A stretch of DNA of 64,000 bases from Dysidea avara (Eukaryota > Porifera > Demospongiae > Dictyoceratida > Dysideidae), in NCBI RefSeq assembly GCF_963678975.1, contig NC_089285.1, positions 4,264,694 through 4,328,693 on the forward strand. The letters are read 5' to 3'. This document shows, piece after piece, positions 1-64,000 of this stretch. The position numbers and the translations under genes were made by a program. The notes below the pieces were generated by a model. The model was not told where the DNA came from and did no database searches. It saw only the letters and a list, made by a program, of their open reading frames with translations. How positions within the stretch are numbered: position 1 is the first letter of the stretch; each line of letters starts with the position of its first letter.

Positions 1-236
1 CAGCCATGGGACCACAAATATTGTTTTCTGAACCAAGCATATAGAACTAATCACAATCAAAATAGTACGATTGCACATGACAGTTAGCAATTAATCTGCC
101 ATCAGATACTGGATTATTGTGTGACCTAATAGTGTACAACATTGATATCACATTTATAAGATAAGGATTGTCGGACCCCAGTTAAGAAGAAAATGAGTTA
201 CAGCTGTCGAAAAAAAACAGCACGCTTTAAATTAGA

Positions 237-570
237 AATCATAATTTCTTGCCAAATTTTAGACACCTGTTGGGCTGAAGCAACATCAAACAGCGAAAAA
301 ATCAAGTCTGTAGCTGTCATCGAGTTACACTTGTCTGAAGGCATCAGTCAGTCAGTCAGTCAGTAGAAAATTCCACTAAATACAAAATTTATAAAATTTC
401 GTAGCAACTTTTAAAGCTTGTACTGAAGGCACTTTGGGCTTGGTTATACTAAACAATACTGCAAAGGTCCCATGAAGATATTGTGAGGATGGTTTTATGG
501 TGATATTTTTGGCCAGAAAAGCCCAAACCTTCATGATCCCTAATATATACAATACTACTGTACTGTAGGA
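237..570 (-). repeat. Dispersed interspersed repeat, copy 1
   Basis: This stretch is an inverted, diverged copy of sequence at about 57,310-57,620. Shared landmarks in order are a segment around 'attagggatcat', 'aagcccaaa(a)gtgccttcagta', a short tetranucleotide tract (CAGT here, TGCC in the other copy), and 'caagtgtaactcgat'. The tetranucleotide tract at about 345-364 is a small embedded microsatellite. No coding capacity is seen. It is probably a non-autonomous transposable element of unknown class; its ends were not resolved. Confidence 0.6.
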
Positions 571-1639
571 TATTTGTTATTTAAGAACCAGTTGTAGGTT
601 TTCTTGACTACCGGATAATAGTTTTTCTGTCTATTGTATTTTGTGCACTTGTACTATCTGTTGCAGTTTTAATCCAGGTTGTATTCACCTATAGGTCTAT
701 CCTCCTCTACCAGTGTGATAGAACTGATAAAAATCAATACAGAAGCTTTAGGCCCACTCAAACTGAAGAGGAAGGAAGCAAAATAGGAAGTGATCTATGC
801 ACTTCCTTGATAATGACTTACAGTAACTTCCTAAAAAGTTGAGAGAATGTTAATTAATTAGTTTGCATATACTGTTCTTCAGAAAGGACGTTTACATAAG
901 AGTTAGTATATAAACACAGAAGTGAGGTGGGTGTGACTTCAGTTCATTTGTTTTGAACTCTGTGCAACAAAAGGATGTGATCTGAGGATATTAATTCACT
1001 ACACTATACTCAATATTGGTTTCCAAATTACATACACCTCAGACACTGCACACTTTGTCCCACCATGGTACACATGTCAGAAGTCTTAACATCTAAGCAT
1101 CTAAATTAGTCTATAAGAGCAACCTTAATCTTTTGACAAGTGACAATTTATGGGGTAATAATGATAAGTCAAAATGAAGTCAAATAATCTATAAACATGC
1201 CTTCAACCCAGATATGCCAAATTCTGTACAGTACATGATCCATTTCTCTGAACTACTTGTACACATCTACACTGTACTATGACCACTCACAAAATTTAAT
1301 TACAAACATTATAGTAATCTGATAAAACATAATTATGGGCAGATGCAGACAACATCACAGCCTATATACATAGGATATTCAAGAGTGTTGATTTAATAAA
1401 TTTCCATAAGGAAGCTTTTAATTTTATTAATTTACTAGCAGTATTACAGTCAATAACAGGGACTGGTTGTATACATACAAGCAAACAAACATACTCCCAA
1501 TCCGTGTACATGCAGTGAAGCACACACGCACGCACACGCACACACACAAAACAAAGCCTATAGCAGCCATGCAAAACACAGCTATTGCCAGCACTGGGAT
1601 TCCTGTGCGCTACTCAAGCACTTAGAGTCTTATGCTGGC

Positions 1640-1800
1640 AAATCCTCCCGGTGTACGACTAGTAACCCAAAGGAGGATTGTCCAGGTCTCATGGAGAGAG
1701 GTCGCGGAACCCAAAGTTTCACAATGACCCCAACACCACTAAGCGAGACAAGGACAGTTGGATATTTGCTTCCCCCAGTAAACATGTTACAGCTGGATGG
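1640..1800 (-). repeat. SINE-related fragment (family A, 3' half)
   Basis: On the minus strand this reads as the 3' half of the SINE at 21.1-21.4 kb, sharing 'ggggaagcaaat', 'cttgtctcgcttag' and 'catgaga' in the same order and spacing. It lies at the 3' end of the minus-strand open frame described next, so the last 60-odd codons of that frame are repeat-derived rather than conserved protein. Confidence 0.6.
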
Positions 1801-1828
1801 CTGCACACACGTAAACACACACACACAC

Positions 1829-2679
1829 CTTCTATCAACTATGGTGGTTGCTGAACTAGTTGCTGAACTAGTTCCTGGGGTAGTTGACAACACAACAGGT
1901 TTATTCAGTAGAGTAGACACTGCTCTTGTTGAACTGTTCACAATACTGGTACTGAGAAGATTAATCAACTGTTGTCCTTGGAGGCTTATAACTGGTTTGG
2001 TCGTTGTTGTACCTAGTACCTTAAATGCTTCAGTAACAGAAAAGTTAGCAGCAACAGCAGCGGCAGTGGTAGCAGCACTTGCTGTAGCTGGAATAACAAT
2101 AGGCACTGTAGTTGGATTAACAGTAGCCTTGGTTGGATTAATATTAGTCTTGGTTACAGTAACCAAATTAGATTTTGTGATAGGAACAAGTTTCTCAACA
2201 GGCTTAGCAACAGCTTTGCCAACAGGCTTGGCAGCTTGCTCGACAGGCTTGGCAGGTACGGCAGGTATTTGAACAGGTAATACAGGTTTTGCCGGTTGTA
2301 ATAAATTAAATGTCTTACTATTATTTTCAGTACTAGGAGACTTAAAAACTGCCTCAAGGTCTTTGGACACTTCAATCTTTGATGCTTCTTCTAACAAGGA
2401 GTCCAAATCATTGTTAGAAATTGTGTCTACTTTGTCATTGGAGAGATCAAGCATGTCAATCAAGTTATCAGTTTCCTGTTGAACAGGTAATACTTGTTGT
2501 TGCGTTGGAACAATGGTAGGATCAACGATGGGTCCGACAGGTAGAACATGACGAATATCAAGGAAATCCAACAGTCCAGATGTGTCGCTAGCAGCTGTAC
2601 TAATTGAGGGGCTCTCGCTGGCAGCATTGTTCAGTGCTAGTGCCAAAATGTCCTCCTCTGACACAGACATGGCCAATCC
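1829..2679 (-). CDS. Unrecognised low-complexity protein, one large exon (partial gene)
   Basis: A long minus-strand frame is open from about 2679, with its first ATG at 2670 (MSVSEEDILALALNN). I do not recognise the protein. It has acidic/leucine patches early on (LLDFLDI, DNLIDMLDLSND, DLDSLLEEASK), then a proline-, lysine- and valine-rich stretch with repeated AKPV/EKPV-like units, then a threonine/alanine-rich tail. This composition is common in transcriptional regulators, but that is inference. A plausible acceptor (ttatttcactattag) sits just before 2679, so the ATG may be in a second exon. A plausible donor (AGAAG|gtgtgt) ends the exon at 1829. The open frame continues to 1630, but that part is SINE-like and starts in a GT microsatellite, so I exclude it. 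Remaining exons, if any, would lie to the left or beyond the window. Confidence 0.5.
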
Positions 2680-2689
2680 CTAATAGTGA

Positions 2690-4416
2690 AATAAACACTA
2701 TAAAACTGTTAGTGAATGTCAGTATTGGGGAATGTACACAACCCAGAAAATGAACTATTGACCATATCTTGGCCATATGGAATCACCACTTTCAGACTAA
2801 GTGCAGCTTTTCTTTTATAATTTTTTGTATGAGCTCAAATTAACACCCACACAAATCCAGGAAATAAAACCACAAAGGAAATCCTCCAAGAACACACACA
2901 CTGTAAGATCATTAGAGGAAAATTACTGCAAAGTTCATATACAGCATGTATTCACACTGAGATGTTCTATAATGTGCCTCAATCATAATACACTTTACAG
3001 TGACATGTGGGCTAGAGATGTTAGTGTATTCAGTGGATTAGAAGCCTGCACATCAAGGATTGCGGTATACGTTTATAAAGTGCTAAAAAACCCAAAACAA
3101 CATTTCTGCTAACTGTTAAACACTCTTTGATAGCTACCTACAACTGTCACACTATCAATATGTCATCCCACCTAGTAGGGACTAACTGTCTTATCATACA
3201 ATACACTGATTACTCATGTCAACTTTAAAATAAATAGTCACTCCAGTGACCAATAAAAATTACTACCACCTACATATATCTTAAATATTAAAATAATAAA
3301 ATATTGCAAGCAATCAAATACCAGTCAACTCTAATTTCCTAGATGTTATAGTTTCTGTAAACATTACAAGTAGATAATAAAATAAACTGGCCTAGTATAC
3401 CACATGTGCACTACAGCATTACTATATACATGGATGGGATGATGTTCACTCAACCTTAATATTCGTCAAACTACTGTATATTTATCCCTTCAGTGTGAAT
3501 GCTAATGATGTATATCCTAGTGCAGCCCATCTCGACTAATGTACACATTACAAAATTTATAAAAGATCCCGACTATTCACAAACATAACGACCAATAATT
3601 GGGACTTCCTCTGTTAGGGAAATTACCAGTAACCTACACAGGACCTATGGTGCGTATACAAATAATAATATATGTGGTAGACATTGTGCTCATACCAGTG
3701 GGATAACATGTGGGATAGGTTAATGTAGTAGTGGGACATTATGGTAAGTATCAAACAAAACACCATCATTGTAAACACAAAACAACATCTCATCTTGCAT
3801 TAGTGAAATATTATGAAGTATCTACGACTATCTTTAGATGCTACATACACTGGAGATTCACTTGACAAGATTATCTATGCTTAGAAGGCCTTAGAAGGCT
3901 GTCAAGGTTAAAATGAAACTCTCCACTACAGTTATATATTGTTACAACTTCAGTACCAGGACTAACCAAGCACTGTAAGCCCTTGAAAGAACTACTTAGC
4001 TATAATTACATTGCTACTAGCAACCACAAAACACAACAAGATTAAGAAAAGCCAAGGTAGTAGTAGTAGCGCTTGTTTTCTTTGTTTCTACACAAAGTGG
4101 TACATTGCAAACACAATCGCAATCAAATGGCACACACTACGCACACATAAAAACAAAGTACAAAAAAGATACATTATCAATATACCTACGTTAATGGTAC
4201 TACACACTTCACACAACATCACTGAGTAGGCATATAAAACTTTCAACTTTGTAAATACGAATGTTGGTTTGAAATCACACTACACAAACAAGGACAAGAT
4301 GGCTTTGTGTTCTTGTAACAACACATATAACTACAAACAAATACACACAAGTCTTGACATCTTGATGTACAGCAAAGCCCAACATTGTGCTAGTGGCTAA
4401 ACATCTAGTAACATTT

Positions 4417-4479
<63 letters not shown>

Positions 4480-7250
4480 CTCCATGTTTCAACACATGAC
4501 TAACAACTTGTAGGGTATACAGCAGCCATGGATTGCCCCACATGCACACGTAAGGCCAACCAAGTGTTAAGTGTGTCCTAATATGTCCATTACAATATTG
4601 AACAATACTCAGTAATGTCAACACAAACTACTCTTGGTCATGGCTCTAAATTCAGCCTTAGTTAAAACAACCATAGATGATTAAGAAATCTAATAAACCT
4701 GCTGAAAAAAGCAACCCCAGTCTGTAATTTCTTGGAAAGCTTAATTTACAATTTCATAAGAATTATTGAAGATTGTGCAAATACAATAAAACAAACAATA
4801 ATTATTAGTGTACTAGATGATGGGTGATTGCAGTAATAGCTATACACATGCGTTGACCAAGGAATTTCTATAGTAAAAAATAGCATTAGAACTGTCGTGT
4901 TAGTACTTCAATCTGTCTGAAAACCATACATCAACCTCCTCACTGATCAGAGGGAAGTTCCAACATTGGACGGATATCTTTTATGTGCCACATAAGGGAC
5001 TAACATGTATGGCCTTAATAAAGAAATGACCTTAGTAACAAGACAGTGAAAACCACCAACCCAATCAGATCATCCTACTAGTTGTGGTTGTACATACAAC
5101 ACTGCATGAGTGTTTGTACAGCAATGCTACTCTCATAGCAGTGGAATATAAGAGCAATTCATGAAGTTTAATTGCCTTGACTGCCCTGCATGCACTCAGT
5201 GGAGTACACAACGTCGGTGACAAGGTATGAAACACTAAACAAATAGTGCACTTAGCCATAGATGAATAATGGCAGGAAAGTCTCCAGTACAAGAACATGT
5301 TTGTGTAGCATGCCAACTATACCCCTACCACCTCCTACCCATCTAATTCTGGACTGGATAATCATAAACAATCGGTCCTCAACCAAATTTAGTGAAAACA
5401 ACATTAAAACGCATGCCATACAGGAGACCTCTTGCTGATTGTTAAACATTAAAACATATAACTATTTTTTAATTGGCAGTCACTGGAGTATATACATACT
5501 AGCAGCATTTTAACTCTTGTTCAGAAGCAACAAACATTATAGTCAACTCTGTGATCCATTATCTAACTACTATTGTTTCATTGATGCTCTATAACATTCA
5601 GCAATTGTATGACGGAGTAGCCAAGCCAACTCTACAACAAGTGACTTTATCGTGAACAGCTGCAGGTGAACAGAAAGCTAAAGTTTTACATATGAAAATC
5701 AGGATGCTGATGGTGAATACAGAAACATTAGCAGTAAATGACCCGTTCGTCACTACAGTCGAGCTTCATCACCTGATGTCACACATCATCTGAACTAAAA
5801 TATTTCTTATCAGCACTGTGACTCAACAGCACTTGTGGTAATCTTAAAAGCAGAGGTTATAGCTTAAAATTTCACTTGTGGCTGTAGATTTACTGAATTT
5901 GAATCTCACTTGGTAGATAATATTATTTTTGCTACCTTGTAAGATGAATGCTTGCAAACTATAAACTACTTTGTTAACTAACTGCATGTCCTCTTCAATA
6001 GCCCCCCAGCAAATTACGAGTATTTACACTACACACAAACACACTGTAGGTTAGTACATTTTAACCTTGAACTAAGGAGACCTTTATAAAGTTTCCCAAT
6101 TATGTGCACATATTATGGGTTCATTGCACTACCTTTGTCCATCAGTGTGAAGAGAAGTAACATGTATTAAAATATATCATGTATCCAATATCATATTACA
6201 TTACCAACAGACCAGTTTAGCTAATGGAAAAGTGTACCCTTTAAAATCAAAACAACCAAAACCATGACTCTACAGAGAACTATTAAACTTGGCCCATAGT
6301 TACAATATACTGTGTAAAAATATTGTGAAACTGAAATCCACTGTACTATGGAGTATATGGACATTTTTTTAAATGGTCAAGCTCCAATCAAGCCACTATT
6401 TGCTCTACAGATGTCCATTACACTGAAAGTACAAAACCTGTCAAAATCATGCAGCTCAACACAGTGACCCAATAGAACGTCTGAACCACACTGTCCCTTA
6501 CACGGTACACAGTAGAGCAGTACATGATAGAAACAGAGCCTTTTTGTCTTATGATAAGAGGGTAAAAGGCCAATATTAATCCAGTGAGTTGTATACACCA
6601 AACTGATTACAAAGTAAAGTGACCCATACCTCTGGTAACTAACGTGGCGTAAAAAAAGAATGTTTGGCCACTGGAAACATTCATGTAAGCAAACTTTAAA
6701 ACACTTCTGTAATAATTTTTTTGTTGACATCCACTTTCATGTTTTCTATCCCAAAAAATATCACTCACAGCACAACACGACCACAAACTACTAACCAACA
6801 CAACCACACACATTGTTTACCAGTTAACAACATCCAAACATCAATAAACACCACCAGTGTAAACATGTACACCTGCAATGTGACAACCTCAAACTAGCAG
6901 AAGTAGTGAACAACCAGTGAAGATGGTGAAGTTTATAGCAAATTTAACAATTTGTGTACCTCAACAGAACAAAATAAACATTAATTTATACGGGCAAAAC
7001 ATGAGTAAGCAAACTTTCTCCTTGAGTATCACTTTTGAGGTAGTGTAACAAGCAACATTTTGACATTTTTTTCCCAACAGATCGTTAAACCATTTCCGCT
7101 GACATCAGATTTCACAACAAAAACACCATACCTGTGAAACACCGCTGTACTCAACCCAACACTATCCCGCATTCCACGAAACTTATTCCTTTTAATTCGC
7201 CTTTCAGTTTCTAGTCGTTCATTTCATGTCAAATTTTCGTCACTAAGGGC
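2690..7250. other. Gene-free stretch
   Basis: No reading frame here is longer than about 120 codons, and none has recognisable domains or plausible splice partners. The region is AT-rich with one CA microsatellite (4418-4478). It separates the unrecognised minus-strand gene from the APMAP-like gene, and may include the former's 5' exon or UTR, which I cannot place. Confidence 0.5.
4418..4478. repeat. (CA)n microsatellite
   Basis: About 30 uninterrupted CA units. Open frames reading poly-(Cys-Val) through it are artefacts of the repeat. Confidence 0.95.
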
Positions 7251-7307
7251 ACACACGCCGGATAGGCAATAATTAGAATTAACGCCACATGTTACAATTT
7301 ACTGTAG

Positions 7308-7370
7308 CACGTGATATAGTCACCGGTCGCGTGAGCGTATTAAGTTTCGGCAAAATGGTGTATAAAAAGG
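7308..7370 (+). promoter_or_regulatory. Core promoter of the APMAP-like gene (E-box and TATA box)
   Basis: A CACGTG E-box lies at 7308-7313 and a good TATA box (TATAAAAAGG) at 7361-7370. A start site about 25-30 bases further on (about 7390-7396) would put the ATG at 7405 very close to the cap, and makes the in-frame ATG at 7447 the more natural start. Confidence 0.55.
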
Positions 7371-7446
7371 GTGAAAGTTGCTAAGACTATCAGCAAGTCA
7401 ATTCATGTTGAAGTTGTTAACATTGATAACATCTCATCGAGAAAAG

Positions 7447-10400
7447 ATGCGCAGAACTAGTTCATGTCAGACAGTCGTGGAGCAGAAATATTCCACGATG
7501 GAAGATTTGAAGATGCCGAAACTTCATGTGTCTCAGTCACGAAAGCGCCGCAGCTGGGAGAGCGTGCTAACCATGGCAGTAGTGATACCTCTAATAGTTG
7601 CACTAGTGTCATCACCGATTGATCCCGTAGCTTACAAGTAAGTACAATATCGCGGCCGTTGGGCGCCTTGTGAACTTTTTAGTCTGTATTTTGTTGTGAG
7701 CTAGTGTGGGCTTGCTTTGTAGACTATTGTAGCTGATATTTTGTGCTATGTAGTAGCTGGCTTGCTCTGCTCCGTAGGTTATTTAGTGCAACATGTACGA
7801 CTTCGTGCATAAGACTATTGAATAGAATGTTTGTGATTGCACAGAAATACTATTGTTAAACCCATCTCTTTGCCTTTACCAGATATTCCAACAAAACGAT
7901 GCCAGAGTTAGTGGGTGTGCTAGCAGTGAACGATGGACTACAGAAGGCTACAAGATTAGAATTTGAAGGAGACATGGTTGGACCAGAAGCATTCGCAGTT
8001 GATAAAAATGGTACGAACCACACACATGTACCAGCCTGTCCATTACTCACAACTTTGCTTCAACTTAAATCTTATTGCACTACTAAGTTATCATTGTTAT
8101 TAGCTGTTAGACACACTGTAATACAATACTTCAACATTAGAAAATGTAGTTAGTGATGGTTGATTTCTCCAAAGTAACTTTTTGTTTTAAGATTGTGTCA
8201 TACAACAGGGACAATCTTTGGCCTCCCCAGTGTGTGTGTTTGTATACATGACCTCTTACAAGTGGTCTTGTTATTATCCATAGTGATTCTGTATACACTT
8301 ATTACAAGATTTACTGTAATATATTTTTACAGGAGACTTGTACAGTGGTCTGAAGGATGGTAGAATAGTCAAGATCAATGTTACAGATGAGAGCTACACT
8401 GTCATCTCAAGATTATCAGAGCCACCATATTTTCACTGTGGTAAGTAGCAGATGTGTAGTGTGGTTACTGCTTGATTGAGTGGGTCCAGTCAATTACACT
8501 ATAACTAATTGAACTAGCTTCAGCCACATATGGCAGCAATTGTCACTTCTAATTATATCATGTTAGCTTAGTAGGCTTTTGTGGGTACCACTTGGTTATG
8601 TTAATATCTCCTTAACAGTACTTACTTCAGTGGAATTAGTTATACTCTGTACAATGTTGTATGCCTCAATGTGCAACAGTAGTTTAAAGATGTTTGTTAT
8701 TGGTGTATACCCCAACTGAGTTGGTGCCAGATAGGTTGATGAGAAATGATATCATGAAGTTGTCTTGATGGGGTAGGTGTATTGGTTATTTATCACCTGA
8801 GCCCTTTTACATTTTAGTTTTACTCATTGCCTGAGGCTTTGAGCAGCTTTGATCATATTGCACATTGGGGGGGAGAATATGAGGTAGTGTGTCGAGTACA
8901 CTATGAATAGAGTTTTAATCTTTAGTAATATTGGGTGACAATCAAATAGGGTCTTTGTGTGTGTGTGTGTGGGAGAGACACAACTCTAATGTGCTGTTTT
9001 CTTTGTGTAGATTCTCCTGGGGAGAAGTGTAGTCGACCACTTGGATTAGACTTTGATCCCAATGGAAACTTGATTGTAGCAGATCCGTTTACTGGACTCC
9101 TCAAAATCAACGTCATCACTGGTGAAAAGAGCGTACTTTCTGGTGGAGAAGCATCAAGCTTTGCTGCATTCAACAATCTGGCTGTGCTACCCAATGGCAG
9201 TATCTTTGTTACAAAGTTTTGTCAAAGAAATGACTTTGCTTTGGAAGTGTTTGAAGGGATCCCAAGTGGAAAATTGCTTCATTACAACCCAGTGACAGAC
9301 ACTCTTCACACTGTAGTACCAGATCTATTCCTACCCAATGGTGTATCAGTAAGCAATGATGGCGAGTCAGTACTTGTGTCAGAGACTGGTAGAGCCAGGA
9401 TTCTGAGGTATGATTATAGTTTAAGCACCTTTAGAAACTTGTGGTTAACCTCTGATTAATCCTTTAGGTATTACGTCAAAGGTGCCAAGGCTGGTCAGAC
9501 TGAAATATTTGCTGACAATCTACCAGGACTGCCTGATAACATTCAGCCATCAAGCAAAGGAGGTTACTGGGTCGCCTTCCCATTCATCAGACATGTCCAG
9601 TCACTAGACTTCTTCGCAGAGAATGCTTGGCTAAGGAGGATACTAGTCCATGTAAGTTGCTCTCCCAAGACACTTACAATGGTATCTCTCTATTGAACAG
9701 TTTGTTAAACTATGCATGTGTAGACCTTGTATTAGTCCAAATAGAGTAGCCAAATTGCCAATGTATACATGCTATAAGTACTCCTTAGACAGGCTAGACT
9801 ATTGACAATTTGTGATAAAGGGTTATGACATAAATTAGTGGCCTATCTGTATTCCTAAATTTTGTTTGCTTACATTCCAAGGTATATACAATCAGTACAG
9901 TGATGTAAAGGAGTGTGAGATGGTGTGAGCTCATAGGACCTAGCCCAAAATTAATGGTATACTCATTACCTCTCAACTAAACACATTACTAACCTTATGA
10001 TAACTACTGTTTAGTGTGGGGGCTATATTATTATGTTTAGTTGTTCATTTTCTAAAACATTAGAAAATATTTTACAGGTGGAGTAATTGCCTGTTTGGTT
10101 CACTCAGTCTTCTAGTCTATCCAGTGTTTACCCCTCTTGTTACTATACATCAGTCTCAATAGCAACCACTGTAGAGCCAATCATGATCAGGTGTAGGACT
10201 CTTAACCTTATTAGTGGTTCAAGAGAATATGAGTAATTGTCCTCACAATAGTTATCACTTGAGTAATCATGGCTGATGAGAGGTCCTTATATTTGTAGTG
10301 ATGATGTTTACTGGGGCTTCTTATGTACACAAACACTGTTAGATATTATATTGACATCTTGTGTGCCTGACCATGGTAGTGGTGAATATGTAGAGTCTTA

Positions 10401-11093
10401 ATTTGTGGTAATATGATATCAAACACAGTTCTGGGCTTACTCGATCAGTTGTAGGCTTGTGTTAGTTGTGTGGGTTAGAGTTTAAGTTAGCAGTAACTGT
10501 ATAGCCGTAAGCAACATGGGTGCTTTAGGGAATCATTGTAAACTAGCAGGTTTCTTGTTAAGTAATGTCATTTGATCAAGTGTCTATCCTGTTTCTAGAA
10601 ACCCCACATTAATATATATTTTTTAAATTCTGACAGCCTGTTACTTTAGTAACATGTTAATTGATGATAGGTTGAAGGTGTTTAACACTTCATTCATCTA
10701 GTGAGATATCAAATTGTTTTGAACAAGTGTTAATTGTGCTGCTTCGTTTGGCATAGTAACAAAACGAACTGTTTCAAAGAGAGATACTGTGTGATTTGTG
10801 TGTATTTTAGTAGTGTTTTTAATAGTTCAATGTAGTTAATGTTGTTTTTTCTTTGTTTACAGTTTCGTGCCATCCTACCACTTCTTGTCCCCCAACATGT
10901 AATGGTGGCAAGACTTGATGAAAATGGTACCATAGTTGAGACACTTCATGACCAGGGTGCCCACACGTTACACAGCATCAGTGAAGCATTTGAGTACCAC
11001 AACGAACTACTCATCGGATCTTTTGATGCACCCTTCATAGGGAAACTAACATTAAACCACCAACACAGTAGTAATATCAGACCAGTTCATTAA
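7447..11093 (+). CDS. APMAP: APMAP-like protein (strictosidine synthase-like six-bladed propeller), 6 exons
   Basis: Joined exons 7447-7637, 7883-8010, 8333-8440, 9011-9407, 9468-9651 and 10863-11093 give 412 residues, close to the roughly 416 of vertebrate APMAP. All junctions are GT-AG and phases are consistent. The N-terminus is basic (SRKRRSW) followed by one hydrophobic segment at about residues 38-55, the family's type II membrane anchor. Conserved propeller motifs include GPEAFAVDKNGDLYSGLKDGR, CSRPLGLDFDPNGN, LFLPNGVSVSNDGESVLVSE, LPGLPDNIQPSSKGGYWV and, in the last exon, a stretch ending IGSFDAPFIGKL. Vertebrate APMAP is a membrane glycoprotein with reported arylesterase activity; whether this protein is an enzyme is unknown. 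An upstream in-frame ATG at 7405 would add 14 residues. Exon 6 also occurs as an inverted partial copy at 23.4-23.9 kb. Confidence 0.9.
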
Positions 11094-11150
11094 AATGGAG
11101 TTCTTGTTTTTTTAGCTGTAATATACCTGTATCATGTACATAACTTATCA
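10262..11150. repeat. Duplication block A (APMAP intron 5 end, exon 6 and 3' flank)
   Basis: This block has a reverse-complement partner (A') at about 23,385-24,430. It starts near 'gctgatgagaggtccttata' and ends near 'catgtacataacttatcaa'. It forms the left edge of the duplicated unit, so the breakpoint fell in APMAP intron 5 and the original gene was left complete. Confidence 0.85.
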
Positions 11151-14100
11151 AATCGACAACTACTGTAGTTTTTAAAATTAACTTGACTTTTTTTTGTATT
11201 GTTAGTTTTTGTATTGTGTTTGCCTCAGTTGATGTGTTCTTGTTGTATATGTGACAATGACTACTACCAATGAATTTTTATCAAGATTTTTTTACAAAAG
11301 AAACCAAGTGTACTACAAAACCATGGTGAAGTATTGGTTGGAGGTTGCTGGTGTTTGGGTAAACCCAAAGTACAGGCTTATGTTGATGCACTATATAGTA
11401 GGTCTATTTTTTTGTACATACCTGATAGAAATGGTACCTATGCATGTTGTTAAGGACATTGCTCAGTGTTCTGTGCAAGTGTCAAATATGTCACCTAAGG
11501 TTTCATCACCACTTGAAGAGCATAGTGACCTAGTAATGCATGAAAGATAGAAAGGGCTGTCATAGCATTAGCTATACAGTGCACACATGAAACTGAGCCA
11601 TGTGCCCAGTATCATTATGCTTTAGTACATGTGTCAGGTGATCCTTAGTTTTGTCAGCTGTGCTGGTGCATGTGATGTGAGTAGTGTCACAGCATTTTCC
11701 ATCCTAACTAGATAAGTAGACTTCTCCAAATACAGTATGTACCGTAAATCAGTATAGATAAAGTCTATGATATGAACCAGAAACCATTTGGTGAAAAGCT
11801 GTGGTCAAGTGATTTAGCTAAATCTGTCACAATTGTATCAGTTGGTCATGTACCAGCCAATAATGAATATCAAATTACTTTGTCAATCAGTGTAGGCCAA
11901 TGTATTGCCAACTGGTTAATTACCTGGTCTATATGACAATGTGAAAACTTGTGACAGGTTTGATGAAAATGTAATAATATTATAGTCCACACTGATTGAC
12001 CACAAAGAGATAATACTAGTTTGGACAATGTAGAACTCTGAGCTGGTAATACATGATCTGCCATAGTTAGTACTATAAACTAATAATCTCGGTATACATG
12101 ATAGCTACACTGACCACTTGCAGGATATGATATAATTCCTGCAGTGCGTAGAACTACAAAGTTAAGATGATGGTAGATGATAATGATTTTAAAGCACCGG
12201 AGTGTTTGTAGTCAAGGGTTTTGAACAAATAAACAAGTATGACTAATAGTGTGCAACTAGATACGAAGGCTGTCACTGCAAGTGATGAATGTACAACAAG
12301 TATTGTAGGAGGTTCAGTTGTACTAGCAATTCTATCTATCAGGTTTGAATATGACAACTTTGCCTCAGGTTGCATGTGTCAAGCGTTAGTTGCCATGGTT
12401 ATGCATACACAAGGCTTACACTGGCTGGTCATGATCACCTAATAGAAACCATCACAAAATAACTACACCACTACTGGGGTATCGTCACCCCAGGTGTTAT
12501 TGCATCGGGATGACCTGAAAATCCACACACACGTGCAACAACAATGTTGCCATGCATACTGTGTCACTTGTATCCATTGCAGCCTTACTACCTTGGGACG
12601 TGAATTGTTGGGGAACCACATGCGCAGTGTAGTGATAGGTGAGTCATCAGGTGCTTTCTTAAGGTAGTCACATTGACCACATTAATATATTCACTGAATG
12701 CATTAATAATAGTGTGCAAACTTGTGCTGTGGTCTGTCTACACATGTACTTACCTACAGGTATGTAGCTACCCGGCATTGCCTGTGAGCAGTCTCTGTAG
12801 CTGAACATCACACCTACCACACACAAGCAATGCAATTATCAGGTGAAGATGTATCAAGAATATCAAGGTGTGGTTGTATCACGTTACAGTAAATGTTTTG
12901 TCAAAGTCTTGAACCCAACTGATCTACATAATTCTTCAGTAGTTGTGGGGCTGTGCTCATGCATTATATTATCCACGTATGTATGCATGTTCCCCTGATC
13001 CACTACTATCTTCTTAGATAGCTGCTACATGTGTACATCCACCACATTGTCACTTGTCATTAACGAATACACCTAACACATCTCATGGAAGGATTTAATT
13101 AATCACTTGGTTCCTTTAACTTGTAGTGTGAACTTGCACAATTGTAACTAATAAATATCATTAGTGCTAGGTAGCTACATCAGATGTAACTAGCTATGGG
13201 TACCAATATGTGTATATGAATACAAGTAGACATTTCCTAGACTGCAGAGTTGACTAATGACAGTGTTGCTTATGTGGTATTGTGTATATGTAATGAAGAG
13301 CCATAAGGGCCTTGTGCCTTGCAGCAATTATGGGCTCCTGACGTAAATCATATCACCTATCTACTGCCTAAGTGTGTAACTGGTATAGTACTAATTGTAA
13401 ACCCAGAAAAAATGTAAAGCTTTCACAAGTTGGACAATATCATGAAGCACTTCAATTCAGTTTGATTGACGCTATCGAAAGTGGGTAACAACAAAAAAAA
13501 AGTTTAATTTGTTATGCAAAGTATTTCAAATCACAAATATCATTATTACTGCTCATGTAATAAAGGCTCAGCCAGATGGTAGCTACATCCAGAGCTGCAC
13601 ATTAATGATACTAGTGTTGATTAATAAACATCTTCAGTACTTGACAAAAGCCGTACACACAGGATTAACTAGCAAGCTGCTTAGGTGCAATTATTCAGTT
13701 TGAAAGTGCTTCAGTACAACTGATCAGCTGAACATCATCTATATGATGTGGTTCAATAGTGCCTAATAAGTGTGTAATTTGTATGACCATCTCATGTGTG
13801 TAATTAACTTGATAAGTATTACACCAGCCTACTAATCCTACATTTGTGGATACTCATCACTTTAATGAAACAGTGCCAGCAGGAGCCTATAGCTAGGCTT
13901 GCCTAGAATAATTATATTGACACTTGCAGCTCTTATACCATCCTATAGTTTTACACTGTACACTGCATGAGTGATTGGACATGACAAAGCATCCATGCAT
14001 CTTGTAAATAGCTTGTCATGACAGCTACAACCTAGCTGATCTCTATTCAGTGTAAAAATGCTCTCCCTCTTTTAACAGAAATGGCAAAATTTATATGTGT

Positions 14101-17100
14101 GGTGGAGCGTATAGCTATATCCAATTGCTAAATACCGGCAAACTCACTAAATCAATAATTATTGCAGTAGCAAAAAGCATCTCGTCAGTTCCTATACTGT
14201 GTTTAATAAATTAAAAGTAAAGTCAATTTGACTGATGAAATCACTAACAAACATTAGTACATAGGTGCTTAATGGTATTCACCACCAAAAAAATTGCTTT
14301 AAAGACATCTTGGATGGTGACCTTTAATTAGCCACAGGCCCATAGCAATTGTTAACATAGTTAATTGTTCTTGCTTATGAATACAATCCACCAATTACAT
14401 CATTATAGTAGCTAGCTAGCTACAAGAGTACATTTGGTACTTTACATTGCATAGTCAATTTTATTTGTTCACTGAGTTTCCAAGTCCATTTCTTAGAACA
14501 GATATGACCTAAGATGTAGCATTGCGTTTCCTTTAAGAAGACTTGCAATGATCTAACTTCGAATAGTGACTAGTGTTACACTAGTAAACCATATAAACAT
14601 CCAACTGTAGAATTGTGGGAGTGAGTGGATGTCTAGTTTTTTGGTGATTTCTATGCTTGAATAATGATGTGTGTTAAAGGAAATTCAAGGAACACACAAC
14701 ACTATAGCTAGGTAGTATTTGGTAGTATGCAAGGCTGGCTACCTATATAATGCTGCATGCTGCTCACATGTGTCTTACTTACCTTGTAGTATATATCATG
14801 TCTATACTGTGTAGACATCATAGTTATTTGAAATACAAAACCCTTAGGGGTCGCATAATAAAGTTCAAGTTATGAAAAGAGAACACAGAATTCAGTGCAC
14901 AACATTACATGTTAACATGATGCATATGTGCTGAAGCTTTTTTAGCAAGTAACTGATGATGTATGGATACTATGCATGGAGTGACATTATGTATGTAGAC
15001 GGCTAAACTCTAAACAACTGAATTAATTAGATCACAATATCACAAACTTGAATTTCTTTCCGACTATTCCCCAAAAGGATAAAGTGAGTGCTCACAGTAC
15101 TCACTAATATGACATTGGTGTTATCAATGGTCAATTGAGGCTGTGACTAAAAGGAGTGTAGTCAATATGGTATGGTCTGATTACAACTAGTAGCCGCAAC
15201 ACCTAACAGACTGTATGACTGGTGGGTTTGCATGAGCAGAGTGTTTATAGTAACTACAATAGATTTGTTGTCACATAATTAACTTTATGAAGACTATAAG
15301 AGAAAATGTTAAGCAACAATCAAGCGGTTTCTCACATAACACTCATAAGCTATATAACTTGCTGAGAATGCAACATAAAACTCTACATTATCAATCAGCT
15401 ATACATCATACAAGCACGTGTAGTGGTCTCCGTGCAAATTGTCTTTTACATTGTAACACTGACAGTTGTGTAATACAGCAGGCCTGCAAAATAAACGCTT
15501 TATTATTTGCAGGAGTAGTTTGTGCCAGATTTACATGTCATAACATCACAAGCAACCATTACAGCAATGATGTGTGATTATAGCTAATTGTATGTATTAG
15601 GTGTGGCTGTATCATGTTACAATATGTTTAGTGCTGCAGTTGTAGTGCATGTATGATCCATGTACCAGTGTATCTACACTGACTAGTACTTCCTTATGCA
15701 CTAATGACCTTGCGGCTTCCCCCAAATGTATATTGCCTCTTTCCAGTGAAATAGTATAGTTATTATAGCATGCATGGGTATAAGTTATAGCAGGAAGGCT
15801 GCAGCTGTGAATATACGATCATACATTACATTTCTACTTGTGAGGTACACAGAAAGTGACACTTTGATTCCTGGTTTGCATACGTACTATATTGTAGTGA
15901 TCTATCCAAAGAAACTATCAAAATTGGCAACAAGATCATACGTTTAGTAGTGGGACATTCATCATGTATAGGTATATTACTGTAGTGTGTGTTAGTACTA
16001 AACATGATTGCTAGTGTTATAAACAGGTCACTTTGTAATAGTCTAGCCAACATAATGTATAATGTTACTACTTCTTAGCAGTTTGTGTAACTAATTACAT
16101 ACACTGTTTTAAACATATTATTATTATTACTACACAACAGCATACTAAATATAATATTACTTTAGAAATGGCACATGAAAAGACTTGTGCCTTATTTCTG
16201 ACCTGCAGAACGAAAGATAAAAAGATTGTGGTTACTTGGGCAAGACCATTTGTATTCAGTTATATGAATACATTTCCAACAACTTGTAATTCATAGAAAA
16301 TCATCTTCCTGATGTGTTACCGGCTATACACAAATATTGTTGGGACTTTACCATCAATGTATTGTACCTTTTGAAGCCCTTAATGCACACTGATGTGTTT
16401 AAAGTTGTGTCCCATTTCCTTTGTGAGGTAAACAATAAGAAATAAAATAATAGAAGCCATATTTTGTATGTGGACAATTCTGTAGCAACAAAATACCATA
16501 CAGTTGTATCTGACATTATTTTTCCTGCATGTTATAAATGAATTATGTTATTATATATGGATGTAACACTTGCCATATACACACATCATAGTATTGACCT
16601 GTAATAAACACAATAAGAAAACTTAATTAATTAAATGGTTTAGTACATGAGTGTAACATAATTTGGTATTTCCTTTTAATAAATTAGAGAGTAGTTAAAT
16701 GAGCCTTCATTATTACATTGAAAAGCTACTTATTGTAACACAGTAAGTGCAATAAATGCAATGGCAATGTTGACAGCCTGTAGTATTGTAGTATGTGGAT
16801 CAGTAGACCAAACCATATTGTTTTGTTGTAGCACAGACAACAGTGTGTACTACCTTATCACAGGACAGTAAGATGATATACAGATATTACAAATTTTTAT
16901 CAGCATGGTGAAACCTTCCATGAGCTCAAAAAAGAGGTGCAAGAAATTAAATCTTGAACTTCAAAAAATAAATGGAATCCCTCACGTCAGATCCAAGCAT
17001 GCATGGAGCCTATAAAACATATTAGATTATCATATAATGTTGCGTGTACCATACAGCTCCTAGCAGGCTACCAAACTCACTATACTCATTGTGACCTCAT

Positions 17101-18929
17101 CCACAGAAATCTTTAGTAAATAAGGCAAAAGATTTATTTGCAGTGAGGTTGCATAATGGGGGCCAAAACCTGACTATAAAAATGGTCACATTAGAGAGTT
17201 GACTGGCCTTATAAGAAGCACGCAGACTGTTAATATTAGTGTATCTGTATAAATGTACATGCACTAACTACCACCAACCATTGTCAGTGTTGAAATCACC
17301 ACACTCATTTGGTCAATTCAAGTGGGAAGCTAGAAGAAGCCATAACCATCAAAACAATCAAATGTCCTTTACTATAGTCACAATGAGGTATACTAGGATG
17401 AACACCATTCTGTATTGGAACAGAGACCATAACTATGGTAGACACTTTCTTATACTTATGTTTAAATAAGGGAATGTATACCATCCCCCATTCATGAAAT
17501 GCTGCAGTTTCACTGCTTGTTAATACATTTCAACTGTGGATACAACTGCAAATGAATCATATTCATTTATTACACAGATGAAAATGTACCTGGAGATGAA
17601 TGCTCTATTAGAGCATAGTATTGCCAGCAACAGTGTAGCATGATCAGTTTCATTCGGTATACCGTACCATGTGCATAATAATATGTATATAGTTAACAGG
17701 TGGAGCCTTGTACATATAACCCATATAAATACCAGTCATCGTGACCATCTCATGCCAAAACTTAAAACTCACTACCGTTGTTATGCATCACTGTAAGCAG
17801 TGTTTGTAATGGTATACTTGACAACGTATTCAAATTTGCTACTCCCTATTAGGGTAAACAAGCCTCCCTCGGCATATAATATTTCCAAATGAAACGACAC
17901 ACAGTGATATTGATGACAAGTTTAAGGTTGACTGTCTTTCTTACCGGCAGCTTGTTGCACATGTGCTGCTGCAACAAACCACACAATTATTCAAATTAGG
18001 ATTCATTTCATGTTGCTTCCACAATGACAGCTACAACATGTAATACACAACTACACCAAACTAGACCATAATTTAAACTATATTTAAAACTTGTCACTAA
18101 AAATAGCAGCAAGGTGGAGGTGCTACAAGATTCAAATAGGCATGTAAACTTACTGATTATAGTAATCCTTGAACAATGCTGAACATCACACTAATTAAAA
18201 ATATATAGTAAGAGAACAAGATGTAGTGTCTGCTACTAATACAAATGATTTTTTCTACAACTTAAATTATATTCATGCACTAGGCATCTGAAAAAAGCTC
18301 TCTCCACCATGTGCAATGAAGATGGTATACTACTTCCATCACTATGGTTACAATTTTAATGATACTGCTCTTTACAAAAAGCCATTGTGTGCATGCATAA
18401 TCATATACATTGCAAACCATGCCATATTGGTGAAGGTGTCGTATTAAAATCCCCCATAGTGATTCACCAGTTAGCCTAAGATACACAAACAGAAACATTA
18501 AAACTTACCAGTAAAATAATGGCTTCCAATAGCACAAAGAATTTTGATATAATAGTAAGCAACATCATCTCGGTGCTTCCATCACTCCTTAATTGTCTAA
18601 AACCTGCATTGTGCTTTGTACATGCGTATACTGTACAATAGTTTTGTATACACAAAAAATGTATCATCCATGTGTACACTACATACATGGAGAACATGTG
18701 CAGTTTGCTATGACAATCTTGTAGTAAAATAGACTACGTCATTTGTAGTAGAAAGATCTTTCATAGACTACGTATATATGCTAGACAAAACATATTTCAG
18801 TAGATATTCATGATGATCACATAATAATACATCAGGATGAAGTGTGGTGTATTAGATTACAGGATAGTGTGTCCTGTGGTGTGCTATGGTACAGTTTGAG
18901 TGATGTAATAATAACAGTAAAATTAATTA

Positions 18930-20652
18930 TCACCATCCTGGAGCAGTTTGTGCCAATCTTCTCATTCTCCTGAAAAGCAAAATTACATCACAAGTGACAT
19001 CACAAAATAATTTAAACAGGTAAAGACTACAAGTTGTGAGCTGTATTAGGTACGCACCTTGTGTTTCTGTCCTGGTCTCTTATCTTCTTCTCCATCTCGG
19101 CATCACTTAGTACCTGTATTGTGGGACCCCGTGTTTCCAGATCTGCTGGAGGTCTGACTGGCATCTTTACTGTCGGCAGTGGAGCTTCACTAATAAAATT
19201 AAAAAAATGGATTGTGGTGATCTAAGGGAAATTCATGTCACTACTTGTAATCATTAATGTAGGGCTGCAAAGGATACAATTACCTGCTTGGATTAAGGAC
19301 AATTATAAAGTAATCAAAGACAAATCAACTATTACTAGTATAGCAGGTAAACTACTAATAACTCTTACCATTTCACCTACGATTTACTCTATATTCTGAT
19401 CAAGGCATGTAAACGATGTTGATTATAATAGCACCTGCAAATTGGTAGTTGGTTAAAATGGTAATACAGCCTAAAATGGACAGAAGTTACTCTGGACACT
19501 TAACCATGGTCCCAATTGTATTAGTGTGCATAAATTTGGACTCCTGTAGTGCTGAGCAACATGACAATATTTTAGTCAAACCGAGGTATCTGTTTTTGAT
19601 ACTGTGCAATATTTTGACTAATGCAAATATCGTGGATTCTAAAACACAAATCTTATCTGTACGAAGACAGTACATACGAATGGATGTGTATATACTGCAG
19701 TCGGCTTTCAACGGAATTATATTATTATTGAAAAATGATTAGGGTCTAAGTCTAGAACTACAGACCAACTAATGCATGCCAATGATTTAGTCATACTGTA
19801 ATATCAAGTTGACAATACTGTATTGTTTATGAAATGTCAAAACTGCTCAGCACTATTCTGAATTCAGGACACCTGACTACAGACCCCTGACTATAGACCC
19901 AAGCTGTCAGGTGTTGCAAGTTAATCATTTTCAAAATGTCATTACAATTACACTGATCATAACTCGGTGCCTTGGATACACATTTTTCTGTAAAAAACTT
20001 TTGTGTACAGCAGTAGTACAATCAGTCAAACTCTCTGGCTACTACAACAGATAAAAGGTAGCCAATCATATCACATTGCATATCAGCTTCAAATATTTGA
20101 TCTCCATGTTCACACATTAAATTATCAGGTTTTGTGTACATGATCAGTTGACAACACAACAGAAACACTCTGCACATGGCTTTGCTGTTTACCCCGTTTA
20201 TTGACAATAGGCTTTATCTGATACGCACCCTTGTGCCGACATGACAACCATAACAAAGTGGAATTCATTACTCAGCTTAATTCCATTTATAATCAAAATG
20301 TACTTGAGAACATTGTTTTCCAATATATTATACCTGTTACCAATAAGGTTGAATAGTGAATATGATGCCAAATATAATGCCAAACTCATACATATCACAT
20401 AGCTAATACAAATTGTTATTTCTATATATTACATGATTGTTACCAGTAAGGTTGTGTGTACCTGAATGCATATGTTCTTGAGTGCCAGCTCAGTTGTCCT
20501 CTGATGGAATAAGCTATGGCTGTGACAAACTCTCCACCAAGTCCCAAGTCAGCACACAACTTCCTGGCAAACTCCTCAGGACTGTTCAGGGGGTTGGACA
20601 GGTCCCACTCAAACTGGTCCACCAATGAGATGTTACCAACATGGAGATTAAG
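18930..20652 (-). pseudogene. SMARCB1: Orphan copy of SMARCB1 exons 4-6
   Basis: Three exons, 20462-20652, 19058-19189 and 18930-18969, match the last three exons of the complete SMARCB1 gene in length, phase and splice sites. Exons 1-3 are absent here. Exons 4 (191 bp) and 6 (40 bp) look identical to those of the complete gene. Exon 5 differs at two bases: one is silent, the other turns a Trp of the C-terminal part (ETWGP) into Arg (ETRGP). That Trp aligns with a Trp in the human protein. There is no frameshift or stop. It could be a decaying fragment, or an alternative 3' end reached by read-through from SMARCB1, because it lies downstream of that gene on the same strand. Confidence 0.88.
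19547..19855. mobile_element. MITE with TAGTGCTGAGCA termini, copy 1
   Basis: The ends are inverted repeats: TAGTGCTGAGCA on the left and TGCTCAGCACTA on the right. Related copies lie at 35,580-35,965 (its duplicate in block B2) and 48,818-49,184 (an independent insertion in TCHP intron 14). No coding capacity is seen. The superfamily is not determined. Confidence 0.7.
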
Positions 20653-21099
20653 CTAAGGAAGGAAACAGGATACCTGCTTAGATAATTCTGTGCATGCGTG
20701 CGTGCGTGTGTGTGAGTGTGTGTGTGCACATGTATATATGTGTACGTGCGTGTGTAGTATATTAAATTTATAGTAGTAACAACCTACTTATCCTCTCAAT
20801 ACACTATATACACACGTTATTAATGGAATATACTATTCAAGATATTTCGTATAATTTGCTATTTCCTCTACAACACATTATATCACTGCAAGTGATTTTC
20901 TTTTCCTTGATATCACCAAAACTTCAAGGTGCCAAATTAAATAAGTGCTTCTTGCACTAGATCACTTCTTTATTTAACTGTGTATATTTGTGACTTGTGA
21001 CCTGGATGTACGCACATGCAGACATGCACGTACACACACACACACATACGTTTGTGTAGTGTGTGTATGTGTGTGCATGGTATTTGCGTGCTTGTCAGA

Positions 21100-21445
21100 A
21101 TAGTCAAGTGGTTAGAGCACTGACCAGGTAGTCACAAAGTTCCAGGTTTGATGCTTCATGATATTGCTGTTGTATCTTCGAGCAAGAAACTGTTCTCACA
21201 TTGCTTCAGCCTACCCAGCTATATATTGGGGACCTTGCGGCAGTTGGGGAAGCAAATTCCTGACTGTTCTTGTCTCGCTTAGCATTGTTAGGACCATAGT
21301 GGAACTTGGGCTCTGTAACTTCTGCTCATGAGACTCTATTCCTGTCCCAGCTGCCTGCCAGATTTGAGCACTTGAATGGCACCAGTTTGTTGGGAGGCAG
21401 TAGCTGTGTTTTACACTGTTGCCAAAGGCTTTCCCTTTTGTGTGT
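21100..21445 (+). mobile_element. tRNA-derived SINE, family A
   Basis: The 5' end resembles a tRNA gene's internal promoter: 'agtggttagagcac' (A-box-like) followed by 'caggtttgatgc' (B-box-like). It continues through 'cttcgagcaagaaactg' and 'cttgtctcgcttag' and ends near a GT-rich tract. A duplicate is at about 37,468-37,810 and a truncated relative at 1,640-1,800. Confidence 0.65.
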
Positions 21446-23261
21446 AGTGTATGTGTGTGTTTGCGTGTTACATGCATGTATGACTAAGTACCTTCATTTG
21501 TCAACAGGCTTACAGCCCATTAAGTTCCATACAGCTGTACACCATAATATCCGCCACACAGTGTGGGAGAATGATAGCTAGGAGGACGCCTCTCAGTGTA
21601 TGGGTGTTAGTAGTGTTCTTATAACTGAAGCCCACTGAGAGGACAACAATGTTGTGTTTATTTGCAATAAGTTATGCATATTAATCCTACTAATTGTTTG
21701 CTCAGTACATATTGTATTTCGGTGGTAACTTAATTGTCAACTTTGTATTTGTGTGGCTCTTTCGCTTGTATCCTCACTAATAGCCAGTAATATTATCTAG
21801 AGAGCTCTACCACACTTGTATACCACCCACACACACCCACACTAATCACTCCCGCTAACTGAGTGGCCATCAAATCACTACACACAGTTAGTCGAGCATT
21901 ACTAGTGAAGACTTGAAGCCATAGCCATCAAATGGCCACACAGCCAGCCTGCCCTCACACTAATATATTGCAGTCATGTACATTTAGCACTAAACTAAAT
22001 ATGAATATTGACAAACACATGTCAGGGAGTGGTGACAAGTGTAGAGGACCACTGATGTGGTCAATGTATAGTACTATGTTCTCCTAAGGATTCCTCATCA
22101 AACTTCTTTGAAAATAACACCTTGAAAATTGGCTGAACTCTGGACAATTTGATCATGGTAACACCTCATATTGTTGTCATGAGAGAACCAATACTCTTCA
22201 TCATGTAACACAGACAGTCAGAGGACACCTGTTTAATAAGGCCATCACACTAGTTTCCAACATATGACACAGACATTTCCTCCATAACTTGATACACAAC
22301 TAGACTAGGTAAATGAAAACATTGTCTTAGGGTACTTCAAAAAGGCCATTGTATACACATTAAGTTTGACATAGCACATGGTCACACAACACACGAACAA
22401 GTGGATACTGCTTTTCTACAAAATACGTACAGTAGGAGGAACTAAAAGATCTCTTAAAATAAAATTATTTACACACAGTGATGACTAAATGAAATGAAAC
22501 ACTTCAATTACACTGTGGTGTTTTAACGATTCTCTGTCAAAATTTTCTGTAAATGATACTTGAAAATGGACAAGGAACACATCATACTCCTGAGTTTGAC
22601 AACTATACTCCATACTAAATACTCATACTCTACATTCTTGATGACTACAGTGAACTCTGTTAGTTAGGACACTTGAAAATAAGGACACCTGCAAAATCTG
22701 TACACTTTGTAACTGTCATAAAGTATGTGAACTGACCTGGATACCTTGATAATCAGGACGCTTTTGGTGGTCCCATAGTGTCTTTAATATGCGGGCTTCT
22801 CCGCAGTTAGGCCATCACACAAATCTCTACCATATGAGATTACAGTGGAAGCTCTATCATGGACATTTTGGCGTCCAGAAATTTACACAATATTTGGTAG
22901 TGGCTTTCAGAGGTAAAAGGGTCAGACTAAAGTCTTTGCCCTTAACAAGAAGTGTCACGTCCTTAATTCAGGGAGTTTGTTCACTGTAGCACCCCAACGT
23001 GATAAAGCTGAGCTCATGCCTCATGGTGAAAAGTTGGAAGGGTGAGTGAAGCACGTTTGAATTGAACTACTAGTTTGAAGTATAGTACGTATTTGAATGG
23101 TAAAATTCAGTGAAATGACTGCAACTTTTTGGATTCAAATTAGCCTTACAGTAATGTATAGGTATTAAATCACAAGAGCATCAAAGCCTTGCTGGTTCAA
23201 TGGGCTCCTTTAGTCAGCACACTTGTAGCGTGTGTTAATGTCTGAAGTTATTATTTTATTT

Positions 23262-23385
23262 TATTATTAGCACTTTACAGTGACCAGCACTGAGGGTCTG
23301 ACAGCAACATGTGCTGCAGCCTTAGGATTACCTAACCTAATTTCAGGGACTTAGACCTAATGACTTGACACAGAAAAGGGGCCAA
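23262..23385. mobile_element. SINE family B, tail fragment at the duplication junction
   Basis: The sequence 'agcactttacagtgaccagcac' through 'cctaacctaatttcaggga' recurs at 37,228-37,380 and, more briefly, at 58,180-58,245. It sits exactly between block B and inverted block A', so it marks or post-dates a rearrangement breakpoint. Confidence 0.6.
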
Positions 23386-23441
23386 AGTTGATAAGTTATG
23401 TACATGATACAGTATATTACAGTTAAAGAAAGAACTCCATT

Positions 23442-23860
23442 TTAACAAACTGGTCTGATATTACTACTGTGTTGGTGGTTTAATGTTAGTTTCCCTATGA
23501 AGGGTGCTTCAAAAGATATGATGAGTAGTTCGTTGTGGTACTCAAATGCCTCACCGATGCTGTGTAATGTGTGGGCACCCTGGTCATGAAGTGTCTCAAC
23601 TGTGGTACCATTTTCATCAAGACTTGCTACCATTACTTTTTTTTTATTAGACAACTATCCCTCTAGGGACCTGGCAAGAAGGCTAACAGTAAGCCTGTGA
23701 AGCAGGGAGTCAGAAACCTGTAACTGGAAACTATGCTGAATGCAGAAAATAATCCCAGGCCAGGCGGTGCATGTTGGGGGACAAGAAGTAGTAGGATGGG
23801 GGACAAGGAGTAGTAGGATGGCACGAAACTGTAGACAAACATTAACTACGTTGGACTATT
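23442..23860 (-). pseudogene. APMAP: Inverted, interrupted copy of APMAP exon 6
   Basis: On the minus strand the 3' part of APMAP exon 6 is readable (VASLDENGTTVETLHDQG through FIGKLTLNHQHSS to a stop). It carries several substitutions, including GSFDAP to ISFEAP. Upstream, the exon is broken by about 190 bp of SINE-like sequence ending in an A-rich tract, and part of the Leu-Val-Pro segment is tandemly duplicated ('ggggacaa(g)gaagtagtaggatgg' twice). No other APMAP exons accompany it, so it cannot encode the protein. Confidence 0.85.
23640..23790 (-). mobile_element. SINE-like insertion, family C
   Basis: The segment reading (minus strand) 'ggttacaggtttctgactcc' ... 'cttcacaggctt' ... 'aggtccctagaggg' and ending in an A-rich tail also occurs at about 54,960-55,070 on the plus strand. 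Because it interrupts the APMAP exon copy, it inserted after the duplication. I did not find a clear target-site duplication. Confidence 0.55.
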
Positions 23861-24469
23861 AAAAACACTACTAAAATACACACAAATCATTTAGTATCTC
23901 TTTGAAACAGTTTGCTTTGTTACTATGGCAAACGAAGCAGCATGATCAACAGTTGTTCAAAATAATTTGATATCTCACACGATGAATGAAGTGTTAAACA
24001 CCTTTAACCTACAACCGGCTATCATCATCAATTAACATGTTACTAAAGTAACAGGCTGCCAGAGTTTAAAAAAAATTAATGTGGGTTTTCTAGAAACAGG
24101 ATAAACACCTGATCAAATGACATTACTTACAAGAAACCTGCTAGTTTACAATGATTCCCTAAAGCACCCATGTTGCTTACGGCTATACAGTTACTGCTAA
24201 CTTAAACTCTAACCCACATACCTAACGTAAGCCTAGAACTGATCGAGTAAGCCCAGAACTGTTTTTGCTATCATACTACCACAAATTAATATTCTACATA
24301 TTCATCACTATCATGGTCAGGCACACAAGATGTCAATATAATATCTAACAGTGTTTGTGTACATAAGAAGCCCTAGTAAACATCATCACTACAAATATAA
24401 GGACCTCTCATTAGCCATGATGAGAGGTCCTTATATTAGGTCCTTAGGTCCTTATTCTTTGTCCTCAAC

Positions 24470-25130
24470 ATGATTGTTGCTGTTTGTTGGAAGCCTTACT
24501 AGTTTTGAAAGTGACTGCATTGGGAATCTGTAACTGTAAACACTTGTCTCTTGTATGTTTATGAACCCTCCATCTGTGTATGAAAACCATTGAGAAAAGA
24601 ATGCTGGGAACCAAGCTATATCTCTGCTATACATGTATTGATGGTGTTCTTGTTCTGTATAGATACATTAAATCAGTTAATCTTGGTGGTCTTCTCTCAA
24701 TCGATTTTTTGTAAAACTGAAACTTGTTCATTCCTATTAAAGCGCTATGGCAACAGAGAGTAGAGTTGACTGGTCGTGGGAGCCATGAACGAGCTGTTGT
24801 ATGAAGAATGTGCATACATTCATACCACCATTATTATTGGTACCTGCTTTCTGCCACCCAGAAGTGAAGGAAATCATTCACCAAGCTTTTATGGTTCCCT
24901 CATTCATCTCAATTTATAACTATGAAGCCAAATATAAGACCAGGAGGTAATACGTTGTACATAGAAATCACATTACATTCACAGGCCCAGTTCTGGTCAC
25001 TGGAAACATTGTCTAGAGATTGAACACACATTGCTTGTATCACGACCTGAGGCACTAAAAGATCAAAATTATTTACATACAGTGATGACTAGATGAAATG
25101 AAACACTTCAATCACACTTCAAATGAGAAT
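24470..25130. repeat. Block X (reverse complement of 39.66-40.34 kb)
   Basis: Matches the intron of SMARCB1 at 39,660-40,340 in inverted orientation, for example 'gaaacacttcaatcacacttc' against 'gaagtgtgattgaagtgtttc', and the 'cttctgggtggcagaaagcaggtacc' segment. It lies directly before block B2. Confidence 0.85.
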
Positions 25131-28039
25131 TACCGTAGTTTTATATTTTTTGTATTGTGTTTGTTTGCTTTGTTGATGTGTTCTTGTCATATATGTGACA
25201 AATGACAATCATGATGACTACTGTACTACCAATGAAATTTTTATCAAGATTTTTTACAAAAGAAACCAAGTATGCTACTACAAAAGTATTGAGTATCAGT
25301 TGGGAGTTGCTGGGGTTTGGGGGAGCACAGGTCAAAGCTGATGCACTATATCTGCATAACACATGCTGCTTATAGTAGGTCTATTTTTTGTACACACTTG
25401 ATAGGAACCGTATCTATGCATGTTGTTAAGTGCATTGCTCAGTGTTCTGTGCAAGTGTCAAATATGTCACCTAAGGTTTCAAACCACTTGAAGAGCATAT
25501 AGCGACCTAGTAATGCATGTAATGTGTGCAACAGATAGAAAGGACCGCCATAGCATTATACTGCAGTTTTCCAAGTTCTTATTGTGTCACTACGCGTAGT
25601 TCTTTAAAATGTTCTGTGGCTGTCGAGTTGTATGCGTAGGCATGCTTAAAGTCCTGTGAGTCAGTAGTTGTCACTGAAAATTTGCTGTTAAACAGTACAG
25701 TGCATGACACTTTGCATTGCAAGAACTTGGAAAGCTGCAGTATAGTGCACACATGAAACTGAGCCATGTGCCCAGTATCATTATATTATTATGCTTTAGT
25801 ACATGTGTAAGGTGATCCTTAGTTTTATCAAATGTACTGTTGCATGTGATGTGAGTAACGTCACAGCATTTTCCATCCTAACTAGAGAAGAGGACTTCTC
25901 CAAATATAGTATGTACTGTAATCAGTATAGACAAAGTCTAGCTATGTTATGAACCAGAAACCATTTGGTGAAAAGCTGTGGTCCAGTGATTTAAGCTAAA
26001 TCTGTCACAATTTTATCAGTTGGTCATGTACCAGCCAATAATGAATATCAGGTTTGCTATGGATGAAAATGTAATATGATCCACACTCAAATCAATAGTG
26101 TTTGGACCCTGAGCTGGTAATACATGATCTGCCATACATTTTGATAAGAGAAAATATTATGAACTTATTATCTCGGTATATATACAGGATACACCTACTT
26201 GCAGGATATGATATGATTCCTGCACTGCATAGAACTACAATGTTAAGATGATGGTAGACAATAATGAATTTAAAGTACCTGAGTGTTTGTAGTCGAGGGT
26301 TTTGAACAAATAACAAGTAGCTATGACTAAAAAGTTTGCAACTAGATACGAAGGCTGTCACTGCAAGTGATGACTGTACAACAAGTATTGTAGGAGGTTC
26401 AGTAGTATTAGCGACTCTATCTATCAGGTTTGAATATGACAATTTTGCCTCAGGTTGCATGTGTCAAGTCTTAGTTGCCATGGTTATGCATACACAAGGC
26501 TTACACCGGCTGGTCATGATCACCTAATAGAAACCATCACAAAATAACTACACCACTACTGGGGTATTGTCACCCCAGGTGCTATTGCATCGGGATGACC
26601 TGAAAATCCACACACACGTGCAACAACAATGTTGCCATGCATACCGTGTCACTTGTATATATCCATTGCAGCCTTACTACCTTGGGACGTGAACTGTTGG
26701 GGAATCGCATGCGCAGTGTAGTGATAGGTGAGTCATCAGGTGCTTTCTTAAGGTAGTCACATTGACCACATTAATATATTCACTGAATGCATTAATAATA
26801 GTGTGCAAACGTGTGCTGTGGTCTGTCTACACATCTACTTACTTACAGGTATGTAGCTACCCGGCACTGTCTGTGAGCAGTCTCTGTAGCTGAACATCAC
26901 ACCTACCACACACAAGCAATGCAATTATCAGGTGAAGATGTATCAAGAATATCAAGGTGTGGTTGTATCACGTTACAGTAAATTTTTTGTCAAAGTCTTG
27001 AACCCAACTGATCTACATAATTCTTCAGTATTTGTGGGCTGTACTCATGCATTATATTATCCACGTATGTATGTATGTTCCCCTGATCCACTACTATCCT
27101 CTTAGATAGCTGCTACATGTGTACATCCACCACATTGTCACTTGTCATTAACGAATACACCTAACACATCTCATGGAAGGATTTAATTAATCACTTGGTT
27201 CCTTTAACTTGTAGAGTGAACTTGCACAATTGTAACTAATAAATATCATTAGTGCTAGGTAGCTACATCAGATGTAACTAGCTATGGGTACCAATATGTG
27301 TATATGAATACAAGTAGACATTTCCTAGACTGCAGAGTTGACCAATGACAACGTTGATTATGTGGTATTGTGTATATGTAAAGAAGAGCCATAAGGGACT
27401 GCTTGTGCCTTGCAGCAATTATGGGCTCCTGACGTAAATCATATCACCTATCTACTGACTAAGTATGTAACTGGTATAGTGCTAATTGTAAACCTAGAAA
27501 AAATTTAAAGCTTTCACAAGTTGGACAATATTATGAAGCACTTTAATTCAGTTTGATAGCGGACGTTATTGAAACAAAAAAAGTGTAAATTTTTTAAATG
27601 CAAAGTACGATGAAAAATGTCAATATTACTACTCGTGTAGTACAGCCATATGGTAGCTACATCCAGAGCTGCACATTAATGATACTAGTGTTGATTAATA
27701 AATGTCTTTAGTACTTGAAAAAAAGCTGTACACACAGGATTAACTAGCAAGCTGCTTAGGTGCAATTATTCAGTTTGAAAGTGCTTCAGTACAACTGATC
27801 AGCTGAACATCATCTATATGATGTGGTTCAATAGTGCCTAATAAGTGTGTAATTTGTATGACCCACTTGTGTAATTAACTTGATAAATATTACACTAACC
27901 TACTAATTCTACATTATTTTGTGGATACTTGTTGCAAAATGAAACAGTGCAGGAGGTTATAGGCTTGCCCAGAAGATGTTGACATTCGCAGCTTTTATAC
28001 CATCCTATAGTTGTGCACATTGCAAACATGTGCATGAGC

Positions 28040-28955
28040 AGGTAGTGTTATGACAGAGCTATATGGATGTACTGGCTGTACGTAGAATTTAACTGATACA
28101 AAAAATCCCTTTTGAGCAGCTTGTGCGTTAGTGCGTATGTGCAGGTGTGTCATGGGTTATACCGACACATCATTACCACATCAACACTTGAAAATTAAGT
28201 GGAGTGTCAATTGTGTGTGTGTGTGTGTGTAAAATAGAAAACTGTTGCTGACCTCATGAATACACTGAACTTCACCATTTCAAGTTCCAGTGCCGTATGT
28301 TGTAACACTTATACATCACACTGACTCACATGCAAGTATGTAGCTATGTATGCAGTACATTAGTGTATAGTTAGCATATGTATTTGACTAGCTGTGCTTA
28401 AGATAATATCAAGCCCCTAGTTGCATTGCTGACAACACACACCTTTTTAAAATGCTACACATTTTCAAAATTTCTATAGAGTGTACACATCATGATCAGT
28501 ACTGGCATAAAACCACTTGACACTAGCAGACATGACGCCATTGCAGTAATCAAAACCTGTATGGCTGCGTAAAATGGTCTGTCTGTGTCTTTTTCTTTGA
28601 ATTCATTTCTTGGCTAATGGAAGGTGTGGGCCAAAATGTTGTGACATAAAGGAGTTAATAAATGATCTATGGCATTTGATGATTGTAATGTATTGATGAA
28701 GCAGTCTGCTTATAAGGATGTTGATTATTTCGTTAAGACTCCTCAGTAATGGAAGGACATACCTGTAGTTGTGATGCATGTAATAGTGTCAGTATTATTA
28801 TAGTGACCTCATTGTACCCAGCCCAACATTAGCACTGCTCTGGCACTACCTCTTAATTACTTACCTTATGATACAGTTCATTTTTGCTCATTGAGTGAAG
28901 TAATTTTTTTTAGTAGCTATGTGCACAGCAGTCTAACTTTTGACATTTAGTTATG
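28040..28955. other. Segment present only in block B2
   Basis: Block B reads directly from 'cactgcatgag' to 'tgattggacatgac' (13,960-13,985). Block B2 has about 0.9 kb between the equivalent points, bounded by 'gttatga' on both sides. It could be an insertion here or a deletion in the other copy. No coding frame or terminal inverted repeat was found. Confidence 0.6.
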
Positions 28956-31900
28956 ATTGGACATGACAAAACATCCATGCATCTTTCAAATAGCTTGTCA
29001 TGACAGCTACGACTTAGCTGAGTGTTAAAAAAAAAAATGCTCTTCCTCTTTTAATAGAAATGGTAAAATTTATATTTGTGTGCGGTGGAGACAGGAGAGT
29101 ATATCTAATTGCCAATGCAAACTCACTAAATCAATGATTAATTACAGTCATCTCTTCAGTTCTTAAATAAATTAAAAGTGAAGCCAATTTGACTGATGAA
29201 ATCACTAACAATTTGCTGGGTAGAAAGGTGCTCAATGGTATTCACCACCAAATTGCTTTAAAGAAGTATACATGTGATTTGACATCTTGGATGGTGGCAC
29301 TTAATTAGCATAGCAACTGTTGACATAGTTTGTTGCTCTTGTTTATGAATACAATCCATCCATTACATCATATTATTATTACATCATTATATAGTAGCTA
29401 TAGCTAGCTACAAGAGTACATTTGGTACTGTACATAGTCTCGCGTGCCCGACCCATAAAGTCTGGTGCGCGAGACTATACTGTACATTGCATAGTCAATT
29501 TTATTTGTTCAGTTTCCAAGTCCATTTCTTAGAACAGATATGACCTAAGATGTATCATAGCTTTTCCTTTAAGAAGACTTGCAATGATCTAACTTCGAAT
29601 AGTGACTAGTGTTATACAAGTAAACCATATAAACATCCAACTGTAGTGTTGAGGGAATGAGTGGATGTCTAGTTTTTTGGTGATTTCTACGCTTGAATAA
29701 TGATGTGTGTTAAAGGAAAGTCAAGGACTGGCAACACTATAGGTTGCATTTGGTAGTATGTAGGGTTGGCTACCTATTATAATGTTACACGTGTCTTACT
29801 AAACTTGTAGTATATCATGTCTATACTGTGTAGACATCAGAGTTAGTTATTTGAAATATGAAATCCTTAGGGGTCACATAATAAAGTTCAAGTTATGAAA
29901 AGAGAACGCAGAATTCAGTGCACAACATTCACATGTTAACATGATGCATATGTGCTGAAGCTTTTTTAGCAAGTAATTGATGATGTATGGATACTATGCA
30001 TGGAAGGATATTATGTATGTAGACGGCTAAACTCTAAACAACTGAATTAATAATCAAAATATCACAAACTTGAATTTCTTTCTATTCCCCAAAAAGATAT
30101 TCCTAAATTTATAAGTGAGTGCTCACAGTACTTACTGACATGACATTGGTGTTATCAATGGTCAATTGAGGCTGTGACTAAAAGGAGTGTAGTAAATATT
30201 GTATGGTCTGATTACAACTAGTAGCAACACCTAACAGACTGTATGACTGGTGGGTTTGCATGAGCAGAGTGTTTATAGTAACTACAATGGATTTGTTGTC
30301 ACAGAACTAGCCTTATGAAGACTATAAGAGAAAATGTTAAGCAACAATCAAACAGTTTCTCACATAACACCCGTAGGCTACTATAACTTGCAAATTTCCG
30401 AGTATGCAACATACACTCTACACCATCAATCAGCCATACATCATACATGCACGTGTAGTGATCTCCATTCAAATTGTCTTCTTACAATGTAACACAGCTG
30501 TGTAATACAGCAGGCCTGCAAAATAAACACTTTATTATTTGCAGGAGTAGTTTATGCCAGATTTACATGTCATCACATCACAAGCAACCATTACAGCAAT
30601 GATGTGTGGTTATAGCTAATTGTATGTATTAGGTGTGGCTGTATCATGTTACAATATGTTTAGTGCTGCAGTTGTAGTGCATGTATGATCCATGTACCAG
30701 TGTATCTACACTACTTCCTCATGCACTAATGACCCTGCGGCTTGCCTTTTTCCAGTGAAATAGTATAGCTATTATAGCATGCATGGGTATAAGTTATAGC
30801 AGGAAGGCTGCAGCTGTGAATATACGATCATACATTACATTTCTACTTGTGAGGTACACAGAAAGTGACACTTTGATTCCTGGTTTGCATACGTACTATA
30901 TTGTAGTGATCTATCCAAAGAAACTATCAAAATTGGCAACAAGATCATACGTTTAGTAGTGGGACATTCATCATGTAGAGGTATATTGCTGTAGTGTGTG
31001 TTAGTACTAAACATGATTGCTAGTATTATAAACAGGTCACTTTGTAATAGTCTAGCCAATAACATTACTATGTGTTGGATAGCAGTTTGAGTAACTAATT
31101 ACATAAACTGCTTTAAAACATGTTAAGTATACTTTAGAGAAGGCACACAAAAGACTTGTTCCTTATTTCTTACCTGCAGAATGAAAGATAAAAGAATGTT
31201 TTAGTGTATAAATTTTACATAATCTGATTAGGAAATTGTGGTTACTTGGGCAAGACCATTTGTATTCAGTTATATGAATACGTTTCCAACAACTTGTAAT
31301 TCATAGAAAACCGTCTTCCTGATGTGATACTATACAAATATTGTTGGGACTTTACCATTAGCCTATTGTACCTTTTGAAGCCCTTAATGCACACTGATGT
31401 GTTTAAAATTGTGTCCCATTTCCTTTGTGAGGTAAACAATAAGAAATAAAATAATAGAAGCCATATTTTGTATGTGGACAATTCTGTAGCAACAAAATAC
31501 CATACAGTTGTATCTGACATTATTTTTCCTGCATGTTATAAATGAATTATGTGATTATATATGGATGTAACACCTGCCATATACACACATCACAGTATTG
31601 ACCTATAATAAACACAATAAGAAAACTCTAATAAATGGTTTAGTACACAAGTATAACATAATTTGGTATTTCCTTTTAATAAATTAAAAAGCAGCTAAAT
31701 AACTTACTGCTCATTTCTGTGCGTAAGAAGAGCCTTCATTATTACATTGAAAAGCTACTTTGTAAAACAGTAAGTGGAATAAATGTAATGCAATGTTGAC
31801 AGCCTGTAGTATGTGGCTCAGTAGACCATTTGTTTTGTTGTAGCACAGACAACAGTGTGTTCTACCTTATCACAGGACAGTAAGATGATATACATATAAC

Positions 31901-33890
31901 TGATTGGTACAAATTTTTATCAGCATGGTGAAACCTTCCACAAGTTCAGAATAAAGGTGCAAGAAAATTAAAAATTTAAGGTCAAATAAGTGGAATCCCT
32001 CATGTCAGCTCCAAGCATGCATGGAGCCTAAAAAACATATTGGATTATCATATAATGTAGCAGCTCCTAGCAGGCTTCCAAACTCACTATGCTCATTGTG
32101 ACCTCCTCCACAGAAACTTTAGTAAAAGGTAAAAGATTTATTCACTCTGAACCAGTGAGGCTGTATAATGGTCAAAACCTGACTATAAAAGTGGTCACAT
32201 TAGAGAGTTGACTGGCCTTATAAGAAGCACGCAGACTGTTAATATAAGTGTATCTAACTACCACCAACCATTGTCAGTGTTGAAATCACCACACTCATTT
32301 GGTCAATTCAAGTGGGAAGCTAGAAGAAGCCATACTGACCATCAAAACAATCAAATGTCCTTTACTATAGTCACAATGAGGCATACTAGGATGAACACCA
32401 TTCTGTATTGGAACAGAGACCATAACTGTGGTAGACACTTTCTTATACATAAGGGAATGTATACCATCCCCCGTTTCACTGCTTGTCAATACATTTCAAC
32501 TGTGCATACAACTGCAAATGAATCATATTCATTTATATTACACAGATGAAAATGTACCTGGAGATGAATGCTCTATTAGAGCATACTATTGCAAGCGCAA
32601 CAGTGATCAGTTTCATTCGGTATACTGTACCATGTGTATAATAATATGTATATAGCTAACAGGTGGAGCCTTGTACATATAACCCATATAAATACCAGCC
32701 ATCGTGACCACCTCATGCCAAAACTTAAAACTCACTACCGTTGTTATGCATCACTGTAAGCAGTGTTTGTAATGGTATACTTGCCAACGTATTCAAATTT
32801 GCTACTCCCTGTTAGGGTAAACAAGCCTCCCTCGGCATATAATATTTCCAAATGAAACAACACACAGTGATATTGATGACAAGTTTAAGGTTGACTGTCT
32901 TTCTTACCGGCAGCTTGTTGCACATGTGCTGCTGCAACAAACCACACAATTATTCAAATTAGGATTCATTTCATGTTGCTTCCACAATGACAGCTACAAC
33001 ATGTAATACACAACTACACCAAACTAGACCATAATTTAAACTATATTTAAAACTTGTCACTAAAAATAGCAGCAAGGTGGAGGTGCTACAAGATTCAAAT
33101 AGGCATGTAAACTTAGTAATCCTTGAACAATGCTGAACATCACACTAATTAAAAATATATAGTAAGAGAACAAGATGTAGTGTCTGCTACTAATACAAAT
33201 GATTTTTTCTACAACTTAAATTATATTCATGCACTAGGCATCTGAAAAAAGCTCTCTCCACCATGTGCAATGAAGATGGTATACTACTTCCATCACTATG
33301 GTTACAATTTTAATGATACTGCTCTTTACAAAAAGCCATTGTGTGCATGCATAATCATATACATTGCAAACCTTGCCATATTGGTGAAGGTGTCCTATTA
33401 AAATCCCCCGTAGTGATTCACCAGTTAGCCTAAGATACACAAACAGAAACATTAAAACTTACCAGTAAAATAATGGCTTCCAATAGCACAAAGAATTTTG
33501 ATATAATAGTAAGCAACATCATCTTGGTGCTTCCATCACTCCCACAAACTTAATTGTCTAAAACCTGAATTGTGCTTTGTACATGCGTATACTGTACAAT
33601 AGTTTTGTATACACAAAAAATGTATCATCCATGTGTACACTACATACATGGAGAACATGTACAGTTTGCTATGACGATCTTGTAGTAAAATAGACTACGT
33701 CATTTGTAGTAGAAAGATCTTTCATAGACTACGTATATATGCTAGACAAAACATATTTCAGTAGATATTCATGATGATCACATAATAATACATCAGGATG
33801 AAGTGTGGTGTATTAGATTACAGGATAGTGTGTCCTGTGGTGTGCTATGGTACAGTTTGAGTGATGTAATAATAACAGTAAAATTAATTA

Positions 33891-36800
33891 TCACCATCCT
33901 GGAGCAGTTTGTGCCAATCTTCTCATTCTCCTGAAAAGCAAAATTACATCACAAGTGACATCACAAAATAATTTAAACAGGTAAAGACTACAAGTTGTGA
34001 GCTGTATTAGGTACGCACCTTGTGTTTCTGTCCTGGTCTCTTATCTTCTTCTCCATCTCGGCATCACTTAGTACCTGTATTGTGGGACCCCATGTTTCCA
34101 GATCTGCTGGAGGTCTGACTGGCATCTTTACTGTTGGCAGTGGAGCTTCACTAATAAAATTTAAAAAATGGATTGTGGTAATCAAAGGGAAATTCTCGTC
34201 ACTACTTGTAATCATTAATGTAGGGCTGCAAAGGATACAATTACCTGCTTGGATTAAGGAGAATTATAAAGTAATCAAAGACAAATCAACTATTACTAGT
34301 ATAGCAGGTAAACTACTAATAATTCTTACCATTTCACCTACGATTTACTCTATATTCTGATCAAGGCATGTAAACGATGTTGATTATAATAGCACCTGCA
34401 AATTGGTAGTTGGTTAAAATGGTAATGTACCACTCTGCGTGGGCAGTTCAAAGGCACCGCCAGTGCCATAATTTGTATATTGAACTGCTGCAGACCGCAG
34501 CGAGTGCATTATAACTTATAACGCACTGGTTGCGGTTTTGTAGACCACAACGAGTGCATTATAAGTTATAATGCATCGACCGCAGTGCAATATACAGATA
34601 TTGCACTGGCTGCGGTTTTGTGCAGCATAGCACAAGTGCCGGTGGCGAAGACCACTATGACACCTCACCTAATAGGTGGAAGGACACTTCACAGATCACT
34701 CGAATTCTTTTATAGCCTGACATGTAAAGGTCGATTGTGGGCCATAACGTCACCAATACGTATAATGTTTACAAGCAGCCAATGGCGATCGAAAAAGCCA
34801 ACACGGGTGGCCACAACTCTAGTCTACATATATATATTAATGTACTTATACACCTTACTAATCTGGTGCCATCTTAGCCCAGATTAAACTGTAGTCCACT
34901 TCGACAATGACTCAATAAAACAAATATATTCTAAATAATACTAACCTTTACGTTCGATTGTGGTAACCAGTTTTGTCATGCCACCAGATTCGAGTTTAGC
35001 CAGTGTGAATAGTAAGAATTAGACTAGTATCGTTTAGTAGTTGGGTTTTGTTTACTTAAAATGTCTATTTAGCTACTTTTTTTCGCTCGAGGGAATCCCT
35101 ATGGCGATTAGTCTGGCGCTTAGTCTATATGGCGATTGAGTGATCACGCTGGCATGTTGAGCACTACATAATGAGAGCCGAACAGCGAATGCAGGTTAGT
35201 GATATAACCCCATAGCGTACTAGCTTTCAATGTCTCAGGTGGCTGCAGTACTGCAGGGGGACGTCATCGCAACGTCCGGCTTGGTTACCCACAATCGATG
35301 TTAGAAACCTGGCCTTTATAAGTGTTACAGCTGTCTTGTGAGACCCTCTCCACCTATTAGGTGAGTGGTACATAACAGTTATACAACGTGCACTCGTGCT
35401 CTGCCTGTATAAACGCACTTGCCTTCGGGCCTAACGGCCCTCAGGCTTGTGCGTTTATATCAGGCAGAGCACTCGTGGCCGTTGTATAACTATATAATAC
35501 AGCCTAAAATGGACAGAAGTTACTCTGGACACTTAACCATGGTCCCAATTGTATTAGTGTGCATAAATTTGGACTCCTGTAGTGCTGAGCAACATGACAA
35601 TATTTTAGTCAAACCATGGTCATCCATTCATATAGTCAAACCATTAGTCATCCAACCATTAGTCAAACCATGGTCATCCAACCATGGTCATCCATTCATT
35701 CGTTTTTGATACTGTGCAATATTTTGACTAATGCAAATATCGTGGATTCTAAAACACAAATCTTATCTGTACGAAGACAGTACATATGAATGGATGTGTA
35801 TATACTGCAATCAGCTTTCAACCGAATTATATTATTATTGAAAAATGATTAGGGTCTAAGTCTAGAACTACAGACCAACTAATGCATGCCAATGATTTAG
35901 TCATACTGTAATATCAGGTTGACAATACTGTATTGTTTATGAAATGTCAAAACTGCTCAGCACTATTCTGAATTCAGGACACCTGACTACAGACCCCTGA
36001 CTATAGACCCAAGCTGTCAGGTGTTGCAAGTTAATCATTTTCAAAATGTCATTGCAATTACACTGATCATAACTCGGTGCCTTGGATACACATTTTTCTG
36101 TAAAAAACTTTTGTGTACAGCAGTAGTACAATCAGTCAAACTCTCTGGCTACTACAACAGATAAAAGGTAGCCAATCATATCACATTGCATATCAGCTTC
36201 AAATATTTGATCTCCATGTTCACACGTTAAATTATCAGGTTTTGTGTACATGATCAGTTGACAACACAACAGAAACACTCTGCACATGGCTTTGCTGTTT
36301 ACCCCGTTTATTGACAATAGGTTTTATCTGATACGCAGCCTCATGCCGACATGACAACCATAACAAAGTGGAATTCATTACTCAGCTTAATTCCATTTAT
36401 AATCAAAATGTACTTGAGAACATTGTTTTCCAATATATTATACCTGTTACCAATAAGGTTGAATAGTGAATATGATGCCAAATATAATGCCAAACTCATA
36501 CATATCACATAGCTAATACAAATTGTTATTTCTATATATTACATGATTGTTACCAGTAAGGTTGTGTGTACCTGAATGCATATGTTCTTGAGTGCCAGCT
36601 CAGTTGTCCTCTGATGGAATAAGCTATGGCTGTGACAAACTCTCCACCAAGTCCCAAGTCAGCACACAACTTCCTGGCAAACTCCTCAGGACTGTTCAGG
36701 GGGTTGGACAGGTCCCACTCAAACTGGTCCACCAATGAGATGTTACCAACATGGAGATTAAGCTAAGGAAGGAAACAGGATACTTGCTTAGATAATTCTG

Positions 36801-37114
36801 TGCATGCGTGCGTGCGTGTGTGTGTGTGTGTGTGCACATGTATATATGTGTACGTGCGTGTGTAGTATATTAAATTTATAGTAGTAACAACCTACTTATC
36901 CTCTCAATACACTATACACGTTATTGATGGAATATACTAGTCAAGATATTTTGTATAATTTGCTATTTCCTCTACAACAAATTATATCACTGCAAGTGAT
37001 TTGATATCACCAAACTACAAGGTGTCAAATTAAAATAAATGCTTCTTACACTAGATCACTTCTTTATTTAACCAGGTGTATACTTGTGACTTTGTGTCCT
37101 GGTTTCTAATGCAC

Positions 37115-37186
<72 letters not shown>

Positions 37187-37820
37187 TTGTGCAGCATGTG
37201 CATGTGAGCGTGTGTCAGAATTATTACTAACACTTTACAGTGACCAGCACTGAAGGTCTGACAGCAACATGTGCTGCAGCCTTAGGATTACCTAACCTAA
37301 TTTCAAGGACTTAGACTTATTGACTTGACATAGTGACTGACTTAATGACTGAAAAGGCGTAACAGAAAAGGGGCCAAAGAAAGGAAAAAAAATCCCTCCA
37401 ACCCCAAGATTCGAACTGCAGGTCACCCAATGTCTAGTCGGGGCCACGCTCAGTCTTCCTCCAGGAGGGATGGATGGTTAGAGCACAGGCCTGGTAGTCA
37501 CAAAGTTCTAGGTTTGATGTTCCATGATATTGTTGTTTCTTCGAGCAAGAAACTGTGCTCACATTGCTCCAGCCTACTCAGCTACATATTGGGTACCTGG
37601 TGGGAATTGATGCCCGACTGTTCTTGTCTCGCTTAGCAGTCATTGTCGAAATTAGGGATCTATAGCCTCATGAGACTTGGACAGTCCTGCTGCAGGTTAC
37701 TATTCCTGCCCCAGCTGCCTGCACAGATTTGAGAACCTAATGGTGCACATTTATCCCAGTTTGATGGGAGACAGTAGCTGTGTTTTACACTGCTGCAGGA
37801 GACTTTACCTCGTGTGTGCA

Positions 37821-37900
<80 letters not shown>

Positions 37901-40900
37901 TGACTAAGTACCTTCATTTGTCAACAGGCTTACAGCCCATTAAGGTCCATACAGCTGTACACCATAATATCCGCCACACAGTGTGGTAGAATGATAGCTA
38001 GGAGGGCACTTCTCAGTGATTGGGTATTAGTAGTGTTCTTATAACTGAAGCCCACTGAGAAGACAACAATGTTGTGTTTACTTGCAATAAGTTATGCATA
38101 TTAATCCTACTAATTGTTTGCTACTGTACATATTGTATTTTGGTGGTTACTGTGGTAACTAAGTGTCAACTAATTTGTGTGGCTCTTCCACTTGTATCCC
38201 CACTAATGGCCAGTAATATTATCTATACAGAGCTCTACCACACTTGTATATCACCCACACACACCCACACTAATCACTCCCCCTAACTGAGCACACAAAA
38301 TGGCCATCAAATCACTACACACAGTCAGTCAAGCAGACTTGAAGCCATAGCCATCAAATGGCCACACAGCCAGTCTGCCCTCACACTAATATATTGCAGT
38401 CATGCACATTTAACACTGAACTAAATATGAATATCGACAAGCACATGTCAGGGAGTGGTGACAAGTACAGAGGACCACTGATGTGGTCAATGTACTACAG
38501 TACTGTAGGATTCCCAACAAACTTCTCTGAAAATGGGCTGAACTCTGGACAATTTGATCATGGTAACACCTCACATTGTTGTCATGAGAGAACCAATACT
38601 CTTCATCATGTAACACAGCCAGTCAGAGGACACCTGTCTAATAAGGCCATCACACTAGTTTCCAACATATGACACGGATAACTTGATACATGACTGGACT
38701 AGGTAAATGAAAACATTGTCTTAGGGTACTTCAAAAGGGCCATTGTACACATTAAGTTTGACATAGCACATGGTCACACAACACACGAACAAGTGGATAC
38801 TGCTTTTCTACAAGATATGTACAGTAGGCACCAAAAGATCTCTTAAATAAAATTATTTACACACAGTGATAACTAAATGAAATGAAACACTTCAAATACA
38901 CTGTGGTGTTTTAATGATTCTCTGTCAAAATTTTCTGTAAATGATATTTGAAAATGTACAAGGAACACATCATACTCCTGAGTCTTGACAACTATACTCC
39001 ATACTAAATACTCATACTCTACATTCTTGATGACTACAGTGAACCCTGTTAGTTAGGACACTTGAAAATGAGGACACCTGCAAAATCTGTACACTTTGTA
39101 ACTGTCATAAAGTATGTAAACTGACCTGGACACCTTGATAATCAGGACACTTTTGGTGGTCCCATGGTGTCTTTAATACACAGGCTTCACTATAGTTAGA
39201 CCATCACACAAATCTCTACCATATGAGATTACAGTGGAAGCTCTATCATGGACATTTTGGGACCCAGAAATTCACACAATATTTGCTGTAGAGGATTTCA
39301 GAGGTGAAAAAGGTCAGACCAAAGTCTTTGCCCTTAACAATAAGAAGGTTTTATTTGTTATGTCCTTAATTCAGGGAGTTTGCTAAGATAGGAGTCCACT
39401 GTAGCTCCCCAATTCGATAATGCTGAGCTTATCCCTCACGGTGAAACATTGGAGGGATGAGTAAAGCACATTTAAATTGAACCACTTTTGAAGTACACTT
39501 TTTGAATGATAAAAATTCAGTGAAATGAACTCTTTGGAATTCAAAGAATATCTTAGGCTTATAGTAATGTACAGGTATTAAATCACAAGAGCATCAAAGC
39601 CTTGCTGGTTCAATGGGCTCCTTTATTCAGCACACTTGTAGTGTGTGTTATGTCTGTTTTGAAGTGTGATTGAAGTGTTTCATTTCATCTAGTCATCACT
39701 GTATGTAAATAATTTTATTTTAAGAGATCTTTTAGTGCCTCAGGTCGTGATACAAGCAATGTGTGTTCAATCTCTAGACAATGTTTCCAGTGACCAGAAC
39801 TGGGCCTGTGAATGTAATGTGATTTCTATGTACAGCGTATTACCTCCTGGTCCTATATTTGGCTCTAAAGTTATAAATTGAGACGAATGAGGGAACCATA
39901 AAGGCTTGGTGAATGATTTCCTTCACTTCTGGGTGGCAGAAAGCAGGTACCAATAATACCACTAATAATGGTGGTATGAATGTATGCACATTCTTCACAC
40001 AACAGCTCGTTCATGGCTCCCACTACCAGTCAACTCTAAACTCTCTGTTGCCATAGCGCTTTAATAGGAATGAACAAGTTGTTTACAAAAAAATCAATTA
40101 AGAGAAGACCCCCAAGATTAATTTAATGTATCTATACAGAACAAGAACACCATCAATACATGTATAGCAGAGATATAGCTTGGTTCCCAGCATTCCTTTG
40201 AATCCTTTCTCAATGGCAGGGTTTTCATATGCAGATGGCAGGCTCATAAACATATAAGAGCTAAGTGTTTACAGTTACAGATTCCCAAATGCAGTCACTT
40301 TCAAAACTATTAAGGCTACCAACAAACAGAAACAGCCACATTGTCGTCAATTGTCATCTGCACATCTGATAACTACACAACTTTGTACGCCACTACTCAG
40401 TCTTCACCTGCCCTACAAGCTGTAGGGTAAAGTACGCACTTCATTATCTACATGGACACAAGGTCATGGTGTAAGTATATTCACCAGATTTAGGTAATAA
40501 ATATATTCTAAGCATAACCAAGAGTTCACAATATTAAGTAGCTAGCCCTTCCTGGCATTGGTACAATTAATTCAACACTGAAAACTTTCAAAATGAATGT
40601 AAACATCAACAGATACTTAGTAGTCACACTTTGCTGCATAAACATCGAGTGGTAACTTTCATAACGGTCTCTATACTCACCTCCTCTACATTCTCATTGT
40701 ACATTATAACAAGAACAATGTAAATGCATTAGCATACTGTCTATAAATGGTTCAATAATGGGTATCCTGAAACACAGGATAATGAGGATATAGTACCCAG
40801 TTAAATTTTGCACAAGCTTTACACACAGTACACACAAGTACTAGTACACACATGTCACAAGGCATACCTTAATGACCACCCTCCTATCATCCCCATCATC

Positions 40901-42495
40901 AGGTATGAGGTCACTGCTGAACTGTTCACATTGTTGTCTGATCTGTGATGCTACTGGAGCCATAAACTGTGATGCTGGTAACTCCAGGTCATCGCATAAC
41001 TGCTCAGCAAACTGCTCTGGTGTCACCAGTACTTCTGTAGGAAATTGAATCAACGTAAAGCCATTCACATATAGAAATTTAATTGAAGTAATCATAAATA
41101 ATTTTTTATTTATGTTACTAACTGTACGTACAAGTGACTGTTCAATTAGAGTATTTTGTCACACAAACAGCCTCCAGCGCTAAATAGATGATTCACACTG
41201 CAAAAGATGCCGCACTCAGCTACCTCTAGTATAATCCTTGATTTAAAAAAATGGAAATGTGGGCAGGATGAGAAACTAACAATTACCCTCATTTTAAGCT
41301 AGGGTTATTCATTGATAATTTGAGCAAGCATAATTCCCAACTGGGTAACCATGGGATCACAGTACAGGAGATCAGAATGTTACACAAGTGTATGCTATAT
41401 TAGAGTATACAGGGTAACAGAGAATATCTGCATGTACCATTCTTGTTCCATGTAAAAGTGTCTCGTAACTTTTGTCCATCCATGTCAATATCTAATCTGA
41501 TGGGAACTAACACTTCTGGTAACACTGCTGCCTCATAATAAGAGTCTGGATCTTTGTCATTAAAACTATATCAATAAAAGGTGAACAATAGTGCTACTAT
41601 ATACAGTATTAATTTCTACACAAGTACACATGTAACCCATTTGTGTACTTATGGCATGTAAAGTTATACTTGAGCATATAAAAGCAAATTGGGACCTACT
41701 GGACATGGCCACAATAATGAGTTGGTCTTAGTAAACAGGTGACCACTAGATGAGCTTCACTTTTAAGTATTAACTCTATTTAATGATGCAGTTAAGCTGT
41801 AACACGTACAGTTAGCTACACATTAAGGCTTAACCTCAACAATCATTGATAGCTACAAGCTAGCAACACACCTCATACACTCACATGTTAGGAAATGTCT
41901 TTACTCTCTTTGGAGCTGCTCTTGTTCGTGGTAGAGGAGTAGCACATGGCACGGCATCAAGATGAAACGAACTGTTAGGTATCTGTGAAGTCCATGTATT
42001 TTTCTTTCTTGATGAACTGCCATAACCACCAAGAGTGTTGGACACAGTACGTTCCATCGGCGGGTGAGACACCACAGATACATGATCTGCACCAGCTGAC
42101 TGAACACGAAACCTGTCCTCTTCTCCTGCTAAAATCTCTTCAACTTCTGACGCTTTTATTATCTGAACATTAGTAGACAGGTTAGTGTACCCAACTCCCA
42201 TCTCCATCATCTGCTTCCTCTCTTCCTGAGATATGTTTCTCCTCCACATTGATGGGTACTTCTTGTACAGAGCCCCGCGGAACATCCTCAAATAATTGCC
42301 TACTTCAGACCCTATCATGTAATCTTCACCATCTTCTGTCAGCTTGAATGGTTTCGGCTTTGTGCCGTACGTCTTCATGGTCGTACACAAAGGCCTTTTC
42401 GGCACTGCTAAATCTAACAAATCCCGATCAGTCATTGTCGTGGATGGAGGATTGCGGGAAATCGACCTGTCACTTATTCGAAAAGTGTCACCCAA
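33891..42495 (-). CDS. SMARCB1: SMARCB1 / SNF5 / INI1, SWI/SNF (BAF) core subunit, 6 exons
   Basis: Joined exons 42495-41885, 41565-41438, 41034-40868, 36762-36572, 34150-34019 and 33930-33891 give 422 residues with consistent phases and GT-AG splice sites. The N-terminal winged-helix domain is clear ([41 protein letters not shown]). The SNF5 domain follows with Rpt1 ([19 protein letters not shown], about 215-300) and Rpt2 ([14 protein letters not shown] ... [20 protein letters not shown], about 303-366). The C-terminal basic helix ([20 protein letters not shown]) is the region that contacts the nucleosome acidic patch in known BAF complexes. Human SMARCB1 is 385 residues; the extra length is mainly a 39-residue N-terminal extension. 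The start could instead be the ATG at 42435 or at 42378, the last matching the human start. Introns 3 (4.1 kb) and 4 (2.4 kb) lie partly or wholly in the duplicated block. Confidence 0.95.
34427..35494. mobile_element. Composite insertion with nested inverted repeats
   Basis: Absent from the equivalent place in block B (19,453-19,465). It is flanked by TAAT at 34,423-34,426 and 35,495-35,498, a likely 4-bp target duplication. Inside are GTACCACTC ... GAGTGGTAC at 34,427 and 35,371, a repeated CACCTAATAGGTGGA motif in inverted orientation (about 34,665 and 35,350), and a foldback of about 115 bp at 35,376-35,491 containing 'gtgcgtttat' arms. There is also an array of 'tgcattataa(g/c)ttataa' and 'gactgcggtttt'-type repeats at 34,490-34,620. 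No transposase frame is seen. It inserted after the duplication, in SMARCB1 intron 4. Confidence 0.7.
35580..35965. mobile_element. MITE with TAGTGCTGAGCA termini, copy 2
   Basis: Duplicate of the element at 19,547-19,855. It has gained an internal array of short repeats (about 35,608-35,702) built from 'agtcaaaccatggtcatcca'-like units that the other copy lacks. Confidence 0.7.
37119..37182. repeat. (AC)n microsatellite, expanded in block B2
   Basis: About 32 AC units. The equivalent position in block B (about 21,033-21,048) has only about seven. Confidence 0.9.
37228..37460 (-). mobile_element. tRNA-derived SINE, family B
   Basis: On the minus strand the head carries a B-box-like 'gcagttcgaatcttgg' (about 37,408-37,423), and the body and tail match 23,262-23,385. 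It is absent from the same place in block B (near 21,095), so it inserted after the duplication, or the head was lost there. Confidence 0.6.
37468..37810 (+). mobile_element. tRNA-derived SINE, family A (duplicate)
   Basis: Equivalent of the element at 21,100-21,445, starting at 'tggttagagcac' and running into the GT microsatellite. Confidence 0.6.
37826..37899. repeat. (GT)n microsatellite, expanded in block B2
   Basis: About 37 GT units, against a short interrupted tract at about 21,450 in block B. Confidence 0.9.
39660..40340. repeat. Block X' (SMARCB1 intron 3)
   Basis: Inverted partner of 24,470-25,130. Its right end, near 'aacaaacagaaacagcc', marks the right breakpoint of the duplicated unit, 0.5 kb from SMARCB1 exon 3. 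The breakpoint is intronic, so the complete gene was not interrupted. Confidence 0.85.
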
Positions 42496-42549
42496 AATTC
42501 AATTCGTTAAGTTCGAAAATTTAAATTGTGGGTTGAAGTTCTTTTTATT
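42496..42549. promoter_or_regulatory. Shared divergent promoter of SMARCB1 and TCHP
   Basis: Only 54 bases separate the outermost SMARCB1 ATG (42495, minus) from the TCHP ATG (42550, plus). There is no TATA box in a conventional position. Either both transcripts start within or across each other's 5' ends, or SMARCB1 uses one of its downstream ATGs (42435 or 42378). Confidence 0.6.
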
Positions 42550-45500
42550 ATGGCGTTTCCATCGTTACCGTCCTACTCGGCCAGAAACCCCATCACAAGA
42601 GAAAGATTGATTGTTCAGCGAAGGGCACATGACGCGGACCGCATTGAAAAATGGACAGAACACTCGCGCTACTTCACTACCGCTGACAACCGTTCTAACA
42701 AAGAGAATGAGTGGTCATCACAAAAATCCTTTCAAAACAGGTAAAACAGTTAGCATAAGAAACCCAGTGATTATCAAAGATTAGTGTGCACCAGTAGTCC
42801 TTACAAATCTTGAAAGGAAAGCTTTATTAGTGACTGTGGGACTCTAATAATGGCGGGAATAGTGGGCCAAATAAGGCCAGGCAAACTTGATTACTTGTTT
42901 CTCATCCACAAAAGTTCGGATTTCCATGCTGGTGGGAGGCTATTTTCATTATTCATTATTAAAGAAAATACTCCAAAAACATGCTGTTTGCTACTATAAT
43001 GTACCTATCAATGTAATGCCTGACTACCACAGATATGGGCTGAGGGTGGAAAGGTCGGGGATGATGGGGGGGAAATGATCACTAAATTTCCTCGACATAG
43101 TGGGAATTTGTCTTCACTATAGAAATTCACTCAGGCTGCAAAAGTGTGTGCTTTCAGTTTAGGAAAGACTGTCTCGGGTGCTAACTAATACGTTCATACT
43201 TACTCTGGCAGCGCCTGTCCCTTCACAAAAGTAAGTTTTTGTGAAGGGGCGGGCACCGCCAGACTAGTTCATACTTGAATTAACTCATCACTAGACCAAC
43301 TCCACACACTGTACAGATCCCCTCCTAGCCCCAGTATTCCCAGGTTTGCAAGTCGAGACTTGGTCGGGGTTTGCATCGCCAGTACTTCCCTAGTAGGTGG
43401 GGAATTGTAATTTTCAGTGATGCAAATCCCCGCCTTCCCCCATCTCAGCCCATATCTGTGGTAGTTGGGGATTATATTGATAGGTGCATAAAGGTTAGCT
43501 AAAGGTTTTAAAGAACTAGTACTTACGTTTTACCACCATATCTGAGGTGTAGCTAAGTTACATTTTCTGTGCTGTAAAATGATAGTTAGCATCAAAATAA
43601 GTGTGCACGTGGTTGATAACAGCAATACTGAAATTAGAGACGGTGGGGTAAAAAGGGATGCGGGTGGTGATGAGAAACAATTAATCAAGTTTGCCTGGCC
43701 TATAGTATGTTCACGTTGAGCTGAATCCTCAAAAACATTTAATAACTCATGGATGCGATTACACATAATCTTGAAATTTGGCTCATTTGTAGTACTGCTT
43801 GACCCGCTAAAATATTTCAAAATCTTTTTGTTCAAATGTTTGACATAATATTTACGGCCAATCAAAATTTTCACAATACATTTCCTATGGGGAAGCCATA
43901 TAAGTACAGTGTCCATTACAGCCCTTTTCCGAACTTGTAATGGAGCCAAACCGTTTGTGTCTGTTATTGACACCTTTGAAAAAAATCCACTTTTAATTTT
44001 TAGCTGTTTTTCAGGATTCAGCTCAACGTGAACATACTATAATTTGGCAACTTTTGTAGCACAGTTGGCTTTGCTTTGTAGTATGACTGCATATCAGAAG
44101 GATACCCAGCGAGAACAGAGGATGGAGAGGCTAAAAGAACGCAGAGAAATGTTGTACCACCAACTACAAGCAGAAAGGGACCAACTAGAGGTACGTTTTA
44201 GTTTGGCACGAGTTCTGTAAATGCACATATTGGTTGTAGGAGGAACTGAAGGAGCTGACACTTGGTAATCAGATGTCTCACATGAAGCAAAGGTGATGTA
44301 GTAAGTACATCAGTGTACAGTGAATTATGTGTGTGGTGTAGGGCTGAGGAGCTAAAGTCTCATCGAGAAGATGAGAGAAAAGAGGTGAAGATTATGCATT
44401 ATGTGTGGTGCAACGCATATACCGAGAAGCTGTTGGTTTTAGTTACAATAAAAATTGCACACACATGCACACACAATATTTACCTCCTTAAAGTTTCAGT
44501 TATGGAAGTTATGAACTCAAAAATTTCTTCACATGAGCATTGGTGTTTGTATTCATCAAACACATAGGTAGCATTCTGCAAAACTACCTGTAAATCATGT
44601 AGATATTTCTGCATCTACCTACTGTGAAATTCCATACATGTGTATCTTTAGGTTGCTCATCAAAAATTGAAGGAACACTTCAGAGCTAATTGTCCTGAGA
44701 TAAGACAGGTACAATGTAACAATGATATGCAAGTACTTCACTGCCACAATGTTGTTGACGTAGCTGGAGTCCCAGCAACATGAGAGAGCAGTACACAAGG
44801 CTTGGGAAGAGCAGAAACAAGAGAGAGAGGAAGTATGTAATCCACCGACTGTTCTATTAGAGTGTTTTAGTGATCTGTTTACAGGAAATTGCTACAGCTA
44901 GAAGAGAGAAGGAGAGGTGAATGTCTATCAAAGTTGGTCTACATGTCTCATTCACTCTGTAATGACTACAGGTATGAGAGGCAGTTAGACTATGAGAGAC
45001 GAGCAGCCATGAGAATAGAAGAAGAAAGACAACGGAAGAAGAAACTGTGAGTCGGTTCAACTATGTTTGATTAAAAGCAAATGTTGAACTATTGTAATAG
45101 TGATGTACATGTAATGTATATTACCAATTATTAAGTTAAGATGATTTTTACCTGTAGCGCCTGTGCATATCCTGTTGTGACTTGACGTGTTATGTATAGG
45201 AAAAGGGACACTAAATGATCATATTATATTTACAGTATGTATTGAGAAGTGCACATGTGTTCTATGAAATATGCAATAATTATTATAGTAATACTGTTAT
45301 TACAATGTTGTGTGCACTCGTGTTCTCCAGTGAGGAGCAGAGAAATGCTGAGATGTTGCAGTCACAGATGGCAGAGGTCAGGAGGAGGGAAGAAGAGGCC
45401 GCCATGTTGGAACAGCAACAGCATGCACTGCTACAACAGCAATGGGAACTGGATGAAGCTGTAAGTATGAGGTGTAATATCATGACCTAATAAAGATGTT

Positions 45501-48318
45501 CTTCATGACCTAATTAATAATACCACTTCATTACAGTGACTGGTCCCAAACATAACTAACGTGTACTTCATGACCTCATTTATAAGACCACCTCATTGTA
45601 GTGACCATAGCTAAGGTGCCTCATTTTTAAGACCACCTTATTATAGTAACCATGTCGATGCAAAGCCATGATTTCTACAATGTATATCTAACACTAAAAC
45701 ATCTAAATAACTTTAGCACTGAATAATATGCAATGGTGTTGATGATATGTGCGTATGTGTCAGGGCCCTCATGATTAATCAGTGAAAAATTTAATTGATT
45801 AATCATATATGCACGTCATCAATATAAACTCTAAATAGTGAAGGAAACAATTTTCAGTAGTATGAGAATGAAGCATTACCATCACTAATTGGGTTGGATC
45901 ACCATTTATTAACCAGATCTTGAGCTCTTAACCACGTGCAGCTTGTAAGTGTTGACAATACACTGAATGATATATAGTTAGTGTTGCCAGCTAGACTACT
46001 ATAGTATGTTCACGTTAGCTGAATCCTGAAAAACTGCTAAAAATAAAAAGTGGATGTTTTCTCAACAGATTTAACGTTTCAGCCAACCAGATGATTATTG
46101 GTAACAGCAAAGGTGTCAACAACAGACACGTACTGTTTGGCTCCATTACAAGTTCGGGAAAGGGCTGTAATGGACACTGTACTTGTATGGCTTCTCCATA
46201 GGAAATGTATTGTGAAAATATTGATTGGCTGTAATATTATGTCAAACATTTGAACAAAAAGATTTTGAAATATTTTTAGTGGGTCAAGCAGTACTACAAA
46301 TGAGCCAAATTTCAAGATCGTGTGTAATTGCATCCATGAGTTATTAAATGTTTTTGAGGATTCAGCTCAATGTGAACATACTATAATTGTGATCTAGCTA
46401 CTTATCAACTGCTGCACTCTCCTTTTGTAATTACCCGCCACTATAACATCATACTATAGGGATGGGAAATTATTCGTTATCATGATAATCATGATTATTT
46501 TATTGGCAATAATTGACATCGTCTTATTTTCATCAACTAGTGATAATCAAAATTGGCAATTATCGTGTAATAATCGTGATAATTGAGGAACTTTTAAAAG
46601 AATAATCATTCAAGTACCGTACGCAAGGAAATTTTGACATCAAAAAAATTTGATGAATCGGTTTAATTCGTCAAATTTAAATCCATCAAATGTTTATAAG
46701 CGCCTTTAATAGTACAGGTTTTGTCTACAATTTCTTGATTTTCGTCAACATTTTATTCGTCAAATCTGCTGAAGTGTGAATTTGTCAAATTTTTCATACG
46801 TCTAAATTTCCTTGCGTATGGTATTTTAGTGTTATTTTTGTTGCAGTGTAATAGCCATGATAATGGCTCATGACAATAATCATATCAATACCGCCCATCT
46901 AGGTGATGTGTAACTACCACTACCACTACCACATATTATACTGTATACAGAATTGATCAAGTGTAGCTGATGGTGTATGCTACATACTTATATAGATTAA
47001 TCTTGATTTAGTAATTGATGACTAATCAATTAATGAATCAATCGAAACTGAGAGCCCTAGTATGTGTCAGGGCTTATTTTAAGGGGCTCACCCCCTTCCC
47101 CCCCCTTCCCCTTCAAAATCCAGCCTCTTATTTTCTCAACAGTCCACCATTTGGCTAAAAATCACTTCCACTTGTGATGATTGTTTTTAAAATACCTCAC
47201 AACTGCTATTTTCTTTTTTACACTCTCCAAATCTGATCTTTTAAAAGCTGTTTCATTTTTTTTTCTGCCCTCAGACTCTCCTAGCTTCAGTATGCTGAGT
47301 ACGATTTGCACATTGGTGAGAACACCTCAACTGCCCAACCAAACTGGATTACTAAATTCTACAAAGAATTCATTTATTCTTGCTACCCTGTAATTTATCT
47401 CTCCTCTACTAGCACTTTACCAACCACACATGCCCCCTCCTGACTGTATTTCTAAAATAAATACCGTGCGTATGTGTGACTGTGTGTATGTGTGACCGTG
47501 TGTATGTGCGTCTATATGTGCATACTATTGTGTGTATGATAATAGGAGCAAGAGAGGAAGAGACTCGAAGATGTTAGGAATAAACAGAGTTTTGGGTGAG
47601 TAGTGGGGAAACCATTCACCATTTAATAAGAGTGTCTGCTGTTTTGATGTGTAGACGTATACTGAAGAAACAGATCAAAGCTCAAATGAGAAGAAAGTCC
47701 AAACAAATACAAGATGAATTGGTACATATATAAATATATGAGTCTCTATTGGTCTATCTGTGTTGTTCCATCTTTTACAGGAGTTGGACTTGAAGATCCT
47801 AGAGCAGCTAGCTGCCCAGGAGAAGGATGAAGTGATATTACAAACTTCCAGGAGAGAAAAGGCCAAGGCTGATGCTGAATGGATGAAGCAGGTGATAGTT
47901 TCTTTATGATGTACATACGTATGTGCTCACATTTAATGCAACACATGTGGTCACATGCATGAACACCTGTTCTACATACAATACACAGTACCTTCATGTA
48001 CACAACTCTCATAGCATACATTTTAGTATGGTGTGTGAGAGTTGTGTATACTATTACACATGGTACAACTCGTGGCACATGGTATACTCTGTGTACCATT
48101 TTAGTGGTGGTACCATACAGTACCAGAACTGATCCTCTACTACTGCAGGTTGTAGCTGACCAGCTGAAGTTGGAGAAGCAGAGAGAAGCAGAGCTGGACT
48201 TGCTCTACCAAGAAGAGGCTGCTAAGATCTGGGAGAAGAGGGAAGCTGAGTGGGAGAGAGAACGCAGGGCACGGGAACGTCTAATGCAAGAGGTTAATTA
48301 GAATTCAAACACTAGCTC

Positions 48319-48350
<32 letters not shown>

Positions 48351-50303
48351 CGTGTGTGTGTGTGTGTGTTGTGCTGTATATAATACATGTGTGCATTGGG
48401 CGTATATGTGTAGTGTTACCCTCATGTATACAAGTGTGTGGTCCTTCAAACTCACCCACACTGTGCAGGTGATGGTAGAGAGACAACAACAGATAGAGGA
48501 GAACATGATGGCAGTTAAACAGAAACAGGTACAGTAGCTATACATGCCAGTCAGTGTTGCACGTACGTATCTTGCCATGGTCACACAATAGAAGGATACC
48601 TATAGTGTAGCTACCCCTTAGATAGACTAGTGCACATTGACCACACAATACCCTTTTGTATAGATAAAGTGTGCATTTTTCTTCCAACAAAGCTAGTACC
48701 AACTACTCCATTTAAAGTGAGCCTTCACTTACTTCTTTGAGTCAACTGCCCCATCATTGAGATCATATCAAGGAAGTTCACTATCATTGGGCCATATTGA
48801 TATTTTGGTCCTTATGGTAGTGCTGAGCAATATACCGAGTACATTTTAGTCAAACTGTGGTATCTGTTCTTGATACTGTACAATTTCTTAACACCGCAAT
48901 ACCATGCTTTAAAAAAAACCAAAAAAACCAGTCTTTCTGATCTTCACTATTTGAATGTAAAGTGTACATATGAAGGGATATTGACTGGTATACAATAATG
49001 TACTGCAATCAGCTTGCCAATACAATTTTGTCTTAAGTAAAATGTTTAGAAACTGTACTTCTGTATCTGTATCTGGTAGTAGAGGTATATGGCATCTAAC
49101 TAAGGCATACCAGTAATGTAGTCATACCGAAATATCAAGTAACAATATTGTACCATATATGAAATATTAAACTACTCAGCACTACCTTAAGGTGGTCCAA
49201 TTGATGAGGGATCACTGTACTTATTTTGTGATGACAAGGTCTGATTCATTTGTATGCACTCACTGATCATAGCAAGAGTCTATTGAGAGGAGAGAGGAGT
49301 TGCTGAGAGAACTGGAGGTGGCTGACCAGATGACCAGAAGGGAGTCAAAAGAAGTTGAGGCAAAGAAGAAATCACGAGCTAAGGAACTGCAATCTCAAGT
49401 ATGAAGCATGTGTACACATCATCAGTATGCATAATTATCCCATGCACCACCATATGTACGTACGTGTGTATGTGACCTTCTTTGCAAAAAGCAGTCGTAT
49501 AGCCAAGTTGTTAGGTTGATTACATTAGGAGTAATTATTGGTCAAACTTGGAACTTTGGAAAAGCCATCAGACAGGTTTTTTTGTGGAGCCGGTCACATA
49601 TGGTATATGCTTCAGGAACTCAATGGTGACCTACCACCAAACAATACGTATTGCAAGCTATTGCAACCTTTCAGTACAGCATGATATAGTCAGGAAATTT
49701 ATAATCATATTCTACTGTAATCACACCTTGTCAGCAGTTATTCTAACCTCAAGTTTCTTGGCCATTTTATTATTATGCATGTCCCAAGTCCTCATATTGT
49801 TCTGCATCATGTTCCACTATATTACACATCTAGGTTGATGAGCGCAGGAGACAGGCAGAGTTGGCTAGACAACAATATGAAGACATGATGGAGGAACAGA
49901 GGTATGTAACCATGTGGATAATTGGTCAGTATTTGCTGATTTTTATTTGTCTTTCTGGATCAAGAAATGTATTTATGAATGAATGCATGATGCATGTTGA
50001 GATATTAAATATTTTAAAAATGTGCCCAAGTTGTATTCCCTTTTAATAACCTTGCAAAGGTATTGCAGATACCAAACTGAGGTTAGGCCTGTCCATTCAT
50101 GCATTGTGTGCCTGTGTGTGCATGCCTCACCTGCCAACCACACCACAGGAGAGCTGAAGGAGAGTATGGTATGATATTGGAAGAGGAGCAACGTCAGATC
50201 ACCAGTAGAGGCTACCAGCCTAAAGTGAGCAGCACATGATGTGTGCATGTATACTACATGTCTGATGTAGGCTTTTGGAAGGCGCAAAGTTGCATGGACT
50301 TGA
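42550..50303 (+). CDS. TCHP: Trichoplein keratin filament-binding protein, 18 exons
   Basis: Exons: 42550-42740, 44082-44190, 44240-44292, 44342-44384, 44652-44708, 44764-44832, 44885-44916, 44972-45046, 45331-45460, 47546-47595, 47655-47721, 47781-47891, 48149-48292, 48469-48528, 49273-49398, 49834-49901, 50149-50224 and 50271-50303. Together they give 497 residues in consistent phase, against about 498 in human. The N-terminus [13 protein letters not shown] and the motif SRYF match vertebrate TCHP. The body is one long charged coiled coil rich in E/R/Q. The block [19 protein letters not shown] (exon 13) and the C-terminal [15 protein letters not shown] are near-diagnostic. Known roles of TCHP are keratin filament binding at desmosomes and Aurora A activation at the centrosome to suppress ciliation. 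In a sponge-like animal without keratins, the centrosomal role is the more likely one (inference). Introns 1, 9 and 14 hold transposons. Confidence 0.95.
42875..43700. mobile_element. Harbinger-like MITE in TCHP intron 1
   Basis: Terminal inverted repeats start GGCCAGGCAAACTTGATTA (42,875) and end with the complement at 43,700, sharing TTTCTCATCC with the element at 53,185. The left flank is TAA (42,872-42,874). On the right, once the later Tc1-type MITE (43,703-44,039 plus one TA) is taken out, the flank is also TAA. A 3-bp TWA target duplication is typical of PIF/Harbinger elements. Internal inverted repeats around 'accacagatatgggctga' occur at 43,028 and 43,440. Confidence 0.7.
43703..44039. 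mobile_element. Tc1/mariner-type MITE, copy 1
   Basis: Termini TAGTATGTTCACGTTGAGC ... GCTCAACGTGAACATACTA, flanked by TA on both sides (43,701-43,702 and 44,040-44,041), as expected for Tc1/mariner integration. It sits at the right border of the Harbinger-like element, having inserted into its TAA target duplication. No transposase frame. Confidence 0.75.
46002..46383. mobile_element. Tc1/mariner-type MITE, copy 2 (inverted)
   Basis: Same termini and interior as 43,703-44,039 but in opposite orientation, in TCHP intron 9, flanked by TA at 46,000-46,001 and 46,384-46,385. Confidence 0.75.
46615..46823. mobile_element. Short MITE with 20-bp inverted ends
   Basis: TACCGTACGCAAGGAAATTT at the left and its complement with one mismatch at the right, 209 bp overall, in TCHP intron 9. 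The interior has repeated 'tcgtcaaat'-type motifs and no coding capacity. Confidence 0.65.
48319..48370. repeat. (GT)n microsatellite in TCHP intron 13
   Basis: Interrupted GT repeat starting 27 bases after the exon 13 donor, which is itself the weak site 'gttaat'. Confidence 0.85.
48818..49184. mobile_element. MITE with TAGTGCTGAGCA termini, copy 3
   Basis: Independent insertion of the family seen at 19,547 and 35,580, in TCHP intron 14. Left end TAGTGCTGAGCA, right end (complement) nearly the same. Confidence 0.7.
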
Positions 50304-50873
50304 CAGAATATGAAAATTGCCCACATGATCCATTTGAATATACATCACTTATGTATCGTACTTGACATACCAACATGTACTGTATTTTATTTACTTCTGT
50401 ATGTGAATTTGTATTGTCATTGAATAACTGTATAATGTGTTGTTCAGTTTTTGACAAATCTGATGAACTGTTTAAATGTAGTAGCTGTCTGTTTAGTTTG
50501 TCAGTCTCAAAAGTGAGGTAATGTACCTAACAAGGGAGTCATAAAATACAACACAAGAGACCTAGCTGGCTACTTAAGTGAAGTCTCGCTAGCCTTGATG
50601 TGCGTCTCCACCTGCACATCTAGAACAGCTAATACACCCAACCCCCCTGCAAACTCAACAGTATTATATAAATAACATATTTGAAAAGAACAACATGTAC
50701 TGATAATAATTGTTACAGTATAATATGGCAAAGACAATTTAGCAAAAAGGCACAATACACACAACTCAACAGCTTATATCTACTATTAAATTGATAATAA
50801 TAAAATGTTTGATGCTGTGAAATATTCTTGCGATAATAATGTCTTCTACTAACACACACACGGTGTGGCCATG

Positions 50874-52263
50874 CTAAGCTGTGGTGGCTCTGTCAGTGGG
50901 TTTCATTACATCTGGCAAGTCTGGTGGAATGGAGTAGGGAGTGATACTGAGGTTCTCATAATCTGTGTCATCTGAGGAAGTATGACATTTGTAAACATTG
51001 GATAGGTGAAGAAAAGTTGACATAAGATTTTATGGAACTTTTGATGAACACCTCTCTCAATATCTGACAAGAAGAAATTACTAATTTTTACGTCTTTACT
51101 GTCTTCATGCAATTTCAAAATTTAATTTTTTAGCTCTGCATGTGTGTAGCATGCAAGGGTTGCATTTTGACCAAGATAATATCACAATCTAAACACATTC
51201 ACAAAATTATCTACACTGGTATTAACATTATTTTGATATGTCGTTTAGAACACTGTCAGTGGACAAGACCCAATACCGCTGTAGATGCTTGTTATAGTTT
51301 AAACAAACACAAAAAATAATGCGTGCACTCTTCCATTGAATGCATGCCACTACATGAGCACACACACACACTACAGCAAGGCCATATCTGCTATACCTGA
51401 CACCACAAAATGTGACCTCTGGGTATTTCACACTTTACTACATTGTCAGTGCACCAAGAATGTTCAGTTGCACAAAGCAAAACATACCCCAACAGAAGCT
51501 AACAGGTTAGACAATCTATTTGCTATTAATGTTTCTGCTAACATAAGGACAGCTTTACAGTACACAGGGTTCAGTCATCATACAATGTAGCGTGGGACTA
51601 GCTGGACATTCTCATCTCATATGAAACAGAATTATAAATCTGCTATGCTAATGGGTTCTTAAATTCTCTGGCATAAAATCCTACAGTATCAAAATGCTGC
51701 ATAAAAATTTATTACAGTGAAACCATTTCAGCATCTTAAAACTAGCACATTTAGCAATCACTTCATTATCAAGTCAGAGATGAATTGAACAACCAGACAG
51801 CCTCCAGTGCTGAAATGGATAAAGGATCTATGAATGGATATATATATATATACATATATATACATATATATATATATACACAAACAGGGTGACTAATAAT
51901 AATAGATGCCTCGATAATCAAAGTTACTCAGAAAAATACCCCTCTTAACTTACTAATTTTAAACACCAGGCCAATTTCAGCGGGTTCTTGAGCCTTAGCG
52001 TTCTGCGAGGTGAAGCCGCAGTCACCCAGCGTCTTGTCGTCCTCAAGCACTTCTTTAGTATCTATCTTCATCAGCCGTTGTTCCTCCACTGGCTTGCCAC
52101 AAATCCCGTCAATCATTCGCTTCAACTCTATCACTTTCGTGTCCTCCCTAGCGTCTAAGTATAAGGTCATCCTTTCCTTACGAACTGAGAAGAACAAATC
52201 CTAGAGAACGACCAATAGCGATAAGTCTCCGTTATAAACGACAGTACTATATTCGCTTACCAT
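50874..52263 (-). CDS. ELOB: Elongin B, ubiquitin-like subunit of elongin and CRL2/CRL5 ligases, 3 exons
   Basis: Exons 52263-52261, 52200-51954 and 50971-50874 join in frame to 115 residues (human ELOB is 118). The first coding exon holds only the ATG; the donor gtaagc follows it directly and the product starts MDLFFSVRKERMTLYLDA. The ubiquitin-like fold is clear (VIELKRMIDGICGKPVEEQR, KTLGDCGFTSQNAKAQEPA). The C-terminal tail PPDLPDVMKP, which contacts Cullin or SOCS-box partners in known complexes, is conserved. With Elongin C it acts as an adaptor for VHL/SOCS-box proteins, and in the elongin transcription factor. It is tail-to-tail with TCHP (570 bp apart) and head-to-head with the RRM gene. 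Confidence 0.95.
51838..51882. repeat. (TA)n-rich simple repeat in ELOB intron 2
   Basis: Interrupted TATATA/TACATA tract. Confidence 0.85.
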
Positions 52264-52457
52264 TTTGGCTCCTACACTGGGCTTTAATTAGATATAAGCT
52301 AAATTATTTCTTTACGTGCTTCAGTGCCTTAGGAGTGGGCGTGGTCAAGTCACGAGAGTGCTAAAGAATCCCGGACGATCCCGAACAATGACGTCTTTAT
52401 TTACACGCTATTTAGTAAACGCGGAGTGAAGTTTCGCTTTGTATCTCGAGAGGAAGA
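52264..52457. promoter_or_regulatory. Shared divergent promoter of ELOB and the RRM gene
   Basis: 194 bp between opposing ATGs. It contains a KLF/Sp-like GTGGGCGTGG at 52,335-52,344 and a CRE-like TGACGTC at 52,389-52,395. No TATA box is well placed for either gene. Confidence 0.55.
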
Positions 52458-55400
52458 ATGTCAGGAAGACCAAAGAAGGTAAGTGTAGTCTGTCATGTAT
52501 GTGCAGGGAACCCGAGGGAACTTCTCCTATCTCTCCGAATTAAGGCTACAATAGGAATCCTTGTCTCAGAAAGTTATTGAGGTTCTCTAGTATTGTGTAT
52601 TGGTTCATGTGTTTAGATGCTAAACATTCACATTTTACAGCTGTCAAATCGGACTGTATTTAGGTCTGCTCTTCGTCGCTTTCTTTTACTGTAACTTTTA
52701 ATTGTATTTTTGACTGTACTGTTTTGTATTTTGCAACTGTGTGGCTGCTTGTCCTGTGTGGTTGCTTGTCCTGGGTGTATATTTGTTGTCTTTATGTGTG
52801 TGGGGAGCACGTTTGGAGGCTGTAGCCTTCTGTGTACCCACTTCTTTTGACAAAAATTGGTAATCTAATCTAAAGCACATAATAATCTGTTGCCGAGCTA
52901 GTGTAGCTTCTATACTGGCCGGAGATCGTAACCCAATCAAGCTGTTAGTTCAGGTAGGCCAGTGTCACTACTACAAACAGCCATTATTGCAATCCTTGTT
53001 GCCGTCGCATTGTGTAATATCATAATCCACACAGTGTTTTAGGTATTATATTAGTCGTAGACACTGATGATCGCAGACTGTATGAGTCTTAAATTATCTG
53101 AAAATGTCATTGTGGGGTTTATTGATCTGCTAAATATTCACATTCTAATCTGCACCAAAAATCATCAGATTGTCACTGTCGTTAGGCCCCTATTTGGTGA
53201 TTATTAGTTTCTCATCCAGCCTTTCTAATTATTATGATGCGGGCGGGAGGGTATTACCATTATACCATTATTTTATAATATTAACACACTGATGTACAGA
53301 CCTTGTCCAAATTGTCTTTCTTTCTTACTACAAACATTTCCTTCACCAGCTGATTCTACTTTTCGTGATTGCCAACTGTTTTTCGACAGTCAACTGAAAG
53401 CCTGCTGTGATGAAGCCGATAGAACACGATTGCAACTGGTACTGCAGCAATTTGCTAAGGAGAACAACAGTTCTCTGGCGATATAAAGCGCATTGTAGCG
53501 TTCATCAACAAAAAATTATACTCAGTATGGTATCACGTGTTCTTCTGAGCATGCACAGAGTAAATAATGGCTTACCATGCGGTAGCTTAAGATGGATGCG
53601 AGCGGTGGATGAGAAACTAATAATCACCAAATAGGGGCCTTACATATAAACTAAGGTATTTGTGACCATATAAGGTATAGGAATGTATGGTACGTAGTTT
53701 CTATGATTATCTGTGTAATGTATATATATATTGCTATAAATAGCAATGTTGAGCAAGCAAGGTCTTGTTTCTTTGCTGATTCCCATTGTAAACACGTTGA
53801 ACAAGTCATGCTGTCTATATGTGTAGCCACTATGACCCAAAGACAATAACAGGATTTTTATAATAATAAACTTTGAAAGTGTCCAGTAAACAGGACTGGT
53901 ATTACCATCAGTTTTTTGGGATACACATTTCACACAGTTCATTTCACTGTGTCACATAGTCAAGCACAGTGGCGTAGCCAAACCCGGGCAATGCCCTGGC
54001 GTCAGACTACTTTTCCCCACCATCAGCCACCCACAGTACTTAAAGACGTGGACTGGATAAAGTTAGCTACTCCATTATTGTGATAACCATAACTTAACAA
54101 TACTAACCGCATTATTTTTGCCGATGTTTCAAGTTTCTTTCCAACTAGTAGATGGACAGAGATGGGTATCTAAGGGATTTTCCCTATGAGTAACTCAATT
54201 ATGTACAAATAATAGGAGGCAATAAATAGAAGCGAGATCATGTGATTACAAAAGACCGTGTAGCATAGTGACAAGGAGCGTAGAGGTATATATTATCTAC
54301 GCAAGGAGTGAAGGACAAGGAATGGTATTAATTCAAATGGACAGTTAACATTTGAATTAACTTATGCAACTATTGGTGTGGTCAAAACTCGGATCAGAGA
54401 ATATAGAGGCGAAGGCATTAGCGCCCGCCTAGCCTTGTCACATATTACTTAGTGATAGTTCATACGGTATGGAATACTTTTTCAGTCAGCAATTGTTTTC
54501 TTTTTGGTTTCAGGCTGACAACTGGCAGGATATAGTCATCACGTGATACAACACTAAAAGCGCCTCATGCTTTATTTCAGATTTCTTCATGGTCTGGTAT
54601 TAAGACACAGAGATGTATGTACGGAATAGGAAGCCAATAGCTAGCTAGTGTTCTCTTAGAATAAGGTTAAAGTTCATCTTACATACAGTATAGTAGGTGA
54701 AGTAGCTATGCGTAGTGATGCATACACATTTTTAAGATGCTGTATTGATCTCTATATGAAGATGGGCATGTGTATATGTGTTGCATGGTTGAATGGCTTG
54801 CCTGCCCAGTGCCCTGGCATGGCAAAAAGTCTGGCTACGCCACTGGTCAGGCATACAGTGTATACGCTATCTGTGTAATAGTATTTGGGAGTGATTCTAT
54901 ATGTTGCATATTATCAGGAGGGAGACTGGCAGCTTGTTATGTAATCCTGGGATTTTTTATGCATTCAACATAATAGTTTTCGGTTACAGGTTTCTGACTC
55001 CCAGCTTCACAGGCTTTTTGTTAGCCCCCTTGCAGGTCCCTAGAGGGTTAGTTTAATCATAATAATCTTTCAATGTAAAGGATTTTATTATACCAGTGGC
55101 AAGACTTACAATGCTACTGTGTGTATAACTAGTCAGACACTACTTTCACACTAGAAATGTACTACACGTATTTGTGAATTTTTCTCTCAGTACTACTTAT
55201 ATAAGTAAGCTATTTGCAATTGAATATTTAAAGCGCTGTATAGCATATAAGCCCAGACGACAAGGTCACATAATAAAGACCAAATAGGTTGTCTAATATG
55301 TCTGCTATTTGGTGACACCTTTTATGGTATGGCCGCTTGGCAGTATTATCCAAATTTTTGTCGTATCTGATGTTTTGTGGACTTTGAGGTTATAAGATAT

Positions 55401-58400
55401 TTATCATTAAAAGTTTGTCAGCTTTCAGCAATTTTGGTTTGTTGAAAATTTAATGTCTTTCTGCCAAGTTGAGTAGTTCAACATCCTTTCTGAGGTAATA
55501 GATTTCTGTGAACAACAAGTTAAGAGATATGCCATTCAGTTACCATATTGAAAGACAACACTGATGTGTCTACACTGAATTCTGTATTATATCACAACAT
55601 TGTACAGGAAATTGTATTATGCGATTAGTAGTAATAAGTATGTATGGTATGTTTACACTGATGTGGAACAGTCAAGACTTGAGAGTTATCAATAAATACA
55701 CATAATATAACATACTGTGACGTTTGGATTATTTTATTTGTTAGCACTTTCAGAAAAATAGTCTGGAAAACTTAACCATGTGTTATCTGTAAAGAGTGGA
55801 GGCTGTTACCACACCACCGTAGATGCAAATAGCTGATTTATATAAATACTTGTTTAGATACAAATATTATAGTAGTGAAAGCAGTTAAGTATTTAGTGAG
55901 ACCTCAATCGGTCCCAGACTTGGGGTCAAATACATGAATAATTGTATTTAATTGCAATTAAATGCAAATTTTGAGTAATGGTATTTGTAATTGTATTTGT
56001 AGTTTAGAAACTGAATGTATTTGTAAATTCCTAATGTATTTTAAATATGTACAATTACTTCAAATACTTTTACCATAATAAGATTGTAAAATTAACTTAA
56101 TTGATGTCATTATTTGAATATCAGGAGTCAGAGCCCCCAACCAAGAAAATGATATTTTCAATGATTTGATAGATGAGACAATACCTTCTAACACTATTAT
56201 TGCTCTCAATGATATCAGTCGAAGAATATTTACTGTCACCATGCATACCACAAGAGAAGGATCCATTTAAGTTTTGGAAACTAAATGTTCCCTGTTGGCT
56301 AAACTAGCAACCTTGGCTTGTGTGCCGGCTTTGTATGCCGGCTTTGTATGCACCCACGTTCAGTATTGTACAGAAAATATTAATCCGAGAGACGCAGGCT
56401 AATGGGTGTTTATTAGATGCAATCAATAGCACACAATACACATACACCCCCTGTACATACATAGAGCTAGCATGTTGCCTTAAAATTTAATAACAGTAGT
56501 TATGGTAAGAACAAAAATAATTATGTGTATAGATTAAAAGATAACATGTGTACAGTGTAGATAGACAATTAAGTGGTAGACTAAGTATTTGAAATTGTAT
56601 TTAAATACTTTAGAAAGCATTTGTATTTAAATGCTGTCCAGACAAAAGTATTTGCAATCGTATTTGTATTTGGAAATTTTCTAGTAGTTGTATTTGTACT
56701 ATGTACAGTATTTGACCCCAAGTCTGATTCGGTTTATCTGAACAGCTGTGTTTCATTCCCATACATTCATGGAGAATCAGCAATAGATTGTGGTAATGAA
56801 TTCCAGTCATTGATTACTCTGTTACTGGACATTGTGTATGAATTGTGTGATAATATCATTATGTGACCTCTTGTTACCAGATCATATTAAATGTATACCA
56901 GTTTACCAGATACTCTAATTGAACAGTCATGTCTAGTGTTGTATAATTTAATTTAGTGTTACATCTTATGCAACCCAGCGTGTTAGCAGACTGTAGGCTA
57001 GATTGCATAAGGCCAAATGTAGCTCTGGTAGTAAGCATTGTATTCATTTCATTTTGTGGGTTCTAATTGATGATGTTTATATCAATGGAATATTAGACAA
57101 CATAATATTATTATGAGAAGTCTTTCAAATGTTTTGGGTGATCGCATTCATGGAGTAAAGCCACAGATCATAATGTAGCCATACCTGAAATTCAGTGTTT
57201 GGATTAGGCTTACAGTGCCTGTACCACGATCAAACCAACGAACTAATTATAGTGGTCATGTTAACATGTAACATGAGTGTAATCTATAGTCAGATGCTCA
57301 AGTATCATACAGTACAGTAGTACTATATATTAGGGATCATTGAGATTTGGGTTTTCCTAGCCAAAAAATTCACCCATAAACCAGCTTCACAACTCCATCC
57401 TGGCACCTTGGCAGTATTGGTTAGGTACAACCAAGCCCAAAAGTGCCTTCAGTATGATCCTAAAGGCTTCCAATAAATTGTTACAAAATTTAAAAAAAAT
57501 GTATTCAATGAAATCTTCTACTGACTAGCTGCCTGCCTGATGAAGCCTTCAGGCAAGTGTAACTCGATAGCGGCTAAGGCTATGGGCTTGATTTTTCACT
57601 ATTCGACGTTGCTTCGTCCCGAGATGTGCCTTTTGGCATACTGCAGTACGTACAACGTACGCATCATGGACTTACCTTTGTCTTCCTTTGTGTCCCATTT
57701 CTTTTTGCTGACAGCCCAAGGTGTCGATTTGCGGTAGTGCAATGCATGACTTCCCTACAGTACGTTTGTAAACAGGAATCGTCCGTATTTTCCGTGGTGA
57801 TTGGATTGATCGCAGAGACGATTCTGGGGTGGCTGCTGCTGCCGGTAAGGTAGCTAAGGACAATTGTTATTTAGAATGTGTTACCAGTGATAGAGGTGAC
57901 TTTATTTCCCTAGTATGTGAATCATTCAGTGTGTAGTCTCCTTTTGCTTTGTCCACTCTTTTTACAATTGCTGACCGCACTACAGTTAAAAATGGGTTGT
58001 CTTAGAAGTTGGCTCCAAGCAACGGTTATCAGTGACTTTATGGAAATACAATGCCAAAATGGTCCTCAGACACTATGCTCTTTGCTTGGAGGACACTATA
58101 GATTTTGTTTAGGTTTTATAATGTAGCTAAGTAGGTGTAGCTTGTATGTAGTTTAGTTTCTTGTAATTCTTATTCTTATTAGTACTTTACAGTGTCCAGC
58201 ACTGAAGGTCTGACAGGATTATCTTAACCTAATTTCAGGTGTAGTTTGGTAGTTTGTAATTAGCCAGTCTTTGTATTCTTTTGTGTTATTTTATTATCAT
58301 AAACATTGCTTTAAGGTTAAAAAAAATCTAACACTGTTGGTCGCTTGTAATGCTGTGTAACGGGCTGAACATAGCTGAAAGCGAAGCGTAATGGCTGCTG

Positions 58401-61400
58401 AACTTTCGAGGCAGTAATTGATAGTGGGGGACGCGTGAATCGTATTTTTGTGGTGACTGGATTGTTGCAGAGGCACTTCTTCTACTGTTGTTCATCTGTA
58501 GCGCTGTGTAATGGGCTGAACATAGCTGAAAGCGAAGGGTAATGGCCACTGCACTTTTGAAGCAGTATTTGATAGCTGGGGTACGTGTTCAGACAAAAGC
58601 ATTAATTCTGGCACCATCCTTTCTTTTGATGCGGTATGCGTGGGCTCACCAATCATAAAATAATGTAATTGTTACAAAAAAAGTAAACAAACAAGTTCAA
58701 GGAAAAATTAGGAATTTTAAGTTCGAGTAGGGATCATAGAAAAAAAGTAGGGAAACAAGGGAGGTCGCCTACACTTGCAGATATACTAGTGAACATTTAA
58801 TCCGTAATTCAGTCTTGGTCTTGAGGGTATAGACTGAATTAGGGATTAAATGGTCACTAGTGTATCTGCAGCTGTAGGCCAGCGTTGAAACCGGGTCGGG
58901 TCATCCGGGTCAACCAGGTCACATTTTCTCACGGTCATCCGGGTCCGACCCGGTTTACAAATTATCCGGGTTTAACCTGGATTGGATCACGTGAGAAACA
59001 AAATTGTTTGTTTGATGACGTGAAAACTTATAAATGCTAGTCGCATAGCTCTTTTGTGAGCCACGCCCACTTATCATGTTACAAGCATATGCTCAGCCAT
59101 GCCCACTTATCATGTTACAAGCATACGCTCAGCCACGCCCATTTATTAACAAGTGCAGTCTGTAGCATGAAACTGTGTCCATTGCTGGCTGCAAGCTTAT
59201 GTGGAGCCACACGCACCAATCGATTATTGTACGAGTTGTATATAGTCTTGCAGCAGGATAAATACTTTTGTGGAGACTTTTGTGAGCCACACCCACTTCT
59301 ATATATTGGGAAATTGTAATACTAGGTATGCATGAAGCCACACCCAATTGCTGTCTGTAAACTCACAGTAGCTACGTGGAACCAAAACCCACTGACTGAT
59401 TTTAAATTATAAACTTACCAGCTTAGTTATCACATAACTACTCGTTTACTCAACACGAATTGAACACTCAAAACGTAGTCTCGCTTGCTCGGGACTACCC
59501 GAAACATAGCTCTTATCGCACGCCTCGGGTATTAATTAATCCGGGTCAAATCCGGGTCTGACCCAGATTGCTATCGGGTCAGTGGGTCATCCGGGTCAGC
59601 AGTAATGACCCGGTTTCAACGCTGGTGTAGGCGACCTCCCTTGTTTCTCTACTTTTTTTCTATGATCCCTAATCGAACGTAATATTCCTAATTTTTCCTT
59701 AAACTTGTATTGTATAAACTTTTAGTTACGAGCTGCAGTTATGGAAATGTTATGCTGTATCATAGAGCATGATATTCTTTGTATTTACTGTATCCCTAAA
59801 GTCTCACAGTACCACATACGTATCAGATGATCCCTTATGCTTATAATAGAGTTTACAACTATTACATACTGTTTAAAGTTTTATAATGATCATTGTAATT
59901 AAAATGTTTTAAGCTGTAGATTATGCATTATAAATGCGTACACTTACACTTGTCTCTATTGCTAGAAAAAGAAGCACTTATCTGCTAAGGATGACAACAG
60001 CACATCTACAACAAGTAGCTACATTGCAGGTAGACCGTCTAAAACTGGACCAAGCTGGACTACCGAACCTCACCAGTCAGGAAGTAAAAGTTCAAGTGTG
60101 TTTTTCGGATATGATTTACCAGAATATATCACACCAGTTGACATAACATCATTTATGGTAAAATTTAAACATGTAATTGATGATGTTGAGATTGTGCTCA
60201 ATGAAAAATGGGGAAATTATGCAAAAGTTACTTTATCAACACCTTCTGATGCATACACAGTAATGAAATACTACAGTGGAAAATATTGGCCTGAATTTGA
60301 CCTCACAGTTATACTGAAGCCTTGGAAAGAAAGGGCAGACTCAAAGAAGTCACAGAGCCAAGTAGTTTCTTATACAGATGTTTCTGTGTATGATGACGAT
60401 GACAATTTCAGTGACAGTTGTGAATCATCTCACGGTTCAGTGAGTCAGTTGAGTCAGAGTTTTAGTGGGTCATATTTTCTGCCACCCTATCCTGGTAGTG
60501 CTGGTGATAGTAAGACAGGTAAACCTGTTTATTCTCACGGCAAAACACAATTAGAAACACAGCAAAAAAGGAAACCTGATCACAAGACTGCTGATTCTCA
60601 TAAAGGTCGATATAATAAAGAATATACCATTAAGCTTTCTGGTCTTAAAATAGATGTTGAAGAAAAGGAAATATTTGAACTAGTTAAACCATTTGGTAAC
60701 TTGACCAGTCGTGTTAGAATTGCAAGTTATCCAGAGAGTGGAGTGTGCTATGCCTACGCCAACTACTATAGTATTCAGGCAGCACTCAATGCAGTTTCAC
60801 AACTTGATGAAAGTGAGTTCTGTGGTCAAAGGATTCATGTGTGCCACAGAGGTGGGCTTGGAGTTGAGCATAGTTGTAAGAAAGAGCTTCAAGCTTTGGC
60901 TGAGAGAAGCTCTGATTGTGCCATACTTTGTAGTGGGAACACTACGGCTTCAGCTGAGGATATAAAGGAAATTTGGGGATACGATGATTCTGATGTAGTC
61001 ATTGTGCAGTCACCTAATGCTAAAGTGAAGGCTAAAATTCCAAGTTATGCATCAGTTGTCAGTGATAGTCCAAAGGTGACTAAAGCTACATCAAAATCTC
61101 CCAAAGGACCAGAAAGAAAGTCAAAACCTAAACGTCAGCCCAGGCCTCCTACCAAGCAGCCAACATCTTCATATGGAAAGAGTGGTTTCAGAGGTTTGCA
61201 GCCTTACCCAAGCATTGAAGTAGATGTTTTGCAAGAGCCACAATTTGACAAGGCTTCATTACATGATCAAGATGTGATCAAGAGTCTGTTACATGCTGAA
61301 ACTGTGATCGAAGGTCCACCACATGATCAAAGTATGATTGCAACTTTACCACATGATGAAAATGTGATTGACGTTCTGCCAGGTAATCAGTTTGTGACTA

Positions 61401-62645
61401 TTCTTCCACAGAGTGATAAAAATTTTATCAAGATTTCAACACATGGTGTAAATGTAACTCCACCATATAATGAAAATCTATCTCAGAATTTCCAAAATGT
61501 GATCATGGCTCCACCATGTGATCTCATTGTGAGTGAACCTCCAACTCTTCATAATGTGATTAAGGTTTCTTATCAAGATGATGTTATAGTCAATTATCTG
61601 GAATGTGATCAACACCTTCCACCACCACTTGATCAAGTCAATACTCCAGATTCAGTTGCCAGTGGTGATGTGGACCCAAATTGTATGTCTTTACAAATAA
61701 GCAACCTTCATCCTGATACCTCAGTTCAGGACTTGGAGAAGTACCTTAAACCATATGGTAGCCTGGCAGCTCCAATATCAATTCGTTATCATGGTGATAG
61801 TGACTCTTGTTCTGCTGTTGTGCGTTATGATTCTGTTGATGTTTCTGTGAGTGTCATGGAGAAACTTGATGGTAGTGACTTCAACGGTTATCAAATGTGT
61901 GTTGTTCGAGGTGATGGTAAAACATCAAGGCCAAAAGTAGCCAGTAACATTGGTGCCATTCAAAAAGATGAATCACTGATTGGAGACCAGATGTTTGTCA
62001 AACAAACTGATAATACTGGCACTCAGAAAATCAAAACACCATCTCCAGCCAAGAAAACAAACAACACTTTATCATCACCACAGTAAGTTGTCATCAAGCC
62101 ATAACTGTGCACATAGATATAATAATTTTTAATACAAGAGTATAGCAAGTGTTATTGAAGCACTGTGTACATTATGTATGGGGCTTCAGGGTTCTTGTAC
62201 TGGTATAATTGGGGTACATTCTGTCAAACTGTTCATTTAGTTCCTTTACACATTAAGTACATTATATTAGCTCTACTTTTTTGTACTAGGCCTTTTTCTA
62301 TGTAAGTTGTTTAACTGTCATCCCCATAGCAGAGTGTAACTACATGTGCTTGTTCTATTAATTCCACCAAAAGCTGCTGCTATCATTGTTATTCTATCTG
62401 CAAACTGATTTTCAACTTATTCCCATAAGTGGTTTACCTTCTATAAAATTAGTCAAATTGAATTGTGAATGTTTATTGGATTTGCTACAATAAACATTCA
62501 CAATTACTTCCTTTAATTGTGATAAACGTTTAGGCAATCAGAGTGCATGTTTGCATACAGAATGTGCAAAGAAGAAGGAAAGTTGTCAAAGGAATTAAGC
62601 CAAAGTCTGAGAACTCATATCAAACAGTGCAGTAGTACTGTTTAA
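52458..62645 (+). CDS. Unrecognised protein with three RRM-like domains, 3 exons
   Basis: Exons 52458-52478 (MSGRPKK), 59966-62082 and 62534-62645 give 749 residues in consistent phase. The second exon appears to end in a stop at 62084-62086, but that stop lies in a strong donor (CA|gtaagt). Splicing to the acceptor 'aaacgtttag' at 62,533 keeps the frame for 37 more codons. RRM-like segments lie at about residues 52-126 (VFFGYDLPEYITP), 227-302 (YTIKLSGLKIDVEEKEI ... GVCYAYANY) and 581-655 (MSLQISNLHPDTSVQDLEKY). Residues about 436-555 are a degenerate repeat of 14-15 residues built on HDQxVI. A lysine-rich stretch sits around 375-400. I cannot assign an orthologue. RNA binding is inferred from the fold alone. 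RRM1 is atypical: it lacks clear aromatic RNP1 residues. Confidence 0.8.
53185..53639. mobile_element. Harbinger-like MITE in intron 1 of the RRM gene
   Basis: Inverted ends GGCCCCTATTTGGTGATTAT ... and complement, flanked by TTA (53,182-53,184) and TTA (53,640-53,642), the 3-bp duplication typical of PIF/Harbinger. The termini share TTTCTCATCC with the element at 42,875. A short open frame inside (53,292-53,486) has a protein-like composition, so part of the interior may come from coding sequence. Confidence 0.75.
53967..54845. mobile_element. hAT-type MITE with 8-bp target duplication
   Basis: Ends CAGTGGCGTAGCCA and TGGCTACGCCACTG. The flanks are gtcaagca (53,959-53,966) and gtcaggca (54,846-54,853), an 8-bp duplication with one mismatch. 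Terminal CAG...CTG with an 8-bp duplication is characteristic of hAT. No transposase frame in 879 bp. Confidence 0.85.
54960..55070 (+). mobile_element. SINE-like repeat, family C
   Basis: Shares 'ggttacaggtttctgactcc', 'cttcacaggctt' and 'aggtccctagaggg' with the insertion in the APMAP exon copy at 23.64-23.79 kb. It may extend left to about 54,855. Confidence 0.55.
55915..56726. mobile_element. Non-autonomous DNA element, CAGACTTGGGGTC termini
   Basis: Inverted ends CAGACTTGGGGTCAAATAC (55,915) and its complement (56,726), followed internally by 'gtatttgtaattgtatttg'-type degenerate repeats on both sides. I could not confirm a target duplication, so the superfamily is open. Confidence 0.7.
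57310..57850 (+). repeat. Dispersed interspersed repeat, copy 2
   Basis: Inverted relative of 237-570 over about 57,310-57,620. The remainder (GC-richer, with CpG-containing segments such as 'gtgattggattgatcgcagag') is echoed at 58,440-58,475. Likely a transposable element fragment. Short frames inside are not convincing genes. Confidence 0.55.
58340..58580. repeat. Two-copy direct repeat, period about 150 bp
   Basis: 'gctgtgtaacgggctgaaca' at 58,352 recurs as 'gctgtgtaatgggctgaaca' at 58,502, with the following 'tagctgaaagcgaag' and the homologous 'gcagtaattgatag'/'gcagtatttgatag' downstream. Confidence 0.75.
58691..59708. mobile_element. Foldback element interrupted by a hAT-type element
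   Basis: Outer arms of about 84 bp (58,691-58,774 and 59,625-59,708) are inverted repeats sharing 'tagggatcatagaaaaaaag' and 'ggaggtcgcctacac'. Between the left arm and 58,879 is a further hairpin ('ctagtgaacatttaatcc' against 'ggattaaatggtcactag'), so the outer element was originally a foldback of about 260 bp. The hAT-type insertion at 58,880-59,624 separates its halves. Confidence 0.75.
58880..59624. mobile_element. hAT-type MITE nested in the foldback element
   Basis: Ends CAGCGTTGAAACCGGGTC ... GACCCGGTTTCAACGCTG. Flanks ctgtaggc (58,872-58,879) and gtgtaggc (59,625-59,632) form an 8-bp duplication with one mismatch. The interior has repeated 'gggtcatccgggtc' near both ends and a short tandem array (period 36 bp, 'gccacgcccacttatcatgt') at about 59,059-59,145. 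Confidence 0.8.
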
Positions 62646-63261
62646 CCCTTAAATCCGCGTAATCCAGAAAACTGGATTTGATAAAAAACGAATTGAAAAC
62701 GCACAATACTTTTGCCAATGTACATAGGCAGTTACAAACAAGCATATCTCGTGAAGCGTTTATCTGATTGCTTTGAAAAACAGATTTTATTAATTGGCAA
62801 AGAGTAAGCTATCAGCCAGTATATAAACTTTCAACATACAAACAAGAAACTCACCCACTACAATGCGCTGAATCATTTTGAGTCCTTCTACGTTCATATC
62901 GTCATTGTGCTCGTCCGACAGTGACGTTATCACGTGATATCTATATATCAACTGAACCGCTATCACGTGAGGAGTAACATGACACCAAGCAAAAGCCTTT
63001 GTGCATCGTTATGTGAAGAAGGAAGGCGGAGGGATAGTTTTTTTACTCTTTCAAAGTGAAGCGAGTATCTCTGGGTTGGATGGACGCAACAAAGTATCAA
63101 ACCAAAATTTAATGGTGAGTAAGATGGTGTTTGCCATTTTAGATAGCTTTAACAGTTTTTGTGTTATAGAGTTTAGTTTTACGAGGCATGCATGCAATCC
63201 AGTTTACTGGATTATGCGTTTTCAGTGCTTGCGTTTTATAAAACTGCTGCGGGTTTAAAGG
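62646..63261. mobile_element. piggyBac-like MITE abutting the stop codon of the RRM gene
   Basis: Ends CCCTTAAATCCGC and, complemented, CCTTTAAACCCGC, flanked by TTAA at 62,642-62,645 and 63,262-63,265. TTAA target duplication with CC(C)-starting ends is the piggyBac signature. The interior near both ends repeats 'taatccag(a/t)aaactggatt'-like hairpins. No transposase. The left TTAA contains the TAA stop of the RRM gene. Confidence 0.75.
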
Positions 63262-63387
63262 TTAATAGTAAATGATGGGTGCTGCCTAATATTCAGTGGT
63301 TAAAAATCATCATACCTGAAAAGACAACCAGATATTGAATTTTTTAAATCAAAATCAAATGTAAAAAAAAAGCTAAAACCCTATTTT

Positions 63388-63721
<334 letters not shown>

Positions 63722-64000
63722 ACCACCACATTCTCAAGGCTTAAGTAGTGCACAGCCATCACAATAACAACCTCACTGGTGGCATGTGCCTTTTCTGGTT
63801 CTGACAAGTGTCTGCCTTCTGCGATTTGCCTTTCCTTTTATCTTCAGTTACATAGTTGTCTTCTTCTTCATGCAAGGCAACCATACTGAAGCATTGATTT
63901 CTGTATCAGTGCTTTGTTTAGAGGAGCACATTTAGATGTCACAAAAGTTGACCATTTAAAGCATTTAAGCGGCTATACATGTAGCTGCACATTTAAAATG

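Follow-up and report, generated by a model that had tools for sequence, protein, structure and literature searches.

A probable tandem duplication with an inverted seam at the tail ends of an APMAP-type gene and SMARCB1 in Dysidea avara

In the dupINVdup class of complex variants, a single-copy middle segment lies inverted between two duplicated flanks. The Dysidea avara locus described here carries a unit a-b-x twice, in the signed order a b -a -x b x (minus, inverted), and its placement in that class was rejected: b occurs twice, both times direct, the inverted part consists of the duplicated ends, and there is no single-copy inverted middle. What the locus shares with dupINVdup rearrangements of human genomes is an inverted segment bordered by duplicated sequence, according to the available text of two reports (PMC5338099, PMC6286558); microhomology and repeat insertion at junctions, described in the second of them for human complex variants, are a further likeness. 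Inverted triplications (DUP-TRP/INV-DUP, tandem inversion duplication, ODIRA) also have short inverted repeats at the junction, but their central inverted unit copy stands between two others and would read -x before -a, as far as the available text goes (PMC4689423). This class was likewise rejected, since -a precedes -x here and every block is present only twice.

Two animal loci are comparable in part, within what the available portions of the reports describe. The C. elegans rcan-1 inversion/duplication allele is also a complex duplication-inversion that left complete and truncated gene copies, but it comprises five tandem inversion/duplications, originated in a laboratory line and has a measured phenotype (PMC7058356). 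The Silkie chicken Fm locus likewise has duplicated regions joined in inverted orientation and retains the wild-type boundaries, but the two regions exceed 100 kb each, a 417-kb single-copy part lies between them and two new junctions are present (PMC3245302). Tandem duplications with a secondary inversion share with our locus a direct second copy, original boundaries at the outer edges and scars of the end-joining type; here, however, the inverted part is the seam itself, and the rearrangement is old and found in an assembly, not de novo. No identical block order was recognised in the searched literature, judged from titles and the beginnings of abstracts.

Comparison of the 64-kb window (the whole stretch of DNA that was analysed) with itself, using BLASTN, global alignment and exact word positions, confirmed the block order of the original prediction, with B and B2 direct and the A/A' and X/X' pairs inverted. 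The seven largest self-match pieces scored 787 to 4521 bits, far beyond chance. The blocks, with approximate limits taken from the self-comparison and alignment, are as follows.

10264..11151, plus strand: block A, outer copy, with the end of the last intron and the last exon of an APMAP-type gene (open frame 10836-11090)
11152..23244, plus strand: block B, copy 1 of the direct repeat
23388..24423, minus strand: block A', inverted copy of A
24475..25123, plus strand: block X, which repeats X' in inverted orientation and holds part of a SMARCB1 intron
25120..39656, plus strand: block B2, copy 2 of the direct repeat
39657..40334, plus strand: block X', outer copy, inside a SMARCB1 intron
34423..35494, no strand: insert of 1072 bp in a SMARCB1 intron of B2, missing from B

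The duplication itself stands as predicted; its length, put at 13-15 kb, had to be corrected to approximately 13.7-16 kb: B (about 12.1 kb) is shorter than B2 (about 14.5 kb), partly because of insertions such as that of 1072 bp. To the eye, this insert is made of MITE-like elements nested in one another, among them GTACCACTC...GAGTGGTAC and one at 35377-35491 that is self-complementary.

Two genes converge on the duplicated unit with their tail ends: a strictosidine-synthase-like (APMAP-type) gene contributes its last exon, and SMARCB1/SNF5 its last three. The outer copies are still in line with exons further upstream; those inside are orphans. Genes of these two types, with introns, point to animal DNA.

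40868..42498, minus strand: SMARCB1 5' exons, beyond the duplication, with Pfam matches to INI1_DNA-bd and SNF5
36762-36574, 34149-34018 and 33929-33894 (coding), minus strand: SMARCB1 3' exons in B2, in line with the 5' exons
18933..20652, minus strand: orphan SMARCB1 3' exons in B (coding 20652-20464, 19188-19057 and 18968-18933)

Block X' sits between the SMARCB1 exon ending near 40868 and that starting at 36762. Upstream exons of the APMAP-type gene gave Pfam matches; its last exon gave none and is assigned to this gene provisionally, on a reading of its sequence. The C-terminal SMARCB1 exon, also with no Pfam match, is assigned with the support of a PDB match. Reading frames and splice-site words are intact in the orphan SMARCB1 exons of B, which differ from those of B2 by one synonymous change and one W-to-R replacement. 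The exon in A' has been disrupted twice, once by duplication of about 22 bp and once by another SINE-like insert (with a relative at 54946-55065). Pfam comparison of 9 of the 24 open frames of at least 55 aa listed for 25126-34000 gave no match above the cut-off and one weak match below it (Pellino_RING, E 0.068); across B and 34000-39656 it covered the SMARCB1 exon 36553-36762, and other genes may lie inside the unit. Rfam (gathering scores) and ARAGORN (bacterial code) found nothing in the window.

Routes to the present order were enumerated with four kinds of step (copy, inverted copy, inversion, deletion), breaks being allowed at block edges only. No single step of these kinds yields it, and the sole route of at most two steps is a tandem duplication of a-b-x followed by inversion of the central x a piece, which is the route first proposed. 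The agreement of breakpoints with block boundaries, previously cited in its favour, is true by construction and carries no weight: A and X end, by definition, where the inversion broke. Three junctions separate the inner blocks.

23245..23399, minus strand: J1 (b to -a), with AAGTTAT at 23245-23251, a SINE-like insert at 23252-23387, then TTGATAAGTTAT at 23388-23399 of A'
24394..24474, no strand: J2 (-a to -x), read as the original seam of the tandem duplication, with 18-bp perfect inverted arms at 24394-24411 and 24420-24437
25115..25127, no strand: J3 (-x to b2), with a microhomology of about 5 bp, TCAAA, common to both parent sites

Both the palindrome at J2 and the SINE-like fragment at J1 lie where they had been placed in the original prediction. 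At J2 the arms are accompanied by three copies of AGGTCCTTA, starting at 24425, 24438 and 24446; perfect arms of at least 18 bp within about 78 bases form three clusters in the window, J2 included. On sequence grounds, such inverted arms with short repeats suggest the kind of scar left by error-prone end joining.

The J1 insert has an A-rich tail and is read on the minus strand. AAGTTAT flanks it on both sides as part of a repeat of 7-12 bp, and the right-hand copy runs on to give TTGATAAGTTAT, exactly complementary to the last bases of the outer A (11140-11151), a block that itself is without the insert. Two partial relatives occur within the window (37221-37333 and 58164-58216). In these features the element resembles a retroposed copy flanked by a target-site repeat.

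For each inversion breakpoint, P (39656/39657) and Q, the sequence of both sides turns up at J1 and J3, give or take a few bases, in agreement with a reciprocal inversion. Comparison of junction sequences revealed no filler at J3, the exact break of which is uncertain because its B side aligns poorly (73 of the first 100 columns). An inverted repeat (38826-38902 / 39663-39740; 78 columns, 91%) that is 95% identical to a copy at 22436-22514 has one arm starting 6 bp from P, and may act as a fragile hairpin there.

We consider it probable (roughly 60%) that tandem duplication, SINE-like insertion, seam inversion and later gene conversion were separate steps. The ancestral a-b-x, with one end in the last intron of the APMAP-type gene and the other in an intron of SMARCB1, which converges on it, would have been duplicated in tandem. 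Error-prone end joining, accompanied by local snap-back synthesis, presumably sealed the seam and, to judge from the scar, produced the 18-bp inverted copy and the short repeats. A SINE-like element may then have inserted at one end of the central copy of A, before an inversion of 1.7-1.9 kb, spanning x, seam and a, with breaks at P and at Q, the latter inside or beside the 3' flanking repeat of the element. Rejoining would have caused little loss, with TCAAA microhomology at J3 and J1 lacking obvious homology. Upstream exons would have stayed with the outer genes and the inner copies become orphans, and conversion between B and B2 would later have held a 3.6-kb SMARCB1 core near-identical while the remainder drifted further.

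This order of duplication, repeat insertion and inversion is the simplest given an insert with a target-site-like repeat that is missing from the outer A. It hangs on about five letters (ATCAA adjoining the J1 repeat) and, for where the repeat starts at its 5' end, on a single further copy (37221); the repeat may instead have entered later than the inversion, at the exact point of the junction. Inversion of exactly the piece that bears the seam is a coincidence if the events were independent, estimated at about 1.7 kb of about 29 kb.

The copies have diverged unequally. Alignment gave 56/869 differences for A/A' and 27/635 for X/X', and in B/B2 there were 717/8032 outside a low-divergence core as against 52/3573 within it; X/X' and B outside the core differ significantly (Fisher p 2e-5).

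17183..20821, no strand: low-divergence core of B (matches 32192-36925), probable conversion tract(s)

Segments of B/B2 range in divergence from 1% to over 10%. Substitutions are clustered (dispersion index 12), and the longest substitution-free stretch is 513 sites, compared with a mean of 104 and a maximum of 188 in 500 shuffles. The lower edge of the core is gradual and further patches of about 3% are present. Coding constraint was rejected as the cause of the near-identical core, as its noncoding sites are low too (1.6%, versus 8.9% outside). The mosaic is best explained by gene conversion between the paralogues. Equal divergence of the three pairs, earlier offered as a test of a one-step origin, is not a valid one: every pair split at the duplication and a later inversion resets nothing, so all pairs date the duplication only, and in fact they are unequal, with B/B2 a mosaic.

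The single replication-based event of the original prediction, taken here as MMBIR/FoSTeS-like, with three template switches (b to -a, -a to -x and -x to b) that make the duplication, inverted seam and fillers together, would account for three junctions within 2 kb, for the inverted filler at J2 with microhomology at J3, and for a short inversion straddling the seam that is otherwise coincidental; a complex-variant junction into which 100 bp of Alu had been inserted provides a precedent, in the available text of PMC6286558. Several switches are nevertheless needed, as no one step gives the order, J1 and J3 appear reciprocal as in a cut-and-rejoin inversion, and the tailed J1 repeat with its apparent target-site repeat, missing from the outer A, favours separate steps. 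We regard this reading as unlikely. Lower still we place a retroposition intermediate as the trigger of inversion, a break from SINE-like insertion at Q having been joined to a second break at P with the seam flipped, and, separately, a role of the in-frame, same-orientation SMARCB1 3' exons of B, lying downstream of the gene and kept near-identical by conversion, as an alternative distal 3' end; both are decidedly improbable.

A false duplication, in which one contig took up two diverged haplotypes, is very improbable. False duplications are documented in assemblies (PMC9516828, available text), and an identity mosaic of this kind resembles two alleles of an outcrossing animal, but a haplotype join should be head-to-tail without an inverted seam and lie at long shared sequence, whereas the junctions show inverted filler, microhomology and a repeat insert; the A' exon is twice disrupted, and the window contains no N. 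Least probable of all is a different first state, a -b -a -x b x, produced by two inverted-copy insertions, with B later flipped by recombination between A and A'. Inverted repeats of about 0.9 kb do flank B, which could flip, and in the block enumeration this isomer likewise has exactly one two-step route; it requires three steps to the observed order rather than two, and J1 and J3 appear to have arisen reciprocally, from a single inversion between P and Q.

The rearrangement is of an ordinary kind, though clear in its sequence and instructive. It offers a worked example of how junction scars suggest the order of steps in an old complex rearrangement, and a caution that a complex variant seemingly made in one step may arise in stages. 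It also constitutes a partial duplication of SMARCB1, a core chromatin-remodelling gene, the orphan exons of which are still near-identical to the gene; such exons would mislead divergence dating and could confuse gene models and assemblies.

Comparison of the window with itself (BLASTN, E up to 1e-10; best 120 of the 128 matches) gave as its main matches a directly repeated pair, B/B2, in five pieces of 1.5-3.3 kb (87.5-96% identical), together with the inverted pairs A/A' (identities of 89.6% and 93.3%) and X/X' (90.2%). Block limits were set by global alignment and exact word positions.

Blocks of the duplicated region and the candidate exon in A
about 10264-11151: A
10836-11090, + strand: open frame, candidate last exon of the APMAP-type gene (assigned by reading)
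after A, up to 23244: B
about 23388-24423: A', inverted copy of A
24475-25123: X, inverted copy of X'
after X, up to 39656: B2, direct copy of B
39657-40334: X'

The originally predicted coordinates deviate from these limits by a few tens of bases at most. Among the matches listed, the left and right flanks beyond the blocks have only scattered repeats in common, including microsatellites (e.g. 4419-4477). A dispersed repeat forms an inverted pair at 319-576 / 57568-57299 (274 columns, 78%), and another inverted pair, about 2 kb apart, lies at 43701-44041 / 46000-46385 (279 columns at 94% and 67 at 93%).

Possible routes were enumerated from the order a b x (small letters denote blocks, ^ an inverted block). 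The steps allowed were inversion, deletion and insertion of a direct or inverted copy of any run of blocks at any position, all breaking at block edges. No one-step route to the observed order was present in this enumeration, and the single two-step route was tandem duplication of a b x followed by inversion of x a. The original prediction of a tandem duplication with an inverted central piece is thus supported. Its appeal to breakpoints coinciding with block boundaries carries no weight, because A and X are delimited by the inversion itself. The present orientation of B is not necessarily original, as this block, flanked by A and A', could flip by recombination. Flipped isomers have two-step routes of their own in the enumeration, and a B-flipped isomer could have been the earlier state, but a third step would then be required to reach the observed order.

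Among known kinds of rearrangement, dupINVdup (PMC5338099, PMC6286558) and inverted triplications/ODIRA (PMC4689423) differ from this locus in block order, and the C. elegans rcan-1 allele (PMC7058356) and the Silkie locus (PMC3245302) are relatives in kind. No identical block order was recognised at the level of titles and abstract openings, and one may exist in print.

The duplication seam (J2, the a^/x^ junction) contains perfect 18-bp inverted arms spaced 8 bp apart, and AGGTCCTTA three times, at 24425, 24438 and 24446; the only further occurrence of this word in the window is at 10281, within the corresponding stretch of A. The scar is suggestive of end joining with local template switching, being of the sort expected from it. 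Since perfect arms of at least 18 bp form three clusters across the whole window, the J2 arms alone are suggestive and no proof. At J3, x^ is joined to b2 at a common TCAAA, with weak alignment on the B side (73 matches in the first 100 columns of the alignment).

At J1, b is joined to a^ via a repeat with relatives at 37221-37333 (94%) and 58164-58216 (85%). Read on the - strand, the repeat has an A-rich tail at its end; ATAACTT comes next, and then b. ATAACTTATCAA, ahead of its start, is the exact end of A (11140-11151). The repeat may be a retroposed element flanked by a target-site duplication, up to 12 bp long, whose 3' copy the inversion would have broken. Such a history explains the two sides of J1 and fits J3. 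Insertion after the inversion would require an exact strike at the junction and a five-base chance match (about 1 in 1000, by our estimate). The outer A aligns without the repeat, which, if an insertion, therefore postdates the second A copy. Given this and the coincidence needed for a later insertion, duplication, then repeat, then inversion is the best reading of the sequence, with few letters underlying it and a weakly aligned B side at J3. Repeat inserts are known at such junctions, as in the 100-bp Alu insertion mentioned in PMC6286558.

An inverted repeat of 78-79 bp (38826-38902 / 39663-39740) has its inner edge 6 bp from the inferred inversion breakpoint at 39656/39657, and also occurs at 22436-22514 and 25055-25118.

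Equal divergence of the three pairs, originally named as a result that would support one event, does not hold strictly. A/A' differ at 56/869 sites and X/X' at 27/635 (Fisher p 0.07 between them), against 769/11605 for B/B2 overall, 52/3573 in its best low-divergence segment (the core, 17183-20821) and 717/8032 outside it. Both A/A' (p 0.013) and X/X' (p 2e-5) lie below B outside the core, so strict uniformity fails and gene conversion may have acted on A and X too; pooled, they do not differ from the whole of B (p 0.11). Divergence along B is 13.2% in 11190-12300, 3.1% in 12300-13380 and 15590-16110, 1.2% in 17850-20860 and 21% in 20860-21490, the last figure being partly alignment noise from microsatellites and repeats. 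The longest substitution-free stretch of B/B2 covers 513 sites (mean 104, maximum 188 in 500 shuffles). Coding constraint was ruled out as the cause of the near-identical core, because its noncoding sites differ by only 1.6%. Gene conversion probably explains the core, a haplotype mix-up in the assembly being a less likely source of the mosaic. As all copy pairs split at the duplication, no divergence figure dates the inversion. A B2-only insert at 34423-35494 looks like nested MITE-like elements (here, as for SINE-like, a descriptive label, not library-derived); lying inside the near-identical core, it is later than the last conversion there or outside its coverage.

Elsewhere in the window, an open frame of 706 aa that carries an RRM domain (59966-62083) may be a gene, mostly in a single exon, for an RNA-binding protein. 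A ubiquitin-like frame (51931-52200, - strand; Pfam ubiquitin under its cut-off) resembles Elongin B. A perfect (TGCC)n array at 63388-63720 (83 copies, 100% match) is open in several frames, which are repetitive and most likely not genes.

On the + strand, the Pfam families SSL_N and Str_synth are matched by the frames 7860-8150 and 8950-9456; no Pfam match was found for 10836-11090, which we take to be the last exon of this strictosidine-synthase-like (APMAP-type) gene. On the - strand, frames 42498-41884, 41570-41403, 41158-40844 and 36762-36553 match Pfam INI1_DNA-bd or SNF5, and exon 34149-34018 matches solved chains of SMARCB1, the convergent neighbour (e.g. 6lth_M, E 9.2e-14). The duplicated unit thus starts in an intron of the APMAP-type gene, takes in its last exon, the intergenic part and the final three exons of SMARCB1, and stops within an intron of the latter. 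Two changes disrupt the exon in A': about 22 bp are duplicated (listed by TRF at 23775), and there is a SINE-like insert, which has a relative at 54946-55065 (84%). In B the three SMARCB1 exons have kept their frames and splice-site words, with no adjoining 5' exons; over the exon intervals B differs from B2 at 2/391 sites. One difference is synonymous, and the other puts arginine in B in place of a tryptophan that the PDB chain also has. Judging from exon arrangement, A appears still to follow on from the upstream APMAP-type exons, and B2-X' from the upstream SMARCB1 exons.
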